Origin: Oscillospiraceae bacterium
GTDB lineage: Bacteria > Bacillota > Clostridia > Oscillospirales > Oscillospiraceae
Assembly: GCA_017432615.1 (NCBI GenBank)
Contig: JAFRIV010000039.1
Location: 1-64,000, forward strand
DNA length: 64,000 bases
Direction: 5' to 3'
The position numbers and the translations under genes were made by a program. The notes beneath the pieces were generated by a model, which was not told the DNA's origin, did not search any database, and saw nothing but the letters and a program-made list of their open reading frames with translations. Within the stretch, counting starts at the first letter, position 1. The number at the start of each line of letters is the position of its first letter. Shown here piece by piece: positions 1 to 64,000 of this stretch.

Positions 1-345
1 GAATACCCATACAGCAGCTTTCCGCATTATTTTGACAACAGTATGATCGATTCGGAATTTGCTCTTGGTCTGCTGGGAAAAGATGCGTTCATTCTTTTCA
101 ATGAAAAAAATGCTGAAGACAGCTGTATGGACATAGAAGAAAAACCCGTCCGGCGAATCACGGACGGGCAATTAAAAAGAATACTGGCTGAACAGGGGCA
201 ATGTGAGAACGTATCCCAGTTCCAGGCGCTGCCGGAGGATAAGAAGACTATGCTTCTGCAGCTTCTTCTCTCTTCGGGCGGTTCGATCCGTCAGGTCAGC
301 AGACTGACCGGGACGAGCTTCGGGATTGTAAGAAAATACGGTTAA
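1..345 (+). CDS. REP-associated tyrosine transposase (RAYT-like), C-terminal part
   Basis: The reading frame is open from the first base, so the gene begins outside the window and only its last 114 residues are visible. The opening residues EYPYSSFPHYF resemble the 'W.YSSY..Y' stretch that follows the catalytic fold of IS200-like Y1 transposases. The end (GGSIRQVSRLTGTSFGIVRK) is a helix-turn-helix-like tail common in clostridial members. The catalytic His-x-His and Tyr residues are not in view. A REP-like hairpin overlaps the stop codon and further copies lie at 3.99-4.04 kb, which fits RAYT proteins acting on REP palindromes. Family call from memory of motifs; fairly sure. Confidence 0.7.
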   Translation, partial: EYPYSSFPHYFDNSMIDSEFALGLLGKDAFILFNEKNAEDSCMDIEEKPVRRITDGQLKRILAEQGQCENVSQFQALPEDKKTMLLQLLLSSGGSIRQVSRLTGTSFGIVRKYG

Positions 346-369
346 CACAGAGAACCGTCCCCTGTGTTA
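343..369. repeat. REP-like palindrome, copy 1
   Basis: An 8-bp perfect stem (TAACACAG, paired with CTGTGTTA) encloses the 11-base loop AGAACCGTCCC. It overlaps the stop codon of the transposase tail and lies directly beyond the stop of the leftward gene at 371. The core CACAGAGAACCGTCCCCTGTG recurs twice at 3990-4036, on the other side of the five-gene operon. Confidence 0.8.
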
Positions 370-370
370 T

Positions 371-1006
371 TCATTTCGGATTTTTCATCTTATCGCCGAC
401 GACCCAGTAGTCACAGACACCGTCTCCGTTTGCGATGGTATTCTCCCGGTAAAGCTTTCCGTGCTGCAGCCGGAACATGACCTCATCTGTCGAGCATAGC
501 GCAGGCATCAGTTCTGAGATTCCCTCTCTCTGGCAGAATTCACAGATGGGGCAGCGAGTAAAGCAATAATAGCTTCCCTCCTGATGGAGAGCTTCATCAA
601 AATTCACGACCCAGTTGACGGGATAGTCTTTTCCGTGAGCCTTGTACCATGCCTCATACTTTCGCATGTCGCGCTCCCACTTTTTCGGCATCTTATTCAA
701 ATCTGTCATGCCAAAAACCGTGCGAAGCAGTCTGCTTTCCAGCACATCGGTCATCACCAATGCCATCTCATCCGGTGTGATTTCCTTCCCGCTGCCAAGC
801 CAGGCTCCTGCAAAAACATAGGCAAAATAAGCGTTCATCGCCATGGGGTTCCCCGGTCCCAGATCATCCGCACGGGAAAGCAATCCTTTGTATTCGGACT
901 TTCCATGTCTGATCGCCTTATCCGCCAGTTCCTTATTGAAACGCTTCCTGATACTCTTTTTCATCAGCGGTGCAAACACTGTCCAATAGATCCCAACGTA
1001 TTTCAT
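371..1006 (-). CDS. L-2-amino-thiazoline-4-carboxylic acid hydrolase family protein
   Basis: A 211-residue protein of the L-2-amino-thiazoline-4-carboxylic acid (ATC) hydrolase family, known from a pathway converting ATC toward cysteine; many homologues have no proven substrate. Visible are a basic N-terminal helix (residues 12-35), the central MxxDLNKMPKKWERDM segment, and a Cys-rich stretch at about 150-160 (CFTRCPICEFC) typical of the family. The start has GGGAGG six bases upstream, inside the preceding gene, whose stop overlaps it by 4 bp. It is the last gene of a five-gene operon. The true substrate cannot be read from sequence. Confidence 0.65.
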   Translation of the reverse strand: MKYVGIYWTVFAPLMKKSIRKRFNKELADKAIRHGKSEYKGLLSRADDLGPGNPMAMNAYFAYVFAGAWLGSGKEITPDEMALVMTDVLESRLLRTVFGMTDLNKMPKKWERDMRKYEAWYKAHGKDYPVNWVVNFDEALHQEGSYYCFTRCPICEFCQREGISELMPALCSTDEVMFRLQHGKLYRENTIANGDGVCDYWVVGDKMKNPK

Positions 1007-1785
1007 TCAATACCTCCCGAATCTTCTGATAAGAACTCCCTGATTTCTCTTGCCATCTTATCCGGATGCGCGATGATTTCCCCATGTCCCAATCCTTCAA
1101 AAGGACGTTCCTCCGCGTTCGGAAACGCCCTTTTGAGTTTTTCGACTGCTTTTTTCATATTCGGCTCTTTTGCACCGTACCAGATCGACACTCTGGCCTC
1201 AGGCTCCGGCTCAAACCGTTCGATCTGCTCATACAGAGCAAGTGCTTCCCGCGTACAATTCCGGAGTGTTTCAAGGGAAATATTCTGCGGCACACTTTCA
1301 AATTGGGCCAAAAGCTTTTTATCATCGGTTCTCGTATAGAGCTTTAACAGCCAGGGAAGCTTTTTTCTCTCCTGTATGTTGTGAAGTAGCCTGAATTGAT
1401 TCCTCGGGATGATGGCAGCCAGGATCCCGCTGAGAACGCCAATGTTCATGTATTGCGGACCGCTCATAATCAGAGAACCCACTTTAGCCTTTTTCCTGTG
1501 AAACAGCATCCCGGCTGTGGCGCAGCCAAACGATTCTCCGAACACCAGATCAACCTGTCCGTCGAGATGCTCACAAATGTAGCTTTCCAGTTTCTCTGCA
1601 GAAGCCTCAGCTGTTGTAAATGTTGTCTGTCCGGTCCCGTCATAGCCGTCGGTGCTGATCGCTATGACATGGTAATCCTGTTCCAGTAAGGGGATCACGT
1701 GTTCAAATTGCTTCCAGCACATCATGTTGCCCGGAATTATGACGATTTTTATTGAATTATCTGGGCCAAACTCCTTTACTTCCAT
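1003..1785 (-). CDS. alpha/beta-fold hydrolase
   Basis: A 260-residue soluble alpha/beta hydrolase. The oxyanion-loop region IVIIPGNMMCW is near residue 15. The nucleophile elbow is G-E-S-F-G at about residue 84 (serine nucleophile), and the C-terminal catalytic histidine is in GLGHGEIIAHP at about 238. The acid is probably in the SIWYGAKEPN region, though an Asp is not obvious there. Length is normal for the fold. It sits fourth in the operon, 21 bp after a small membrane protein and overlapping the ATC hydrolase-family gene by 4 bp. No lid or signal peptide is evident. Substrate unknown. Confidence 0.75.
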   Translation of the reverse strand: MEVKEFGPDNSIKIVIIPGNMMCWKQFEHVIPLLEQDYHVIAISTDGYDGTGQTTFTTAEASAEKLESYICEHLDGQVDLVFGESFGCATAGMLFHRKKAKVGSLIMSGPQYMNIGVLSGILAAIIPRNQFRLLHNIQERKKLPWLLKLYTRTDDKKLLAQFESVPQNISLETLRNCTREALALYEQIERFEPEPEARVSIWYGAKEPNMKKAVEKLKRAFPNAEERPFEGLGHGEIIAHPDKMAREIREFLSEDSGGIE

Positions 1786-1806
1786 GTTATTTCCAATCCC
1801 TCTTTC

Positions 1807-2304
1807 TTACCGAATCAGCATTCCGATTCCCGCTGCGATAAACCCGACGGCAGGGCAGAAGAGAACAGGCCACAGGATCAGATGCTCCGGGAGGCCAAGC
1901 TTCATTAGTTCGTTCTTCGGCTCATAAAACGGATCGTCTTTCACACCGTCCGCATGTAATCTGCTGCCTGTCTTTTTCAGCAGAAGATAGTCAAGAAAGA
2001 ACAGGTCGCCGAGGCTGATCAGCATCATTTCAACGTAGGCTGTCCAGAACATGGGCCAAAAGCCGTTGATATCTGCCTGATAGGCGCTCAGTATCATCCA
2101 GGCCAGAATGGAAGGATAAAGAGTGGCATACATCAGGATCGTGTGCCGTCTCTCGTCCCTCGTGACAGGTCTGGCCTTTTTCTGCAGGCTTTTCGGGAAC
2201 ATGACGATGAAGGAGTGCGGCTTCAGGAGCCAGAAGACAGCCACATAGCTATTAAACACCGCGCTCATCGCAACTCCGTCAAGAATTGTTCTGAACCAGT
2301 TCAC
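1807..2304 (-). CDS. small integral membrane protein (paralogue of the 3255-3746 product)
   Basis: 165 residues with about four hydrophobic segments (roughly residues 8-27, 55-75, 82-112 and 140-163). GTG start with AAGGGGG nine bases upstream. No family recognised. It looks distantly related to the product of the first gene of this operon: both have an early FP...KA motif in a cytoplasmic-looking loop, and in the third segment one reads SLGDLFFLDYLLLKKT where the other reads KAFDIIGLDLILITKT. Each is followed in the operon by an alpha/beta hydrolase. Function unknown; a membrane anchor or small transporter is possible. Confidence 0.6.
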   Translation of the reverse strand: MNWFRTILDGVAMSAVFNSYVAVFWLLKPHSFIVMFPKSLQKKARPVTRDERRHTILMYATLYPSILAWMILSAYQADINGFWPMFWTAYVEMMLISLGDLFFLDYLLLKKTGSRLHADGVKDDPFYEPKNELMKLGLPEHLILWPVLFCPAVGFIAAGIGMLIR

Positions 2305-2319
2305 GATTAAAAATCCCCC

Positions 2320-3240
2320 TTACCATCCCGCCAAGGCCTTTTTCAACTTTCTGTCAATGTCGATCCGGGTCTTTCTGCATTCCTTTGGATGCTCTTTTCC
2401 CGCTTTGAACATGAAGGAAACCAGCAGCCCGGAGCCCACCGGCAGCATCATTTTCAGCATGGATTCAGGAAAAGCGAAGTGTGTGCCGTGTTCATAGAGC
2501 CAGCTTTCAAAGGTGCTATCGTGCGGCAGACTGCCAAGGCGTTTCTCCATCCTGCGGATGTACTTGCAGGTGTCCCACAGCACGTCGTCCTCCGCGCCGA
2601 TGAAGATAAGCTTCCCGTGGATATTCTCCACCCTGATTCGCTCATCTTCCTGTATGGGGTGCCTCTTCTCGGATTCGTCAAACATTTTCCTGGAAGCGAT
2701 CTTGTCACCGCCTGCTTTCGATTCCTCCTGAATCTTTTTCCAGTATTCCGGATGACGATAGGCATAAGGCAGATACGGCAGCGGCTTTTCCTGCCACGAT
2801 ACAGAGGATTCGTTGTCGCCGGGGCGCTCCGTCGCACCGTCCTTGCCGTCGCGGTAAAAGCCCTCCATCACAAAGTCCGGAGGCGAGATCGCAATCGTGA
2901 GTGACAGCTCCGGATAATAAGAGGCTGCCAGCAGCGCCATCATCCCGGTGGTGGAAGCGCCGACGACGCCGAGCTTTTTGCAGCCCTGTGCTTTCATAAA
3001 TGCGATTGCCTTGCCGAAGCGCTCCAACGGGTAGTTGTGGTGACCGTAGTCCTTTTTATCCGGGCTCATTGCCATCACATGAATGCTCTGTTCATTCAGC
3101 CATTTCGCCCCGGTCTTAGCCATACGATCCTCCGCGCTGTCGCCAAGCATGATGATAAGCCCTCTGTTGCTTTGAACAGGAGCCGGATACCATGCTCCGT
3201 TAAATCCGTCGGATTCAATTCGAAATACTTGCTTTCTCAT
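2320..3240 (-). CDS. acyl-CoA thioester hydrolase/BAAT C-terminal-domain alpha/beta hydrolase
   Basis: 306 residues. The start MRKQVF is chosen because AGGAGG lies eight bases upstream; a longer in-frame version would run into the preceding gene. The protein resembles the C-terminal catalytic domain of acyl-CoA thioesterases and bile acid-CoA:amino acid N-acyltransferases (BAAT_C). The nucleophile motif G-A-S-T-T-G follows LGVVGA at about residue 103. An Asp sits in LIFIGAEDDVLWD at about 217 and a His in HGTHFAFP near 257. The Ser/Asp/His triad therefore looks complete. Family members act on acyl thioesters or acyl-amino acid conjugates; the substrate here is unknown. Confidence 0.65.
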   Translation of the reverse strand: MRKQVFRIESDGFNGAWYPAPVQSNRGLIIMLGDSAEDRMAKTGAKWLNEQSIHVMAMSPDKKDYGHHNYPLERFGKAIAFMKAQGCKKLGVVGASTTGMMALLAASYYPELSLTIAISPPDFVMEGFYRDGKDGATERPGDNESSVSWQEKPLPYLPYAYRHPEYWKKIQEESKAGGDKIASRKMFDESEKRHPIQEDERIRVENIHGKLIFIGAEDDVLWDTCKYIRRMEKRLGSLPHDSTFESWLYEHGTHFAFPESMLKMMLPVGSGLLVSFMFKAGKEHPKECRKTRIDIDRKLKKALAGW

Positions 3241-3254
3241 TGCAGATAGCCTCC

Positions 3255-3746
3255 TTAAAATAATGTGCAGATCCATGCGGTCAAGAGCGCCGCAAACGGC
3301 ATCATGATGATCTGTCTGATCTGCTCCTTCCTGTTAAACCCAAAGTTGTGATACCCGGCACAGCCCTCGGTTTCCGGGAAATAGTGCTGGAAGAAGTGTG
3401 TTTTCGTGATAAGGATGAGATCCAGACCGATAATGTCAAACGCCTTGACGCCGAACAGGATGATCAGAAACCGCACCAGGAATTGCCCAAAAGTGTAGTT
3501 TCTCTGCACACCGTCCCAGCCGCCATAGACGATCACGCCGATAAAGCCGAGCATACACAGGATCATGCAGATCCAGCCGAAGATCGGTGCTGTCCTGAAC
3601 GGCGGCGCATGATCCTTGGCTTTTTCCTTGATGTCCTCCGGGAAAAAGTCCATAAGTCCTTTCCATGGAAGAAAATAGGCAGCAGACCAGATCATCAGGA
3701 ACAGCAAGGCGCACATGATCAGCGTAAGGATGCATGTTGTCAGCAT
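3255..3746 (-). CDS. small integral membrane protein, first gene of a five-gene operon
   Basis: 163 residues with about four hydrophobic segments: an N-terminal one (residues 5-26), a pair around 58-105, and a C-terminal one (145-162). AAGGGGG stands eight bases before the ATG. No named family recognised; it resembles the third gene of the same operon (see that entry). A possible extended -10 element (TGTGATAAAAT on the minus strand, 3876-3886) is about 130 bp upstream, so this is probably the promoter-proximal gene. Confidence 0.6.
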   Translation of the reverse strand: MLTTCILTLIMCALLFLMIWSAAYFLPWKGLMDFFPEDIKEKAKDHAPPFRTAPIFGWICMILCMLGFIGVIVYGGWDGVQRNYTFGQFLVRFLIILFGVKAFDIIGLDLILITKTHFFQHYFPETEGCAGYHNFGFNRKEQIRQIIMMPFAALLTAWICTLF

Positions 3747-3988
3747 GTCGTTGACCCCCTTTCCGTTAGCAGTCTCTAACCACCGACCATAAGAAAAGTC
3801 TTTCGGCGCAGCTTCCAGTAGTTGTCGCGAAAGACAATCGTGTTTGCCGGATTAGCAATTGTCATTTAATAAATTATTTTATCACAAATCGCGTAGTTCT
3901 ACCAGCCCCAATATGAAAAAAGCGCCCCGTCTTTTGATTTCCCTTCACCATCATAAGAAAAACGTCCCCTTGACAATAATTCCGGTTA
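3747..3988. other. intergenic stretch upstream of the five-gene operon
   Basis: No credible gene. On the minus strand a possible extended -10 (TGTGATAAAAT, 3876-3886) could start the leftward operon, but no good -35 is visible. The rest is unremarkable until the REP-like repeats begin at about 3989. Confidence 0.4.
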
Positions 3989-4011
3989 ACACAGAGAACC
4001 GTCCCCTGTGA
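3989..4011. repeat. REP-like palindrome, copy 2
   Basis: Same core as copy 1 (CACAGAGAACCGTCCCCTGTG) and same left flank (GGTTAA). Stem CACAG 3990-3994 with CTGTG 4006-4010. Confidence 0.8.
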
Positions 4012-4014
4012 TAA

Positions 4015-4037
4015 ACACAGAGAACCGTCCCCTGTGA
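4015..4037. repeat. REP-like palindrome, copy 3
   Basis: Third copy of the same core, in direct tandem with copy 2 at a 26-bp period. Stem CACAG 4016-4020 with CTGTG 4032-4036. Confidence 0.8.
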
Positions 4038-4043
4038 TACGAC

Positions 4044-4095
4044 AAAAAGCGCAGAACGAAACGATGAACCTTGCGGGTTCGTTTCTTTCCGCGCT
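4044..4095 (-). terminator. probable terminator of the pyruvate:ferredoxin oxidoreductase gene
   Basis: On the minus strand a GAGCGC...GCGCTC outer stem encloses GAAACGAACC pairing, with one bulged base, to GGTTCATCGTTTC. A run of five T follows. It lies 60-110 bp beyond the stop codon at 4154. Confidence 0.55.
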
Positions 4096-4153
4096 CTGAT
4101 TATTTATGGAGTAATTCTGCCCGGACCGGGCTGCAGGGGGGGGCGTGCAGGGA

Positions 4154-7100
4154 TTATTTCCCTGCCAGGGTCTTGTACTGTTCGTACCGTTTCGCGGTGA
4201 ATTCCTCGGCCTCCGCAAAGAGCACTTCCGCCCGTTCGGGGAAGGTGCGCGTCAGGGAGGAGAAGCGTACTTCGCCCATCATAAATTCGCGCAGCTTGCC
4301 GTTCGGTTCCTTGCTGTCAAGCACGAAGGGATTCTTGCCGGTGGCAACATTTTCCGGGATATAGCGCCAGAGCGGCCAGTAACCGCATTCCACCGCCAGT
4401 TTCTGCTCGTTCTGGACCTTGCCCATCCCGTTCGACAGGCCGTGGTTGATGCAGGGAGCATAGGCAATGATGAGGGACGGGCCTTTGTGCGCCTCCGCCT
4501 CTTTCAGTGCCGTGATGAGCTGCATCGGATTGGCGCCCATTGCGACCTGTGCCACGTACACATTCCCGTACGTCATGGCGATACGGCCAAGGTCTTTTTT
4601 CGCAACTTCCTTGCCGGCATTGGCAAACTGTGCCACCGCGGCGATCGGGGTGGCTTTGGAAGACTGCCCGCCTGTGTTGGAATAAACTTCGGTATCGACT
4701 ACGACAATATTTACATCGATGCCGGAAGCCAGCACATGATCCAGCCCACCGTAGCCGATGTCATAAGCCCATCCGTCGCCGCCGTACATCCACATGCTCT
4801 TTTTCACGAGGGTATCGGTGCGGTCTTTCAGGAACTGCACATCGGCGCTGTTATCGGCCGTATCTGCCAGCGCGTTTTTCAAAGCCTCGCTGACGCGGCG
4901 CGTCTCCGTGGGATCATCCCCCTTGGCAAGCCACTGAGCAACAGCCGCTTTCAGCGCCTCATCCGCCGTGCTTTCCAGGACAAGGGCGGCATGCGCTTTT
5001 GCCTGGCGGCGCATCTGCTCGACCGAGAGACACATCCCGAGAGAATACTCCGCATTGTTTTCAAACAGGGAGTTGGACGGTGCGGGGCCGTAGCCTCCGC
5101 AGGTCTTCGCGTAAGGGATGGCAGGCGTGGAAGAACCGACCACATACGTGCATCCGGTGGCGTCGGCAATATACATGCGCTCCCCGAACAGCTGCGTCAT
5201 CAGTTTCATATAGGGCGCCTCTCCGCAGCCGGCGCAGGAGCCGTTGAACTCATACAGCGGGCGCTGGAACTGGCTGCCTTTGACGGAGAACTTGTCCATC
5301 GGATTCGGCTTTTCAGGCAGCGCGATCAGGTAATCCCAGTTGGGCTGTTCATGCAGCTGGCTTTCCAGCGGTTTCATCACAAGGGCTTTCTCCTTCGCCA
5401 GGCAGGCGCTTGCACAGCTTCCGCAGCCCTGGCAGTCCAGCGGATCGACCTGGATGCGCATCGTATAGCCTTCCAGCCCTTTGCCGACGGCCTTCTTTGT
5501 AACACAGCCTTCGGGGGCGGCAGCGGCCTCTTCCGCCGTCAGGAGGAAGGGGCGAATGGCCGCATGCGGGCAGACGAATGAGCACATGTTGCATCCGATG
5601 CAGTTGTCCGCGATCCACACCGGCACGTTGGTGGCGATCCCGCGCCGTTCGTATTTTGCCGTTTCCACCGGGGTGACCCCGTCGGCATAGGGCATAAAGA
5701 CGGATACCGGGATCTTGTCTCCCGCCTGATTGTTGACCGGGATCTGGATCTCCCGGATGTAGTGCGGCAGCGCCGGGTCGACCGTGAGAGGCTGATCCTG
5801 CAGGGATGCCCAGCTCTCCGGCACATCGATCTTCACCACGGCATCAAGGCCGGCATCCACAGCCGCGCAGTTCATGCTGACGATCTTGTCGCCTTTGGCG
5901 GAGTAGGTCTTGACGATGGCTTTCTTCATATAGTCTACGGCTTCTTCGATGGGGAGGATGCCGGAAAGTTTGAAGAAAGCAGACTGCAGAACGGTGTTTG
6001 TCCGGTTTCCCAGCCCGATCTGCTGGGCAATGTCCGTTGCGTCGATCGTGTAGAAGTTGAGATGGCGCTGGGCAATGATGCGCTTGGCGCGGTTGGGCAG
6101 ATGCTCTTCCAGGCCGGCCATATCCCAGTCGGTATTCAGGAGGAAGGTGCCGTTTTCCTTGATCTCGGAAACGATGTCAAAATTCTTCATATAGCTCTGC
6201 TTGTGGCAGGCTACAAAATCCGCCATGGTGACGTAATAGGTGGAATGAATGGGCTCATGGCCAAAGCGCAGATGGCTTTTGGTCACGCCGCCGGACTTTT
6301 TGGAATCATATTCAAAATACGCCTGGGCATACTGGTCGGTATTATCCCCGATGATCTTAATGGAGTTTTTGTTCGCGCCGACCGTTCCGTCAGACCCCAG
6401 GCCCCAGAATTTGCAGGAAATGATGCTGCTGCCGGCCGTAACGATGTTTTCCCCTACCGGGAGGGAAGTGAAGGTCACATCATCTTCGATGCCGACGGTG
6501 AAATGGTTTTTCTGCTCCCCGGCCATGTTGTCAAACACGGCTTTGATGTGCGCAGGGATGGTATCTTTTGAAGACAGGCCGTAGCGCCCGCCCAGCACTT
6601 TGATGCTTCTGCCGCTTTCGCTGAAAGCCGTGCAGACATCGGCAAACAGGGGTTCCCCCACGCTGCCGGGTTCCTTGGTGCGATCCAGCACGGAAACGAC
6701 TTTTACAGTTTCCGGCAGGACGGAGAGCAGATGCTTTACGGAGAACGGACGATAGAGGTGCACCTGCACCATCCCGACCTTCTCCCCTCCTGCCGTGAGA
6801 TAGTCGACCACTTCACGCATCGTCTCACAGACGGAGCCCATGGCGATGACGACACGCTCCGCATCCGGCGCCCCGTAATAATTGAAGAGTTTATAGTCAC
6901 GCCCCGTGAGAGCGTTGACGGCATCCATCTGCTGCTGAACGATCTCCGGCAGCGCATTGTAGGCGGTATTGCAGGCCTCACGGCTCTGGAAGAAAGTATC
7001 CGGATTCTGCAGCGTGGAGCGGATGGTGGGGTGTTCGGAATTGAGGGCATGATCTTTAAAGCGTTTGACCATCTCCCAGTCGACCAGAGGCCGAAGATCT

Positions 7101-7663
7101 TCATAATCCGGGACATCGATCTTCTGGATCTCATGGCTGGTACGGAAGCCGTCAAAGAAATGCATAAAGGGGATGGAGCCTTTGATGGCGCTGAGATGCG
7201 CGACAATGCCCAGATCCATGCATTCCTGCACGCTGGCGGAAGCGAGCTGCGCCCAGCCCGTCTGGCGGCAGGCCATCGCGTCGGAATGATCACCGAAAAT
7301 GGAGATCGAATGGGTGGCAAGAGTCCTTGCCGCCACATGCATAACGCCCGGGAGCTGGGAACCGGCGATGCGATACATGGGCGGGATCATCAGCATCAGG
7401 CCCTGAGAGGCCGTATACGTGGAGGCGAGGGACCCTGTTTCCAGCGCGCCGTGCATCGCGCCGCAGGCGCCGGCTTCACTTTCCAGTTCTACCAGCTGCA
7501 CCGGCTGGCCGAACAGATTCTTCTTTCCGTGGGCCGCCCAGTTATCCACGTGGTTGGCCATCGGGCTGGAAGGGGTAATCGGATAGATCGTGGCAACTTC
7601 GGTAAACGCATAGGAAGCGTATGCCGCAGCTTCGTTGCCGTCCATTGTTTTTTTGGTCAACAT
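4154..7663 (-). CDS. nifJ: pyruvate:ferredoxin (flavodoxin) oxidoreductase
   Basis: Full-length single-chain enzyme, 1169 residues, the usual size. It oxidises pyruvate with CoA to acetyl-CoA and CO2 and reduces ferredoxin or flavodoxin, a central step of anaerobic clostridial catabolism. The N-terminal pyruvate-binding domain has YPITPSSPMA at about 28-37. A two-cluster ferredoxin domain near 690-760 shows CIGCNMCSFVCP and CQGCGSCASACL. The C-terminal thiamine-diphosphate domain has GCGEAPY, GDGWAYDIGYGG and NTGGQSSK. Cytoplasmic. Transcribed alone, with a candidate promoter at 7717-7746 and a terminator at 4044-4095. No anomalies seen. Confidence 0.97.
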   Translation of the reverse strand: MLTKKTMDGNEAAAYASYAFTEVATIYPITPSSPMANHVDNWAAHGKKNLFGQPVQLVELESEAGACGAMHGALETGSLASTYTASQGLMLMIPPMYRIAGSQLPGVMHVAARTLATHSISIFGDHSDAMACRQTGWAQLASASVQECMDLGIVAHLSAIKGSIPFMHFFDGFRTSHEIQKIDVPDYEDLRPLVDWEMVKRFKDHALNSEHPTIRSTLQNPDTFFQSREACNTAYNALPEIVQQQMDAVNALTGRDYKLFNYYGAPDAERVVIAMGSVCETMREVVDYLTAGGEKVGMVQVHLYRPFSVKHLLSVLPETVKVVSVLDRTKEPGSVGEPLFADVCTAFSESGRSIKVLGGRYGLSSKDTIPAHIKAVFDNMAGEQKNHFTVGIEDDVTFTSLPVGENIVTAGSSIISCKFWGLGSDGTVGANKNSIKIIGDNTDQYAQAYFEYDSKKSGGVTKSHLRFGHEPIHSTYYVTMADFVACHKQSYMKNFDIVSEIKENGTFLLNTDWDMAGLEEHLPNRAKRIIAQRHLNFYTIDATDIAQQIGLGNRTNTVLQSAFFKLSGILPIEEAVDYMKKAIVKTYSAKGDKIVSMNCAAVDAGLDAVVKIDVPESWASLQDQPLTVDPALPHYIREIQIPVNNQAGDKIPVSVFMPYADGVTPVETAKYERRGIATNVPVWIADNCIGCNMCSFVCPHAAIRPFLLTAEEAAAAPEGCVTKKAVGKGLEGYTMRIQVDPLDCQGCGSCASACLAKEKALVMKPLESQLHEQPNWDYLIALPEKPNPMDKFSVKGSQFQRPLYEFNGSCAGCGEAPYMKLMTQLFGERMYIADATGCTYVVGSSTPAIPYAKTCGGYGPAPSNSLFENNAEYSLGMCLSVEQMRRQAKAHAALVLESTADEALKAAVAQWLAKGDDPTETRRVSEALKNALADTADNSADVQFLKDRTDTLVKKSMWMYGGDGWAYDIGYGGLDHVLASGIDVNIVVVDTEVYSNTGGQSSKATPIAAVAQFANAGKEVAKKDLGRIAMTYGNVYVAQVAMGANPMQLITALKEAEAHKGPSLIIAYAPCINHGLSNGMGKVQNEQKLAVECGYWPLWRYIPENVATGKNPFVLDSKEPNGKLREFMMGEVRFSSLTRTFPERAEVLFAEAEEFTAKRYEQYKTLAGK

Positions 7664-7716
7664 GATTCTTCTCTCTTTCCATATTGTTCTGGCTGCAAAA
7701 CAGATCAGCTGAATTT

Positions 7717-7746
7717 ATTTTACCACGAATTCCTGCGGGAGAAAAG
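7717..7746 (-). promoter_or_regulatory. candidate promoter of the pyruvate:ferredoxin oxidoreductase gene
   Basis: Minus strand: CTTTTC (7746-7741), 18-bp spacer, TAAAAT (7722-7717) preceded by TGG as an extended -10. The block TTCGTGGTAAAATA and the CCTTTTCT block are repeated, with the same spacing, upstream of the beta-CASP gene at 14282-14311. Confidence 0.5.
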
Positions 7747-7777
7747 GTACTTTTGCAAATAATTGGGTCGGGATGTC

Positions 7778-10351
7778 CTATTCCCTCACCTGAAATTCCT
7801 CATAGCCCGGGTATCTGGCATACGATGCGTCTGCAGCGATCAGTTCAATGAAGTTATCGATCTCGATCATATCGGATTTCAGGCAGGTGCGGACTTCCAG
7901 CTTATAGTTCTTTCTGGCGATCTTCAGCGGGACCTGCTCCCAGAGATTTTCTTTTCCCGCCCGGGCATGATAGACACGCTGCAGATCCGCTTTCAGTTTT
8001 TCGGCGTCTTCACTGTTCCAGTAAGAGATGCCGAATGCCTGATAACAGTCTGTCCCGCCCATCTGATAGCCGTCCACAAAACCGTTGTGGTTTTTAAAGC
8101 ACCAGTCGTCCGTCTCGGAGACCTTCGCTCCCAGGTAGTTGGAAGTGTATTCATACCGGTTGATCACGTCGGGATTGGAGATGTACAGATCCGCCTCGCA
8201 GATATAGCAGCGGTCGATGCTGTCGACGGCACAGACGGCGGAAGAAATATTATTGGTGATGTTATACTCCGGATTGTCGATAAAGTGGATCGTGGGATAC
8301 TTTTCCAGCAGCTGGTCAAACTGCTCCCTGCGATATCCCCGGACAATGATGATATTGGTGATCCCCTTTGCCACCAGGGCATCCAGCAGCGTATCGATGA
8401 TGCGGACGCCGTTTACTTTGACCAGCGGTTTCGGGGTATCGAGCGTCACCGGCGCAAGGCGTGAGCCGAAGCCGGCCGCCAGGATAACGGCCTTTCTCAC
8501 GCGATAGGGTTCCAGTGCTTTCAGGCCCTTTTCGCTGATCTCCATCTGCCCGTCGGAGAGAAGATTGATGTAGTTCCTTTCATCCAGTTCATGGGTCAGC
8601 CTGGACAGGCTGCTCAGGGAAACCGTCAGCTCATCTGCAAGCTGCCGCTGGCTGTAAGTGCCTTTCCCGTGTTTTTCCAGATAGGTCAGAAAGTCAAACG
8701 CATAGCGGCTCAAGGCAGCTCCGCCTTCCTTTTCCCGATCGTTTACCCGGTTGATGCCTGCTGACACCGCTGTAAAGAGGACGCGAAAGACCCCGTTCAG
8801 GAAGAGGATGATCAGGGAGATGACGCTTTGCATCTCGTAATTGCTGTTTTTCTCATAGGTCGTGATCAGGATGGAAAGCGGCTGATTGTCATAGGTGCAC
8901 AGGAATGCCACCGCGGAAATGGTGATCATGCTGTTGAGGAAGAAATAGGAAAACATCTCTACCAGCGTTGAAACGGAACCCGGGATCAGCACCCGGACAA
9001 CGATCTGCCCCTTGGAAATGCCAAGCGTCTCCCCGATCACTTCGTAATCGCTGTTGATCTTGGAAAGGCAGTTTTTGGCCAGGAGATAGGGAGAACCGAG
9101 AAAATGGAACACATTGACGGTGATCAGGATCAGCAACGTCCCGTAAAAACGCCCGTTCGTGCCTTTGAACAGGAAAATGTATCCGATGCCCAGAACAAGG
9201 CCGGGAACGGCAATGGTGGAAAGGGCGAGCAGATCCACCGCCTTTGCCATTCTGCCGGGCTTCCGTACGGACAGATACCCCAGCAGATAGGCAAAACAGG
9301 TCCCTGTCAACGCTGTAAGCGCAGCGAGCTGCAGGGAATTGACGATATAGGCCGACAGCCCGACCCCGTGGGTATTCGAGAAGATATTGGCAACGTGAGC
9401 GGTCGTGAAATGCAGGTCATTGGGAAACGCTTTGGTAAAGGAGAGGGAGATAAAAGCCAGCTGCGGCAGGATCAGCAGCAGGCAAAGGAGGATGAGCACG
9501 GCCGCCGTCCAGCAATTGAAGGCCTTCTCCGCTTCGATCAGCTTCCGCTGTTTTTCGCTGACGCTCTGGTCTCTGAAGATCAGGTCGAACACGAAAGAGA
9601 TGACCGCCGGGATCAGCAAAACGAACCCCGCAACGGAGCCCCTTCCGTACTGAAAGGAGGACATGAACTGATCATACAGAAACATGGGGAGCGTTTTCAC
9701 TTTTCCGGCGATCTCCATCGGCATCCCGTAATCGGAAAAGATCAGGGTGAAGCAGGCAAAAAATGCCGAGATCAGCGCAATACGGAGATAGGGCACCGTC
9801 AGGCGAAAAAAAGTGCTGAACCGGCGGATGCCCAGGATCGAAGCGGCATCATAAGGGCCCTTGTCCTCATACTGCAGCGCATCGTACAAAATGAGAAAGG
9901 TCGCCGGGAAAGACGTCATCACCGACCCCATGATCAGCCCTGCAAACCCGCGCACTTCGATTTCGATCCCGAACAGCAGATCCAGAAAGCCGTTCGTCCC
10001 GAACAGGATCCGGAGCCCCAGACCGACAGAGACCGTCGGCACCAGCATGCCGAGGGTGAGAAGGATCACAAAAAGGTTTTTATTTTTCAGGGAGGAGGTG
10101 CTCAGCAGATAGGCGGCACCGAGAGCCAGGACCGTTGTGATCAGGGCTGAGGTGCCGGTATAAAAGAGAGAGTTTCTGACCGCATCCCGAAAACCGGGGT
10201 CCTTCAGGATATATTGCAGGTCATTCCCGGTAACGTGGAAAGCCAGCGTCAGCAGCGGCATGATCGCAAAAAGCAGGATACTGATGACGGCAAGAAAACG
10301 CAGGGCTTCATGCCGGAACAGCCCGTTGAAAGGAAGGAATTGTTTTTTCAT
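7778..10351 (-). CDS. fusion: two-domain ABC permease, winged helix and LicC/PntC-like cytidylyltransferase
   Basis: One uninterrupted 857-residue frame with three parts. Residues 1-545 are a duplicated BPD_transp_1 permease of the iron/thiamine/2-aminoethylphosphonate type, with about 12 membrane segments and two EAA-like loops (DAASILGIRR and EVIGETLGISKG). Residues 547-617 look like a MarR-type winged helix (QRQLADELTVSLSSLSRLTHEL). Residues 618-857 are a nucleotidyltransferase: the signature LAAGFGSRLAP, then TPKPLVKVNG and CEADLYISN. The tail matches CTP:phosphocholine (LicC) and aminoethylphosphonate (PntC) cytidylyltransferases. The start overlaps the ATPase gene's stop by 4 bp. The fusion is unusual; substrate (choline, phosphonate or other aminoalcohol) is inferred. 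Confidence 0.75.
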   Translation of the reverse strand: MKKQFLPFNGLFRHEALRFLAVISILLFAIMPLLTLAFHVTGNDLQYILKDPGFRDAVRNSLFYTGTSALITTVLALGAAYLLSTSSLKNKNLFVILLTLGMLVPTVSVGLGLRILFGTNGFLDLLFGIEIEVRGFAGLIMGSVMTSFPATFLILYDALQYEDKGPYDAASILGIRRFSTFFRLTVPYLRIALISAFFACFTLIFSDYGMPMEIAGKVKTLPMFLYDQFMSSFQYGRGSVAGFVLLIPAVISFVFDLIFRDQSVSEKQRKLIEAEKAFNCWTAAVLILLCLLLILPQLAFISLSFTKAFPNDLHFTTAHVANIFSNTHGVGLSAYIVNSLQLAALTALTGTCFAYLLGYLSVRKPGRMAKAVDLLALSTIAVPGLVLGIGYIFLFKGTNGRFYGTLLILITVNVFHFLGSPYLLAKNCLSKINSDYEVIGETLGISKGQIVVRVLIPGSVSTLVEMFSYFFLNSMITISAVAFLCTYDNQPLSILITTYEKNSNYEMQSVISLIILFLNGVFRVLFTAVSAGINRVNDREKEGGAALSRYAFDFLTYLEKHGKGTYSQRQLADELTVSLSSLSRLTHELDERNYINLLSDGQMEISEKGLKALEPYRVRKAVILAAGFGSRLAPVTLDTPKPLVKVNGVRIIDTLLDALVAKGITNIIIVRGYRREQFDQLLEKYPTIHFIDNPEYNITNNISSAVCAVDSIDRCYICEADLYISNPDVINRYEYTSNYLGAKVSETDDWCFKNHNGFVDGYQMGGTDCYQAFGISYWNSEDAEKLKADLQRVYHARAGKENLWEQVPLKIARKNYKLEVRTCLKSDMIEIDNFIELIAADASYARYPGYEEFQVRE

Positions 10352-11106
10352 CGGATGCTGTCCTCGATCGATCTGACTTTCCGATCCAGATGATCCACCA
10401 CAAAGCGTTTGACAAAGGCATCCGCCGGATCATGGTAGATGCGGTAAGGGGTATCGATCTGCGCGATCCGCAGGTCGTTGATCACCATGATCCGGTCGGA
10501 AAGGGCAAACGCTTCCTCCTGATCATGGGTGACATAGACCATTGTGATATTCAGCTTCTTCTGGATCTCCTTCAGCTGGGAACGCAGTGCCAGCTTGATC
10601 TCCGCATCCAGCGCCGACATGGGTTCGTCAAAAAGGATCACATCCGGATTCAGCACCAGCGTTCTCGCGATCGCCACACGCTGCTGCTGCCCGCCGGAGA
10701 GCTGTTTGGGTTTTTTATAGATATGTTCTTCCAGCCCGACCGTCTCGATCATCTCCATGACTTTCCTGTCGATCTCGTCTTTCCCGAGCTTTCTGGCCTG
10801 AAGCGCATAAGCAATGTTATGGTAGACGTCCATATTCGGGAAGAGTGAGTAATTCTGGAACACGATCCCGATGTTGCGCTTTTGCGGAGGGACATCGGTA
10901 ATGTCCGCACCGCCTTTATAAATACGGCCGGAACTGGGCCTCTCGATCCCGATCAGGATGCGCAGGATGGATGTTTTTCCGCATCCCGACGGCCCCAGAA
11001 GCGAAAGAAATTCGCCTTGCATCACGTCAAAGGAGATATCCTCCAGAACCGTCCTGGTTTTATATTTTTTGCTGATATTGACAGCGCGAATAATTGGCTC
11101 GCTCAT
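10348..11106 (-). CDS. ABC transporter ATP-binding protein (PotA/FbpC-like)
   Basis: 252 residues, complete ATPase of an uptake ABC transporter. Walker A GPSGCGKTS at about 39-47, Q-loop VFQNYSLFP, signature LSGGQQQR near 136, Walker B VILFDEP near 159, and the switch histidine in VYVTHDQEEA. The C-terminal TOBE domain of longer PotA/FbpC proteins is essentially absent. Ribosome site AGGGAGGAG. It pairs by position with the fused permease (4-bp overlap) and the solute-binding protein upstream, from which it is separated by a hairpin at 11165-11195. Confidence 0.92.
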   Translation of the reverse strand: MSEPIIRAVNISKKYKTRTVLEDISFDVMQGEFLSLLGPSGCGKTSILRILIGIERPSSGRIYKGGADITDVPPQKRNIGIVFQNYSLFPNMDVYHNIAYALQARKLGKDEIDRKVMEMIETVGLEEHIYKKPKQLSGGQQQRVAIARTLVLNPDVILFDEPMSALDAEIKLALRSQLKEIQKKLNITMVYVTHDQEEAFALSDRIMVINDLRIAQIDTPYRIYHDPADAFVKRFVVDHLDRKVRSIEDSIR

Positions 11107-11164
11107 TGTTACTCCTCCCTGCAGTTTCCTCTTCTCCGCCGATGCCGCGAAAAGAAAGCAAAGA

Positions 11165-11195
11165 GAGGAACAGCTGTTTCAAAAAGCCGTTCCTC
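11165..11195 (-). terminator. intra-operon hairpin between binding-protein and ATPase genes
   Basis: GAGGAACaGC (11165-11174) pairs with GCcGTTCCTC (11186-11195): ten positions, one mismatch. Hairpins here commonly attenuate transcription so that the binding protein is made in excess. No strong T-tract follows on the minus strand. Confidence 0.45.
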
Positions 11196-11212
11196 CTCTG
11201 CAACGGTCTGAT

Positions 11213-12247
11213 TCAGAATTTCCACTGATCAAGCAGATCCTGCTTGTACGCAAAGTCATAAAGGCCGTCCATTGTGATCTCCTCAAACCCTGTCGGATAA
11301 TTGGGGATCTCGGCTTCAGGCATGTCGGTATAGATCCTGTCCGGATTGAATTTTGCACACTGGGGGCGGTTGAGTTCCTGCATCAGGCAGGTAAATACGG
11401 CTTTCACGCTTTCCCTCGTCTCATGCCCGGAGATCATGCCCATGGTGAAAAGATCAAACGGGAGGCCCGCCTCGGGAACGACCACGATCATTCCTTCGTT
11501 TTCGTTGGCATATTGGACACACTGCCACAAAAGCCCGAACGCGATCGCCACATCTCCGCGTACCGCAGCCTTTGCCGGGGCCGAGCCGGAGGTGGTATAC
11601 TCCTTGATGTTGGGATTGAGCGCGTCAAAGTACGCCATGCCCTCTTCTTTTCCCAGGATCGTGACCATTCCGTTATAATAACTGTAGCCTGTGCCGCTGG
11701 ATTTGGGAGAAGGAATGGAGATCAGCCCCGCGTATTCGCTTTTCAGCATATCCTCATAATTTTCCGGAACGGGCAGATTTTTTTCTTCCAGCACCTTGGT
11801 GTTTACAAGGAACGCCCCGTACGTCTTGCCGTTGACGGCATACCGGTGATGCCGATCGGTATACCCGGTAACGGATGCATCATAGACGGAAAAGTCAAAC
11901 GCGGAAAGATCTGCAAACAGGTCCGGCGCGGCATTTAGAATGATCTCGGCATTGACCACTTCCAGATCATAGAAAATATCGCAGTCCGTGCTCTTCCCTT
12001 CCGCCTGCAGTTTGGAAAGCAGCTGCCCCGTACCGAGGGACTGGATCACGATCTCCAGATCGGGGAAGCGGCTGTTCAGTTCCGCCTGCAGATAGGCAAT
12101 GCGCTCGTCTTCGGCAGCCGTATAGATCACAACACGCTCGCTGTTCTTTGAGGAGCCGGAAGCAGGGGCCTCTTTGCTGCCGCAGCCGGTCAGCAGCAGG
12201 GAAACACAGCAAACCAGGGCAATCAGGCTGATCATCTTCTTGTTCAT
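11213..12247 (-). CDS. ABC transporter substrate-binding lipoprotein (iron/phosphonate/thiamine-type fold)
   Basis: 344 residues from the chosen ATG, which has AAGGAG eight bases upstream. The lipobox LLTGC at about residue 20 marks a lipoprotein anchored outside the membrane. The body is a class of periplasmic-binding fold seen in Fe(III), thiamine and 2-aminoethylphosphonate binders: it opens with VVIYTAAEDERIAYLQAEL and has TDCDIFYDLE and AAVRGDVAIAFG. It heads the operon with the ATPase and the fused permease, and an excellent promoter lies at 12395-12423. The attached cytidylyltransferase favours an aminoalcohol-type or phosphonate ligand, but iron cannot be excluded. Confidence 0.85.
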   Translation of the reverse strand: MNKKMISLIALVCCVSLLLTGCGSKEAPASGSSKNSERVVIYTAAEDERIAYLQAELNSRFPDLEIVIQSLGTGQLLSKLQAEGKSTDCDIFYDLEVVNAEIILNAAPDLFADLSAFDFSVYDASVTGYTDRHHRYAVNGKTYGAFLVNTKVLEEKNLPVPENYEDMLKSEYAGLISIPSPKSSGTGYSYYNGMVTILGKEEGMAYFDALNPNIKEYTTSGSAPAKAAVRGDVAIAFGLLWQCVQYANENEGMIVVVPEAGLPFDLFTMGMISGHETRESVKAVFTCLMQELNRPQCAKFNPDRIYTDMPEAEIPNYPTGFEEITMDGLYDFAYKQDLLDQWKF

Positions 12248-12394
12248 AAACAGTACTCCTTCACAATCATTTCCCACTGTTCTGTTCCAAAGTCCTTCTT
12301 TTATCCTTTCCAGGGAAGCAGAAAAGACCGTTTCTTGTTTCAGCGGGATGGTTTAAGTTCATAAGAAATATCTGAAATTAGATTTGTGAACGTG

Positions 12395-12423
12395 ATTATA
12401 CCGATTAAACGCAGATTTGTCAA
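12395..12423 (-). promoter_or_regulatory. sigma-A promoter of the ABC uptake operon
   Basis: Minus strand TTGACA (12423-12418), 17-bp spacer, TATAAT (12400-12395): consensus at all 12 positions. It precedes the binding-protein start by about 150 bp. Confidence 0.85.
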
Positions 12424-12497
12424 CTGTTATTTGTTCAATTTTTTGTTTTTCTTTGGTTTTGTTGGAACAGTTTCCCGTGTTCTGTGCCCGGTCACGT

Positions 12498-12537
12498 AAA
12501 AAAAGGCCGGGATTCCTTCCGCTCGGAATCCCGGCCT
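12498..12537 (-). terminator. rho-independent terminator of the beta-CASP gene
   Basis: GGCCGGGATTCC (12505-12516) pairs perfectly with GGAATCCCGGCC (12525-12536), 8-base loop. On the minus strand seven T follow. It terminates the leftward transcript of the gene at 12628-14244. The stretch 12248-12627 otherwise holds only the promoter at 12395-12423. Confidence 0.85.
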
Positions 12538-12627
12538 CTATACCGGATGGGGGTCAGTTTCTGTTCGCGGTCCGGAAACCGCAGTCCCAGCAGATCTTTT
12601 TACGGCATGCCTTTGACGGGAAGAAGA

Positions 12628-14244
12628 TCACTTCCATTTTTCCGTTAAAGCCAGGATCTGGTTGGTGAATTTTTTGAGATCTTTGTTTGCGCGCCCTCTG
12701 CACTTCTTTACCAGCTCCAGCAGGGCGGTTGCCGCTTCCAGAAGGGCTTTATAGGCTTCCGCCGCACGCGGATCACCGGCCGGGGAATCCTCTTTGCGTG
12801 CAAGGCGCTTCCCTTCCGCCTGCAGAATATAGTTCCCGGTGAGAAGATCAAATTCGGAACCGCTGTAGGGGGCTTCCACCTGATACCCGTATTGTGAACG
12901 GAGCAGGTCACGGAAGGAGAGGCAGCAGGAATCTTCCCCGTGGTTGAGAAAAACCGTCTCCGGTTTTTTTCTCATGGCCGTAAGCCAGTTGATCAGCCCC
13001 TGCCGGTCCGCATGCCCGCTGGTGCCGTGGAGCGTACAGATCTCGGCATTGACGACGATCTTTTCATTAAAAAGGGTAACGGTGCGCGCCCCGTCCTGCA
13101 GGATGCGGCCGAGCGTTCCTTCCGCCTGGTATCCGACGAAGAGAACGGTATTCTGCGCTTTCCACAGGTTGTGCTTCAGATGATGCCTTATTCTGCCCGC
13201 ATCACACATACCGCTGGCCGAAAGAATGACTTTCGGCTCGGGATTGCTGTTGATCGCTTTGGATTCCTCCAGCGAGAGGGAGAGTTCAATGCCGTCAAAC
13301 CAGATGGGGTTGATGCCCCGGTTGAGCACGGCAAGCATCTCGTCATCGAAGTAAGAACGGTCGCACTGAAGGAAAATGCCGGTCGCTTCCGTGGCAAGAG
13401 GGCTGTCAACATAAACTTTAAACCCGTTATGTCCGTGTACCCAGCCTTTTTCCTTGATCTCGCGGATGGCAAAGAGCATCTCCTGGGTGCGGCCGACCGC
13501 AAAAGACGGGATGATCAGGCTGCCGCCGCGGTCCAGGGTACGCTGAATGATCGAGGCAAGCTCGGAAACGGTATTGAGCGGGTTGCCGGGGTTTTCATGA
13601 AGGCGGTCTCCATAGGTGGATTCCATAACGAGATAGTCTGCTTCCTTCACGGGTTCAGGATCTTTGATGATCGGCTGGTCCGTGTTGCCGATGTCTCCGC
13701 TGAACACGATCTTTTTCGTCTGCCCTGCTTCGGTCAGCCAGAGTTCAATGCTCGCCGAACCGAGAAGGTGCCCGGCGTCGACAAACCGCACATCGACTCC
13801 GTCATTGACAGTAAGGCGCTCATTATATTCCATCCTCCGGAAAAGGGACAGCGTCCCCTCCGCATCTTCCAGCGTGTAGATCGGTTCGATGGTGGTTTCC
13901 CCGGCACGTTTGGATTTGCGGCTTTTCCATTCCGCTTCGCTCTCCTGGATATGGGCAGAGTCTGCCAGCATGATCGCGCAGAGATCGCAGGTGGCTCCGG
14001 TAGCATAGATCGGGCCGCGGAATCCGTCTTTATACAGCTTTGGAAGCAGGCCGGAATGGTCAATGTGCGCATGGGTAAGAAAGACTGCTTCAATTTCTTC
14101 CATGGACACCGGGATAGGAATATTTTCGAAGATATCACGCCCCTGTTCCATGCCGCAGTCAACCAGGTAGTTTTTGCCCCCGACAGTGAGCATCGTACAG
14201 CTGCCTGTTACCTCATGAAGTGCGCCGATAAAAGTCAGTACCAC
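12628..14244 (-). CDS. metallo-beta-lactamase fold/beta-CASP hydrolase (RNA-processing type)
   Basis: 538 residues. The metal-binding motif HAHIDHSG is at about 58-65, GHLLGSASIEL (His ligand) near 158, and GDIGNTDQPI near 182. The beta-CASP part has the ESTYGDRLH start, the SASGMCDAGRI segment at about 345 and GTSGHADRQGL near 405. This is the arrangement of the Ysh1/CPSF73-like 'RNA specificity factor' group, which are ribonucleases; the bacterial members are less well characterised. GTG start behind a G-rich ribosome site. The C-terminal 70 residues are helical and basic. Single-gene unit with its own promoter and terminator. Confidence 0.85.
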   Translation of the reverse strand: MVLTFIGALHEVTGSCTMLTVGGKNYLVDCGMEQGRDIFENIPIPVSMEEIEAVFLTHAHIDHSGLLPKLYKDGFRGPIYATGATCDLCAIMLADSAHIQESEAEWKSRKSKRAGETTIEPIYTLEDAEGTLSLFRRMEYNERLTVNDGVDVRFVDAGHLLGSASIELWLTEAGQTKKIVFSGDIGNTDQPIIKDPEPVKEADYLVMESTYGDRLHENPGNPLNTVSELASIIQRTLDRGGSLIIPSFAVGRTQEMLFAIREIKEKGWVHGHNGFKVYVDSPLATEATGIFLQCDRSYFDDEMLAVLNRGINPIWFDGIELSLSLEESKAINSNPEPKVILSASGMCDAGRIRHHLKHNLWKAQNTVLFVGYQAEGTLGRILQDGARTVTLFNEKIVVNAEICTLHGTSGHADRQGLINWLTAMRKKPETVFLNHGEDSCCLSFRDLLRSQYGYQVEAPYSGSEFDLLTGNYILQAEGKRLARKEDSPAGDPRAAEAYKALLEAATALLELVKKCRGRANKDLKKFTNQILALTEKWK

Positions 14245-14281
14245 GGTGACAGCCCCCCGTCATTCAATATTTTACACTGGT

Positions 14282-14311
14282 ATTTTACCACGAAGCGGGG
14301 CGATAGAAAAG
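14282..14311 (-). promoter_or_regulatory. candidate promoter of the beta-CASP gene
   Basis: Minus strand CTTTTC (14311-14306), 18-bp spacer, TAAAAT (14287-14282) with TGG just upstream. Flanking blocks are shared with the promoter region at 7717-7746. Confidence 0.5.
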
Positions 14312-14335
14312 GGGATTTTCCAAAAGAATTTGGGG

Positions 14336-14364
14336 TTGCATAAAAATTCATGAAGCATTATAAT
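14336..14364 (+). promoter_or_regulatory. sigma-A promoter of the opp operon
   Basis: TTGCAT (14336-14341), 17-bp spacer, TATAAT (14359-14364). It is divergent from the beta-CASP promoter and 59 bp before the first opp gene. Confidence 0.8.
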
Positions 14365-14422
14365 AGCCAAACGATGGTTTCAGTTTCGGTTAGAATATGT
14401 TTATTATGCGGGAGGCAGGAAA

Positions 14423-15340
14423 ATGTCAAGATATCTGATACGGCGGGTGCTCACCATGATCGTAACGCTGTTTATGATCGCCCTGCTGACTTTCTGCCTG
14501 ATGCATATTGTACCGGGGAGCCCGTTTACTTCCCAAAAACAGATGTCTCAGGCGGTGCTGGATGCCCTGAATGCCAAATACAATCTGGATGACCCGCTCT
14601 GGAAGCAGTTTTTCGATTATATGCGGGGAGTCCTGCACTTTGATTTCGGCCCCAGTTACAAGTATACGGGCAAGACCGTAAATGACTTTATTGAAAGCGG
14701 CCTGCCGTATTCTGCCAGGCTCGGCCTTGTAACGCTGTGCTTTGTGCTGCTGACCAGCATCCCGATGGGGATCGTGGCGGCGCTGCGCAACGGGAAATGG
14801 CAGGATATGCTGCTGATGTTCCTGGCCACTTTCGGCGTAACGATCCCGAGCTTCGTGATCGCCACCGGTCTGCTTTACATTTTTTCCTTCAAGCTGGGTT
14901 GGACGCCTGTGTACGGCGTGGATACCTGGAAAGGATATATCCTGCCGATGATCGCCATGGGCGGATATTCCATCAGTTTTCTGGCAAGGCTGATGCGTTC
15001 CTCCCTGCTGGAAGTGATGGGGCAGGATTACATCCGCACAGCGCGCGCCAAGGGCATCAGTGAAGTACGGGTGATCTGGAAGCATGCGCTGCGAAATGCG
15101 TTGATCCCCGTTATCACCGTGCTCGGACCGACGATTGCCAATCTGTTGACCGGCTCGTTTGTCATTGAAAAGATCTTTGCCATTCCCGGGATGGGCGGGT
15201 ATTTTGTCAACAGCGTGACGCAGCGCGACTATACGACCATCATGGGCATGACGATCTTCTATGCGACGGTCCTTATTGCCATGATCTTTCTGGTCGACCT
15301 GTTTTACTGCCTGATCGACCCGCGCATCAAATATGAATAA
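14423..15340 (+). CDS. oppB: oligopeptide ABC transporter permease OppB
   Basis: 305 residues, usual length. N-terminal membrane segment (residues 9-30), then five more from about residue 100. The EAA loop carries DYIRTARAKGISEVRVIWKH (about 200-219). Pairs with OppC to form the membrane channel of a peptide (or nickel-type) importer. Ribosome site GGGAGG. First of five genes in the order B-C-D-F-A; the binding-protein gene comes last, and spacing to oppC is 17 bp. Confidence 0.93.
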   Translation: MSRYLIRRVLTMIVTLFMIALLTFCLMHIVPGSPFTSQKQMSQAVLDALNAKYNLDDPLWKQFFDYMRGVLHFDFGPSYKYTGKTVNDFIESGLPYSARLGLVTLCFVLLTSIPMGIVAALRNGKWQDMLLMFLATFGVTIPSFVIATGLLYIFSFKLGWTPVYGVDTWKGYILPMIAMGGYSISFLARLMRSSLLEVMGQDYIRTARAKGISEVRVIWKHALRNALIPVITVLGPTIANLLTGSFVIEKIFAIPGMGGYFVNSVTQRDYTTIMGMTIFYATVLIAMIFLVDLFYCLIDPRIKYE

Positions 15341-15357
15341 GGGAGGGATGTGCTTTC

Positions 15358-16518
15358 ATGAATGAACAGAACCGATGGGAGCGCGTCTCCGGCGATGCGG
15401 GAGAAGCAGAACGGATCTATCGCAGGTCCCGGACCTTTTTGGGGGATGTATGGTTTCGTTTTACCCATAAGCCGACAGCGCTGTTCGGTTTTATTCTGGT
15501 GGTGCTGCTGCTTGCTTTCTGCCTGATCGGGCCGGTCTTTACGCCCTATACCTATTCTGAACAGAACAACAAGCTGGCCAGTATCCCCCCGCTGCTGAAG
15601 GTGTACCCCGGCCCGGCAGAAGGAAGCAACCTTTATATTACCCAGGGACTGAAGCTGATCGAAGTGGACGACGAAGGCCACCTGATCCGCCAGCTGAAAA
15701 AGAAAAAAGACGACAGCAAGGCAAAGCAGACGTCGTTCACCTGGGACGACGATACCCTTGTTTATCTGGATTATTCCCGACTGCCCAATACCGTTCTGGA
15801 CCGTGACGGAAACCGCATTGAAACCGCGAAAACGGTGTGGAACCGCACGTATCTGCTGGGCACGGACCAGCTGGGAAGAGATATCCTGACACGGCTGATG
15901 TACGGAACCAGGATCTCGCTGATGGTGGCGTTCATTGCCGCCCTGGTAAACATGATCATCGGAATCACCTACGGCGGCATCGCGGGATATCTCGGCGGAC
16001 GGACGGACAGCGTGATGATGCGTATCGTAGACATCATCTCCACGATTCCTCTGACGCTATATGTCATCCTGATCAAAATGTGTCTGGATGACGGGCTGCT
16101 TTCCATTATTATTGCGCTTTCCAGCGTCTACTGGGTGGATATGGCGCGCGTTGTGCGGGGCGAAGTGCTTTCCCTGAAAAACCAGGAGTTTGTTCTGGCA
16201 GCAAAGACCATCGGTTCCTCGACAAAAACCATTCTGTTCAGCCATCTGATCCCCAATGCGATGGGGCCGATCCTGGTGACGGTAACGATGCTGATCCCCA
16301 GCGCCATTTTTATGGAGGCGTTTATGAGCTTTATCGGGATCGGGATCGCGCCGCCGATGGCCAGTCTCGGCACCATGTGCAACGATGCGACGGAAACGCT
16401 GCGCACCAACCCTTACCAGCTGTTTCTGCCTGCGCTTGTGATCTGCATTATTATGTTTGCTTTCAACTTTGTCGGCGACGGGCTGCGGGATGCGCTTGAC
16501 CCGAAGCTGAAAAAATAA
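15358..16518 (+). CDS. oppC: oligopeptide ABC transporter permease OppC, with a large external insert
   Basis: 386 residues, longer than the usual ~300. After the first membrane segment (about 41-63) comes a ~95-residue polar insert (about 70-165) rich in Lys, Asp and Tyr (LKKKKDDSKAK and DDDTLVYLDYSRLP), probably outside the membrane. The normal fold resumes at TYLLGTDQLGRDILTR. The EAA loop is EFVLAAKTIGSSTKTILFSH. Such inserts occur in other Firmicutes OppC proteins. It may help capture the binding protein, but that is conjecture. Confidence 0.92.
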   Translation: MNEQNRWERVSGDAGEAERIYRRSRTFLGDVWFRFTHKPTALFGFILVVLLLAFCLIGPVFTPYTYSEQNNKLASIPPLLKVYPGPAEGSNLYITQGLKLIEVDDEGHLIRQLKKKKDDSKAKQTSFTWDDDTLVYLDYSRLPNTVLDRDGNRIETAKTVWNRTYLLGTDQLGRDILTRLMYGTRISLMVAFIAALVNMIIGITYGGIAGYLGGRTDSVMMRIVDIISTIPLTLYVILIKMCLDDGLLSIIIALSSVYWVDMARVVRGEVLSLKNQEFVLAAKTIGSSTKTILFSHLIPNAMGPILVTVTMLIPSAIFMEAFMSFIGIGIAPPMASLGTMCNDATETLRTNPYQLFLPALVICIIMFAFNFVGDGLRDALDPKLKK

Positions 16519-16531
16519 GAGGGAGGAACCT

Positions 16532-17557
16532 ATGGAACCTGTCCTGCAAGTAAAGGACCTGAAAACGTCCTTCCTCACTTCCTCCGGAGAAGTTCAGGCC
16601 GTGCGCGGTGTATCTTTTTCCGTAAACAAAGGGGAGTCTGTCGGCATTGTGGGAGAATCGGGCTCGGGGAAGAGCGTAACCAGCCTTTCCGTGATGCAGC
16701 TGCTGACCGGTACGGGAAAAATCGTCGGCGGGAGCGTAAAGCTTAACGGGCGGGAGCTCGTCGGCATCGGAACAAAAGAGATGCGCAGTATCCGCGGAAA
16801 AGAAGTTGCCATGATCTTTCAGGATCCGATGACGAGCCTCAATCCGCTGTTGCCCGTCGGGGAGCAGGTCTCCGAGATGCTGTGGGCCCACGAAAAGGAC
16901 CTTTCCAGGGCAGATCGGGAAGCACGCGTGGCGGAGCTGTTCCGTATGGTACGGATTCCGGAAGCGGAAAAACGGCTGAAAAGCTATCCGCATGAATTTT
17001 CCGGCGGGATGCGGCAGCGTGTGATGATCGCCATGGCGCTTGCCTGCAAGCCGGATCTGCTGATAGCCGACGAACCTACCACGGCGCTGGACGTTTCCAT
17101 TCAGGACCAGATCCTGAAGCTGATGCGTTCGATCCAGCGGGAAATAGGGATGAGCATCATGTTTATTACCCACGATCTCGGTGTTGTGGCAGAACTGTGC
17201 AACCGTGTGATCGTGATGTACGGCGGGCTGATCATGGAACAGGCCGACATTTTGGATCTGTTCGAGCATCCATGCCACCCGTATACGATGGGGCTGCTGG
17301 CCTCGATCCCTGACATCAATCAGGACAAGCAAAAGCGGCTGCAGCCGATCATGGGCTCTCCCCCGGATATGATCCACCCTCCGAAAGGCTGTCCGTTTTC
17401 TCCGCGCTGTCCCTATGCCTGCCGGGTATGCCTGGAGGAGCTGCCTCCGATCTACACTGCCGGCGAAGGCCATGTGAGCCGCTGCTGGCTGCTCGATGCA
17501 GACGCCCCCGCCGCTGACAATCCGCTCAGCTATGCGAAAGGGGGAAAACGAGGATGA
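16532..17557 (+). CDS. oppD: oligopeptide ABC transporter ATPase OppD
   Basis: 341 residues. Walker A GESGSGKS at about 44-51, Q-loop [12 protein letters not shown], signature [11 protein letters not shown] near 155, Walker [13 protein letters not shown], switch His in [11 protein letters not shown]. The C-terminal oligopeptide-transporter extension has [14 protein letters not shown], the Cys pattern that in some Opp/Dpp ATPases binds a 4Fe-4S cluster. Energises uptake as a heterodimer with OppF, whose start overlaps this stop by 4 bp. Confidence 0.94.
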
Positions 17558-18525
17558 AAGAAAACAATACCCCCATGCTGCAGGTACAGCATCTGACCAA
17601 ACACTTTCCCGCCGGATCGCATAAACTGGTGCATGCGGTGGATGACGTGAGTTTTTCCATCGAACGCGGGAAGACGCTCGGGCTCGTGGGGGAATCGGGC
17701 TGCGGAAAAAGCTCCTGCGCACGGACGGTCATCCGTATTTATGAGCCGACTTCCGGAAAGATTTTTCTGGACGGGGCGGATATTTCCGCTTTGACGCAGA
17801 AACAGCTTCTTCCCTTTCGGCGCAAGATGCAGATGATCTTTCAGGATCCTTATGCCTCGCTGAATGCCCGTATGACCGTACACGACATCGTTGCCGAACC
17901 GCTGCGTGCGCATAACATCTGTGCAACCAGACAGGAAGAGCATGAGATGGTGCGGGAGATGCTCGAGCGCGTCGGATTGAATCAGGAACATGCCAACCGC
18001 TATGCCCATGAGTTCTCCGGCGGGCAGCGGCAGCGCGTGGGGATCGCGCGCGCACTGATCCTGCGGCCGGAGCTCGTCATCTGCGATGAACCGATCTCCG
18101 CTCTGGATGTTTCCATCCAGGCGCAGGTGGTCAATATGCTGCGGCATTTTCAGGAAGAACTGAATCTGACCTATCTTTTTATCGCTCACGACCTCTCCAT
18201 GGTGCGGTATGTATCGGACGATGTGGGGGTGATGTACCTGGGGCAGCTGGTGGAAAAATGCGCTGCCGATGAGATCTATGCCCATCCGCTGCACCCGTAT
18301 ACCGTCGGGCTGCTCTCTTCCATCCCTGTTCCCAATCCCCGCCTGGCAAAAGAGAAAGACGGGAGCGGGCTGGAAGGCGATCTGCCGAGCCCCATCGATC
18401 CGCCGTCCGGCTGCCGCTTTCACACGCGCTGCCCGTTTGCGACCGAACGCTGCCGGGAAGAAGCTCCTGCCTGGCAGGAGGCGGCCCCCGGGCATTTTGT
18501 GGCCTGCCACCGGATAAACGGGTAG
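17554..18525 (+). CDS. oppF: oligopeptide ABC transporter ATPase OppF
   Basis: 323 residues. Walker A GESGCGKSS near 49, Q-loop MIFQDPYASLN, signature SGGQRQRVGIARAL near 151, Walker B VICDEPISALD, switch His in FIAHDLSMVRY. The C-terminal extension GCRFHTRCPFATERC matches the family. Second ATPase of the transporter; ATGA overlap with oppD implies translational coupling. Confidence 0.94.
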   Translation: MKENNTPMLQVQHLTKHFPAGSHKLVHAVDDVSFSIERGKTLGLVGESGCGKSSCARTVIRIYEPTSGKIFLDGADISALTQKQLLPFRRKMQMIFQDPYASLNARMTVHDIVAEPLRAHNICATRQEEHEMVREMLERVGLNQEHANRYAHEFSGGQRQRVGIARALILRPELVICDEPISALDVSIQAQVVNMLRHFQEELNLTYLFIAHDLSMVRYVSDDVGVMYLGQLVEKCAADEIYAHPLHPYTVGLLSSIPVPNPRLAKEKDGSGLEGDLPSPIDPPSGCRFHTRCPFATERCREEAPAWQEAAPGHFVACHRING

Positions 18526-18611
18526 CGGTCTGTTTTTCCTTTTCGTTGAGTATCGGCCGTGTGCCGTACCCATACATGCGACCCCAAACATATTTTTAAG
18601 GAGGAACCCCC

Positions 18612-20219
18612 ATGAAGAAGACCCTTAGCGTGATCCTGGCACTGGCGATGGTATTTTCTCTCGCAGCAGTCAGTGCAGGTGCTGACGGCGTACAGGAGAT
18701 CACCTATTCCCTGTTCAGCCAGCCGGACGGCATTGACCCGGGCATCACCAACAACAGCTTCGCATCCGACATTCTGGCCAATGTGTTCGAAGGCCTGATG
18801 ACCTACGACACGGAGACCGGCAGCCTGATCTGCGGTGAAGCAGAGAGCTACACCGTCAGTGACGACGGCCTCACCTACACCTTCACACTGCGTGACGGGC
18901 TGAAATGGTCTGACGGCAGTGCCCACACCGCCGCCGACTACGTTTACGCCATCAAACGTATTCTTGATCCGGCTACCGGTGCCCAGTATGTGGACCTTGT
19001 TTCCACCTATATTGCCGGAGCAGCGGAATACTATGCCGGTGAGACGGACGATTTTGGCACCGTAGGCATCAAAGCCATCGATGACAGGACCCTTGAGATC
19101 ACTCTTTACAACCCGACCGCCTATTTTGCCGATATTCTGACCATGTGGACCTTTGATCCGGTGCAGGAAGCCACCGTTGCCGCCAACGGCGACAAATGGA
19201 CCGCTTCCCCGGCTACCTACATCTCCAACGGGCCTTTCTATGTAACCGACATGAAACTCGGAGAGAGCATCACGCTTGAGAAGAATCCGTATTACTACGA
19301 TGCCGACAAGGTGCAGCTCGACAAGGTCACCTTCCGCTACATCACCGATAATGCAACGGCTCTTCTGGCATACGAAGCCGGTGAGATCGACGGTATGAAT
19401 CAGGTCCCCGCTTCCGACTATGCCCGCCTGAAGGCAAACGATGAGGGCTTTGTTCTTACGCCTTCCTACGGCACCACCTACTGGGACTTCAACTGCGCAG
19501 CTGAACCGTTTGACAACGTGCTGGTCCGCAAAGCCTTCAACCTGGCCATCGACCGCTACACCCTGATCAACGACGTTCTGCAGATGGATGCCGAGCCCGC
19601 TTACAGCTTCATCGCCCCGGGTTATGTGGTGGACGGTGTAGACTATACCGATGACCGCAGCACTTTCGGCCTTTCCGACGAGGCTGACGTGGAAGCCGCT
19701 CAGGAGGCGCTGGCAGAGGCCGGCTATCCCAACGGCGAAGGCTTCCCCGAGGTCACGCTGTACTACTATGCCTCCGATACCGTGGCGCTTGTCGCCCAGG
19801 CCCTTGCCAATATGCTGGAGACCAACCTGAACATCAAAGTGAAGATCGACAATGCCGACTGGGCAGTCTACTATGCCGACGTGCTGGCGGGCAATTATCA
19901 GCTCGGCGCTATGGGCTGGTCTGCCGATTATCTCCACCCGATGACCTTCCTCCCGCTCGCTGTCACAGGTGACGCCAATAACGTGGCCTTCTGGAGCAAC
20001 GAGGAGTATGACGCTCTGGTCCAGAAAGTGCAGCTGAGCACCGATCCGTCTGAGGCGATCGAGTACATCAAGGCTGCCGACGAGCTTGTCGGAGAGAATT
20101 ACGTGTTCCTGAATCTCTATTACAAGAACGGCACTTCTCTGATGCATCCTTATGTGCAGGGCTATTATATCAATGCCTCTCAGATGATGTATCTCAAGAC
20201 GGCTTTCGTCAGCAAGTAA
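18612..20219 (+). CDS. oppA: oligopeptide-binding protein OppA-type, without a lipobox
   Basis: 535 residues, SBP_bac_5 family. The N-terminus is a classical signal peptide (KK, then LSVILALAMVFSLAAVSAGA) with no cysteine near the cleavage site, so signal peptidase I cleavage and a free secreted protein are predicted, unlike the usual Gram-positive lipoprotein. Family hallmarks are FEGLMTYD, GLTYTFTLRDGLKWSDG and YAIKRILDP. The gene uses C-ending codons (AAC, TAC, ACC) far more than its neighbours, a sign of high expression. AGGAGG site; strong terminator at 20241-20266. Confidence 0.92.
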   Translation: MKKTLSVILALAMVFSLAAVSAGADGVQEITYSLFSQPDGIDPGITNNSFASDILANVFEGLMTYDTETGSLICGEAESYTVSDDGLTYTFTLRDGLKWSDGSAHTAADYVYAIKRILDPATGAQYVDLVSTYIAGAAEYYAGETDDFGTVGIKAIDDRTLEITLYNPTAYFADILTMWTFDPVQEATVAANGDKWTASPATYISNGPFYVTDMKLGESITLEKNPYYYDADKVQLDKVTFRYITDNATALLAYEAGEIDGMNQVPASDYARLKANDEGFVLTPSYGTTYWDFNCAAEPFDNVLVRKAFNLAIDRYTLINDVLQMDAEPAYSFIAPGYVVDGVDYTDDRSTFGLSDEADVEAAQEALAEAGYPNGEGFPEVTLYYYASDTVALVAQALANMLETNLNIKVKIDNADWAVYYADVLAGNYQLGAMGWSADYLHPMTFLPLAVTGDANNVAFWSNEEYDALVQKVQLSTDPSEAIEYIKAADELVGENYVFLNLYYKNGTSLMHPYVQGYYINASQMMYLKTAFVSK

Positions 20220-20240
20220 GTTTTAAATTCCAACGAATCA

Positions 20241-20266
20241 GAGAGGGCTCCGGCCCTCTCTTTTTT
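20241..20266 (+). terminator. rho-independent terminator of the opp operon
   Basis: GAGAGGGC, four-base loop TCCG, GCCCTCTC, then six T. It lies 22 bp beyond the oppA stop. Confidence 0.92.
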
Positions 20267-20629
20267 CTGTCCGTTTTATTTTACATAATACTATTTACTA
20301 TATTTCATTAACATATTGTTATTTACTTTTATTTGTTTTTATATTCTATTTTACGTATTAATATTTACTTTTTCTTATTTCCATATTTTATTTAACGTAT
20401 TAGAATTTACTTTTTTACATTACCATATTTTATTTAACGTATTATCATTTCTGATATTTTCATAAACATATTATTATTTACTTATATTCTTTTACGTAAT
20501 TATATCTGTAACAGAAAGATCTCTCCGGATAGGTTGGCGGCTGATTCAGTTAATCGACGTAATGTTTACTACATATTTTTGTTTACATATTCTTATTGTC
20601 ATATTATTCTATTCATAACTATTTCCAGC
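20267..20629. other. very AT-rich intergenic spacer
   Basis: No gene seen. Most of it is A/T-only text with recurring ATTTAC, CATATT and ACGTATTA words, apart from an ordinary GC-containing patch near 20515-20565. Holds the 42-bp repeats at 20353-20480; a promoter follows at 20630. Confidence 0.7.
20353..20480. repeat. three tandem AT-rich repeats of 42-44 bp
   Basis: Units start with ACGTATTA at 20353, 20395 and 20437. The first two are exactly 42 bp and share ACGTATTA, ATTTACTTTT and CCATATTTTATTTA at identical positions. The third is 44 bp and more diverged. Weaker related words continue on both sides. Confidence 0.75.
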
Positions 20630-20658
20630 TTGCAATCCCCTGTGTGAAAGCGTATAAT
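20630..20658 (+). promoter_or_regulatory. sigma-A promoter, probably giving a leaderless transcript
   Basis: TTGCAA (20630-20635), 17-bp spacer, TATAAT (20653-20658). The -10 ends eight bases before the ATG at 20667, so transcription should begin at or next to the start codon. No Shine-Dalgarno sequence precedes that ATG. Confidence 0.75.
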
Positions 20659-20666
20659 AATTTGCT

Positions 20667-21554
20667 ATGAAAAAATCCGGAAAACAACAGCATATCCGAC
20701 GTCAGGACTTTCTTACCAGCCTTGCCTTTCTTTCTCCGAGCCTTCTGGGTGTCGGGATTTTCTTTGTCGTTCCTTTTGGCGTCGTTGTTTATTATTCCAT
20801 GATCGACGGCGTGGGGACCCGTGTTTTTGTCGGGTTGGAAAACTTTCAGAAGCTCTTCAGCAACGCGGCTTTTCTGCTGGCGGCAAAGAACACGCTCCAC
20901 TTCTCTCTGCTGGCGGTACCGCTGGCTGTTGTGCTCGCTCTGGGCCTTGCGGTGATGCTGGAAGCCAGGATCCCGTTGAAGAGCCAGTTCCGTACCTTCT
21001 TTTTAAGCCCGATGATGGTGCCCGTGGCTTCTGTTGTGCTGATCTGGCAGGTGCTCTTCAATTATAACGGCACGGTCAATGAGCTTTTGCTTCTGTTCAG
21101 TGAGGAAAAAATCGACTGGCTGCTCAGCGAATACGCGCCATTTGTGGTCCTCCTTCTGTTTTTATGGAAGAATCTGGGATATAATATGATATTGTTTATG
21201 GCCGGTCTTTCCAATATCCCGAAAGAACTGCTGGAAGTGGCCGATGTGGAGGGCGCTTCGGAAGCCTACAAATTCTTTGCCATCAAACTGCGTTATCTTT
21301 CTCCCACGGTGCTGTTCGTCACGATCCTGTCCCTGATCAGTTCCTTTAAAGTGTTTCGGGAAGTGTATCTGCTTGCCGGAGACTATCCGTATGAAAGCCT
21401 GTATATGCTGCAGCACTTTATGAACAACACCTTCCGCAGCCTGGACTATCAGAAGCTGTCGGCGGCGGCTGTGGTGATGGCAGGGGTCATGGTCGTTGTG
21501 ATTTGGCTGCTGTTCAAAGCGGAAGACTGGTTCGGGAGGGATATCGAAGGATGA
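20667..21554 (+). CDS. carbohydrate-type ABC transporter permease (MalF/UgpA family)
   Basis: 295 residues, six membrane segments. The EAA loop is ELLEVADVEGASEAYKFFAIKLRYLSP (about 188-214) with the expected EAA...G spacing. Such permeases pair with a second one (next gene) and normally need a sugar-binding protein and an MsmX-type ATPase; neither is nearby. The start ATG directly follows the promoter -10 and has no ribosome site, and no other start lies downstream before the first membrane segment. First gene of a four- or six-gene operon. Confidence 0.85.
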   Translation: MKKSGKQQHIRRQDFLTSLAFLSPSLLGVGIFFVVPFGVVVYYSMIDGVGTRVFVGLENFQKLFSNAAFLLAAKNTLHFSLLAVPLAVVLALGLAVMLEARIPLKSQFRTFFLSPMMVPVASVVLIWQVLFNYNGTVNELLLLFSEEKIDWLLSEYAPFVVLLLFLWKNLGYNMILFMAGLSNIPKELLEVADVEGASEAYKFFAIKLRYLSPTVLFVTILSLISSFKVFREVYLLAGDYPYESLYMLQHFMNNTFRSLDYQKLSAAAVVMAGVMVVVIWLLFKAEDWFGRDIEG

Positions 21555-22429
21555 AGAAAAAACGGTATTTCAGCCGCGGTGTCATATTCCTCCTCTGCCT
21601 GGTGTTTTCGGTTGCTTTTCTGCTGCCTACGGTGCTGACGATCACGAATTCCTTCATGAGCGAATCGGAGATCGCCTCCAACTACGGCATGATTTTTTCC
21701 ACCACAACGGGCGGTTACGTCTCCAAAACGGTGAATCTGAAATTCATTCCCGACAAGGTGACTTTCTCCCAGTATCTCACAGGGCTGCTCAGAAGCCCGG
21801 AGTATCTGCTGAAGTTCTGGAACTCCGTGATCCTGGTGGTCCCGATCGTGATCTTTCAGATTGCCGTCGCATCGATCACCGCCTACGGCTTCACACGCTG
21901 GCGCGGCAGAATTCGCAGCGGGATCTTCTTTTTCTATGTGATTTTAATGCTGATGCCCTATCAGGTCACCCTGGTGCCGAATTATCTGGTATCCAGCTGG
22001 CTGGGTATCATCAATACGCGGTGGTCGATCATCCTCCCGGGGATCTTTGCCCCGTTCTCTGTTTTCCTGCTGACCAAATTCATGCGCCGCATCCCCTATT
22101 CTCTGATCGAAGCGGCAAAAGTGGACGGCGCCGGAGAATGGGAGATCTTCACAAAGATCTGTCTGCCGCAGTGCCGCACCGCGCTTTATTCGATCGCCAT
22201 TCTTGTATTTATCGATTACTGGAATATGGTTGAGCAGCCGCTGATCCTGCTGGAAGACAGCGAAGCACAGCCGCTTTCCGTTTTCCTGAGCAATATCAAT
22301 TCCGGAGAAATCGGGCTGGCATTTGCCATGGCCACCATTTACATGGTCCCCTCTCTGCTGCTTTTCCTGCACGGAGAAGAATATCTGGTGGAAGGGATCG
22401 CTGCAAACTCCGGCAGCGTGAAAGGATAA
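21551..22429 (+). CDS. carbohydrate-type ABC transporter permease (MalG family)
   Basis: 292 residues from the ATG that overlaps the previous stop (ATGA) and has GGGAGGG upstream. Six membrane segments; EAA loop IEAAKVDGAGEWEIFTKICLPQ (about 195-216). Between the first and second segments is a stretch of about 60 polar residues (SESEIASNYGMIFSTTTGGY onward), longer than in MalG. The C-terminus ends EGIAANSGSVKG, the usual 'G..AGA(VKG)' ending of this family. Partner of the preceding permease. Confidence 0.85.
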   Translation: MKKKRYFSRGVIFLLCLVFSVAFLLPTVLTITNSFMSESEIASNYGMIFSTTTGGYVSKTVNLKFIPDKVTFSQYLTGLLRSPEYLLKFWNSVILVVPIVIFQIAVASITAYGFTRWRGRIRSGIFFFYVILMLMPYQVTLVPNYLVSSWLGIINTRWSIILPGIFAPFSVFLLTKFMRRIPYSLIEAAKVDGAGEWEIFTKICLPQCRTALYSIAILVFIDYWNMVEQPLILLEDSEAQPLSVFLSNINSGEIGLAFAMATIYMVPSLLLFLHGEEYLVEGIAANSGSVKG

Positions 22430-22437
22430 CCGTCTTT

Positions 22438-24042
22438 ATGGATAACAAACCGAAAAACAGAGAATGGGTAAAAACAGCCGCCATCATTTTTCTGACGGTG
22501 CTGCTGATCCTGACCTTTTTCTCCAATACCATCAACAACCGCCTGCTGCCGGAAGTCAGCACCACGGCAGTGACGGACGGGACGATCACGGCCAGTGTCC
22601 GTGCTTCCGGGAAAGTGGAGGCTGCGGCAAACAATGAAGTGAAGGCCACCGGTACCCGCACGGTCGCCGCTGTGAAAGTGAAAGCCGGGCAGGAAGTGAG
22701 CACAGGCGATGTGCTGTTTGTCATGGGATCGGCTGCCAGCGAGGAACTGGAAGCCGCGGAAGACGCCCGCGACAGCGCCTACTACAGCTACCGGCGTGCA
22801 CAGGTGAGTTATCCCATCGATACCACAGCTGCAGGGTATTATACCATGCTCGCCGCGGCTCAGGCTTATGAGCGGGCCCTTGCCGAATATGACCGCGCCA
22901 TTAATGAACTAAGCAACGCCGGTGTTAATGACAGTGATGTGCTTATCGCACAGAATAAAATCGATCAGGCGCAAGCACAATTGCAATTTGCGACCCAGAA
23001 TGCAGAAATCAAAAGGAATCAGGCTTTAGCTGAATTTCAAACCGCTCAGGGAACTCTGGAAGCATTTCTTCCTTCTTATGACCCGTCGGACCCTGCATCA
23101 CAAGCGCAATATGACCTTCTGTTGACCGATGTCAACACGAAACAAAACAGTTATCTTGTGTTACTGAATACTTCTGCTGAAGAAGAAGCCGCTATGAATG
23201 CTCTCTCTGAAGCAGAATATGCTTATTCCTCTCTTATGCGTCGCTATGATGTAGCTTATTCTGCCTATCAAAAAGCTGAAAGTGCTGTTTTCACGGCTGA
23301 AAGCGCTTATAACTCTGCCATGGCAAGCTACAATTCTGCAGTTGCTACGCAGGGACAGCAGGCAGCCCAGGCAGGCGTCAATGTGGAAGAGGCTGAACAT
23401 GCCTATAACCGAAAACAGGACAGGCTGAAAGCTCTCTCCGGAGAAGGGGAAGACGCCAATGTCTATGCCGCAGTCAACGGAATCATAGAAAGCATCAATG
23501 TTTCCGCCGGGAACACCGTGACAAAAGGGGATGTCCTGTGCACCATAGAAGTGCCGGATATGGGATACGTCATGTCGGCCACCGTCACTGCCGACCAGGC
23601 CAAGCGCCTCAAGGTGGGCGATACTGCCCAGGCCTCCAACTTCTATTGGGGAAAAACCGTGAATGCCGAGATCACCTCCATCAAGCCCGACCCTAAAGAC
23701 CCTCAGGGAAAGCGCATCGTGACCTTTGACGTCAGCGGAGACGTGACCAACAAGCAGGAGCTCACCTTGAATGTGGGGACCCGCAGCGCCAGTTATGACA
23801 TTATCGTTCCGAAAAGCGCCGTCATGTCGGACAACAACGGCAGCTTCGTCCTGATCATCGAATCAAAAAGTTCTCCTCTCGGCAACCGGTATTTTGCCCG
23901 AAGGGTGCCGGTGGAAGTCATAGCAGAGGACGATTCTTTCCGCGCCGTCTCCGGCAGTCTGGGCAACGGAGATTTCGTGATCACCAACAGCAGCACCAAG
24001 ATCAATTCCGGAGACCAGGTGCGCCTCGCCGACGCTGCATAA
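22438..24042 (+). CDS. HlyD/MacA-like membrane fusion protein with a long coiled coil
   Basis: 534 residues. An N-terminal membrane anchor (about 15-33) is followed by a first half-lipoyl/beta-barrel stretch (GKVEAAANNEVKATGTRTVAAVKVKAGQEV split around the hairpin). Then comes a long Ala/Glu/Gln-rich coiled-coil hairpin (about 100-325), the second lipoyl half (VYAAVNGIIESINVSAGNTVTKGDVL), and a C-terminal barrel. Adaptors of this kind link an inner-membrane pump to later export steps or, in Gram-positives, stimulate MacB-type ATPases. The hairpin part (about 22900-23400) is visibly more AT-rich than the rest. Follows the permease by 8 bp. Confidence 0.8.
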   Translation: MDNKPKNREWVKTAAIIFLTVLLILTFFSNTINNRLLPEVSTTAVTDGTITASVRASGKVEAAANNEVKATGTRTVAAVKVKAGQEVSTGDVLFVMGSAASEELEAAEDARDSAYYSYRRAQVSYPIDTTAAGYYTMLAAAQAYERALAEYDRAINELSNAGVNDSDVLIAQNKIDQAQAQLQFATQNAEIKRNQALAEFQTAQGTLEAFLPSYDPSDPASQAQYDLLLTDVNTKQNSYLVLLNTSAEEEAAMNALSEAEYAYSSLMRRYDVAYSAYQKAESAVFTAESAYNSAMASYNSAVATQGQQAAQAGVNVEEAEHAYNRKQDRLKALSGEGEDANVYAAVNGIIESINVSAGNTVTKGDVLCTIEVPDMGYVMSATVTADQAKRLKVGDTAQASNFYWGKTVNAEITSIKPDPKDPQGKRIVTFDVSGDVTNKQELTLNVGTRSASYDIIVPKSAVMSDNNGSFVLIIESKSSPLGNRYFARRVPVEVIAEDDSFRAVSGSLGNGDFVITNSSTKINSGDQVRLADAA

Positions 24043-24043
24043 C

Positions 24044-25114
24044 ATGAAAAAAGAAAAGCTTCGCCTCCTGATCCTCCCGCTCCTTTTTCTCACTGTCTGT
24101 CTGGCCTGCTTTTCAGGCGCTTTTTACACGACGCAGATGCTGCCTGACCAGTATGCCTATCGCCGCTGGCAGGGCGACGGTACGCTCCCCTTTTCCCAGA
24201 TCTCCTGTTTCCTGCCGGGTGAGAAAAAGATCTCGCTGACCGATGTGTATACTTTTCGCAATGCGATGATGACGGCTTTTCGGACAGACTCCATTGAAAG
24301 CGAAAACCCCTATCCGTTTCTGGACTGCTGGAGTACCCCGGGCTCGATCCGGGTTTACGGAGATCGAAATTCCGGCACTGCCTCTCTGCAGGCTGTCGGC
24401 GGGAACTTCTTCGTTTTTCATCCGCTGAAACTCGTCAACGGCAGTTATTTTTCTGAAACAGACCTGATGCAGGATAATATTCTCCTCGATGAGGATCTTG
24501 CCTGGCTGCTCTTCGGCGGCAACGATCTTGAAGGGATGACCGTGCATCTGCTGGACGTTCCGTTTCGCATTGCCGGCGTCGTGGCCCGTGGGAATGATTA
24601 TGCCAGCCAAAAAGCCTACACTGCCGGTATGGGTCTCTATATGAGTTACGAGGCCTTTCTCTCGATCAGCGCGGAAGATGCCGGGATCGGCATTACCTGC
24701 TATGAAGCCTGCATCCCCAACCCGGTAAAAGGGTATGCCAAAAAACTTGCTGATGAGAAATTCCCCATAGGTACGGGGTTGATCCTGGAAAATACCCATC
24801 GCTTCTCATTCTGGAATCTGTTGCGTATTGTTAAAGATCTGCCGGCACGGTCCATCCATGACGGGCCTTCCCTTCCCTACTGGGAAAATGCCGCGCGCTA
24901 TGCCGAAACCTCCGCCGCACTGCTGTTGCTTGTCGGGCTGCTGACCGGGCTTGTGCCGCTGTTTGCGGCCATACGATTGCTGCTGACCGGCGGAAGGAAG
25001 GCGAAGGAAAAGCTGGAGGACGAAGTGCTTCCTGCCTGGGGAGAGCGTGCTGAAGAAGCCGTGCGTGTGCAGCAGCGACGCCGTTGGGAAAAACGGCAGG
25101 AGAGGAACAAATGA
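24044..25114 (+). CDS. MacB-like extracytoplasmic-domain protein lacking a full FtsX membrane domain
   Basis: 356 residues. N-terminal membrane segment (about 7-28), then an external domain resembling MacB_PCD (residues about 30-280; LQAVGGNFFVFHPLKLVNGSYFSE split by polar loops, ILLDEDLAWLLFGGNDLEGM, FRIAGVVARGNDY). Only one further clear membrane stretch follows (about 285-312), then a basic cytoplasmic tail (RRWEKRQERNK). MacB-type permeases have four segments plus an ATPase, so this is a reduced form. It starts one base after the HlyD-like stop and presumably partners it. Family call by fold motifs; moderate certainty. Confidence 0.6.
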   Translation: MKKEKLRLLILPLLFLTVCLACFSGAFYTTQMLPDQYAYRRWQGDGTLPFSQISCFLPGEKKISLTDVYTFRNAMMTAFRTDSIESENPYPFLDCWSTPGSIRVYGDRNSGTASLQAVGGNFFVFHPLKLVNGSYFSETDLMQDNILLDEDLAWLLFGGNDLEGMTVHLLDVPFRIAGVVARGNDYASQKAYTAGMGLYMSYEAFLSISAEDAGIGITCYEACIPNPVKGYAKKLADEKFPIGTGLILENTHRFSFWNLLRIVKDLPARSIHDGPSLPYWENAARYAETSAALLLLVGLLTGLVPLFAAIRLLLTGGRKAKEKLEDEVLPAWGERAEEAVRVQQRRRWEKRQERNK

Positions 25115-25884
25115 CACTGACAAAAGAAGAGAAAACGGTCCTGCTGGATGCCCTGCTGGATATGGGAAAGCTCTTGCTGGATTGCGGTGCCGAGATCAGC
25201 CGCGTGGAAGATACCCTGATCCGTCTTTCCCATGCCTACGGGGCGGAACGCGCCGATGTTTTTGTCATCACCTCGATCATCAGCCTGACGCTGGAATTTC
25301 CGAACGAGGAACCCCTGACAGAGACGCGGCGGATCTATTCCAGCACGGGAACGGATTTTCACCGTCTGGAAGATCTGAACCGCATAAGCCGCAGCTGCTG
25401 TCAATCCCCTTTACCGCCTGAGGAACTGAGAAACAGCCTGCAGAAAGTCTCTGAAGGCCGGAAACCGTTTTCTGTCATCCTGGTCGGAAGTATCCTCGCA
25501 GCCGGCGCCTTTTCCATTTTCTTCGGAGGGTCCTTTCCGGATGCGGTCGCAGCGGTTGTTTTTGCCGTCTGCATCAGTTTTCTGCAAAAACATTTTGAGA
25601 ACTATCAGGTCACCCCGGTGGGTTCCAATCTGCTGATCTCTTTTTTTATCGGGCTCGGTGCCGGGCTGCTGTGCCTTCTGATCCCCTCTCTGCACATGGA
25701 TAAGATCCTGATCGGAGACATCATGCTGCTGATCCCCGGGCTGGCAATGACCAATTCCATCCGGAATATGCTGGGCGGCAATACGATCTCCGGTATGATC
25801 CGCCTGACGGAAAGCCTGATTTGGGCTTTTGCTCTTGCAGGCGGATTTATGATCGCGATCCGGATCATCGATCTTCTGTCTTAG
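25111..25884 (+). CDS. threonine/serine exporter, ThrE N-terminal-domain subunit (YjjP type)
   Basis: 257 residues from the ATG that overlaps the previous stop (ATGA), preceded by GGAGAGG. N-terminal cytoplasmic ThrE domain (GKLLLDCGAEISRVEDTL at about 19-36; S-S-I-I-S-L segment) followed by about five membrane helices (from residue 125). This half works with the small C-terminal-domain subunit encoded next. ThrE-type exporters release Thr, Ser or small organic acids. Overlap with the previous gene may be chance read-through coupling. Confidence 0.85.
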   Translation: MTLTKEEKTVLLDALLDMGKLLLDCGAEISRVEDTLIRLSHAYGAERADVFVITSIISLTLEFPNEEPLTETRRIYSSTGTDFHRLEDLNRISRSCCQSPLPPEELRNSLQKVSEGRKPFSVILVGSILAAGAFSIFFGGSFPDAVAAVVFAVCISFLQKHFENYQVTPVGSNLLISFFIGLGAGLLCLLIPSLHMDKILIGDIMLLIPGLAMTNSIRNMLGGNTISGMIRLTESLIWAFALAGGFMIAIRIIDLLS

Positions 25885-25899
25885 ACTGGGGGGAAGCGT

Positions 25900-26349
25900 A
25901 TGCGATATGTTTGGATCCAGCTGGCTGCTGCATATTTTGGTTCCCTGGGCTTTGCCCTGCTCATCGGGAACCGTTTCAGGCATCTGTTTTTTGCCGCCCT
26001 CGGCGGGATGCTGACATGGGGTTGTTATCTGGCTATCCATTGGGTGCTGCCGAGTATTTTTCTGGCAAACCTTTGCGCCTCCATTGTGGCTGTCTGTTAT
26101 TCCGAGGCGTTTGCACACTGGCATAAATGCCCGGCTGTTTTGTTTCTTGTGCCCGGGATCATTCCGCTTGTTCCGGGCGGGACCCTGTATGAAACAATGA
26201 AGAACGCTGTAGAGGGGGAACTGTCCGCAGCGAATGCCTGCGGCCGTGAAACCCTGATCTGTGCGCTGGCCATTGCCGCAGGGATCGGCTTCGGCACAGT
26301 TCTTCGCAAACTGAGTTATGCGAGAAAACAGACCGATTCAAACCTGTAA
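25900..26349 (+). CDS. threonine/serine exporter, ThrE C-terminal-domain subunit (YjjB type)
   Basis: 149 residues, about four membrane helices. The conserved VPGIIPLVPGGTLYETM motif near residue 82-98 is diagnostic of the small ThrE half. GGGGG-rich ribosome site; 15 bp after the larger subunit. Transcript ends in the terminator at 26354-26397. Confidence 0.88.
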   Translation: MRYVWIQLAAAYFGSLGFALLIGNRFRHLFFAALGGMLTWGCYLAIHWVLPSIFLANLCASIVAVCYSEAFAHWHKCPAVLFLVPGIIPLVPGGTLYETMKNAVEGELSAANACGRETLICALAIAAGIGFGTVLRKLSYARKQTDSNL

Positions 26350-26397
26350 AAAAGAGAGTGCCTCCGTTCATTCATCCCGGAGGCACTCTCTTTTTTT
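26350..26397. terminator. bidirectional rho-independent terminator
   Basis: GAGAGTGCCTCCG (26354-26366) pairs perfectly with CGGAGGCACTCTC (26378-26390), flanked by A-run and T-run. It serves both the rightward exporter operon and the leftward feo operon. Confidence 0.92.
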
Positions 26398-26411
26398 GTT
26401 CCTGTCAAACT

Positions 26412-26834
26412 CTATCTGACGGAAATACCCGTAACACGATAACCCGTCGCCTCAATAACCTGTCTGAGTTTTTCCTGATCCAACGGCGCGGCGCTGATGA
26501 TCCGCGTCTCCCCCTTCTGATGGGAAGAACTGACTTTTTTCACCGTAAAGGATCTCCGGACGGCATCGTTGATGTGCGCTTCGCACATCCCGCACATCAT
26601 TCCGTCGATGGAAACGACCGTTTCAGCAGAGAGGTCAGCGGCGGACGCATCCTGCCGCGAAGAAGAAGGTTTTGAATAAGAGGCACACCCTCCGCAGGCG
26701 GCACAACTGCCGCCGCAGGAACAGCTGCCGTTTTTTCGGTCCCGCACCATACGGCGGACAGCAAGGCCGACTGCCGCAGCCAAAACGGCAAGGATCAGCA
26801 GATTGATGGCATTGTTCTGCAGCCACTGCAGCAT
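26412..26834 (-). CDS. FeoB-associated Cys-rich membrane protein fused to a heavy-metal-associated domain
   Basis: 140 residues from the ATG with AAGGAGG nine bases upstream. N-terminal membrane helix (about 8-26), then the Cys-rich FeoB-associated segment SCSCGGSCAACGGCASY (about 38-54). A C-terminal heavy-metal-associated (HMA) domain (about 75-138) has the metal site GMMCGMCEAH, CxxC preceded by Met. FeoB-associated proteins are normally about 50 residues with no HMA domain. Last gene of the feo operon, 40 bp after feoB. May deliver or sense Fe, Cu or another metal; unproven. Confidence 0.75.
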   Translation of the reverse strand: MLQWLQNNAINLLILAVLAAAVGLAVRRMVRDRKNGSCSCGGSCAACGGCASYSKPSSSRQDASAADLSAETVVSIDGMMCGMCEAHINDAVRRSFTVKKVSSSHQKGETRIISAAPLDQEKLRQVIEATGYRVTGISVR

Positions 26835-26874
26835 GAGATTCTTCCTCCTTTCCAATTCCTTCCTTCCGTCTTTT

Positions 26875-29196
26875 TCAGTTGATTGTCAGTTTTTGAGCTT
26901 CTTTGTAAGGACGGAAGACCTGATATAGCAGGCAAGCCAGCACTGCAACCGCTGTCACCAGCCCGGGAATACTGATATTCCCGACAAACATACCGCCGAT
27001 CTGATAGACCATCAGCGCAACCGCATAGGCGAACAGGCACATATATCCGATGGCAAACCAGGTCCATTTCCGGTTGTTCATCTCCCGTTTGATGGCGCCC
27101 ATTGCCGCAAAGCACGGTGCGCAAAGCAGGTTGAAGAGCATAAAACAGAATGCAGCGAGCTTCCCGTGGCCGTTTGAGAATTTGTTAAAGTCACTTTCGA
27201 CATTGTTCCAGACCTGAGAGCCCTCTTCATCCAGTTCCTCCATCACCGGTTCTCCGTTTTCGTCAAACAACGGCTCTCCGGTTTCTTCGTCCACTGCCTG
27301 TGCAGCCCTCGCATCATAATTATACAACACACCGAACGTTCCCACAACCTCTTCTTTGGCGACAAGGCCGGTCACTGTGGCAACAGCCGGTCTCCAGGAT
27401 CCAAACCCCAGGGGGCTAAAGACCGGGGATACTGCATTACCGATACCGGCAAGGATGGAATCATCCATCGGGACCACCTCATCCTCGGTAATCCCCATCT
27501 TATCCGCAAGGGCTGTAACATATTCGTCCGTAACCAGCGTTTCCTCTTCAAAGAGTTTCTCCACCATGCCGAATTTCCCGTTGACAAACCCGAAACCGGA
27601 AAGGAACCAGATAATGATGGAGCTGAGCAGGATCACTGTCCCTGCCCTTTTGATAAAGGACCAGCCGCGCTCCCATGTGCCGCGCAGCACATTGCCCGCA
27701 GAGGGCACATGATAAGCCGGCAGTTCCATCACAAACGGAGCAGGGTCGCCGGCAAACATTTTTGTTTTTTTCAGCATAATGCCGGAAAGGATGATCGCCG
27801 CCACGCCGATAAAGTAAGCGGAAACCGCTATCGCTCCGCTGCCCCCGAAAAGGGCGCCGGCAATCAGGCCGATGATCGGCATTTTTGCCCCGCAGGGAAT
27901 AAAGCAGGTCGTCATGATCGTCATGCGGCGATCCCGCTCGTTTTCAATGGTCCGGGATGCCATGACCCCCGGTACACCGCAGCCTGTACCGACAAGCATC
28001 GGGATAAAGGATTTTCCCGAAAGGCCGAAGCGGCGAAAGATCCTGTCCATGATGAAGGCGATGCGGGCCATGTAACCGCAGTCTTCCAGTATACAAAGCA
28101 TCAGGAAGAGCACCAGCATCTGCGGCACAAACCCGAGCACTGCCCCGACGCCGGCAAAGATACCGTCTGCCACAAGGCCGGTCAGCCAGTCAGCTGCGCC
28201 GAGGTTTTCCATGATCGTACGGGAACCTTCCGTCAGCCACGCGCCGCCGAGCACATCATTGGTCCAGTCCGTCAGGAAGGAACCGAACGGCCCCATCGCG
28301 ACCCAATAGACCAGCCACATCACCACCGCAAAAATCGGCAGTGCGAGGATGCGGTTTGTGACGATCTGATCGATCTTGTCAGAAGTGCTCAGCTGCCCCT
28401 TGCCTGCTTTTTTATAACAGCTTTTCATCAGCTCGGCAATATAAATATACCGCTCATTGGTAATGATGCTTTCCGCATCGTCATCCAGTTCCGCCTCGGC
28501 AGCGGTAATGTCTTTTTCAATATGGGCTTTCACGCTGTCTGATAAGTGCAGCTTCTCAAGGACTTTCTCATCCCGTTCAAACAGTTTGATCGCATACCAG
28601 CGCTGCTGTTCCTCCGGCAGATCATGCACGGTCACTTCCTCAATATGGGCAAGTGCATGCTCCACCGCACCGGAAAAAGTATGCTGCGGAATTGTTTTCG
28701 TCCTCCCTGCAGCTTCGATTGCCGCCTCGGCCGCCTCCCTGATCCCGTCACGTTTCAGTGCCGAGATTTCAACGATCCGGCAGGCAAGCTGGCGGGAGAG
28801 TTCGGATGTGTTGATCTTATCGCCGTTTTTACGGACAAGATCCATCATATTCAGAGCAATGATCACCGGAATACCGAGTTCGGTCAGCTGTGTCGTCAGA
28901 TAGAGATTGCGCTCCAGGTTGGTCGCGTCGACGATATTCAAAATAACGTCCGGACGCTCTTCGATCAGGTAATTTCTGGCGACGACCTCTTCCAGCGTAT
29001 AAGGCGAAAGCGAGTATATCCCCGGCAGATCGGTTATGATCACATCATTATGCTCCTGGAGCCGGCCTTCCTTTTTTTCTACGGTGACGCCCGGCCAGTT
29101 TCCTACGTACTGTGTTGTCCCTGTCAGAGCATTGAAAAGCGTGGTCTTTCCACAGTTTGGATTTCCCGCAAGGGCGATGCGAATTTGCTTCTCCAT
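26875..29196 (-). CDS. feoB: ferrous iron transporter FeoB
   Basis: 773 residues. N-terminal G domain: G1 GNPNCGKTTLFN (about 10-21), G3 DLPGIYSLS, G4 NMMD. A helical GDI-like domain to about 265 is followed by the membrane part with the two Gate domains (CGYMARIAFIMDRI and GTGCGVPG...). The cytoplasmic-looking loop at about 635-670 is unusually acidic (EETGEPLFDENGEPVMEELD). Imports Fe2+ in anaerobic bacteria. Third gene of the operon after two FeoA proteins. Confidence 0.95.
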   Translation of the reverse strand: MEKQIRIALAGNPNCGKTTLFNALTGTTQYVGNWPGVTVEKKEGRLQEHNDVIITDLPGIYSLSPYTLEEVVARNYLIEERPDVILNIVDATNLERNLYLTTQLTELGIPVIIALNMMDLVRKNGDKINTSELSRQLACRIVEISALKRDGIREAAEAAIEAAGRTKTIPQHTFSGAVEHALAHIEEVTVHDLPEEQQRWYAIKLFERDEKVLEKLHLSDSVKAHIEKDITAAEAELDDDAESIITNERYIYIAELMKSCYKKAGKGQLSTSDKIDQIVTNRILALPIFAVVMWLVYWVAMGPFGSFLTDWTNDVLGGAWLTEGSRTIMENLGAADWLTGLVADGIFAGVGAVLGFVPQMLVLFLMLCILEDCGYMARIAFIMDRIFRRFGLSGKSFIPMLVGTGCGVPGVMASRTIENERDRRMTIMTTCFIPCGAKMPIIGLIAGALFGGSGAIAVSAYFIGVAAIILSGIMLKKTKMFAGDPAPFVMELPAYHVPSAGNVLRGTWERGWSFIKRAGTVILLSSIIIWFLSGFGFVNGKFGMVEKLFEEETLVTDEYVTALADKMGITEDEVVPMDDSILAGIGNAVSPVFSPLGFGSWRPAVATVTGLVAKEEVVGTFGVLYNYDARAAQAVDEETGEPLFDENGEPVMEELDEEGSQVWNNVESDFNKFSNGHGKLAAFCFMLFNLLCAPCFAAMGAIKREMNNRKWTWFAIGYMCLFAYAVALMVYQIGGMFVGNISIPGLVTAVAVLACLLYQVFRPYKEAQKLTIN

Positions 29197-29261
29197 TTTC
29201 CTCTCCTTCAGTTCAATTATTCATACTAAAGTTTGATTTATTTAACCGTAACCCAAAAAAA

Positions 29262-29492
29262 TTATTCTTCCACTTCTATCATGTCGGCATCCGCCTTGCG
29301 CAGGGACAGTTCATACCCGCGCACATTGACTTCGATCGGATCTCCCAGCGGCGCTACCTTTCGAACATAGATCTCCACATTGCGTGTGATCCCCATATCC
29401 ATAATACGGCGCTTCACGGCTCCTTCCCCATGCAGTCTGACGACTTTGCAGGTCTCGCCTATCCTGACATCTCTCAGCGTTTTCATTCTCAT
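29262..29492 (-). CDS. FeoA domain protein (second in the operon)
   Basis: 76 residues, an SH3-like FeoA fold: TLRDVRIGETCKVVRL, then RRIMDMGITRNVEIYV, then PIEVNVRGYELSLRKADADMI. The start could be this ATG or the one two codons later; AAGGGG stands close to the first. FeoA proteins bind and help FeoB. Encoded 7 bp after the other FeoA gene, so two distinct FeoA copies work beside one FeoB. Confidence 0.9.
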   Translation of the reverse strand: MRMKTLRDVRIGETCKVVRLHGEGAVKRRIMDMGITRNVEIYVRKVAPLGDPIEVNVRGYELSLRKADADMIEVEE

Positions 29493-29499
29493 TTCCCCT

Positions 29500-29712
29500 T
29501 TAAATCATTATTTTCCCGGCCATTTCCCGGCTGATGGCGATCCGGGAATCTTTCACATTGACGATCAGGTTCCCGCCTATCTCGGATACAACAGAAACAT
29601 TCCCGCCGACAACAAATCCCAGATCTTCCAGGTGTTTTTTCACATCAGGGTTTCCCCCGACTTTCCTGATAATGACTTCTTCCCCCGGATTGGAAAGAAT
29701 GAGCGGCATCAT
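29500..29712 (-). CDS. FeoA domain protein (first in the operon)
   Basis: 70 residues from the ATG with GGAGGTG five bases upstream; an upstream in-frame codon is rejected because it falls inside the operator palindrome. The pattern PLILSNPGEEVIIRKVGG, HLEDLGFVVGG, GNLIVNVKDSRIAISREMAGKI fits FeoA. Leads the feo operon behind a near-consensus promoter and palindrome (29735-29783). Confidence 0.88.
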   Translation of the reverse strand: MMPLILSNPGEEVIIRKVGGNPDVKKHLEDLGFVVGGNVSVVSEIGGNLIVNVKDSRIAISREMAGKIMI

Positions 29713-29734
29713 TTGTTCACCTCCAATTAAATTC

Positions 29735-29757
29735 AACTAATTATTTATGAATTAGTT
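29735..29757. promoter_or_regulatory. palindromic operator candidate of the feo operon
   Basis: AACTAATT, seven-base spacer, AATTAGTT: perfect 8-bp arms. It overlaps the promoter -10 and the expected transcription start, where a repressor would act. Iron-dependent DtxR/IdeR or Fur control is plausible from context; the arms are not an obvious consensus for either. Confidence 0.65.
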
Positions 29758-29783
29758 ATAGCACTCTAACCGTCAATTGTCAA
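29755..29783 (-). promoter_or_regulatory. sigma-A promoter of the feo operon
   Basis: Minus strand TTGACA (29783-29778), 17-bp spacer, TATAAC (29760-29755). 43 bp before the first feoA start. Confidence 0.8.
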
Positions 29784-29864
29784 TAGTTAATTATTATAAA
29801 CTGTTTCTGTTCCCGCTCCGATGCCTGTTCTTCGATGAAGGACCGCCCGTCATGCGGGTAAGGG

Positions 29865-29899
29865 AAAACCCCTGAAAACCGTGCGTTTTCAGGGGTTTT
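29865..29899. terminator. bidirectional hairpin terminator
   Basis: AAAACCCCTGAAAAC (29865-29879) and GTTTTCAGGGGTTTT (29885-29899) form a perfect 15-bp stem with a five-base loop. Lies between the feo promoter and the L,D-transpeptidase-like gene. It would stop the leftward transcript from 29998-30741. The flanks 29784-29864 and 29900-29997 hold no convincing gene. Confidence 0.8.
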
Positions 29900-29997
29900 G
29901 GCTTGGCTCTTCAGAGACAGAATTGAACCTATCGGCTCAAAGGGCACCGCTTTGATTGGGAAGCGGAACTCTGTGCCGAAGAAATAAAGCAAGCGTC

Positions 29998-30741
29998 TCA
30001 GAAACTGCCGCCCAGGTTCTCCAGCGTGTCGATGACCACGACGCAGTCTTCCCGGACTGTCTGCATCACCAGCTTCATCAGGTTCTCGGGCAGCGCTACG
30101 CAGCCGCCGGTGTAGGGCTTGAGCGGGCCGAAGCAGTGCAGGAAGATCGCGGAGCCGCGGCCGGGTGTGCCTTCCTCATTAAAGCTGATGTTCAGGCAGT
30201 ACTGGTACTGATATTCATAGTCTACGATGTGCTCGCTGTCGTCCATGACGAGCTCCGGGACCTCCCGGATGTCCACCATCCGGTTGTACTGCCGGTCCGG
30301 ATCGCCGGACCAGTAGGTGTTGTCATCCACTCGGATGTAAGGGATCGCGCAGCCGGGGTCGGCGGCTATGCCGAAGGCCTTGTTGAAGTGATAGACCCCG
30401 ATCGGCGTCTGGGCGCAGTCCTCCCTGTGGTCCTCATCTAAGCAGAGACCGTTCAGGCCGACAAAACCGGGGGTGGAGAGGATCTGCTTCCAGTTCCCCG
30501 CCTCATCCCGCTGGTGCATCGAAATGGTGGCTGTCGTTTTGTCCATGCCGAGTCCTGCGACTACAAGCAGCTGGGTCACGGCCTCATCCTTTGCCGCAGG
30601 AAGGTCTGCCACCCACGCGGGGGAATCCGTCACATGCTGGATGCTTGCGTGCAGCCCGTCCGGGCTTTCTTCTGCCAGCGCGGTACCGGTAAGGGTCAGC
30701 CCCATGACCAGTGCGATCAGGGTCAGGATCTGTTTCTTCAT
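29998..30741 (-). CDS. secreted YkuD-type L,D-transpeptidase-like protein
   Basis: 247 residues from the ATG with GGAGGAG seven bases upstream. Signal peptide with probable cleavage after TGTALA (about residue 22). The catalytic region has the His in AIFLHCFGP (about 208) and the Cys in YTGGCVALP (about 220), the order expected for YkuD/ErfK enzymes, plus the upstream TPIGVYHFNKAFGI motif. These enzymes cross-link or modify peptidoglycan. The serine/threonine-His-Gly-Cys consensus is changed to T-G-G-C, as in the YkuD branch of COG3786. Confidence 0.78.
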   Translation of the reverse strand: MKKQILTLIALVMGLTLTGTALAEESPDGLHASIQHVTDSPAWVADLPAAKDEAVTQLLVVAGLGMDKTTATISMHQRDEAGNWKQILSTPGFVGLNGLCLDEDHREDCAQTPIGVYHFNKAFGIAADPGCAIPYIRVDDNTYWSGDPDRQYNRMVDIREVPELVMDDSEHIVDYEYQYQYCLNISFNEEGTPGRGSAIFLHCFGPLKPYTGGCVALPENLMKLVMQTVREDCVVVIDTLENLGGSF

Positions 30742-30880
30742 GGTTTGTCTCCTCCGTTTCAAATCTTTTCTGTTCTCTCTTTTCAGGATAAAGGAATTTC
30801 TTATGAAAGCAGCGCTCCTGCGCGTTTCCGGATCTCTGTTTTATAAAAAAGGTTGATGTACCCTTCCGGGCAGACAGCTT

Positions 30881-31342
30881 TCAAATTTCTGCAGGAGGCT
30901 CCCCGGGATGCTCCGGGTCCAGATGTTCCGAAGATGGCGTCAGGGGGAAAAACAGTGTCAGAATATTACGGTCTTCCTTCCGTTCATAGCGCATGGAAGA
31001 GACGCACCGGCGGATCAGATTCAATCCCATGCCGCCATTGTCCAGCTGTTCAAATTCCTTGTTTTCCGAAATAGCGGCAGTCGAGTCAAAGGGGACGCCG
31101 TTGTCGGAAAAGGAAACACTGAGCCGGTCGCCGTCTGTTCTGCAGGCGAAGTCTAAACTCGAGGCTCCGGAATAATATACGAGATTCGACAGCGCTTCAT
31201 CACAGGCAAGCAGTGCCTGCCGGGTCTCGTGGCTGTCCCCGGCAGCGGCAAAGACGGCTTCCTTGACCGTGTCAAAGGCCGACAGTTCAATCGGAACAGA
31301 TGTGTGCGCTGAGTCCAGTGAGCCGCTTTCATTCGTGTTCAC
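30881..31342 (-). CDS. RsbW/SpoIIAB-like ATP-binding protein (anti-sigma kinase family)
   Basis: 153 residues, HATPase_c_2 fold. N-box DEALSNLVYYSGA at about 48-60, G1 box FSDNGVPFD near 85, G2 box GGMGLNLIRR near 108. Family members hold a sigma factor and phosphorylate an anti-anti-sigma protein, or act in other switch systems; no sigma factor or STAS protein is adjacent. The start lies inside the preceding small gene (14-bp overlap), so the two are probably translated together. Confidence 0.8.
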   Translation of the reverse strand: MNTNESGSLDSAHTSVPIELSAFDTVKEAVFAAAGDSHETRQALLACDEALSNLVYYSGASSLDFACRTDGDRLSVSFSDNGVPFDSTAAISENKEFEQLDNGGMGLNLIRRCVSSMRYERKEDRNILTLFFPLTPSSEHLDPEHPGEPPAEI

Positions 31343-31502
31343 CCATTTTCTCTATCAGATCATGCAGGCTCTTATCATGCTGGGCCTGCGTGATCGCGCC
31401 GTGTTCTAAAAAGCCATCGAGCAGCGCCTTTTGCCGCAAGAACAGCAGATGGTTTTTCTCCTCATATGAGAGAGCGGACCATTCTTTGTTTTCGATTTCC
31501 AT
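31329..31502 (-). CDS. small conserved-looking protein upstream of the RsbW-like gene
   Basis: 57 residues starting at ATG (MEIENKEWSAL); a GTG three codons earlier is the alternative. Charged and helical, ending in LLDGFLEHGAITQAQHDKSLHDLIEKMG. Not recognised beyond a general likeness to short helical partner proteins. The 14-bp overlap with the kinase-like gene suggests a functional pair. Confidence 0.55.
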   Translation of the reverse strand: MEIENKEWSALSYEEKNHLLFLRQKALLDGFLEHGAITQAQHDKSLHDLIEKMGEHE

Positions 31503-31684
31503 AATAATCACCGCGCACGATTATACCATTTCCCAAGCCAGATAACAAGGACAAAGCCCACAAGCGACAATGCCTGTGAGCTTTATGCTATGGTTTATCA
31601 ATGACCTCTGCCAGCCCCAAGTTAAAGATCGCAGCCGTCCGATCTTGCAGGACAAACCCGGGCACTCGGTAAGAGTGGTCAGAA

Positions 31685-31822
31685 TCCCATTTATACATCA
31701 ATGGCACTGAGCTGGTGGAACTCGTTTTGAAGTACTACGGCCAGCTCAGCGAGAAATACCAAAAAATGATCCCACTGAAGCTGGTGTACATACCCGTGAC
31801 TTTGGACACCGACTCAAATTGA
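31685..31822 (+). pseudogene. C-terminal remnant of an unidentified protein
   Basis: The frame reads YINGTELVELVLKYYGQL then IPLKLVYIPV, which looks like real protein, but a stop lies in frame at 31670-31672 and there is no start codon. The closing stop (31820-31822) sits inside the first copy of the 39-bp repeat. Parent family not recognised with confidence. Confidence 0.35.
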
Positions 31823-31888
31823 ACGATTCCCCCTCTGTGAGAACGATACCCCTCAAATTGAACGATACCCCTCTGTGAGAACGATTTG
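31813..31888. repeat. two tandem copies of a 39-bp repeat
   Basis: Copies begin at 31813 and 31852 with CTCAAATTGAACGAT and share CCCCTCTGTGAGAACGAT. Two near-identical tandem copies at the edge of a degraded stretch resemble the multiple terminal repeats of IS21-type elements, but no transposase remains and this is a guess. Confidence 0.7.
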
Positions 31889-32644
31889 TCCGAGAGAGGG
31901 GTGCCGGGAACACCTGAAAAAGCATAAACGCCGCTGAGGAGAGAGCTGCGGTGTATGCACTGAGATGAAAGCCGTCTCTCCACACCACCGCACCAGGGGC
32001 GGCCACAAACGCACCCGGAGCAGCGCAGCGTGGGCGGCAGACAAAGGAACTCTGCAACGATTGTACAGACCGAGCCCACTGCTGACGCTGTGAAGGGAGC
32101 GGATTGCGTCCGCCTTGACAGACTGCATAAGAAAGCGGCAGGAAAGACAAGAGACTTAGACGCACTATAACAATTGCTGCAGAGCGCGTCCGACCGACAG
32201 GAGCGAAGCGACTGAGGCGGCCACGCGACAAACCATGCTGTGATTTTTTGTATGATGTAATAGCATACTAACACCTGCCGGAATCTTCTTGTCCTGGATA
32301 GAAACAATAAAGCAGAGGCCTCCGTCGGGGGCGCTTCTGAAAGTGAAGACGTCGCTCCGGCTATGCTCTCTGCTGGAAATAATATACCAGAAGAAGCCGT
32401 TCCCGTCAAGCAGAGATCAGCAGTGCGGACACAAGCACCACCGCACCAGCGAACTCTGAACACCTTGAAGCGCGCCAGCGCTGAAAGGTGGAAGAGTGAG
32501 CGGAGACCGGGACTGCACCAGCGAGCCTGCCGGAGCCTGCGCCTGCCGGATGCTGAGAACTGCCTGGATTGAAACTATGCTACGGCAGGCAGGGGCGAAG
32601 GCGGCGAGCGGAGATCCGGAAGGCTGGGAAAAAGCCGGAAATTC

Positions 32645-32684
32645 TGACAACTCATTTGACAACTTTGACAACCGTTTTGACAAC
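32645..32684. repeat. four TGACAAC heptamers spaced 12, 9 and 12 bp
   Basis: Heptamers at 32645, 32657, 32666 and 32678, separated by short T-rich spacers. Could be a clustered protein-binding site or the vestige of a repeat-containing gene. Confidence 0.65.
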
Positions 32685-32730
32685 TAAAAAGGAGCAAGAA
32701 GGAACACAAAGGAACAACTACGAAATCTCA

Positions 32731-32775
32731 AAGAACCGCCTATTCTCTTGACTTCTCAAGCAATAAGCGGTTCTT
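32731..32775 (-). terminator. hairpin downstream of tmRNA
   Basis: AAGAACCGC (32731-32739) pairs with GCGGTTCTT (32767-32775), continued by TATT/AATA and CTTGA/TCAAG inside. It begins right after a run of T that follows the tmRNA 3' end. Probably ends the ssrA transcript. Confidence 0.6.
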
Positions 32776-32783
32776 CAAAAAAA

Positions 32784-33129
32784 TGGAGGTGAGGAGAGTT
32801 GAACTCCTGTCCGAAAGCACTTCCTCAGAAACTTCTCCGGGCGCAGACGGTTATTTGCATTCCCTTGCCCGAGCGAGAGCCGTCACTCTCAGGGGCTTGG
32901 TAGCTTCATTGTACATGGTGCGCGCAAAGCTTAGCGCACGCACGTTCACCACCAGTCGACGCCCCATCCCCGGCCGTGGTCCTCCGAGGTGGAACGCTCG
33001 CTAATTAAGCAGCGAGAAGAACAGTGTTATCTTTGTTCTTTAATTTATAAAAATGCCCGTTTTATGGATGCCAGGCGCATCCGCCCGCTATTTCTGCCTC
33101 TGCACCCCCGTCGAAACCGTGACACCCCC
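32784..33129 (-). ncRNA. ssrA: tmRNA (transfer-messenger RNA)
   Basis: The 5' end reads GGGGGTGTCACGGTTTCGAC, the standard tmRNA opening. Its first seven bases pair with CACCTCC at the 3' end to form the acceptor stem. The T arm AGGAG-TTCAACT-CTCCT lies just inside. About 120 nt from the 5' end, a short frame ends NTVLLAA and a stop (TAA at 33007-33005), giving the tag tail LLAA. The exact resume codon is uncertain. CCA is not encoded. With SmpB it rescues stalled ribosomes and tags the chains for proteolysis. Length 346 nt, normal. Confidence 0.95.
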
Positions 33130-33146
33130 ATGATCTCACAGCACGC

Positions 33147-33184
33147 CCTGTCCGCTGGTAAGAACTGCCTTTGCAGCGGACAGG
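33147..33184 (-). other. 11-bp hairpin just before tmRNA
   Basis: CCTGTCCGCTG (33147-33157) pairs perfectly with CAGCGGACAGG (33174-33184). It lies between the cyclophilin stop and the tmRNA 5' end, without a T-tract. It could be a terminator for the smpB-cyclophilin transcript or a processing site if ssrA is cotranscribed. Confidence 0.55.
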
Positions 33185-33252
33185 CATGCGGTGTTTCCTG
33201 TAAAAAAAGGTCAGCGGTCTGTGTTCGGCAAAAACTGCTTTAAAAAGAAATA

Positions 33253-33780
33253 TTAAACGGTTTCCGGTTCCGGATAGTCGATTCCGAATGTTTCAACCGT
33301 CACCTTTTTCATAACCTGCGGCTGGCGCGGTCTGTCATTATAATCGGTACGAACGGCGGCAATCGCATCAACCACGTCCTGCCCCTCGATCACCTTTCCG
33401 AAAGCTGCATACTGCCCGTCAAGATGAGGGGAAAACTCGTGCATGACAAAAAACTGGCTTCCCGCAGAATTCGGTGCCATAGTCCGTGCCATGGACAGCA
33501 CCCCCTTCTCATGGCTCAGATCATTGCGGAAGCCATTAGCGCTGAACTCCCCTTTGATGCTGTAGCCCGGGCCGCCGGAACCGGTGCCTTTCGGATCACC
33601 GCCCTGGATCATAAAGCCGCTGATCACCCGGTGGAAGCACAGCCCGTCATAGAAGCCTTTTTTCACCAGGGAGATAAAATTGTTGACTGTATTCGGTGCG
33701 ACATCCGGGTACAGTTCCGCCTTAAAGACCCCGCCGTTTTCCATTTCAAACGTTACTACAGGATTGCTCATATCAGTCAT
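33253..33780 (-). CDS. cyclophilin-type peptidyl-prolyl cis-trans isomerase
   Basis: 175 residues, a single cyclophilin domain without signal peptide, so cytoplasmic. Key motifs are FHRVISGFMIQGGDPKGTG (about 54-72, catalytic Arg), GVLSMARTMAPNSAGSQFFV and FGKVIEGQDVVDAI. Catalyses proline isomerisation during folding. The start overlaps the smpB stop region by 8 bp, so it is cotranscribed with smpB, and ssrA follows 124 bp later. Confidence 0.93.
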   Translation of the reverse strand: MTDMSNPVVTFEMENGGVFKAELYPDVAPNTVNNFISLVKKGFYDGLCFHRVISGFMIQGGDPKGTGSGGPGYSIKGEFSANGFRNDLSHEKGVLSMARTMAPNSAGSQFFVMHEFSPHLDGQYAAFGKVIEGQDVVDAIAAVRTDYNDRPRQPQVMKKVTVETFGIDYPEPETV

Positions 33781-34243
33781 AATTCCTTTCTTTCATTGCT
33801 CTTTCGATACTGCGTCTGGATTCCTGCTCGGCTGCGCTGTCCCGTTTATCATGGAGTTTTTTCCCCTTGCACAGGCCAACCTCCACCTTTACTTTGCCGT
33901 CTTTAAAATAAAGGGAAAGAGGAATCAGCGCGTTCCCATCCTGCATGACCCGGGCATTGAGTTTCATGATCTCCCGCTTGTGCATGAGAAGCTTTCTCGG
34001 CCGGACCGGATCTTTATTGAAGATATTCCCGTGCTCATAAGGGCTGATGTGCATCCCCCGCACAAACAGTTCCCCATCCTTCACGGTGCAGAAAGCATCC
34101 TTCAGATTTACCTGGCCGGCACGGATGGATTTGACTTCTGTACCAGCAAGAGAAATACCTGCTTCATATCTGTCAAGGACAAAATACTCATGAAAAGCTT
34201 TCCGGTTCGCCGCTATTTCTTTTTTTCCCTGTTGTTTCGGCAT
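33773..34243 (-). CDS. smpB: SsrA-binding protein SmpB
   Basis: 156 residues, normal length. Motifs: NRKAFHEYFVLDRYEAGISL, GTEVKSIRAGQVNLKDAF (about 35-52), ISPYEHGN and the basic tail GKKLHDKRDS...RRSIERAMKER that enters the decoding centre. Binds the tmRNA encoded about 650 bp downstream on the same strand. Confidence 0.97.
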   Translation of the reverse strand: MPKQQGKKEIAANRKAFHEYFVLDRYEAGISLAGTEVKSIRAGQVNLKDAFCTVKDGELFVRGMHISPYEHGNIFNKDPVRPRKLLMHKREIMKLNARVMQDGNALIPLSLYFKDGKVKVEVGLCKGKKLHDKRDSAAEQESRRSIERAMKERNYD

Positions 34244-34309
34244 GGCAGTATCCTTTTTATTCAGCTGGAAGATATCTTAGCATAAAACGGAAAAAAAGAA
34301 AAGAATATT

Positions 34310-34338
34310 TTGTAAATCCTGGACCTGTGTGGTATGAT
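34310..34338 (+). promoter_or_regulatory. sigma-A promoter of the RlmI-like gene
   Basis: TTGTAA (34310-34315), 17-bp spacer, TATGAT (34333-34338), 27 bp before the ATG. Confidence 0.7.
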
Positions 34339-34364
34339 GGTGAAAACAGCAGGAAAGAGGCCTT

Positions 34365-35594
34365 ATGAAAACAGAAAGAAGCTTTGCAAAAGCAATAGTC
34401 TCCTCCAAAGGGATGCGCTGGTCGGAAACCGGCCATCCCTGGATCTATGAAAGTGATGTAGAGAACGTTGACCCTACCGCAAGAGACGGAGAGATCGTCG
34501 ACGCTGTATCCGTAAACGGAAAATATCTCGGCTCCGGGTTTCTGAACAGGCACAGCAAGATCCGCATCCGCCTGCTTTCCCGCAATGCCAATGACCGCTT
34601 TGATGATGCTTTCTGGGAACGGCGGATCCGCTATGCGTGGGACTACCGTAAGCAGACGATGGGCAGCGACAGTTCCTGCTGCCGTGTTATTTTTGGGGAG
34701 TCGGACGGTTTCCCCGGCCTGACGGTGGATCGTTTTGAAAGCATTCTTGTCGCGCAGACGCTGTCTCTCGGGATCGAAAACGAAAAAGCCCGCATCTTCC
34801 CTCTGCTGGTAAAAGTTCTGCGGGAAGACGGGCAGGAGATCTGCGGTATTTACGAGCGGAACGATGTTCTTCTGAGAGAGCAGGAAGGGCTTCCTCAGGG
34901 GAAGGGCTGGTATGAACTGCCCGGAGAACAGCACCCGGATATGACCAAGACCACGATTTGTGAAAACGGCATCCTCTACACGGTAGATTTTGAGAACGGC
35001 CAGAAAACCGGCTTCTTCCTTGACCAGAAATACAATCGCCTTGCGTTATCCCGCATTGCGAAAGGGAGGACGGTTCTTGACTGTTTTACACACACCGGTT
35101 CCTTCGCGCTCAATGCCGCAAAAGGCGGGGCAAAAAAAGTGACTGCTGTAGACATCTCTGCCGCCGCCCTTGAAGCAGCCCGTGAAAATGCCTTCCGCAA
35201 CAGTCTCTCGGAGCAGGTGGAGTTTATTGAAGCGGATGTTTTTGAGTTCCTGACAGAGCTGGAAAAAAAGGGCGGGCATCCATACGATCTCATCATTCTC
35301 GATCCGCCTGCCTTCACAAAATCCAGAAGGACCGCTGCGAATGCCGAGCGCGGGTATAAGGAGATCAATTACCGCGCATTAAAACTGCTTCCTCGCGGCG
35401 GCTGGCTCGCCACCTGCTCCTGCAGTCATTTTATGCCTTCCGAACAGTTTGTGAAAATGCTGCATTCCGCCGCAGCAGACGCCAAAGTCAGCCTGATGCA
35501 GGTCGAGGCCAGACAGCAGGCGCCGGATCATCCGATCCTTTGGAACGTTCCGGAGACAGATTATCTGAAATTCTATCTCTTCCGGGTGGTGTGA
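34365..35594 (+). CDS. rlmI: class I SAM-dependent rRNA methyltransferase (RlmI-like, 23S rRNA m5C)
   Basis: 409 residues. N-terminal PUA domain (WIYESDVENVD, NGKYLGSGFLN; about 1-75), then a central EEHEA-like domain, then the methyltransferase core: SAM motif CFTHTGSFALNAA (about 240), VDISAAALEAARENA, DPPAFTKS (about 310) and the catalytic-cysteine region LATCSCSHFM. This matches RlmI/YccW, which methylates a cytosine of 23S rRNA; position-level specificity is inferred. Monocistronic, own promoter, terminator at 35698-35734. Confidence 0.85.
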   Translation: MKTERSFAKAIVSSKGMRWSETGHPWIYESDVENVDPTARDGEIVDAVSVNGKYLGSGFLNRHSKIRIRLLSRNANDRFDDAFWERRIRYAWDYRKQTMGSDSSCCRVIFGESDGFPGLTVDRFESILVAQTLSLGIENEKARIFPLLVKVLREDGQEICGIYERNDVLLREQEGLPQGKGWYELPGEQHPDMTKTTICENGILYTVDFENGQKTGFFLDQKYNRLALSRIAKGRTVLDCFTHTGSFALNAAKGGAKKVTAVDISAAALEAARENAFRNSLSEQVEFIEADVFEFLTELEKKGGHPYDLIILDPPAFTKSRRTAANAERGYKEINYRALKLLPRGGWLATCSCSHFMPSEQFVKMLHSAAADAKVSLMQVEARQQAPDHPILWNVPETDYLKFYLFRVV

Positions 35595-35697
35595 TCTTCC
35601 CCTGATTCCCGGCGTATTTGAACACCCGTCCGGAATGGTGCCGCGCTGCTTTGTCTCCGGCCGCTTCGATCCGATAACTTTGACACAAAGAAATATC

Positions 35698-35734
35698 AGC
35701 AAAAAAGGGCAGAGAATTTCTGCTCTTTTTTGCT
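35698..35734. terminator. bidirectional rho-independent terminator
   Basis: AGCAAAAAAGGGCAGA and TCTGCTCTTTTTTGCT pair almost fully around a five-base loop. Serves the convergent RlmI-like and dipeptidase genes. Confidence 0.85.
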
Positions 35735-35767
35735 GAGAAAAGAATTGTCCGAAACATCTTTTTAGGC

Positions 35768-37150
35768 TTAAAATTCCACTTCCTCCAGATTCAGAAGTGC
35801 GAGGATATAGATCTTCAGAGCTTCCAACAGTTCTGCTTTGGAAGCTGCTTCTTCCGCACCATGCATACTGCCGACAAATGCCGGGCGCGCCCTGCCTGAA
35901 TACTCCGGGCCGAACCCCACTGCATTCGGGAAGTCTCTGGAATAGGTTCCGCCTCCAATGGTAAATGGTTCCGCATCACTGCCGGTAACCGCGCGAAAGG
36001 CATCCATACAGGCACGGATCTCCGGGCACTCCGGTGACTTGTAAAAAGGCGGTGTATCCCGCAGGCACGATACTGCTGCCGCACCTTCAAAACAGGAAGC
36101 GAGCCCTGCCAGGATCTTCTCACCGGAAGTGGACGGAACATAGCGGCTGTCGAGCGACTGCCAGAGATATCCATCCCTGATTCCGATCATGCCGCTGATA
36201 ATCGTGAGCGGTGTAAAGCCTTCCGATTTCGCATCGATTCCAAGCGCACTGCCATCATATGTTTTATGGACAAGTGCCGCCGCTTCCGTAAACGAGCGCT
36301 CCTGCCCCGAAACAACGTGATTCTCCAGCAGATAGTCCAGCATCAGGCCGATCGCATTCCTGGTTCCTTTCGGCATGGAGGCATGACCTGCTATGCCATG
36401 CGCTGTCAGGTGCCAGCAATCTCCATCCTGTACGGCCTGCACCGTGTCTGTGCCGGATAAAGAATCCGCCCGGACAGTTGCTTCGCAGAGATCCGGCACT
36501 GCATTTACCGCTACCCCTCCGGAAATGGAGAGGATTGCCTCCGCTTTTGTCAGGGAGGTCATTTTCCCGTGCCAGATACCTTTTTCCCCGCATATCAGCG
36601 GGAAATCCGCATCCGGGCTGAAGCAGAACAGCGGTGCCGGATAATGAGTAAGATAATACTTTACATCCTGCATCCCTGTTTCTTCATTGGCGCCAAACAG
36701 GGCACGGATCGGATATCGAAGGTCGATCCCGCTGTCCTGAATAAACTTCAGGGCGTACATGCACACGACGGAAGGTCCTTTGTCATCGATAACGCCCCGG
36801 CCGAGGATATATCCCTCTCTCTCCCGCATGGTGAAGGGATCTGCCTTCCAGCCGTTTCCTGCAGGGACCACATCCACATGCGTGATCGTGGACAGATATT
36901 TATCGTCATCGCCGCCAATGACCGCATACCCGATCCTGTTCTCACAATTACGGGTCTTCAGGCCAAGTTCCCTGCATATAGCCAGGGCCTCATCCAAGGC
37001 TTTTTTCGGTCCCGGGCCGAAAGGTGCTTCTTCCTCCGGCGCCTCTTCTATGCTGTTTACTGAAACCAGACGTGCAATATCCCGGAAAAGATCATCCCGT
37101 CTGTCTTCCACAAAGCGATCGATTTCTAATAAAAGCTTTTCTCTATTCAT
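35768..37150 (-). CDS. M20-family dipeptidase (PepV/Sapep-like)
   Basis: 460 residues. Metal-site motifs: THVDVVPAGNGW (about 89), GRGVIDDKGP (about 116, bridging Asp), GANEETGM (about 153, Glu general base and ligand), SPDADFPL, and a C-terminal H in SMHGAEE. The inserted lid domain lies in the middle. Zinc or manganese dipeptidase of the cytoplasm, cleaving peptides brought in by transporters such as Opp. Spaced 18 bp from the preceding export gene. Confidence 0.88.
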   Translation of the reverse strand: MNREKLLLEIDRFVEDRRDDLFRDIARLVSVNSIEEAPEEEAPFGPGPKKALDEALAICRELGLKTRNCENRIGYAVIGGDDDKYLSTITHVDVVPAGNGWKADPFTMREREGYILGRGVIDDKGPSVVCMYALKFIQDSGIDLRYPIRALFGANEETGMQDVKYYLTHYPAPLFCFSPDADFPLICGEKGIWHGKMTSLTKAEAILSISGGVAVNAVPDLCEATVRADSLSGTDTVQAVQDGDCWHLTAHGIAGHASMPKGTRNAIGLMLDYLLENHVVSGQERSFTEAAALVHKTYDGSALGIDAKSEGFTPLTIISGMIGIRDGYLWQSLDSRYVPSTSGEKILAGLASCFEGAAAVSCLRDTPPFYKSPECPEIRACMDAFRAVTGSDAEPFTIGGGTYSRDFPNAVGFGPEYSGRARPAFVGSMHGAEEAASKAELLEALKIYILALLNLEEVEF

Positions 37151-37168
37151 TATTCAGCACCTGACCCA

Positions 37169-37639
37169 TCAAAAGAATGCAAAAATACCAAGCTTGGTGA
37201 TGACCGTCATCAATACCGCTGCAATGATAACGCCGAGAAACACACACGAAACTGCTTTTTGAAGTTTCATGTGCATCAGGGCCGCTACCAGAGAACCTGT
37301 CCAGGCGCCCGTTCCCGGAAGCGGAATGGCAACAAGGAGCACCAGCCCGAGCGCTCCGTATTTATCTACAGTTTCCTGTTTATCTGCCGCACGTTTTTCC
37401 AGAGAGGAAATAAAAGAGTCGATCTTTGGAAAATGCTCCCGCAGCCAGGCAAATACTTTTTCAATAAAAAGAATGATGAACGGCACAGGCAGCATATTGC
37501 CCAAAACGGCTGCAGTAACCGCCAGGCCGTAAGGCAGACCGGATACGATGCCGTACGGCAGACCGCCTCGCAGTTCCACAACAGGAACCATGGAAATGAG
37601 AAACGTCAAGATAAATTTTCCGAATGTAGTGGTGAACAT
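37169..37639 (-). CDS. small multidrug export family protein (COG2426)
   Basis: 156 residues, about four membrane segments. Motifs ELRGGLPYGIVSGLPYG near 22-38 and AIPLPGTGAWTGSLVAAL near 110-127 identify the Sm_multidrug_ex family, which is related to DedA-like proteins. Real substrate is not established for the family. AAGGAGG site; probably cotranscribed with the dipeptidase gene. Confidence 0.82.
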   Translation of the reverse strand: MFTTTFGKFILTFLISMVPVVELRGGLPYGIVSGLPYGLAVTAAVLGNMLPVPFIILFIEKVFAWLREHFPKIDSFISSLEKRAADKQETVDKYGALGLVLLVAIPLPGTGAWTGSLVAALMHMKLQKAVSCVFLGVIIAAVLMTVITKLGIFAFF

Positions 37640-37715
37640 TTTTCCTCCTTAAAAGCCTGCTGCGGGTTTTCTTTTCTGTTTGCAGGGAACGGCAGGCAAA
37701 AGTATACTGTTTTAT

Positions 37716-39257
37716 TCATGAAACAGGATCCGGCAGGCGAATAATCACGGTATCTCCCTCTATGCGAAGAGAATTCTTCCCCGGCCAGGTATCCATTTCA
37801 TCCATCAGCCTTGTTTCAAGCGCCGCGAGTTCCGATTCCTCAACAGGCTGATAATAATAGCCCGATATTTTATACAGGAAGATAGGGGCATACAGGTTGT
37901 CAAAAACCAGCGTTGACCGCAGCTGATGAGCGTTGACCTGGAGCTCACGGATATCCGTATCTCCGGAAGCGATGAGAGACTGATCCCCGCCGCCGAGGAA
38001 AGCGATCCGTCTTGCAGAGCCTTCGTCGAGCAGGTGGATCCTGGTAAGCATTTCGATTGCCGTCGTTCTGGAATGCTCCATGCACTGCTCCATCTTGTAG
38101 TAGCTTGCATTGGCCTGCAGGGAAAACCGAAAAACCAGAACGCCGAACAATACGGTCAAAAAACCTTTGATGATCGCAGAAGAGAGCTGCGAAGCAAGGA
38201 ACAGGGCAAACAGATAAAGCACGCAGAGGCTTTGCAACATCAGCATGTGATAACCTACGCCGGGGGAAAGATAAAGCCAGAAGCACGGAACAACCGGGAT
38301 GACCAGGAGACAGGCAAAAAACAAAATCAGTTCCAGCGGTTTTTTTGCGAGACGGGCTTTTACCGCAAAAAAAACAAGAAGGAAAACGAAAGAAACCAGA
38401 AAAACAATATTCAGAGCGGCATATCCCGTAAGCCCATGGGAAAAGATATTTCCACCCAAAAAGAACTGAAGGAGCAGCCTGATGTTTTCCTTCAGTGCCG
38501 GCATCAATGCGCCGGGATTGATCTTTCCTATATTGTCAATTCCCTGATATTCGGAAGCAGCGGCGTGCTGTACAAGCATGCATAATTTCCAGGCACCCAG
38601 GTACGCCAGCATTCCGCCTCCGTAAAGAACAACCTGGTTTCTGATCCACAGCCAGATTTCCCGTGCTGTATGGTCTGACGTCAGGATCTCCCGCAGAAAA
38701 TAGCAGATGCTGAGCATAAGGGCAAAAGATACATAAGCCTGATAGATCCCGCAGGAAAAGCACAGAAAGACAATCGCCAGTATGAAATGCAGCACCTTGT
38801 TATCGCCCATCCGGGAAAAATAAACTGCCAAAGCGGCAAACAGCATGGCTATCATATACCCGTCAGCGGTATATTCATAGAAAAAAGTATTGGTAATACA
38901 GGGGAAGGTAACCAGCAGCCCTCCTTCAAGAATGAGAACGATCGGATCACGAACAGCAAAGATCTCTGCTATGACAGCAGCCGTTATCCCGATCCAGAAA
39001 AGAGAGAGGAGACCATTCATCCACGGCAAATCGAAAAATCCTCCGATACCGCAAGCAACGGAAAGAAACCATCTGCCGAGTTCGATCGTGTTCTGTGTAG
39101 TATGTCCGTTGAAAAGAGCATCATGGTTGTAAAGCGTGTTGGTAAACTTATAGGTATGGGCAATCAGGCCGAAAAACAGGACAGCAAAAAATGCTGTTTT
39201 CCAGGTACGCTTTATTTTTTCCTGCCAAAAGGAAACCAGGCAATTGCGGTTATCCAT
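37716..39257 (-). CDS. GtrII-like glucosyltransferase domain membrane protein
   Basis: 513 residues with about ten to eleven hydrophobic helices. N-terminal motifs NHDALFNGHTTQN (acidic residue after the first helix), ELGRWFL and FFYEYTADGYMIAMLFAALA match the GtrII/DUF-type glucosyltransferases that modify surface polysaccharide or teichoic acid using lipid-linked sugars. The C-terminal ~110 residues are soluble. Followed 57 bp upstream on the same strand by a carbohydrate-deacetylase gene, suggesting a small envelope-glycan group. Confidence 0.75.
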   Translation of the reverse strand: MDNRNCLVSFWQEKIKRTWKTAFFAVLFFGLIAHTYKFTNTLYNHDALFNGHTTQNTIELGRWFLSVACGIGGFFDLPWMNGLLSLFWIGITAAVIAEIFAVRDPIVLILEGGLLVTFPCITNTFFYEYTADGYMIAMLFAALAVYFSRMGDNKVLHFILAIVFLCFSCGIYQAYVSFALMLSICYFLREILTSDHTAREIWLWIRNQVVLYGGGMLAYLGAWKLCMLVQHAAASEYQGIDNIGKINPGALMPALKENIRLLLQFFLGGNIFSHGLTGYAALNIVFLVSFVFLLVFFAVKARLAKKPLELILFFACLLVIPVVPCFWLYLSPGVGYHMLMLQSLCVLYLFALFLASQLSSAIIKGFLTVLFGVLVFRFSLQANASYYKMEQCMEHSRTTAIEMLTRIHLLDEGSARRIAFLGGGDQSLIASGDTDIRELQVNAHQLRSTLVFDNLYAPIFLYKISGYYYQPVEESELAALETRLMDEMDTWPGKNSLRIEGDTVIIRLPDPVS

Positions 39258-39313
39258 CTGATTTTTCCTTTCCTTTCAAATCACCGAGATCCCCGAGAGA
39301 AATCAGTATATGA

Positions 39314-40195
39314 TCAGGCTTTTTTCATTTTTATAAACATCTCTGCTTCGGAATCCCTGTGCGGGCTGAGAAAGAAAGCCATGTCATCGGCATTTGTTAT
39401 TCTTTTTATATCGTCCGTCTCTGTCACCTTTCCGGGGTGTGCCAGAAGTTCGACTCCGGCATTCCTCTTCGCCGCATATGTTTTTATCTTCGGCAGCAGA
39501 AAGCATGCTTTTTCATAGGTAAACGCATCTGACAGCAAAACACCGGTAAAAACTTTTTTCTCCATATTTTGGAGGCTGTCCCGATATTTTCTCAGATTTC
39601 TTTTTGCCAGCAAATGCAGTACAAGCATTTTTATGATATTGATCGGTTTAAAAGGTAGGAGATGCCGTGCATTCCTGATCAAAAGGCCGACAGGTTCATC
39701 CGGAATCCGAATATACTCGACGTCCAGCCCTTCCTCTTTGATTCCCTCCATCAGCGCATCAAATACCACCGGGATCATATGCCAATGAGCATGGCTGTCA
39801 ATACGGATCCTTTTGCCGTGTTCTTCACAGAAGCCTTTCAGGGTATTGATCTGCTCTATGATTTCCCGTTTTAACTGTTGCTTATAAAGTTTTCTTTTTC
39901 TGCCGTAGGAACTGAACAGAAGCTCGACAAACCGAAGGTTGAAATACCCGTCCTTATCTGTCAGCAGATCGACATTCTGTTGTTCGCTTTTGCTTTTCCC
40001 CTGCAAAAAATTTAAATGGACGGCAATGTCCAGATTGCCTGCAGAAGACTGGATCAATGCAAGGCACTGTTCCAGATCCTCCCCATTTGTCAGGATGCTG
40101 ACACCGTTTAAAGCGCCGCTTTGAAAACACCGCAGTATTCTCTCACTTTGCCCGACAAAAAGGCCAAAATCGTCTGCATGAAATTCTACTTTCAT
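39314..40195 (-). CDS. ChbG/HpnK-family carbohydrate deacetylase
   Basis: 293 residues from ATG 40195; an upstream TTG is less likely. The metal site appears as HADDFGL at about residues 5-11 and HAHWHM near 128-133, the DD/H/H pattern of YdjC-type enzymes that remove N-acetyl groups from chito-oligosaccharides or lipid-linked sugars. LLAHPGKVTE near 255 is also family-typical. The ribosome site is weak. Substrate unknown. Confidence 0.82.
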   Translation of the reverse strand: MKVEFHADDFGLFVGQSERILRCFQSGALNGVSILTNGEDLEQCLALIQSSAGNLDIAVHLNFLQGKSKSEQQNVDLLTDKDGYFNLRFVELLFSSYGRKRKLYKQQLKREIIEQINTLKGFCEEHGKRIRIDSHAHWHMIPVVFDALMEGIKEEGLDVEYIRIPDEPVGLLIRNARHLLPFKPINIIKMLVLHLLAKRNLRKYRDSLQNMEKKVFTGVLLSDAFTYEKACFLLPKIKTYAAKRNAGVELLAHPGKVTETDDIKRITNADDMAFFLSPHRDSEAEMFIKMKKA

Positions 40196-40275
40196 CTGTA
40201 TTCTAATCAAACCGGCAGGCGTCAGATCGTTATGCCGATTTCTTTCCCCTGTATTATACTAAATAAAACAATTCT

Positions 40276-41802
40276 TCAATTCGGCTGCCTGCTGCCTTTT
40301 GTATGTTTCTTTTCCGGCAAAGCATCCAACATGGAGCAATACAGGCGAATATACTCTTTTGCGGAACGTTCAAAGCTGAAATCCTGCGCCATGGCATTTC
40401 TGATCAAGAGATTCATGCGGTCCTTATCCTGATAACAGGAAAGTGCATAATGCACTGCTGCACGCATATCCCAGGCATCAAAGTTGGTAAAGGAGAAGCC
40501 GGTTCCTTCCCCGGTAAACTGATTATAAGGCTGCACGGAATCCTTCAATCCTCCCGTTTCCCGTACGATCGGCAGGCAGCCGTAACGCATGGCCATCATC
40601 TGGCTGAGTCCGCAGGGTTCAAACCTGGAAGGCATCAGGAAGAAATCACTGCCGGCATAGATCAGATGCGCCAACTCCTCGTTATATCCAATATAAGCCA
40701 CAAGGCGTCCTTTATATTTTTCTTCCTGTTCCCGCATGAAACGCTCATAACGGTAATCTCCGGTACCCAGCAGAACAAACTGAACGTTTTCATAATCCAT
40801 GATATCATCCAGCATGGTGATGATCAGTTCGAAGCCTTTCTGCTCCGTCATCCGTGTAACCATGGCAAGTACAGGCACATCGGCACGTTCTTCAAGTCCC
40901 AGCTTTTTCTGCAGGGCGGCCTTGCACTTCGCTTTGCCGTGCAGGTTTGCCGCGGTAAAATGTGCGGGAAGAAGCGGGTCCTTCATCGGATGAATATTTC
41001 TGGTATCAATGCCGTTGAGGATCCCGCTCAGTTCCGCAGAACGTGCATTCAATAACCCCTCGAGTCCTTCGGCGTAATACGGCATTTTGATTTCTTCCGC
41101 ATAAGTCGGGCTGACCGTGCTGATCCTGTCTGCGAATACACAGCCGCCTTTCAGGAAATCCGCGCAGCCATATAACTCCATATATTCGGGCGTGTAGAAT
41201 CGACTCTCAACTCCCAAAAGGTCCTGAACCAGACCGAACCAGAATTTGCCCTGATACGCAATATTATGAATCGAAAGCAAATACTTCACCTTTTCCTGCA
41301 GGCACCCGGGATATTGCGTACGTCCAAGCATCGGAATCATCGAAGCATGCCAGTCATTACAGTGGACGATGTCGGGGATAAACCCCAGGTTCGGCATCGC
41401 ATCCAGAACCGCCCGGCAGAAAAAGGCATACTGCTCCCCTTCTGCTTCTCCGCCCCGATAGATCCTGTCTCCGTAATAATACTCACTGTCGATCAGATAA
41501 ACCGGTACCCCGTCCAGATCCATTTTTTCGATCCCGCAGTATTGATGCCGCCAGCCAAGATCCACATAAAAATAAAAAAGATGTTCTACCCGGTCAGCAA
41601 AGCGTTCCTTGATACAGCGGTGATAGGGTGTGATGATCCGCGTATCCACGCCGAGAGACCGCAGTGTTTTTGGCAGCGAACCGACCACATCGGCCAGCCC
41701 GCCGGTCTTGGACAGCGGTGCACACTCTGCCGCTGCAAAGAGCACCTTGGGCAGTGATGTTCTGTTTTTTTCCGTGAGCATGCATTTAAATTCCTTCAGC
41801 AT
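40276..41802 (-). CDS. glgA: glycogen synthase GlgA (ADP-glucose type)
   Basis: 508 residues from the ATG with GGAGGG seven bases upstream. GT-B fold: KTGGLADVVGSLP near residue 24 (the KxGGL ADP-glucose motif), HCNDWHASMIPML (catalytic His), YGCADFLKGG, TRMTEQKGFELI and MPSRFEPCGLSQMMAMRYG (sugar-nucleotide Glu). Extends alpha-1,4-glucan chains with ADP-glucose. No other glg gene is adjacent. Promoter at 41864-41892. Confidence 0.94.
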   Translation of the reverse strand: MLKEFKCMLTEKNRTSLPKVLFAAAECAPLSKTGGLADVVGSLPKTLRSLGVDTRIITPYHRCIKERFADRVEHLFYFYVDLGWRHQYCGIEKMDLDGVPVYLIDSEYYYGDRIYRGGEAEGEQYAFFCRAVLDAMPNLGFIPDIVHCNDWHASMIPMLGRTQYPGCLQEKVKYLLSIHNIAYQGKFWFGLVQDLLGVESRFYTPEYMELYGCADFLKGGCVFADRISTVSPTYAEEIKMPYYAEGLEGLLNARSAELSGILNGIDTRNIHPMKDPLLPAHFTAANLHGKAKCKAALQKKLGLEERADVPVLAMVTRMTEQKGFELIITMLDDIMDYENVQFVLLGTGDYRYERFMREQEEKYKGRLVAYIGYNEELAHLIYAGSDFFLMPSRFEPCGLSQMMAMRYGCLPIVRETGGLKDSVQPYNQFTGEGTGFSFTNFDAWDMRAAVHYALSCYQDKDRMNLLIRNAMAQDFSFERSAKEYIRLYCSMLDALPEKKHTKGSRQPN

Positions 41803-41863
41803 GATAGTTCCCTCCGCATTGTTTCTGTCCTCTGCCGGCAAGCCCTTCCACAGATGATTTGTT

Positions 41864-41892
41864 ATTATAACAATAATTACGACAATTCACAA
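41864..41892 (-). promoter_or_regulatory. sigma-A promoter of glgA
   Basis: Minus strand TTGTGA (41892-41887), 17-bp spacer, TATAAT (41869-41864). Confidence 0.7.
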
Positions 41893-41940
41893 GAAGAAAT
41901 CGATAGGTGTCTTTGGAAATACCGGGTTTTCTGAAATTTC

Positions 41941-41969
41941 TTGACGCGTTTTCTCCTGTCTGTTATGAT
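41941..41969 (+). promoter_or_regulatory. sigma-A promoter of the KTSC-domain gene
   Basis: TTGACG (41941-41946), 17-bp spacer, TATGAT (41964-41969); 59 bp before the ATG at 42029. Confidence 0.8.
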
Positions 41970-42028
41970 AATATAGTCAGAAAGTGAAGCCACCCCAATG
42001 AAACTGATTGTATTACAGAGGAACAGAG

Positions 42029-42574
42029 ATGAGAAAACTGTTTTCGTTTTTGGCATCAGCAGTAACTATTCTTTTTCTGATCGCAGAATCGGCCGGTTCC
42101 GTTTTTGACCGGGAAACTCTATTCGGCTCTGATGACGCAGCGCAAGGCATTACACAAAATGCACCCTTCCCTGTTCAGGCCACCGATGCCCCGTATCTTT
42201 CCGGGCTGGGTAACATCAGCCTGAATGAAGCGATGGCTCAGTTCGGTTCGGAGGACGGCTCAGGCCTTTTCTCCCCGAACGCAGAAACAGTGCAGTCTGA
42301 CAGCATCCCGCTCCATGAAATCAGCGGCTCTGAGAAGATCAGTGCAGCCGGATATGATGCCGGCAGCAAGACGCTGGCGATACAGATGCGCAATTCCGGT
42401 GAAGTAAAGACTTATCTGGATGTACCTGAGATTCTGTATCAGAACTTTCTGAAATCCACCATCAAAGACAGTTTCTATACCCTGGCCATTGACGGCCGAT
42501 ACACGCAGGGCAGTTCTCTGCCTTCCGGGCAAAACACCGCAGGGGATAAAATCACGATATCCGTTATTCCGTAA
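42029..42574 (+). CDS. secreted protein with a C-terminal KTSC domain
   Basis: 181 residues from the ATG with GAGGAAC upstream. N-terminal signal peptide (RKLFSFLASAVTILFLIAESAG), then a polar, low-complexity stretch (about 25-100). A KTSC-like domain follows (about 100-165): ISAAGYDAGSKTLAIQM, then VKTYLDVPEILYQNFLKS. KTSC domains are usually short cytoplasmic or phage proteins with no proven function, so export is unusual. Single-gene unit. Confidence 0.65.
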   Translation: MRKLFSFLASAVTILFLIAESAGSVFDRETLFGSDDAAQGITQNAPFPVQATDAPYLSGLGNISLNEAMAQFGSEDGSGLFSPNAETVQSDSIPLHEISGSEKISAAGYDAGSKTLAIQMRNSGEVKTYLDVPEILYQNFLKSTIKDSFYTLAIDGRYTQGSSLPSGQNTAGDKITISVIP

Positions 42575-42595
42575 CCGGCTGATTCTCCAGGAATG

Positions 42596-42643
42596 AAAAA
42601 CACTTTCGAAAACTGCAGTGCTGCAGAATCGAAAGTGTTTTTT
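42596..42643. terminator. bidirectional rho-independent terminator
   Basis: AAAAACACTTTCGA and TCGAAAGTGTTTTT form a perfect 14-bp outer stem around a 19-base loop holding a second small palindrome (CTGCAG). Between the KTSC gene and guaB, which converge. Confidence 0.85.
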
Positions 42644-42676
42644 CTTGTGTCCTACGGGCAGTATGACAAAGAGCCT

Positions 42677-44179
<1,503 letters not shown>

Positions 44180-44206
44180 TCAGTTACCGTTGGAAAAATA
44201 TAGTAG

Positions 44207-44237
44207 AAGGTCCCTGTTTTTTCACAGAGACCTTTTT
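44207..44237 (-). terminator. hairpin between the DUF937 gene and guaB
   Basis: AAGGTCcCTGT (44207-44217) pairs with ACAGaGACCTT (44224-44234). Positioned to end the leftward DUF937 transcript just before guaB. Confidence 0.55.
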
Positions 44238-44254
44238 AACTGCTGATTGCAGAT

Positions 44255-45046
44255 TTATTTCAGCAGGCTGCTGAGCAGGCCGCCAATCGTGCCCAAATCG
44301 AGCCCGGAGGACTGCTGCTGGCCGCCGGAAGCTCCGAGAAGCGAGCCAAGCAGGCTTGCTGTTGAAGGAGCAGCATTCTGCTGCGGCATACCGCCGAACA
44401 ATGAACCGAGCAGGCTGCCGGAATTCTGGCCGGAATACTGGGGCTGCTGCGGTACGCCGCCCATTCCTCCGCCCAGTGCACCGGAAAGCACACTGCCAAG
44501 CAGGCTGTTGGAGGAGGACTGCCCGCCGAGAGCTCCGGAGAGCACACTGGTAAGAGCAGACGTCATCAGGGAAGAACTTGCATTGCTGTTGGTGCCCCCG
44601 CCAAGCAGTGCAGAGAGCAGAGACGCGGTTCCGGCAGAACTGTTGGAGGAGCTGGTGGAGGAACCGAGCATGTTCATGATCAGCGGGGCAGCTGCAGCAA
44701 GAATCAGTGCTACCGTGTTGGGCTTCATCCCGGCACGGGTCGCAATGGCATCTTCCGCCCTGACGGCATCGTCCCCGAGCAGATGACCGACGATCTTACC
44801 GCCTTCTTCCAGGTCGATCGTTTCCGGATCTTTGTGTGCATGGTCTGTAACAGCCTGATAGAAACTCTCTGTCGTTCTGGCATCGGATGCCTGCCCGTTG
44901 GCACCGTTCAGAAGCACAGGAAGAGATGTTGCAAGCACAGAGGCTGCTTCTTCCGTGGAAACACCGGCTTTGGCTGCTACATTCTGGATGTTCTGATCGC
45001 TAAGAAGAGTAGACAGAAGAGTAGTAAGGTCCATATTGTTTTCCAT
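44255..45046 (-). CDS. DUF937 domain protein with a Ser/Gly/Gln-rich tail
   Basis: 263 residues. N-terminal helical DUF937 domain (about 5-130): LLSDQNIQNVAAKAGVS, ASVLATSLPVLLNGANG, GKIVGHLLGDD, ALILAAAAPLIMNMLG. The rest is a run of LLGSLLG, LSGALGG-type repeats with Ser, Asn and Gln linkers. Function of DUF937 is unknown; it is related in sequence feel to YidB-like proteins. No signal peptide. Confidence 0.75.
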   Translation of the reverse strand: MENNMDLTTLLSTLLSDQNIQNVAAKAGVSTEEAASVLATSLPVLLNGANGQASDARTTESFYQAVTDHAHKDPETIDLEEGGKIVGHLLGDDAVRAEDAIATRAGMKPNTVALILAAAAPLIMNMLGSSTSSSNSSAGTASLLSALLGGGTNSNASSSLMTSALTSVLSGALGGQSSSNSLLGSVLSGALGGGMGGVPQQPQYSGQNSGSLLGSLFGGMPQQNAAPSTASLLGSLLGASGGQQQSSGLDLGTIGGLLSSLLK

Positions 45047-45177
45047 TTTTAAATCTCCATTTCTAAATAATCTGAAACACTACGAACTGCAAATGATCTT
45101 GCTTTTTCGTTATATCAAATTATGCACCACTTTTTGCATTCCGTCAAGAAAAGATTCCCTGATTTTTTGTGAAAAGA

Positions 45178-45205
45178 TTGAAACTTTCCGAAAAAAGAGT
45201 ATAAT
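45178..45205 (+). promoter_or_regulatory. candidate sigma-A promoter
   Basis: TTGAAA (45178-45183), 16-bp spacer, TATAAT (45200-45205); 31 bp before the ATG at 45237. Confidence 0.6.
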
Positions 45206-45236
45206 AACGGCATACTTTTATAAAGGAGGTTTCTCC

Positions 45237-46112
45237 ATGGCTGATAAAAAAACAACCGAAGCCCCGAAAAAGACCGTAAAGACCGTAAAGAAGGTAGAAT
45301 CGGTCCGGCAGGAAGGTGCACAAACCACGGCCCCCAAGACAAAAACCGCCACGGCAGCCAAAGCCGCCACTCCCGTAGCCGCCGCTGATAAAGCAGGTGC
45401 AAAAAGCAAGCGGATCATTGCTGTAATATTCTGGGTGCTTGCCATTGTCTGCGAAGTGCTGGCATTGCTGGTATTTATCGGAAAAATGGATCTGCGGTTC
45501 ATCCCTCAGCTGACGCAGCTGATCATTTTCCTGGTCATTGACTTTATTTTCGTAGTCATCGGTGCCCAGTTCTGGAAGAAAGCAAATCACATGGATCCGG
45601 TCTCTGAAGAAAACAAGGTCAAATTCTGGCTTTGGAACAACATGGGCGTGATCGTATGCTGCTTTGCTTTTATTCCTTTCCTGATCTATGTGCTGTTTAT
45701 CGACAAAGAAGCTGACCCGAAGATGAAAAAGGTTGCTTCTATTGTTGCGGCGGTGGCACTGGTTCTCGGAATCGGATTGAGCTACGACTGGAATCCGGTT
45801 TCTCAGGAAGGTCTTGCCCAGGCGGAAGCCACACTGGATGGTACTGACGTTTACTGGACGCAGTTCGGCTCAGTCTACCACATAGATCAGAATTGCCAGC
45901 ATCTCAATCGCAGTTCCGAACTGTACCAAGGCGATGTTGCAACCGCCATTGCAAACAGTAAAACCCGCCTTTGCAAAACCTGTGCCAAGAACTACGGCAT
46001 AGAGATTGATGCCAACGGAGCCATTACCAGCATTGCCGCTCCCTTGAACAGTGTGCTGGAAGACGCTTCCGCAGCAGCGGAAGAAGCCGTTGAGGAAGTC
46101 CCCGCAGCTTAA
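45237..46112 (+). CDS. membrane protein with Lys/Ala/Thr-rich N-terminus and a C-terminal Cys/His metal-site-like domain
   Basis: 291 residues from the ATG with GGAGG nine bases upstream. Residues 1-55 are low complexity (KKTVKTVKKV, AKAATPVAAADKAGAKSK). About four membrane helices follow (roughly 58-200). The C-terminal domain (about 200-265) reads VYWTQFGSVYHIDQNCQHL...TRLCKTCAKNYG: a Cys/His plus CxxC pattern found in Ada-like or zinc-ribbon-like add-on domains. Ends in an Ala/Glu stretch. Function not recognised. Confidence 0.7.
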   Translation: MADKKTTEAPKKTVKTVKKVESVRQEGAQTTAPKTKTATAAKAATPVAAADKAGAKSKRIIAVIFWVLAIVCEVLALLVFIGKMDLRFIPQLTQLIIFLVIDFIFVVIGAQFWKKANHMDPVSEENKVKFWLWNNMGVIVCCFAFIPFLIYVLFIDKEADPKMKKVASIVAAVALVLGIGLSYDWNPVSQEGLAQAEATLDGTDVYWTQFGSVYHIDQNCQHLNRSSELYQGDVATAIANSKTRLCKTCAKNYGIEIDANGAITSIAAPLNSVLEDASAAAEEAVEEVPAA

Positions 46113-46125
46113 ACGCTTTTTTATA

Positions 46126-46165
46126 GAAACGAGCCTCCGGAACGCCGGAGGCTCGTTTCTTTTAC
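46126..46165. terminator. bidirectional rho-independent terminator
   Basis: AGAAACGAGCCTCCG (46126-46140) and CGGAGGCTCGTTTCT (46147-46161) are fully complementary, then TTT. Ends both the rightward membrane-protein gene and the long leftward redox operon. Confidence 0.9.
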
Positions 46166-46175
46166 TCCTGTGGAA

Positions 46176-46355
46176 TCAAAGATGCTGATCTCGCTTGACG
46201 CGATCATAGAACCAAAACAGCACCGGTTCCATTTTTGCGGTTAGCTTCATATCCAGATTCAGGATGTAGATCACAAAGGTCACTGCAAATGCGCCGCAGG
46301 CAAAGAGAAAAAGCCTGAGCAGGATCTTCAAAACAATATTTACAATCTTATTCAC
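46176..46355 (-). CDS. small single- or two-pass membrane protein, last in the redox operon
   Basis: 59 residues from a GTG (VNKIVNIVLK) with AAGGGAG five bases upstream; a longer frame would overlap the previous gene without a ribosome site. One long hydrophobic stretch (about 6-35) and a charged C-terminus (FYDRVKRDQHL). Not recognised. It starts 17 bp after the dehydratase-subunit gene, so it is probably part of that operon. Confidence 0.55.
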   Translation of the reverse strand: MNKIVNIVLKILLRLFLFACGAFAVTFVIYILNLDMKLTAKMEPVLFWFYDRVKRDQHL

Positions 46356-46371
46356 GGTTTCTCCCTTCTTA

Positions 46372-47946
46372 TTACCAGGATTCGGCGTCATTGATCACTT
46401 CAAGTGTCGGATCTACGGGCTCTTCCTGCATCACGGTACGCATATAGCTGTTGATCTGATCCCGTACTCCCTGGCGGGAAATCACACGCGGATCAAACAG
46501 ATCGTGAGAGACCCACACAAGATGGATCCCCCGTTCCCTTGCGCGCTCTTCAAACAGACCATGCATACCATCCAGTGCCTTGCAGCTCATATGCTCCCAG
46601 AGGATAACCATATCGGCATTAAACTCCTCTACGATTTCCCACAGCTCGTCAAGCAACACTTTATAACCGCCGTGTGTGCGGTTGCGCATGATCATGTTTT
46701 CTGTAAGCCAGGCAATATCGTAAATAGCCTGTTCACGGTTTTCCGGGGTATCCGTTTCCGCTATCATTTTGGTGGACACCATGGACAGCATATCCGTCAG
46801 CGGCACAATCCCCCAGCAGTTGAGCAGCCAGACCAGAAAGTCCATATAATAATGCGACTGCACTCCCCAGATGATAGCCCGATGACGATATTCGTTGGCT
46901 GCCATCTTTTTCTTCCGGAAAGCTTTTTCGGCAAGAGCAGTGATCTTCCGGTCGGCTTCTTCAAAAGCTGCGATCCTTCCGCTGATTGCCATATAGTTTG
47001 TTTCGGTATAGAGCGCCAGGTTGGAACCGAAGACCTGCGGATACGGTGTTTTATTCATATCCAGCCATTCCATACGGCATTTCGTGGCATAATTGACACG
47101 TTTGGCACATTCAAAATAGTGTGTCCAATCCCACTTCTCACCGGTTTCTTTTTCAATAAACGCGATCGCATTGCGGATCTCCTGTGCAGCATATTCCTGC
47201 ACGTCATCCTCCTGGTGCCGCAGCGGTGTTGCCAGCTGGAATATCGGCACTCCGTCTTCCAGTTCCAGCCGTTTGGAAATGACACCGTTCCCCATAAGGG
47301 AACCGTCGCAGGTGGTGTTGCATTGTACAGCACATTTTCCGAGAATCGGTGCATCATCATCAATAGATACGCCGGCTTCCGCTTCCGGCATCGGGCAGAC
47401 ATCCCCCGCCAGGCCATATTCCTGTGCTACATCAATATAGTGCAGTGCCGCACGCTGATTGAGCAGAACCGGGATATAGGTAGAAGCGATCTCACGGCTC
47501 AGCGGTACCAGTGTCGGGAAGCCCATCATCAGTGACTGCATCTCATTTTCGTCCACCAGCACGACCTTGTCGGAAAATGCCTTGTCATTCCCGATCCGCC
47601 TGTCACCCCGGAACAGTTTGTCAAGGAGCTTCGCCACATCGTCAATGATCAGATCCTGTTCGGCATGGCAGATGCGCAAATGCTCGCCCCGCAGCCCCTG
47701 GGTATGCCGGTCTACCATCATCGGAACGGCGAGATAGTTTGCCATCCAGCGATAACGGAACATGGCTTTGATGTTTCGCGGTTTGGAAAGGACCACGCGG
47801 AACATGGTGACCCAGTTATAAAGCCAGCGGGAGTAGTCATACAAAGTATCCGGCACGCCGCGCCACTCCCGGTATTTCCGGACCCTTCCGTCAGAATAGG
47901 CTTTCCCGAAGTCTTTTGCTCCCACTCTTTTTTCTGCAGCCTTCAT
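46372..47946 (-). CDS. 2-hydroxyacyl-CoA dehydratase/benzoyl-CoA reductase family subunit (long form)
   Basis: 524 residues from the ATG whose A is shared with the previous stop (TGATG), with GGAGG six bases before. Related to the HgdA/HgdB, BcrB/BcrC family that carries a 4Fe-4S cluster and performs radical dehydration or ring reduction on acyl-CoA. Cysteines possibly binding iron are in GKCAVQCNTTCDG (about 203-215) and WEHMSCKALDGMHG (about 440). An N-terminal extension of about 100 residues makes it longer than the usual 400-430. Forms a likely heterodimer with the product of the overlapping gene. Exact reaction unknown. Confidence 0.75.
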   Translation of the reverse strand: MKAAEKRVGAKDFGKAYSDGRVRKYREWRGVPDTLYDYSRWLYNWVTMFRVVLSKPRNIKAMFRYRWMANYLAVPMMVDRHTQGLRGEHLRICHAEQDLIIDDVAKLLDKLFRGDRRIGNDKAFSDKVVLVDENEMQSLMMGFPTLVPLSREIASTYIPVLLNQRAALHYIDVAQEYGLAGDVCPMPEAEAGVSIDDDAPILGKCAVQCNTTCDGSLMGNGVISKRLELEDGVPIFQLATPLRHQEDDVQEYAAQEIRNAIAFIEKETGEKWDWTHYFECAKRVNYATKCRMEWLDMNKTPYPQVFGSNLALYTETNYMAISGRIAAFEEADRKITALAEKAFRKKKMAANEYRHRAIIWGVQSHYYMDFLVWLLNCWGIVPLTDMLSMVSTKMIAETDTPENREQAIYDIAWLTENMIMRNRTHGGYKVLLDELWEIVEEFNADMVILWEHMSCKALDGMHGLFEERARERGIHLVWVSHDLFDPRVISRQGVRDQINSYMRTVMQEEPVDPTLEVINDAESW

Positions 47947-49139
47947 CACACACCTCCGTGTATCTTCTTGATCTCAATGCTCTCGATAAACGCCTGGACT
48001 CTGGTGCGCAGCTGCCCTGTACCGGACGTATTGTAAGGCCGGTCAATGGAGAGAACAGGATAGCCGTAATCATCGTGCATCACGTGGGATCCGACCATGC
48101 GTTCATACGCCCATGGATCGCAGAATTTGATCTGTTCGTACAAAATACCGTCAGCCTTGTATTCTTTTGCCAGTTTATCCACATAACTGCGTCGGCCGAG
48201 GATCTTGGCCTGATTCATATATCGCGGGCACTGCCCCCGATTCATATATTGGCGGCAGATCTGTGTGAGAGCATCTTCCTCCTCCGTCAGAGTAATAGGA
48301 TCCCGTCCCGGGAAGGACCCGTAACAGAAGCGGTCTGCACAGACAAAAGCGCCGGTACTCTCGACGAGTTTGATAAATTCGGGATCATCCACCTCCGAGC
48401 CGACAATCAACACCCTGGCACGGAAATTGTCCTTGGCGTCCGGCTGGCGCGTTTTCAGTTCCTCAAGGGTCTCCTCGAGTTTCTCGATCAAAAGATACTT
48501 GGGGGCAGCATAAGTAACCAAAGTGATCACGCAGAATTCATATCCCGTGATTGTCGGATGATCTCCCTTGCGGAATTCCCCTATGGCGCGAATCAGGGAG
48601 CAGACGCGGTTATGCTCTTCCACAGCCTTGCGAATGGCCTGGTCTGAGCAGTCAATTCCGAATTTCTCCGAAAGCGGTTTCAGGATATGATTTTTACACT
48701 GAAGCACATAGAGATTCAATCCGTTATCGTCGGCTTTCATCGGGATCTCCATGTTTTCGTAAAAGAAGTTTTCTTTTCCTTCATCCATTGTGTGGAGCAG
48801 TTCCATATTCTCCACAGCGCGGTTGATCATGGTACAGCCGTCCGGTGCAATCAGACAGTCGGCAAAGTTATATCCGCCTTCCATTGCCCGTTCCAGCAGA
48901 GCGCGGCTGTATTCACAGAGAAAGCTGGTGAGATAATAAGTCGCCATTTCCATGGAACTGGTGCGGGGGGCACGCAGGCGCGCTGAGAAGACACCATCCA
49001 GGTTCAGCAGCGGTTCGGGAGTGTTTTCGCATACATAAGCCACGCATTTTTTCCCCTCATCGCGTGCCTGAACGACCAGCTCGTTGTTGGCATCCTGCAG
49101 AAGGTCTTCAAACCAGGTCAAATGTTTTAAATCTTTCAT
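47946..49139 (-). CDS. 2-hydroxyacyl-CoA dehydratase/benzoyl-CoA reductase family subunit (short form)
   Basis: 397 residues, HgdB/BcrC-like. Motifs include the CLIAPDGCTMINRAVENMELL segment (about 94-114) with two Cys, then ARVLIVGSEVDDPEFIKLVE (about 238) and the late EQIKFCDPWAYER (about 335), where family members place an Fe-S Cys. No ATPase activator (HgdC/BcrAD type) is encoded near either subunit, although the family normally needs one. Stop overlaps the partner's start by one base. Confidence 0.78.
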   Translation of the reverse strand: MKDLKHLTWFEDLLQDANNELVVQARDEGKKCVAYVCENTPEPLLNLDGVFSARLRAPRTSSMEMATYYLTSFLCEYSRALLERAMEGGYNFADCLIAPDGCTMINRAVENMELLHTMDEGKENFFYENMEIPMKADDNGLNLYVLQCKNHILKPLSEKFGIDCSDQAIRKAVEEHNRVCSLIRAIGEFRKGDHPTITGYEFCVITLVTYAAPKYLLIEKLEETLEELKTRQPDAKDNFRARVLIVGSEVDDPEFIKLVESTGAFVCADRFCYGSFPGRDPITLTEEEDALTQICRQYMNRGQCPRYMNQAKILGRRSYVDKLAKEYKADGILYEQIKFCDPWAYERMVGSHVMHDDYGYPVLSIDRPYNTSGTGQLRTRVQAFIESIEIKKIHGGV

Positions 49140-49169
49140 CGATATAATCCTTTACCAGACTGTGTCTTT

Positions 49170-49514
49170 TTAACAGGCTACAATTTGCTTGATATTCATC
49201 TCATTACCCTGCTGCAGCCAGGTTTCCCCGCTGCCGCAGTGAGGGCATGTCTTTCCATATTTCATGGTCGGATACGTGGTTTTGCAGGCATTGCACCAGG
49301 TTACAGCGGGAATCGTCTCATACAGCAGCTGTGTATGTTCGATCAGGGGCGTTTTTTTGGCAAACCAGTTCCAGCAATCCACAAGATATTCCGGCATGAC
49401 GCCTGATACCTCGCCGAATTCCAGCGTTACCGATTCAATATCGGTCAGGTCATTGTCTTTTGCAATCTCCTTTACCTGGTCAATGACATAGGTAACGATA
49501 CTCAGTTCGTGCAT
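49170..49514 (-). CDS. HypA/HybF-like metallochaperone
   Basis: 114 residues. Intact N-terminal MHE nickel-site residues and a zinc site of two CxxC motifs (CNAC at about 74 and CPHC at about 91). Helix EIAKDNDLTDIESVTLEFGEVSGV is family-typical. HypA inserts nickel into [NiFe]-hydrogenase or urease, yet no hydrogenase, urease or hypB gene is seen here. It lies between a giant Fe-S/FAD oxidoreductase and the dehydratase pair, with a hairpin (49530-49561) upstream. Confidence 0.88.
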   Translation of the reverse strand: MHELSIVTYVIDQVKEIAKDNDLTDIESVTLEFGEVSGVMPEYLVDCWNWFAKKTPLIEHTQLLYETIPAVTWCNACKTTYPTMKYGKTCPHCGSGETWLQQGNEMNIKQIVAC

Positions 49515-49529
49515 TTTTCCGATTTTCTG

Positions 49530-49561
49530 AAAACAGGCGCGGATAACTCCGTGCCTGTTTT
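49530..49561 (-). terminator. intra-operon hairpin upstream of the HypA-like gene
   Basis: AAAACAGGC (49530-49538) pairs with GCCTGTTTT (49553-49561), with further CGGA/CCG pairing inside. On the minus strand the hairpin ends in TTTT. It may partly terminate transcription or stabilise the upstream mRNA. Confidence 0.55.
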
Positions 49562-49579
49562 TCAGGGCTTCCTTTCCGA

Positions 49580-52351
49580 TTACTTTTTCCCGGCAAGCTG
49601 TTTTTTAATGATCTTGACTTCGCGCTTTGCAGCATAAGCTCCGATCTCTTTAAACTTGTCTTCCGCCGGAACCATCTTGCTGTTCTGCGGTCTGTCACGC
49701 TTCAGGTGGATCGCATCAAATTCGCATTTGGTAGTGCATATCCCACACCCTATGCACTTATTCGGGTCAACAACGCTGCGCCCGCAGCTCAGGCAGCGGG
49801 AAGCTTCGGCACGGATCTGCTCCGGTGTAAAGGTAATACGGTCATCTTCCATGGTCCTGACCTTCTTCGGGTCGATGGAAACCTCCGTACGTGCCGGCTT
49901 TTTGATCTTCTCTGCCGGCAGAACGATATTGCTCTTGTCCAGTTCGACAAAGTGGCGCGTATTCCTGTGCAATGTAAGAGATTGGCCGACATTGACAAAC
50001 CGGTGGATAGAAACAGCGCCTTCCCGTCCGGTGGCAATGGCATCAATGGTATACATCGGGCCGGTTGCGCAGTCACCGCCGACAAAGATGTCGGGTTCAG
50101 CCGTCTGGAAAGTAACTTTATCATGCTCGATCAGTCTGCCGTCGGGCGTCTCCGCCTTTGTACCCGCGAGCACAGCACCGTAATCAGATCTCTGACCGAT
50201 GGCGACAAGCACCGTGCTGCAGGGAACGATGATCTTCTCTTCTTCATTATATACCGGTGCAAAGCGGCCGGAGGCGTCACGGACGGAAACACAGCGCATC
50301 AATTCGATGCCTCTTACCTGACCGTTCTCTCCGAAGATTTCTTTCGGTGCCCAGGAATTATGGATCCCGACGCCGTCGGCAATACCGGCATTTTTCTCAT
50401 CGGGTACGGTGGGCATTTCTTCATCCTTTTCCAGGCAGTAAATATCCACGCTGCCGTCGGTAAAGCGCTGCGCAGCACGAGCCACGTCGATTGCCGCATT
50501 ACCGCCGCCGATTACTACCACATTCCCATGGAGTTTTTCCATCGTCCCGGCATTGACTTTTCTCAGGAAGTCCAGTCCGCCCGACACCCCTGTCAGGTCT
50601 TCTCCGGGGATATTCAGCTTTGATGCCTTCTGCAGACCGACCGCCACATAAAAAGCTTTGAAGCCTTCCTCCCGCAGCTGCTGGATCGTAATATCTTTGC
50701 CTACTTCGACACCGCAGCGGAACTCTACGCCCATCTCGCGCAATACATCGATTTCGGAATTCACGATCTTCTTATCAACGCGGAAATTGGGCATGCCGTT
50801 TACCATCATGCCGCCCGGCGCCTTTTCCTTTTCAAATACGACCGGACTGTACCCTTCAATTGCCAGGAAATACGCACAGCTCATGCCGGCCGGCCCGCCG
50901 CCGATGATGGCAACTTTCTGGTCAAACCTGGCACGGGTGCAGGAGTTCATCGGCGGGATATACCGATGTTCTGCCTTCATATCCTGCTCGGCAATAAACT
51001 TTTTGATCTCGTCGATCTGAAGAGGTGCATCTATCGTGCCCCGTGTACAGGCATCTTCGCAGTACTTGCGGCAGATGCTGCCGCAGACGGCCGGGAACGG
51101 ATTGTCCTTCTTGATGAGTTTGAGAGCATCCTGGTACTTGCCGTCGCCTGCCATCTTGATATAACCCTGGATTGCGATGTGTGCGGGACAGGCAGCCTTG
51201 CAGGGAGCCGTGCCGGTAGGCCATGTCTGAATACAGCCGTTTTCATTCCGGTAATTCTTATTCCATTTCTCTTCGCTCCAGGGGGTGTCATCCGGCAGCT
51301 CATGGTGCGGATACGCAATGGGTCCTTCTTTTGTGCACAGTTTCTGCCCAAGGCGGACAGCCCCTGCCGGGCAGGTCTCCACACACTTGCCGCAGGCTAC
51401 GCACTTTTCCGGATCACTTTCTGCGGTATAGGCAGAAGCTGAAAGATTCGGCGTGTTGAACAGCTGAGAAGTTCTCAGCGCATTGCATACGCCGACAGCA
51501 CAATTGCAAATCCCGAAGATTTTATTCTCGCCGTCGATATTGGTGATCTGATGGACATAACCGCGGTCTTCTGCCTTCTGAAGAACCTCCATGGCCTCTT
51601 CGTACGTGATATCGTGGCCATGACCGGTCTCGCGGCAGTAATCGGCAAAATCACCGACGCCGATGCACCAGTCGCACTCAATATCCCCTGAGCCTTCGTT
51701 GCGGATGCGCTGCTGTTTCCGGCAGGAACAGACAGAAATACCGATCTGTCCATCATACTTTTTCAGCCAGTGGGAAAGATGTTCGATCGGCAGGCTTTTG
51801 CTCTCCGCCGGGATCGCTTTTTCTACCGGGATAACATGCATGCCGATACCTGCTCCTCCGGGAGGTACCATCTGCGTGATGCCTGCCAGCGGCAGATACG
51901 CCATGCGTTCAAAAAAGTCTGCCGTTTCGGGGAACATGTCCCCATGCTCGGGATGGATCATCATGATCTCTGCACTGCCCGGAACAAACATATCCAGCAC
52001 CCAGCGCTTCTCATGGTTCGGATTCTTTCCGTCGAGATTTTCGTGATGATACTCGACCAGGCCGCTTTCACTGATGGCCTGCAATGCTTTCAGAAGATAC
52101 TCATCATCAAACTGAGGATTCTTTTCCTTGAGCTGAGCAAACGTCATCGGGACACGGCGCTTCATGGTCAGAGCGATGTCCAGAATATCATCTGCCATCT
52201 TCTGGTCGTATTTTACTGCAGTAAATTTCAGGGCGGAGTTAATACCGAGGTATTCCGGAGATTCCGGCGTGATAGGCTTCATGCGAAGCATTGTGGCATA
52301 GTAGTCTGTAATCTCTCTGCCAAGTTTCGCGATTTTTTCGTCTCTTGTCAT
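49580..52351 (-). CDS. multidomain Fe-S/FAD/NAD(P)H oxidoreductase (GltD-like core), copy 2
   Basis: 923 residues. Domains: helical N-terminus (1-205); Cys-rich Fe-S region (CSC at 208-210, CDWC at 226-229, CNC to C at 282-289); 4Fe-4S ferredoxin motif CVACGKCVETC (317-327); GltD-type Fe-S entry domain (CKAAC at 384, CGSICRKYCEDAC at 423); FAD domain GGGPAGMSCAYFLA (484-497); NAD(P) domain GGGNAAIDVAR (615-625); C-terminal 4Fe-4S segment CLSCG...CIGCGICTTKC (853-876). It likely moves electrons between NAD(P)H and ferredoxin-like centres. After the second glycine motif it reads YCLEKDEEMPT, losing the Arg pair used for NADPH in GltD. Paralogue of the next gene upstream. Confidence 0.82.
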   Translation of the reverse strand: MTRDEKIAKLGREITDYYATMLRMKPITPESPEYLGINSALKFTAVKYDQKMADDILDIALTMKRRVPMTFAQLKEKNPQFDDEYLLKALQAISESGLVEYHHENLDGKNPNHEKRWVLDMFVPGSAEIMMIHPEHGDMFPETADFFERMAYLPLAGITQMVPPGGAGIGMHVIPVEKAIPAESKSLPIEHLSHWLKKYDGQIGISVCSCRKQQRIRNEGSGDIECDWCIGVGDFADYCRETGHGHDITYEEAMEVLQKAEDRGYVHQITNIDGENKIFGICNCAVGVCNALRTSQLFNTPNLSASAYTAESDPEKCVACGKCVETCPAGAVRLGQKLCTKEGPIAYPHHELPDDTPWSEEKWNKNYRNENGCIQTWPTGTAPCKAACPAHIAIQGYIKMAGDGKYQDALKLIKKDNPFPAVCGSICRKYCEDACTRGTIDAPLQIDEIKKFIAEQDMKAEHRYIPPMNSCTRARFDQKVAIIGGGPAGMSCAYFLAIEGYSPVVFEKEKAPGGMMVNGMPNFRVDKKIVNSEIDVLREMGVEFRCGVEVGKDITIQQLREEGFKAFYVAVGLQKASKLNIPGEDLTGVSGGLDFLRKVNAGTMEKLHGNVVVIGGGNAAIDVARAAQRFTDGSVDIYCLEKDEEMPTVPDEKNAGIADGVGIHNSWAPKEIFGENGQVRGIELMRCVSVRDASGRFAPVYNEEEKIIVPCSTVLVAIGQRSDYGAVLAGTKAETPDGRLIEHDKVTFQTAEPDIFVGGDCATGPMYTIDAIATGREGAVSIHRFVNVGQSLTLHRNTRHFVELDKSNIVLPAEKIKKPARTEVSIDPKKVRTMEDDRITFTPEQIRAEASRCLSCGRSVVDPNKCIGCGICTTKCEFDAIHLKRDRPQNSKMVPAEDKFKEIGAYAAKREVKIIKKQLAGKK

Positions 52352-52393
52352 GCTTATTCTCCATTCATTTCCATTTCAGGTCATTTTATCTGT

Positions 52394-55207
52394 TCAGGCT
52401 CTTTTACCTGCGACCTTTTGCTTCAGATCCTTCTTCAGGATCTTTACCGCGCGTTTTGCTGCATACGGCAGAAGATTTTTCATGGTTTCCTCTCTGGGAA
52501 CCATATCGGAACATTCAGGCAGATCCCGCTCCAGATGAATGGCATCGAACATGCAGCGTGTGGTGCACAGCCCGCATCCGATGCACTTGTTCGGGTCAAC
52601 AACAGAAGCTCCGCAGCCGAGGCAGCGGGAGGTCTCCAGCTTAACCTGTTCCTCAGTCAGCGTCCTGTTGAAGTCGGCAAAAGTATGCCGGTCGACCGAT
52701 TCATCGATCCCGGCCTCCTGGCGTGCCGGCTTCTTCACAGCCTCCGGATCCAGTACGACACTCTTTTTATCCAGTTCAATGAAATCACGGCGGTTGCGGC
52801 CGAGTTCCAGGGAGGTGTTCGGGCGCATAAAGCGGTGCAGGGAGATAGCGCCTTCTCTGCCGTGTGCAATGGCATCGATAACAAACTTTGGTCCGGTGAA
52901 AACATCTCCGCCGACAAAGATGTCCTTCTGAGCAGTCTGATAAGTCAGTTCCGCTGCCTGGATCGTACCGTTGCGATTAAGAACCATGCCTTCAGGATCA
53001 ATGCCTCCCAGGTCGACCTGCTGGCCGATCGCTCCAATCACGGTATCCGCCTTGACAGTGGCATATTTCCCTGTCCCCACAGGCTTTCTCCTGCCCTTTT
53101 CATCCGGCTCGCCAAGTTCCATGATCTCCGCTTTGAGCGAATGGACTTTGCCGTCTTCCCCGAGGATCTCCACCGGGTTGCAAAGGAATTTGAAATGCAC
53201 CCCTTCCTCTTCGGCTTCCCGCACTTCCAGATCTTCCGCAGGCATTTCGTCTCTGGTACGGCGGTAGTAGATCGTCACATTCTCTGCCCCAAGCCGAACA
53301 GCGCTGCGGGCAACATCGATTGCCACATTTCCGCCCCCGACAACGGCAACGGTTCTTCCTACGGCAGGTGCATTGTTCTCCGCAATGGCATGCAGGAAAT
53401 CCACTCCATAGAGCACGCCCTTCAGCTCTTCCCCGGGAATGCCGAGTTTTGCCGCCTTCTGGGCACCGATTGCGAGATAGAATCCCTCATAGCCTTCTTC
53501 TCTCAGCTGCGGGATCGTGACATCTTTACCGACCTCAACACCGCAGCGGATCTCCACTCCCATTTCGCGCATTACATCGATTTCGGCATCAATGATTGCC
53601 CGTTCCAGCTTATAGGAGGGAATGCCGTAGCGCAGCATGCCGCCCGGAAGCGGATTCTTTTCAAATACTGTGGGATAATAGCCCATCTGCGCCAGATAAT
53701 AGGCACAGCTCAAACCGGCAGGGCCGGCACCGATAACAGCTACTTTTCGGCCTTCAAAACGTCCGTACCGCTTCATGGAATGGATCGGCGGAATATAACG
53801 CGTCTCCGCATTCAAATCCCGATCGGCTATAAATTTCTTTACCGCGTCAATAGCCACGGCTTTATCTACTTCGCCGCGCATGCAGGCGTCTTCACAGCGC
53901 TTGTTGCAGACTCTGCCGCATACAGCCGGGAAGGGGTTATCCTGCTTGATCAGTGCCAAGGCTTCGTCATACTTGCCTTCGGAAGCAAGCTTCAGGTAAC
54001 CCTGAATGGCAATGTGTGCCGGGCAGGCAGTCTTGCAGGGTGCTGTGCCGGTATCATAGCAGTTGGTGCGCGCGTCATAGCGGTAATTCGGATTCCAGCG
54101 TTCTACTCCCCAGTGGTTGTCATCCGGCAGATCGCGCACAGGATAGGAAACCGGGCCATCCTTGGTGCAAAGCTTCTGCCCAAGCTTAACGGCACCGCCG
54201 GGACAAACTTCCACACACTTGCCGCAGGCTACACACTTTTCTTTGTCAACATGCGCCACATAAGAGCAGCGGGAAAGATTCGGCGTCTGGAAAAACTGGC
54301 TGGCACGCAGGGCGTTGCAGGTGTTGATATTGCAGTTGCAGATGCCGACGCAGCGATCCGCACCATCCAGATTTGTGACCTGATGTACACAGCCAAGCTC
54401 CTCCGCTTTTCTGAGGATCTCTTTTGCCTCATCAAGCGTGATATAGTGGCCGCGTCCCGTTTCTACGATAAAGTCTGCCAGAACGGAGGTAGCAATGCAC
54501 ATATCTTCCCATTCTTCTCCGCTGCCTTCATCCAGCGTCTCTCGTGACATACGGCATACACAGGGCATTGCTGCCAGCTTGTGGCCGTATTTATCCAGCC
54601 AGAAGGAAAGCTTCTCACAATCAACTGCTTCGCTGACATGCTCAATTGCCTTCTGCACCGGGACGACATGCATGGCCATCCCGGCACCTCCCGGAGGAAC
54701 GAGATTTGTTTTTCCGATCAGCGGTTCAAAAGCCATGCGGTCGAAAATGTAAGTGGACTCCACATGTTTGTCGACCATGGATTTTTTCATGCCCATGTAT
54801 TCCCCGCTGCCGACAATATAGGGAGGTACGGTATATACCCGGCCACGGTCTTCCGTCTCTTCAAAATCGCAGATGCCCACATCACAGAGCTGGTCAAAAA
54901 CCGGTTTCAGCTCTGCCCAGGGACGTTTATTCATTTTTTCCAGTTCCGGAATTGTATACGGTTTATGGATGGTCATTTTCAAAGCGACTTCTGCCATCTC
55001 ATCCGTGACCCAGGGATCCATTCCGTAATACTCGGCATCGGTGGTCTTGATTTCTTTGACAAACTTGCGGTCGGTGATATGCAGGCCGAGTTTCTTGATA
55101 AGAGGTCTTGCATCCTCTTCCCTGGTAAACTCGATCGGCGGTTTCATCTGTGTCCAGCGCTCATACTGCTCCTGCCACATCTTATCGCCGTATTTGGTGT
55201 CTGCCAT
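52394..55207 (-). CDS. multidomain Fe-S/FAD/NADPH oxidoreductase (GltD-like core), copy 1
   Basis: 937 residues, the same domain order as its downstream paralogue: N-terminal helical part, Cys-rich Fe-S region (PCVCR, then GICNCNINTC), ferredoxin motif CVACGKCVEVCP, GltD-type entry domain (CKTACPAHIAIQGYLK, then CGRVCNKRCEDAC), FAD motif GAGPAGLSCAYYLA, NAD(P) motif GGGNVAIDVAR and a C-terminal CLGCG...CIGCGLCTTRC. It keeps YYRRTRDEMPA, the Arg-rich NADPH signature of GltD. One Cys of the paralogue's ECDWC site is absent here (WEDMC). AAGGAG ribosome site. Probable electron-input protein of the operon. Confidence 0.82.
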   Translation of the reverse strand: MADTKYGDKMWQEQYERWTQMKPPIEFTREEDARPLIKKLGLHITDRKFVKEIKTTDAEYYGMDPWVTDEMAEVALKMTIHKPYTIPELEKMNKRPWAELKPVFDQLCDVGICDFEETEDRGRVYTVPPYIVGSGEYMGMKKSMVDKHVESTYIFDRMAFEPLIGKTNLVPPGGAGMAMHVVPVQKAIEHVSEAVDCEKLSFWLDKYGHKLAAMPCVCRMSRETLDEGSGEEWEDMCIATSVLADFIVETGRGHYITLDEAKEILRKAEELGCVHQVTNLDGADRCVGICNCNINTCNALRASQFFQTPNLSRCSYVAHVDKEKCVACGKCVEVCPGGAVKLGQKLCTKDGPVSYPVRDLPDDNHWGVERWNPNYRYDARTNCYDTGTAPCKTACPAHIAIQGYLKLASEGKYDEALALIKQDNPFPAVCGRVCNKRCEDACMRGEVDKAVAIDAVKKFIADRDLNAETRYIPPIHSMKRYGRFEGRKVAVIGAGPAGLSCAYYLAQMGYYPTVFEKNPLPGGMLRYGIPSYKLERAIIDAEIDVMREMGVEIRCGVEVGKDVTIPQLREEGYEGFYLAIGAQKAAKLGIPGEELKGVLYGVDFLHAIAENNAPAVGRTVAVVGGGNVAIDVARSAVRLGAENVTIYYRRTRDEMPAEDLEVREAEEEGVHFKFLCNPVEILGEDGKVHSLKAEIMELGEPDEKGRRKPVGTGKYATVKADTVIGAIGQQVDLGGIDPEGMVLNRNGTIQAAELTYQTAQKDIFVGGDVFTGPKFVIDAIAHGREGAISLHRFMRPNTSLELGRNRRDFIELDKKSVVLDPEAVKKPARQEAGIDESVDRHTFADFNRTLTEEQVKLETSRCLGCGASVVDPNKCIGCGLCTTRCMFDAIHLERDLPECSDMVPREETMKNLLPYAAKRAVKILKKDLKQKVAGKRA

Positions 55208-55276
55208 GTTGATTTCTCCTTTATTTGTTTTTCTCTCTATTTCCTTATTTTCTCACTTTGGTCCAAAGTGATAGGT

Positions 55277-56467
55277 TTACATAATTGGTATCTTGACTTT
55301 CACGTCACTCAGAGGCCAGGCAGAGCAGAGATGGTACCAGCCCATTTCCCTGTCCATCCTGCGGCGGTTTTCTTCGTCCGGCAGGGTATAGACAGCGCCG
55401 GAAAGAACATGCGCACGGCACATGCCGCATTCTCCGTTGCGGCAGTGGGTATTCAGCAGGATACCCGCACGTTCAATAGCCACTGCGATCGACTCCCCTG
55501 CGAGGGCAGGGATTATGTCCTCCTGAATACCGCGCACTACGGTGATCTGATAGGTCTTTCCCACTGCCTCGGCCGGATATCCCGGCATCTTTGTGATGTC
55601 GGCAGGATTATTTACCACATCATGCCGGAAACGGCGCTGTTCCACGCCCATCTCCCCGAGTGCCTTGCTGACGAACGTGTACATTGCCCGCGGACCGCAG
55701 AACAAATATGTACAGCCGGGGGTGGAGTATTTTTCAATAATCTCTTTCGATATGAACCCTTTTTCGCCCTTCCACTCAGGATCATCAGAAAGGACGTGGA
55801 CAACCTTTACATCTTTGCAGGCTTTTTCTATCGCATCCAGTTCTTCTTTCAGGACAATATCATCAGCCTTTACCGATCCGTAGAGAATCGTCAGGCGGCA
55901 GCCCTGCATTTTTCCAAAGGCCACTTCTTTTGCCATTCCCATGAACGGGGTAATCCCGGAGCCGCCGGCCAGGGCGACCAGATCTTTTGTGTCGCGCAGC
56001 GGTTCCCAGTAGAATGTGCCGAAAGGCATGGAACCCGTCAGTTCATCCCCTTCATGGACGTTTGCAAACATATAGTCCGGTACCAGGTAAGGTACATTGC
56101 GGCGGATCGTCACCTCAAAGAAAGGATGGTCTGTACGCGCTTCAAAAGGTGCCGAGGAGATGGAATACGGCCTTGAAAGCGTACTTTTGCCGATCTTAAA
56201 GCGGAAATTGACATACTGCCCGCACTGGAATACCGGAATATGCCCGTCCTTGCTTTCGAAACGAAATGTTTTGCTTGTAGGAGAGACGTCCTTTACCGAA
56301 ACACACCGAAATGTCATTTCTGCGGGATGAAGAGCATCCGCCAGCTCCCGGATATGATCTTTTGGATTGGGAAGCGGCGAGGCGTTGGCGTAGCTTTCTT
56401 TTCTCAGTTTTGTAACACGGGAAGCCCCACCGGCATCCTTGATCAGGCCATGAACGGAAATGCTCAT
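55277..56467 (-). CDS. ferredoxin reductase-type flavoprotein with C-terminal 2Fe-2S domain
   Basis: 396 residues. FAD domain with RPYSISSAPFE (about 118), NAD(P) domain with GGSGITPFMGMA (about 170) and CGP in YLFCGPRAMY, and a C-terminal plant-type 2Fe-2S ferredoxin domain: Cys at THCRNGECGMCRAH (C-x4-C-x2-C) and a last Cys in HLCSAWP. This is the layout of oxygenase or CO-type reductases, here in an anaerobe. The N-terminal ~70 residues are extra. Its stop overlaps no gene; its start overlaps the preceding gene by 4 bp, so it is coupled to the desaturase-like protein. Confidence 0.88.
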   Translation of the reverse strand: MSISVHGLIKDAGGASRVTKLRKESYANASPLPNPKDHIRELADALHPAEMTFRCVSVKDVSPTSKTFRFESKDGHIPVFQCGQYVNFRFKIGKSTLSRPYSISSAPFEARTDHPFFEVTIRRNVPYLVPDYMFANVHEGDELTGSMPFGTFYWEPLRDTKDLVALAGGSGITPFMGMAKEVAFGKMQGCRLTILYGSVKADDIVLKEELDAIEKACKDVKVVHVLSDDPEWKGEKGFISKEIIEKYSTPGCTYLFCGPRAMYTFVSKALGEMGVEQRRFRHDVVNNPADITKMPGYPAEAVGKTYQITVVRGIQEDIIPALAGESIAVAIERAGILLNTHCRNGECGMCRAHVLSGAVYTLPDEENRRRMDREMGWYHLCSAWPLSDVKVKIPIM

Positions 56468-58014
56468 TTCTTCCCCTCCTTTTCCTTCTTCTGAAGATCC
56501 TCGCGCACAGCTTTTGCCGCCGCGCGACCGTTGGTGATCTGCGGGCCCATGCCGTCTCCCGACATGCCGTGTGCTCCTGCAAATTCAAGGCCTTCGATGA
56601 AATGATCCTCTTCTTTCATGCCGAGACGTGCCACCGCATGGTCTGCCATGGAATGGGAAAAACCGTAAATCTGGCCTTTCCAGGCCCCCACATAGTGGGA
56701 TACCGTGACAGGAGAGGAGATCTCGATTTCTTCAATGTTCTTGCGGAAGTCGATCTTTCCTACCTCCCGGATATAGGTCTCGATCATTTCATTGGCCAGA
56801 CGGCGTTTGAGATCAAAGTAGTCTTCTTCCTTAACTTCCAGCCAAGGTTCGATCGGTACAAGCACCGTGATCGAGAGCTGAGTATACCCTTCCGGCGTAC
56901 AGGAGGGATTGGCATAATTGAGGCAGATCGTGGTAATGTAGTTATAGGGTTCGGTAAGATTGGAATAGTTGGCCCAGATCTTGTTGGTGTCCATCGTCTC
57001 CCCGGAGAATGTGGAATAGTTGTAAACGCCGTTCTCTTCCGGTGTGCCCTTCAGGATCATCATCACGGACACGGGAGCCACGGCAAGTTTTCTGCCGTTG
57101 ACCATTTTTATGGCCGCCGCAGGCACTTCGCTGAGCGGTTCGATCATCTGGGTATATACTTTGTTGGGATAAGGACCGGAAATGACATAGTCACATGAAA
57201 TCTCGTCACCGCGTCTGGTACGGACCCCGGTGACCTTCCCGTTTTTGACCAGGATTTTTTCCACTTCTTGATTGAACTCATACTGTGCGCCGTTTTCTTC
57301 ACACTTTGCCTGCATCTTCATGCTCATCTCATGTGAAAAACCGCGGCAGACATAAGACCCGGTGAAGTAGTCAGCCATCAGAAAAGCATAGATGGTAAAG
57401 GGCAGTTCATCCATACGGTTCCCCACATAGATCCAGTACGGGGTGAGCATCTCCACGACCTTCTGCGGGAACTGGAAGGTATTCATCACTTCCGTTGCAC
57501 TGTAGCCGATAGTTCGCACAAAATCAGGATGCTTGAGGAGCATTTGCACCTTGCTCATCGGATGCACGGAAAGATAATTCATGCTGTCATACACGCGTCT
57601 GCAAAGCTGCATAAACGACAGCACCTTTTCATACACGCCGGGTATCTGTGCATCGATCTCTCTGGCCATGGTTTCATACCCGTCATGCAGGGTAATATCG
57701 ATGTCGGAATTCGGCAGCACGGCACGATAACACTCCGGAACGGGAAGCCAGTCGATATCCACATCCATATCTTCAAAAAACTGACCGACTTTCAGCCTTT
57801 GGCCCGGCCTGCCGATGGACATCATTTCATGCAGGGTAGCCTCCATTTCAAAGCCGTCCCGCATAAAATCGGTTGCGAGACCGCCGGGCATATTGTGCTT
57901 TTCCAAAATGAGGATATCTTTGATTCCCCAGGCCTGAAGCTGCAGACAGGCAGCCATTCCCGCCAGCGCGCCGCCGACAATGACCACCTGATAATGATCT
58001 TTGTAAAAGCTCAT
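56464..58014 (-). CDS. FAD-dependent oxidoreductase of the phytoene desaturase/retinol saturase type
   Basis: 516 residues. N-terminal Rossmann motif VVIVGGALAGMAACLQLQAWG (split here: the GG.LAG.AA core at about 13-20), then LEKHNMPGGLATDF. C-terminal FAD-contacting region GLEFAGAHGMSGDGMGPQITNGRAAA (about 470). Overall fold is CrtI/RetSat-like: such enzymes add or remove hydrogen at isolated double bonds of lipids. No membrane anchor. The tail is very basic (KKEKEGKK). In this operon it is a candidate double-bond reductase acting with the coupled 2Fe-2S reductase; that role is inferred. Confidence 0.75.
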   Translation of the reverse strand: MSFYKDHYQVVIVGGALAGMAACLQLQAWGIKDILILEKHNMPGGLATDFMRDGFEMEATLHEMMSIGRPGQRLKVGQFFEDMDVDIDWLPVPECYRAVLPNSDIDITLHDGYETMAREIDAQIPGVYEKVLSFMQLCRRVYDSMNYLSVHPMSKVQMLLKHPDFVRTIGYSATEVMNTFQFPQKVVEMLTPYWIYVGNRMDELPFTIYAFLMADYFTGSYVCRGFSHEMSMKMQAKCEENGAQYEFNQEVEKILVKNGKVTGVRTRRGDEISCDYVISGPYPNKVYTQMIEPLSEVPAAAIKMVNGRKLAVAPVSVMMILKGTPEENGVYNYSTFSGETMDTNKIWANYSNLTEPYNYITTICLNYANPSCTPEGYTQLSITVLVPIEPWLEVKEEDYFDLKRRLANEMIETYIREVGKIDFRKNIEEIEISSPVTVSHYVGAWKGQIYGFSHSMADHAVARLGMKEEDHFIEGLEFAGAHGMSGDGMGPQITNGRAAAKAVREDLQKKEKEGKK

Positions 58015-58047
58015 TCCTGTCTGTGTTCCTTTCTTAAACAGTATCCA

Positions 58048-58083
58048 AGGGGCTGCGAAGAATGATCTTCACAGTCCCTTTTT
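58048..58083 (-). promoter_or_regulatory. hairpin between the isomerase-like and desaturase-like genes
   Basis: A 15-position stem with two mismatches (58047-58061 with 58066-58080) and a four-base loop. No T-tract on the minus strand. May act as mRNA stabiliser or attenuator. Confidence 0.4.
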
Positions 58084-58095
58084 CAGTAATGATGA

Positions 58096-59481
58096 TCAGA
58101 AGAATCTCTCTACAAGCTCGCGGGAGTATTCTGCCGTTTCATCCATGTCTCCGAAGGACATGATCTCGCCGGCATAGAAAGTGTCATACTTGCCCTGCAT
58201 AGCCTCTACCTTGTCATACCAGCCTGCAGCGTAGTCATCTGAATAGACATGGGGGAAGTAATAGACCGACCAGGCATTTTTCACTTCGGCTGCCGGGTTG
58301 TGCATGGTCTTCAGATCCTCAAGGACCATCTTATTGCACTCTTCATACGGGATTTCCTTCATGTATTTATGGGTGCGAAGAGCGTAAGTGGTGATGATCT
58401 GGTCAATACTGTCTCTCCAGCGACGGTAATAGACCATCAGGTGGCCAAGGCGTTCCTTCACCATGTTGTCAAACACATAGTAGGAGATCTTCGGATGATC
58501 CTCCGGTTTTGTGGTAACAGCCTGAACCGTATAGCGTTCATAATCGATCTTCGAGAAGTATTCCTTCTCATCGTCGCGGGCATCGGCATAATCGACAAAG
58601 CCATTGGTTTCCCCGCGGTTTCCGTCTTTGCAGTAAAGAGGGGCGGTAACGATCAGCTTATCAAACTCTTCCACTCTGCCGTTGACCGTGATGAAGACTT
58701 TGCCGTCTTTTCTTTCCACCTTGGTGATCTCGCTGTTGAGTTCGGCGGAATGTTTCAGTTTGGCATCCAGGCACTCCCAGATATATTGCGTCCCGTTTTT
58801 CCACGTCCAAAGATTGACATTGACAAAATTCATTGTCGTCTGAAAATCCAGATACTTCAGGACATAAGCGGCAGGGATCTCGTCAAAATAGCCATAACCG
58901 AAAGACGTGTAGGGTCCGATCCAGATATCCTGCACAAGTTCAACCCCGTTTTTCTTGCAGAAATCTTTAAAAGGCATGGCAAGATCTTTCAGATTCTCAT
59001 TGGGAAACAGCACTCTTTCCCTGCCGGGGGTAACAGCATATCCGTCACATCTGCCTTCCGCAACGCCTCTGTGACCGTTGACGTCATACCCTCTGTACTT
59101 CGTCTCGAGAATCTCTCCGAATTTCTTCACCTGGCTCTTCATTTTAAGCAAACGAGGGATCTTTGCAATATTCTTTTTCGGTTCAAAGGGTTCAATCACG
59201 TCTCCCCGGCTGTTCTTATAGTTGCGGTTGAGTTTCGGGCCGTCATGTGTGATGCCGCAGAATTCTTCCACATCATGCACCGCATAGTAGGAAGGAACAC
59301 CCATAATAGCGCCCATTTCATAGCGTCTGCCGTTATACGTCGGGCTCCAGCATTTCCCGCCCACACGATTGGAGCGCTCATAAATCACATAGTTTTCATA
59401 ACCCTTTTTTTCCAGATACATACCCGCAGAAAGGCCGGCAGGACCGCCGCCGATAATCGCAATACGAATATTCTTTTCCAT
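58096..59481 (-). CDS. FAD-dependent fatty acid isomerase-like protein (PAI family)
   Basis: 461 residues. N-terminal FAD motif IIGGGPAGLSAGMYLEKKG (about 9-27). It strongly recalls the Cutibacterium polyunsaturated fatty acid double-bond isomerase PAI (linoleate to 10,12-conjugated linoleate): NGRRYEMGAIMGVPSYY (about 50), PAAYVLKYLDF (about 205), GHLMVYYRRWRDSIDQIITTY (about 350; 20 of 21 shown as two parts in that enzyme) and the C-terminal FYAGEIMSFGDMDE. A ~30-residue insert (RPR.. GRCDGYAVTPGRERV) and another near 290 make it longer than PAI's ~424. First gene of the nine-gene operon. Assignment is from memory, without alignment. Confidence 0.65.
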   Translation of the reverse strand: MEKNIRIAIIGGGPAGLSAGMYLEKKGYENYVIYERSNRVGGKCWSPTYNGRRYEMGAIMGVPSYYAVHDVEEFCGITHDGPKLNRNYKNSRGDVIEPFEPKKNIAKIPRLLKMKSQVKKFGEILETKYRGYDVNGHRGVAEGRCDGYAVTPGRERVLFPNENLKDLAMPFKDFCKKNGVELVQDIWIGPYTSFGYGYFDEIPAAYVLKYLDFQTTMNFVNVNLWTWKNGTQYIWECLDAKLKHSAELNSEITKVERKDGKVFITVNGRVEEFDKLIVTAPLYCKDGNRGETNGFVDYADARDDEKEYFSKIDYERYTVQAVTTKPEDHPKISYYVFDNMVKERLGHLMVYYRRWRDSIDQIITTYALRTHKYMKEIPYEECNKMVLEDLKTMHNPAAEVKNAWSVYYFPHVYSDDYAAGWYDKVEAMQGKYDTFYAGEIMSFGDMDETAEYSRELVERFF

Positions 59482-59537
59482 CTTGGAACCCTCCTGAATT
59501 TTTTAAAAATAGATATGGTGCAATTATGCATACTGTG

Positions 59538-59550
59538 GTATATTATATAC
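59538..59550. promoter_or_regulatory. palindromic AT-rich element between divergent operons
   Basis: GTATAT-T-ATATAC, an odd 13-bp palindrome in the 148-bp gap between the two divergent operons. It includes possible -10 sequences on both strands (TATATT and TATAAT); -35 elements are weak. It may be a shared control point. Confidence 0.45.
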
Positions 59551-59629
59551 GATAAAGCGAAAAAATGCTATCCCTTTCTTGTGCATTTTTCTAAATTTCC
59601 GGATTAATTTTTGACGGGGGGGATGTTCC

Positions 59630-61000
59630 ATGCGTTTTTCATCCTTCGACCACATGCTGTCCCATTATGCATCTGTGACTCCCGACGCCATAGCCCTGCA
59701 ATTTGATAAGGGCGGGCGGCAACAATGTTCCTTTGCTGCCCTTTTTGAAGCAGTCAGGCAAAAAGCAGAAATTTTCAGTGCATCCGGAAAGCGCTGCATC
59801 GGTATTCTCGCTGACGGAAGTTTTGACTGTGTCGTTACTGTTTTCGCTGCTAATTTGGCAGGGCTGCAGATTGTTATGCTGGATGCAGCCATGCCGTCAG
59901 CCACTTTGAAAGGCAGCATTCCCTATGCGGATATTGACTGTCTTTGGGGGGATGACGAACTCTGTGAAGAACTGAGGCCGTTTCTGACGAAAGGGCCTGC
60001 GGGAGATTATGCCGACCAGATGCTCTTTTTCACTTCCGGCACGACGTCCTCCTCAAAAGCTGTCACTTTGACAGGCAAAAGCCTGATGAATGCTGCCTGG
60101 AACGGTTCCCAGAAACTTCCTCTCTCTCCCGATGACACGCTGTTATGTATGCTCCCCCTGGGTCACGTGTTTGGTTTTGTATGCGGGCTGCTTTGGGGGT
60201 TAAGCTGCGGAAGCTGTGTAGCCTTGGGAAGAGGAGCCCGGCATTATATGGATGATTGTATTTATTACCGGCCGTCTGTGCTCTCTGTAGTGCCTTCTCT
60301 TCTGGGGTTTCTGATTGCACAGGACTGTCTTGGGAGCAGTGTCCGTCAGATTCTGATTGGTGCAGGTGACTGCCCGCTCTCCCTGATCAATGCCGTGCAG
60401 GCCAAGGGCATCCGTGTCAGCTTTGGCTACGGGCTGACGGAAACCAGTTCAGGCGTCGCCATCAGCACAAAGGGCGATCCCTATGCGATGGAGATCTGCC
60501 CGGATGACACGGTAACAATTGCGCCGGACGGTGAGATTCTTCTGGAAGCCCCTACCTGCATCATGCGCGGATATTATAAAATGCAAAAAGATACGGAGGA
60601 AGTACTCTCCGGCGGCGTGCTGCACACCGGTGACATCGGTTATCTGGATGAAGAGGGCCTCTTGCATCTTACCGGCAGGAAAAAGGAGATCCTTGTTTTG
60701 CCGAATGGAACCAAGATTTACCTTCCGGAGATGGAGGGAAGGCTTTCTTCTCTTCTCGGCACACAGGAGCTTGCCGTGGCGCTGAAGGGCGGGAGGCCGA
60801 TCCTTGTGATTTACGCCCCTGAAAACACAGAAGCTGAGATCCGCAAGGCGATCCGCCCTTTAACAGACGAACTGCCGCGCGGGCAGCAGATCACCGAGAT
60901 TATTCTGCGTGCCACTCCTCTGCCCCGCACCGCTACCGGTAAGATCCAACGCTACAAAATCCACATCCCGAATCAGAACGAAGGAGAAACAGCCCAATGA
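59630..61000 (+). CDS. AMP-dependent acyl (fatty acid) ligase
   Basis: 456 residues, class I adenylate-forming enzyme. P-loop-like motif FFTSGTTSSSKAV (about 130), GYGLTETSSG (about 268), HTGDIGYLDEEGLLHLTGRKKE (about 328, read as adjacent motifs) and the C-terminal catalytic Lys in PRTATGKIQR (about 440). Shorter than typical acyl-CoA ligases (~500+), like stand-alone acyl-ACP ligases. The carrier-protein gene overlaps its stop by 4 bp, so the adenylated acid probably goes onto that carrier. Divergent from the flavoprotein operon. Confidence 0.85.
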   Translation: MRFSSFDHMLSHYASVTPDAIALQFDKGGRQQCSFAALFEAVRQKAEIFSASGKRCIGILADGSFDCVVTVFAANLAGLQIVMLDAAMPSATLKGSIPYADIDCLWGDDELCEELRPFLTKGPAGDYADQMLFFTSGTTSSSKAVTLTGKSLMNAAWNGSQKLPLSPDDTLLCMLPLGHVFGFVCGLLWGLSCGSCVALGRGARHYMDDCIYYRPSVLSVVPSLLGFLIAQDCLGSSVRQILIGAGDCPLSLINAVQAKGIRVSFGYGLTETSSGVAISTKGDPYAMEICPDDTVTIAPDGEILLEAPTCIMRGYYKMQKDTEEVLSGGVLHTGDIGYLDEEGLLHLTGRKKEILVLPNGTKIYLPEMEGRLSSLLGTQELAVALKGGRPILVIYAPENTEAEIRKAIRPLTDELPRGQQITEIILRATPLPRTATGKIQRYKIHIPNQNEGETAQ

Positions 61001-61254
61001 CAAGAGATGAAGTAAGCGCAAAAATCAAAAAAATCATTTTTGACAGTGTCCCGGACCGCGTCCCGGAAGTGATTGAAGAGGATACAGTGATCAACAACGA
61101 TAAGGCTATTGATTCAATGGGATTCATTCTGGTTATCTGCCGCTGCGAGGCGGAACTCGGTGTAAAGATTCCGGAGAGAAAATGGCAGAAGCTCAGCACC
61201 TTCGGAGAAGTTGTGGATGAATTCATGCTTCAGTTGAAGAAGGCCGGAAAATGA
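60997..61254 (+). CDS. acyl carrier protein
   Basis: 85 residues, one carrier domain. The phosphopantetheine site is the Ser in AIDSMGFILV (about 37-46). Helical pattern fits ACP, though it is more basic at both ends (AKIKKIIF and QLKKAGK) than the acidic fatty-acid-synthesis ACP, as expected for a dedicated pathway carrier. ATGA overlaps on both sides with the ligase and thioesterase genes. Confidence 0.88.
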   Translation: MTRDEVSAKIKKIIFDSVPDRVPEVIEEDTVINNDKAIDSMGFILVICRCEAELGVKIPERKWQKLSTFGEVVDEFMLQLKKAGK

Positions 61255-61961
61255 ACATTTTCGAACGTGAAATAGCTATCCGCGATTGTGACTGTGCATC
61301 CAACCGGCTGCTTCGGCCCTCCAGCCTCTTCTCCATGATCCAGGAGATTGCCATTGATCACAGTGAGGAAATCGGAGCAGGGCGTTCCGTTACCTTCGAC
61401 AGGGGTTTTCTCTGGGTGCTTGCCAGGCAAAAGGCAGAGATCGTGCGCCTGCCGGAATACGGCGAGCACGTCATATTTCAGACCTGGCCGGGCAGCACCA
61501 TGCATTTTCTTTTTCCCCGCTACTACCGGATGCTGGATCACAACGGCGAGAGTCTTCTCTCTGCAAGTTCTCTCTGGACACTGATCGATGCGAAAAAACG
61601 ATCCGTCATTTCTCCGCAAAAAGAGGGAATCGTTGTAACGGGAGAAACCACCGGCTATGAAATCGCTCTTCCGTCCGGAATTCGGAAATGCTTCGGAGAG
61701 GAAACCTGCACCTTGACGGTTCCTTACAGCTATACCGATATCAACGGGCATATGAACAATATTTTCTATCTGGACGTGGCAGAGAATATGATTCCGGAGA
61801 TGGCGGGTAAATTGGCATTAAAGGAGATCAGTGTGGAGTATTCTCACGAGATCCTCTGCGGCGAAACGATGACGGTCTCTCTGCACCGCTCCGATCAGGT
61901 CTGCACATTTTCGGGTGACGGAGAAAAGCACTACTTCTCCCTGCTGCTTCGCTATGAATAA
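61251..61961 (+). CDS. acyl-ACP thioesterase (FatA/FatB-type double hotdog)
   Basis: 236 residues, two hotdog repeats. First repeat RDCDCASNRLLRPSSLFSMIQEIA (about 10-33) and WVLARQKAEIVRLP; second repeat carries the active-site pattern SYTDINGHMNNIFYLD (about 160-175, Asn-His pair of the D-x-N-x-H-x-N motif). Releases a free acid from acyl-ACP. In a run with a ligase and ACP, it would close a load-process-release cycle. Overlaps the ACP stop by 4 bp. Confidence 0.88.
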   Translation: MNIFEREIAIRDCDCASNRLLRPSSLFSMIQEIAIDHSEEIGAGRSVTFDRGFLWVLARQKAEIVRLPEYGEHVIFQTWPGSTMHFLFPRYYRMLDHNGESLLSASSLWTLIDAKKRSVISPQKEGIVVTGETTGYEIALPSGIRKCFGEETCTLTVPYSYTDINGHMNNIFYLDVAENMIPEMAGKLALKEISVEYSHEILCGETMTVSLHRSDQVCTFSGDGEKHYFSLLLRYE

Positions 61962-62778
61962 GCTGAACTGTTTTGGCCGGCCAGCGGCAGTGCTTCTTAT
62001 TCTTATCCTGCTTTTGTCTCTTTCCTCTCCCGTTTATGCACTGCTCTCCGAAACGGAGTATAAGCTGATCTCTGACATGGTCTATTCCTACCGCACCCTG
62101 CCGGACGCTTCTCAGAAGCAGATCCGGCAGGATCTCGCCTCACTGAAAAGCATCAACCCTTCCCTGGGTAAAACATGGGAAGAATTAATGGAGTACTGGA
62201 TGTATGTTAACAATGATCTTGTGCTACATTATGATGTTTTACCCGATGGCCTCCCGGAGGATGATTCTCTCTGTATCACCGTGCTGGGATATCAGCTGCT
62301 GCCTAACGGTTCCATGGATGAAGAACTGATCGGCCGCTGTTCTGTAGCTCTGCGGTGTGCCGAACGTTATCCGAAGGCTTTTATCGCGGTAACCGGGGGC
62401 GGAACCGCAATGATGCATCCTGATCTCACCGAAGCAGGCCAGATGGCTGACTGGCTGATGGAGCACGGGATTTCGAAAGATCGGATCATTGTGGAAGATA
62501 ACTCTCAAACAACAGCAGAAAATGCACTTTTTACCTATCGACTGCTTAAGGAAATACCGCAGATCCGGGCAATAGCCATCGTCACCAGCGACTATCATGT
62601 CTCTCTCGGCTGTCTGCTGTTTCAGGAGCAGTTTCTTCTCTCCTCCTATGTGGAAGGAGAAAACAGGTTTTCCGTTTTTACCAATGCAGCTTTTCACCAG
62701 GAAAGCTTAATGTCCTTTACACCCCGCAACCAGGCTCTGGATGTCTGGATGCTGAGTGAAACAATTTTGAATTCATAA
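61954..62778 (+). CDS. exported DUF218 (YdcF/SanA-like) protein
   Basis: 274 residues from an ATG that overlaps the thioesterase stop by 8 bp. Signal peptide or anchor (PAAVLLILILLLSLSSPVYA). Helical stretch (about 28-85), then the DUF218 fold: ITVLGYQL (about 103), VTGGGTAMMHPDLTEAGQMADWL (split in evidence; about 145-167), RIIVEDNSQTTAENALF (about 174) and AIVTSDYHVSLG (about 208). DUF218 proteins act near the envelope and are linked to cell-wall or lipid carriers. Link to the rest of the operon is unclear. Confidence 0.82.
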   Translation: MNKLNCFGRPAAVLLILILLLSLSSPVYALLSETEYKLISDMVYSYRTLPDASQKQIRQDLASLKSINPSLGKTWEELMEYWMYVNNDLVLHYDVLPDGLPEDDSLCITVLGYQLLPNGSMDEELIGRCSVALRCAERYPKAFIAVTGGGTAMMHPDLTEAGQMADWLMEHGISKDRIIVEDNSQTTAENALFTYRLLKEIPQIRAIAIVTSDYHVSLGCLLFQEQFLLSSYVEGENRFSVFTNAAFHQESLMSFTPRNQALDVWMLSETILNS

Positions 62779-62782
62779 CGGC

Positions 62783-62830
62783 AAACAGCAATACAGCCCG
62801 GGCTCATTTCCGGGCTGTATTGCTGTTTTT
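62783..62830. terminator. bidirectional rho-independent terminator
   Basis: A 19-bp perfect stem (62783-62801 with 62810-62828, core CAGCAATACAGCCCGG) and an eight-base loop, then T-run. Ends the rightward ligase operon; also suits the leftward glyA. Confidence 0.95.
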
Positions 62831-62933
62831 GACGGCTGCGGATGTCTCATGGTTTTCTGCAGGGATCCTTCAGCCTTTGTATAACAGAGGAGGCAAACGC
62901 GGCGTCTTCCCTTTTCTTTGTCTTTGTTCTCTT

Positions 62934-64000
62934 TTACGCCAGATCCGGATAGAGCGGAAACCGTTCACAGAGTGCGAGTACTTCCTCCTTTGCGGCAGGG
63001 ACCGCATCTTCCCCGTGCTCGATCAGTTCGGCAATCAGGCGTGCGATGGTCTTCATCTCTTCCTCCTTCATGCCGCGCGTTGTAACTGCCGGCGTACCCA
63101 GGCGAACTCCGGAGGTAAGCCGGACGCCCTGCGTATCAAACGGAATGGTGTTTTTATTGGCTGTAATGTTGGCGGCATCCAGCAGATCCTGAACTTCCTT
63201 TCCGGTTCTGCCGCGGCTCATACAATCAGCCAGCATCAGGTGATTATCGGTACCCCCTGTCACAAGGCGGATCCCGTGTGACGTCAGGGAAGAAGCAAGC
63301 GTCTGTGCGTTGTCAATGATCTGCTGCTGATAGGCCCGGAAAGGAGGTTGAAGCGCTTCCCCGAAGGCGACCGCCTTTCCGGCAATCACATGCATCAGCG
63401 GGCCTCCCTGGGAACCGGGGAAAACAGCGGAATCGATTTTTTTCGCCAGCTCTTCCTTACAAAGGATCATGGCGCCGCGCGGACCGCGCAGCGTTTTATG
63501 GGTTGTAGTGGTAACCACATCCGCATACGGGACAGGAGAAGGATGAAGCCCTGCCGCAATCAGACCGGCAATATGTGCCATATCCACCATCAGGTATGCT
63601 CCGGCAGCATCGGCAATCTGCCGCATTTTTTCCCAGTCGATAAAACGCGGATAGGCACTTGCACCGGCAATGATGATAGCTGGTTTTTCCATTTCAGCGA
63701 TACGCAGTGCCTGTTCATAATCGATGCGCTCTGTTTCCGGCGATACGCCGTAAAACACCGAACGGAAGTATTTCCCGGAAATCGAGGCCTTTGATCCATG
63801 CGTCAGATGTCCGCCGTGGGAAAGATCGAGCCCCATGATGGTATCGCCCGGCTTTAACAGAGCCAGATATACCGCAACATTCGCCTGGGAACCTGAATGA
63901 GGCTGAACATTGACATGTTCCGCTCCGAAAAGTTTTTTTGCTCTCTCTCTTGCCAGTTCTTCTATCTCATCGACATACTGGCATCCGCCGTAATACCGGG
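62934..64000 (-). CDS. glyA: serine hydroxymethyltransferase, N-terminal part outside the window
   Basis: The leftward frame is open through base 64000, so the first ~60 residues lie beyond the window. Visible: [53 protein letters not shown], and the pyridoxal-phosphate lysine motif [16 protein letters not shown]. Interconverts serine and glycine with tetrahydrofolate. The conserved C-terminal region [16 protein letters not shown] is present; the protein ends normally. Confidence 0.96.

Follow-up and report, generated by a model that had tools for sequence, protein, structure and literature searches.

A candidate gene cluster for isomerisation and saturation of polyunsaturated fatty acids in uncultured ruminant-gut bacteria

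In ruminants, gut microbes determine by biohydrogenation which fatty acids enter milk and meat, and the genes for the conversion of unsaturated fat in the rumen are, to our knowledge, largely unknown. The polyunsaturated fatty acid isomerase (PAI) of P. acnes forms trans-10,cis-12 conjugated linoleate (CLA) from linoleate. Butyrivibrio fibrisolvens has a conjugated linoleate reductase (Hughes 1982, Fukuda 2007), described in PMC4478896 as NADH-dependent, with an NADH:rumenate ratio of 1:1, and membrane-associated; according to the same paper the enzyme is missing from KEGG, COG and Pfam and is hence unsearchable in genomes. In PMC6249431 the Butyrivibrio genomes studied, that of B. fibrisolvens INBov1 among them, are reported to lack a linoleate isomerase gene. 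In Lactobacillus plantarum the enzymes CLA-HY, CLA-DH, CLA-DC and CLA-ER take linoleate via CLA to more saturated products (PMC13365329). That pathway works by hydration, and a set of the CLA-HY/DH/DC/ER type is absent from the cluster described here; PF06100 (MCRA oleate hydratase) gave 0 matches in the genome carrying the cluster, which is 87% complete. PAI homologues are already in print from rumen MAGs: PMC10019597, in the text available, reports the same isomerase type in Lachnospiraceae, Oscillospiraceae and unclassified MAGs (7/228), names no partner genes and has in its main text no word starting with 'reductase'. The literature search, with subscription journals mostly outside its coverage, returned no description of the cluster.

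The window, that is the whole stretch of 64,000 nt analysed, belongs to contig JAFRIV010000039.1 of assembly GCA_017432615.1 (Oscillospiraceae bacterium). Within its positions 46176..62778 thirteen ORFs, g1 to g13, were found, nine leftward and four rightward (Table 1). From g9 to g1 the genes overlap or are separated by gaps of 30-81 bases in window coordinates, which fits one leftward operon, and successive genes overlap from g10 to g13. The family names given to g2-g12 in a preliminary description of this DNA were upheld by profile and PDB matches (2b9w for g9, TIGR02734 for g8, PF06050 for g2 and g3).

Table 1. Predicted features of the locus in window coordinates, with the matches on which each assignment rests.
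Feature	Length (aa)	Position	Strand	Assignment	Place in cluster	Evidence
g1	71	46176..46391	-		travels with g2/g3 and activase operon	tblastn
g2	525	46372..47949	-	second, longer HGD-D subunit	clade neighbour	PF06050, E 7.7e-35
g3	397	47946..49139	-	2-hydroxyacyl-CoA dehydratase/benzoyl-CoA reductase-type (HGD-D) subunit	clade neighbour	PF06050, E 7.5e-85
g4	114	49170..49514	-	HypA-like	accessory	PF01155, E 3.3e-33
g5	923	49580..52351	-	g6 homologue	accessory	profile matches
g6		52394..55207	-	GltD-like NAD(P)H/FAD protein carrying Fer4 clusters, proposed electron supply	accessory	profile matches
g7	396	55277..56467	-	BenC-like FAD/NAD(P)/2Fe-2S reductase, proposed electron donor to g8	core	PF00175, PF00111, PF00970
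g8	516	56464..58014	-	CrtI/CrtISO-superfamily flavoprotein, proposed C=C reductase	core	TIGR02734
g9	461	58096..59481	-	PAI-type polyunsaturated fatty acid isomerase	core	phmmer to 2b9w
intergenic		59482..59629	.	divergent intergenic region with TGCAC element		[AT]TGCAC in homologous intergenic regions
g10	456	59630..61000	+	AMP-forming acyl ligase	core	PF00501
g11	85	60997..61254	+	acyl carrier protein	core	PF00550
g12	236	61251..61961	+	acyl-ACP thioesterase	core	PF01643, PF20791
g13		61915..62778	+	DUF218 protein	judged outside core	PF02698

Conservation of the locus was assessed from relatives of g9, 467 of which were found in named genomes. The loci read were the best 80 of these 467, picked by similarity to the window and not a random sample, with flanks of at most 10 kb; denominators for single genes and for the full set of six are the loci with enough flank. 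Core counts were made with tblastn because grouping the ORFs of the 80 loci by a crude clustering produced antisense families that were spurious; that clustering was kept for the count of HypB-like neighbours alone. Among these best 80 of 467, the six genes g7-g12 (55277-61961) occurred together at 53/59 loci. The isomerase was followed by g8 at 75/75 loci, while g7 was present at 67/68, g10 at 67/74, g11 at 66/73 and g12 at 62/69, and 7/74 PAI loci had no adjoining g10-g12 trio. In 150 family genomes PAI was found in 8, a close g8 (>=55% identity) in 8 and both in 7. The thirteen genes had previously been viewed as one coherent set whose parts should co-occur elsewhere. The ORFs, their strands and the six-gene core bear this out, but within the flanks read g2, g3 and g13 rarely adjoin PAI (HGD-D pair 4/80, g13 1/80). 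One conserved set of all thirteen was not confirmed; g7-g12 form the recurring core, and g5-like genes are also frequent.

Among the solved proteins listed as matches to g9, the best is 2b9w, which carries the PDB label 'putative aminooxidase' and which we take to be the PAI of P. acnes. The match is full-length (phmmer, E 3.3e-137, residues 2-461 against 4-423) and scores 461 bits, against at most 37 bits for the other 34 solved proteins among the matches listed; kinship to PAI rather than to porphyrin or amine oxidases, fixed beforehand as the deciding comparison, was thereby confirmed. Residues R86 and F219 of g9, read by hand from the 2b9w alignment, fall on R88 and F193 of PAI, and Arg88 and Phe193 presumably bind the carboxylate. 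R and F occupy these two sites in 82/82 alignment rows. With the FAD-binding motif also shared with the enzyme of Propionibacterium (Cutibacterium) acnes, the assignment of g9 as a PAI-type isomerase is supported by homology and site conservation. The comparison with the P. acnes PAI covered the enzyme itself; g9 has as conserved neighbours a flavoprotein, a 2Fe-2S reductase and the trio for acyl activation. Conservation of the carboxylate site points to a free acid as the substrate of the isomerase, and the order proposed in the preliminary description, with the ligase acting first, is for that reason doubtful.

The flavoprotein g8 matches TIGR02734 over residues 10-511 of 516 (E 8.5e-32, 110.5 bits, below the cut-off of 238.1) and TIGR02730, a model for carotenoid isomerases (E 8.5e-26, 90.8 bits, below the cut-off of 586.9), as well as gamma-carotene desaturase 4rep in the PDB. 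These matches place it with the superfamily of CrtI phytoene desaturase, CrtISO and retinol saturase (RetSat), the last of which we take to be a relative; it differs in scoring below the model cut-offs and in having a 2Fe-2S reductase as its partner almost everywhere. The superfamily also includes desaturases and redox-neutral isomerases. Nineteen g8 homologues of 27-100% identity were collected down to E 1e-40, and 18/19 adjoin a g7 homologue of the same orientation, no more than 204 bases separating the matched stretches. The nineteenth (G062) runs off the end of its contig; on another contig of that genome a g8 tail is followed by g7. Of the g7 matches, 2/21 (G079:C4 and G120:C129) have no listed adjoining g8. 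Divergence (distance) correlates at 0.93 between g8 and g7 (69 loci), at 0.72-0.83 within the trio and at 0.18-0.51 between PAI and the others. Given the adjoining positions and this correlation, g8 and g7 are likely to be the two components of a single enzyme. Their link to PAI is strong and not obligate, since 12/19 pairs lie away from PAI and one genome (G014, locus L020) has PAI without the pair, there with a g5-like and a HypA gene adjoining. GntR/FCD regulators are near at least 4 of the 12 non-PAI pairs, FadR_C being matched in three of these cases, and these surroundings were counted for the explanation below as an apparently fatty-acid-type context.

Taken together, the cluster probably serves isomerisation and saturation (biohydrogenation) of polyunsaturated fatty acids (PUFA) in uncultured ruminant-gut bacteria. 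Judged by its homology and conserved site, g9 would convert free linoleic or linolenic acid to a conjugated acid by moving a double bond. Electrons from NAD(P)H would then pass via FAD and 2Fe-2S in g7 to the g8 flavin, and in the conjugated acid a single double bond would be saturated by g8. Conjugated-diene reduction dependent on NADH or NAD(P)H would be common to this pair and to the B. fibrisolvens reductase as described above, a likeness of description. Saturation by g8 and g7 is an inference, and an unlikely alternative is that they form a second isomerase of the CrtISO type, in which g7 would hold the flavin in its reduced state and double bonds would be reshuffled without saturation. 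CrtISO needs reduced FAD, which would suit this arrangement, and g8 fits TIGR02730 nearly as well as TIGR02734; against it, a net reduction is suggested by the reductase adjoining nearly every g8 homologue, by the correlated divergence and by the GltD-like gene that follows g7 at 22/50 loci. That the substrate is a carotenoid, retinoid or other isoprenoid instead of a fatty acid is extremely improbable: membership of g8 in the CrtI superfamily speaks for it, and the invariant carboxylate residues of the isomerase and the acyl-chain trio travelling with the core oppose it. A more specific form of the biohydrogenation reading, for which the chances appear somewhat short of even, is a trans-10 biohydrogenation operon in members of Bacillota and, provided that the MAG labels are right, of Actinomycetota and Spirochaetota, with g8-g7 as an NAD(P)H-driven two-component family of fatty-acid C=C reductases that has several paralogues in anaerobes and was found in no paper searched. 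If true, the cluster would supply the genes responsible for trans-10 intermediates, which are linked to milk fat depression, and isomerase plus candidate reductase would form a marker cluster by which the trans-10 pathway could be tracked in metagenomes across many uncultured species. Exploring g8-g7 as an enzyme family would be worthwhile too, one genome alone (G109) having five pairs.

The trio carries less weight in the biohydrogenation reading. The acid may be loaded by g10 on the dedicated carrier g11 and then released by g12, which would let saturation take place on acyl-ACP, or would either withhold the product from lipids or pass it into them. The carrier itself scores below the PF00550 cut-off of 20.8 (18.5 bits, E 0.0025), and a DSMG motif is present in 50/68 of its homologues, a pattern too narrow for a reliable ACP count. 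As a sign of intracellular acyl metabolism, the trio would also agree with a cluster that remodels endogenous membrane acyl chains and not dietary PUFA. This is very unlikely: we know of no bacteria of this kind that make methylene-interrupted dienes, the isomerase would seem to use free acid, and record titles point to the ruminant gut. A ruminant host is named in 31/80 titles and RUG codes, presumably for rumen uncultured genomes, stand in a further 35/80, and the host is unreadable from 14/80. Dietary PUFA as substrate, as first proposed, fits these titles and codes; the accompanying suggestions of detoxification and of an electron sink are indistinguishable on these data.

Leftward of the core, g5 and g6 are 51% identical, both being GltD-like with added Fer4 clusters, and may, with less weight, supply electrons. 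A g5/g6-like gene comes straight after g7 at the 22/50 loci with enough flank mentioned above (best 80 of 467), and a g5 homologue was found in 8/8 PAI genomes against 12/142 other family genomes. The N-terminal domains were tried as catalytic parts. That of g5 gave no Pfam match to E 5 and nothing in the PDB beyond ferredoxin-like stretches, and that of g6, about 310 aa and without a family, gave one Pfam match at E 0.02. The HypA-like g4 exceeds the PF01155 cut-off (114.5 against 28.9 bits) and is below that of the TIGR00100 equivalog (75.3 against 88.1 bits); a g4-like gene is within the flanks at 18/80 loci (best 80 of 467), and such genes often adjoin g5-like genes, HypB-like genes or the thioesterase.

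The HGD-D subunits g2 and g3 share PF06050 with 2-hydroxyacyl-CoA dehydratases, benzoyl-CoA reductase (BzdN) and double-cubane proteins. g3 aligns with BzdN (E 1.7e-25), its C37, C75 and C340 matching BzdN cysteines and invariant in 5/5; C185, C214 and C456 of g2 are likewise invariant in 5/5, and only the first two lie inside the PDB alignment shown. In the dehydratase/benzoyl-CoA reductase family three cysteines per subunit serve as cluster ligands. Unlike those proteins, both miss the cut-offs of the listed equivalogs (NF040772, double-cubane-cluster reductase, cut-off 350 bits: g3 138.7, g2 33.4), and the activase is coded outside the operon on another contig (C36; TIGR00241, 209.5 bits, cut-off 125.4). 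An activase 92% identical to it adjoins g3/g2 orthologues in L130. The small g1, without a Pfam family to E 0.01, has a similar gene adjoining g2 in L128, L129, L130 and L134 and the activase in L126 (tblastn). The shared PF06050 domain and the activases, together with the position of the pair in the same window operon, would allow the HGD-D pair with its activase to be the saturating enzyme, fed by g5/g6, with g8 and g7 only preparing the substrate. The association across genomes also favours such a role, g3 homologues being present in 6/8 PAI genomes against 8/142 other family genomes (p 5e-6, relatedness ignored) and a g5 homologue in all 14/14 genomes with a g3 homologue. It is nonetheless a distinctly improbable reading, as the pair seldom adjoins PAI: it does so at 4/80 loci (best 80 of 467), a lower bound because the flanks are at most 10 kb and a layout like that of the window puts g2 outside such a flank, at 0/6 family genomes with the PAI-g8-g7 core read at least 12 kb beyond PAI, and not in 18 kb further beyond L065. 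Moreover, a 100% complete genome with the full core (G084) gave no g3 match at E 1e-30, and the g3 family is multi-copy in 12/14 genomes. By layout the pair was therefore rejected as core, though enriched in PAI genomes; within the biohydrogenation reading, it and the activase coded elsewhere would be an optional low-potential module with a putative role in the pathway.

The isomerase is patchily distributed, in 8/150 family genomes and in 1/398 phylum genomes, the one being the genome of the window. A quick tree of modest support puts two PAI rows from Coriobacteriaceae and two from Sphaerochaetaceae inside the Bacillota. In ten far genomes PAI is 78-81% identical. IMPDH, found in 10/15 genomes, is 37-38% identical in seven of the ten far ones, perhaps another IMPDH type, and 71-93% in the near three; GlyA, found in 7/15, is 51-62% identical in five of the ten far genomes and 64 and 72% in the near two. 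Horizontal transfer as a firm claim is weakened by the slow evolution of PAI (mean pairwise identity 86%, against 50-68% for neighbour genes), by labels taken from MAG titles and by possibly mis-binned contigs.

A promoter scan gave no excess (15 found, 15.3 expected). The element [AT]TGCAC was present in 32/68 homologous intergenic regions, whereas none of 40 shuffles gave more than 17. At the rightward end g13 was rejected as a core member, a similar gene being found at 1/80 loci (best 80 of 467). Outside that count, a g13-similar gene was seen in L157, upstream of L036.

The thirteen genes of 46176-62778 (g1 to g9 leftward, g10 to g13 rightward) are present as the preliminary description had laid them out, and the family names given there were borne out by family searches of the proteins. 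From g9, the PAI-type isomerase, to g1, a 71-residue protein, gaps of 30-81 bases or overlaps are consistent with a single leftward operon, and g10-g13 overlap successively on the opposite strand. PDB entry 2b9w matched g9 over its full length with 461 bits, the second-best solved protein reaching 37 bits. This entry, labelled 'putative aminooxidase', we take to be the PAI of P. acnes, in which Arg88 and Phe193 presumably hold the carboxylate. Since their counterparts R86 and F219, read by hand from the 2b9w alignment, are invariant in 82 of 82 rows (the window, 80 genome loci and the distant relative L020), the substrate of g9 is probably a free fatty acid. Such use of the free acid would count against the earlier proposal that a ligase loads the acid on the carrier first.

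The PAI gene is rare and patchy, as it was found in 8 of 150 genomes of the window's family, the own one counted, and at E 1e-50 in one of 398 phylum genomes, again the own one. PAI is followed by g8, a CrtI-like flavoprotein, and g7, a BenC-like FAD/NAD(P)/2Fe-2S reductase, in six of the seven other family genomes (G109, G123, G080, G084, G036 and G004), four of which hold at one place the full six-gene core, g7 to g12, including the trio of ligase (g10), ACP (g11) and thioesterase (g12). In G123 ligase and ACP stand beside PAI as far as the contig end; in this genome (L015/L021) a complete PAI shares one contig with ligase and ACP, and the beginning of a second PAI lies together with a trio on another. 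The G109 locus lacks the trio, and a thioesterase homologue lies on a different contig. In the seventh genome, G014 (L020), PAI is instead joined by a g5-like and a HypA gene. Scanning named genomes yielded 467 PAI relatives, and neighbourhoods were counted in the best 80 of these, core genes being restricted to loci with sufficient flank. At PAI were thus found g8 in 75/75 loci, g7 in 67/68, g10 in 67/74, g11 in 66/73, g12 in 62/69 and the whole six-gene core in 53/59; seven loci are without the trio (L024, L025, L046, L050, L071, L081 and L087). A g5/g6-like gene lies immediately 3' of g7 in 22 of 50 such loci. Accessory genes were counted anywhere in flanks of about 10 kb maximum per side, where a g4-like (HypA-like) gene occurred in 18 and a g13-like (DUF218) gene in 1 of the best 80 loci.

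A ruminant host is named in 31 of the 80 record titles and 35 more have RUG codes, which presumably denote rumen uncultured genomes; 14 are uninformative. PAI carriers are labelled Bacillota, Actinomycetota (2) and Spirochaetota (2). Horizontal transfer of PAI is likely, short of proof because the gene evolves slowly (mean pairwise identity among the 80 loci 86%, against 50-68% for neighbour genes).

The pairing of g8 with g7, like the genes, their families and the conserved layout, is established from sequence. Searches of the 150 family genomes with matches at E to 1e-40 gave 19 g8 matches in 13 genomes and 21 g7 matches in 15. In 18 of the 19 cases the g8 match is closely followed on the same strand by a g7 homologue, the two matched stretches being no more than 204 bases apart. 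The nineteenth, in G062, stops near a contig end, and another G062 contig carries a g8 tail and then g7; two g7 matches (G079:C4 and G120:C129) are without a listed g8 partner. Seven of the 19 pairs are inside PAI loci and 12 elsewhere. Pairwise distances over 69 loci correlate at 0.93 for g8 and g7 but at 0.35 for g8 and PAI, despite g8 lying between PAI and g7, and at 0.72-0.83 inside the trio; none of 500 permutations reached these values, and the ligase-PAI correlation of 0.18 was reached in 7 of 500. Across 75 loci g8 falls into two main classes (35 and 38) and a third (2). Near the twelve non-PAI pairs, with part of the neighbours tested, GntR/FCD regulators were found for at least four and TetR for at least two, and one pair has as neighbours a ligase match of 25% and an enoyl-CoA hydratase. 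We read g8-g7 as a two-component flavoprotein family that would act on acyl chains or comparable unsaturated molecules; one of the family's lineages would have been joined to PAI.

The products of g5 and g6 share 51% identity, are both GltD-like with additional Fer4 clusters, and appear to be electron-transfer proteins linked to NAD(P)H. Their N-terminal domain of about 310 residues matched no Pfam family for g5 and had a single match at E 0.02 for g6. Chaperones of the nickel type also accompany the core: HypB-like GTPases are found close to it in 7 of the best 80 of 467 PAI loci, two of the GTPases being Pfam-checked.

Coordinates of side features in the window and in other loci
Feature	Locus	Positions	Remark
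HypB-like GTPase	L029	3199-4884	tandem pair, HypA adjoining
HypB-like GTPase	L036	3470-5155	tandem pair, HypA adjoining
HypB-like GTPase	L070	5697-8190	perhaps tandem pair, HypA adjoining
HypB-like GTPase	L076	5741-7396	tandem pair, HypA adjoining
HypB-like GTPase	L078	6074-7401	tandem pair
HypB-like GTPase	L048	14141-14809	
HypB-like GTPase	L031	14217-14888	
g5/g6 N-terminus	window	49580-52351, 52394-55207	coordinates of the whole genes, domain in the first about 310 residues of each protein; cysteine motifs
g8-g7-g5-HypA row	L149 (G003:C13)	6218-12024	without PAI; TetR gene upstream, one ORF between
Distant PAI (55%)	L020 (G014:C22)	8638-13212	adjoins g5-like and HypA genes; without g8/g7
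CooC-like ATPase, acyl-CoA dehydratase activase, CdhC-domain ORF	L126 (own C36)	5912-8508	
CooC-like ATPase, acyl-CoA dehydratase activase, CdhC-domain ORF	L130 (G036)	2341-4758	adjoins g3/g2 orthologues
Operator-like element	window	59482-59629	intergenic region, examined with 67 homologous ones; element around AAA[AT]TGCACGA, T-run following
1410-aa protein	L127 (own C3)	3108-7340	two BadF-type stretches and DUF2229

The HGD-D pair g2/g3 adjoins PAI in the window and L022 and lies on the opposite side of PAI in the related L037, L038 and L042; in two of these three, additional g3 matches follow downstream. Both genes were in the flanks (about 10 kb maximum per side) of 4 of the best 80 of 467 PAI loci, a lower bound since the window-type layout puts g2 more than 10 kb from PAI. 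In the six genomes of the family that have PAI, g8 and g7 together, the pair was absent from the 12 kb or more read beyond PAI; 18 kb more beyond L065 contained none, and G084, with the core, had no g3 match at E 1e-30 anywhere in its genome. Orthologues of g2/g3 away from PAI occur in other genomes (L128, L129, L130 and L134); those in L130 adjoin an activase 92% identical to that of own contig C36. CooC-like genes adjoin g3 paralogues in L115, L116 and L117. A g3 homologue is present in 14 of 150 family genomes, in two or more copies in 12 of them. With relatedness ignored, g3 was found in 6/8 PAI genomes vs 8/142 others, g5 in 8/8 vs 12/142 and g8 in 7/8 vs 6/142. Because g3 is enriched in PAI genomes and all 14 genomes having g3 also have g5, the HGD-D genes may well contribute to the same lifestyle as the PAI cluster.

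The substrate of the cluster, the direction of its reaction and its electron flow we infer; it would carry out PUFA biohydrogenation by an isomerase of known type and an undescribed candidate reductase. No published description of the cluster was found in the open literature, which does not prove its absence. One source gives the Butyrivibrio reductase as absent from databases, though a sequence was reported in 2007 (PMC4478896), and according to another no gene for a linoleate isomerase was found in Butyrivibrio (PMC6249431).

The motif [AT]TGCAC of the operator-like element occurs in 32 of 68 intergenic regions vs a maximum of 17 in 40 shuffles, relatedness ignored, and the window's own copies of the TGCAC element are without the T-run. 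Elsewhere in the own genome, the 1410-aa protein of L127 resembles the plasmalogen synthase PlsA.
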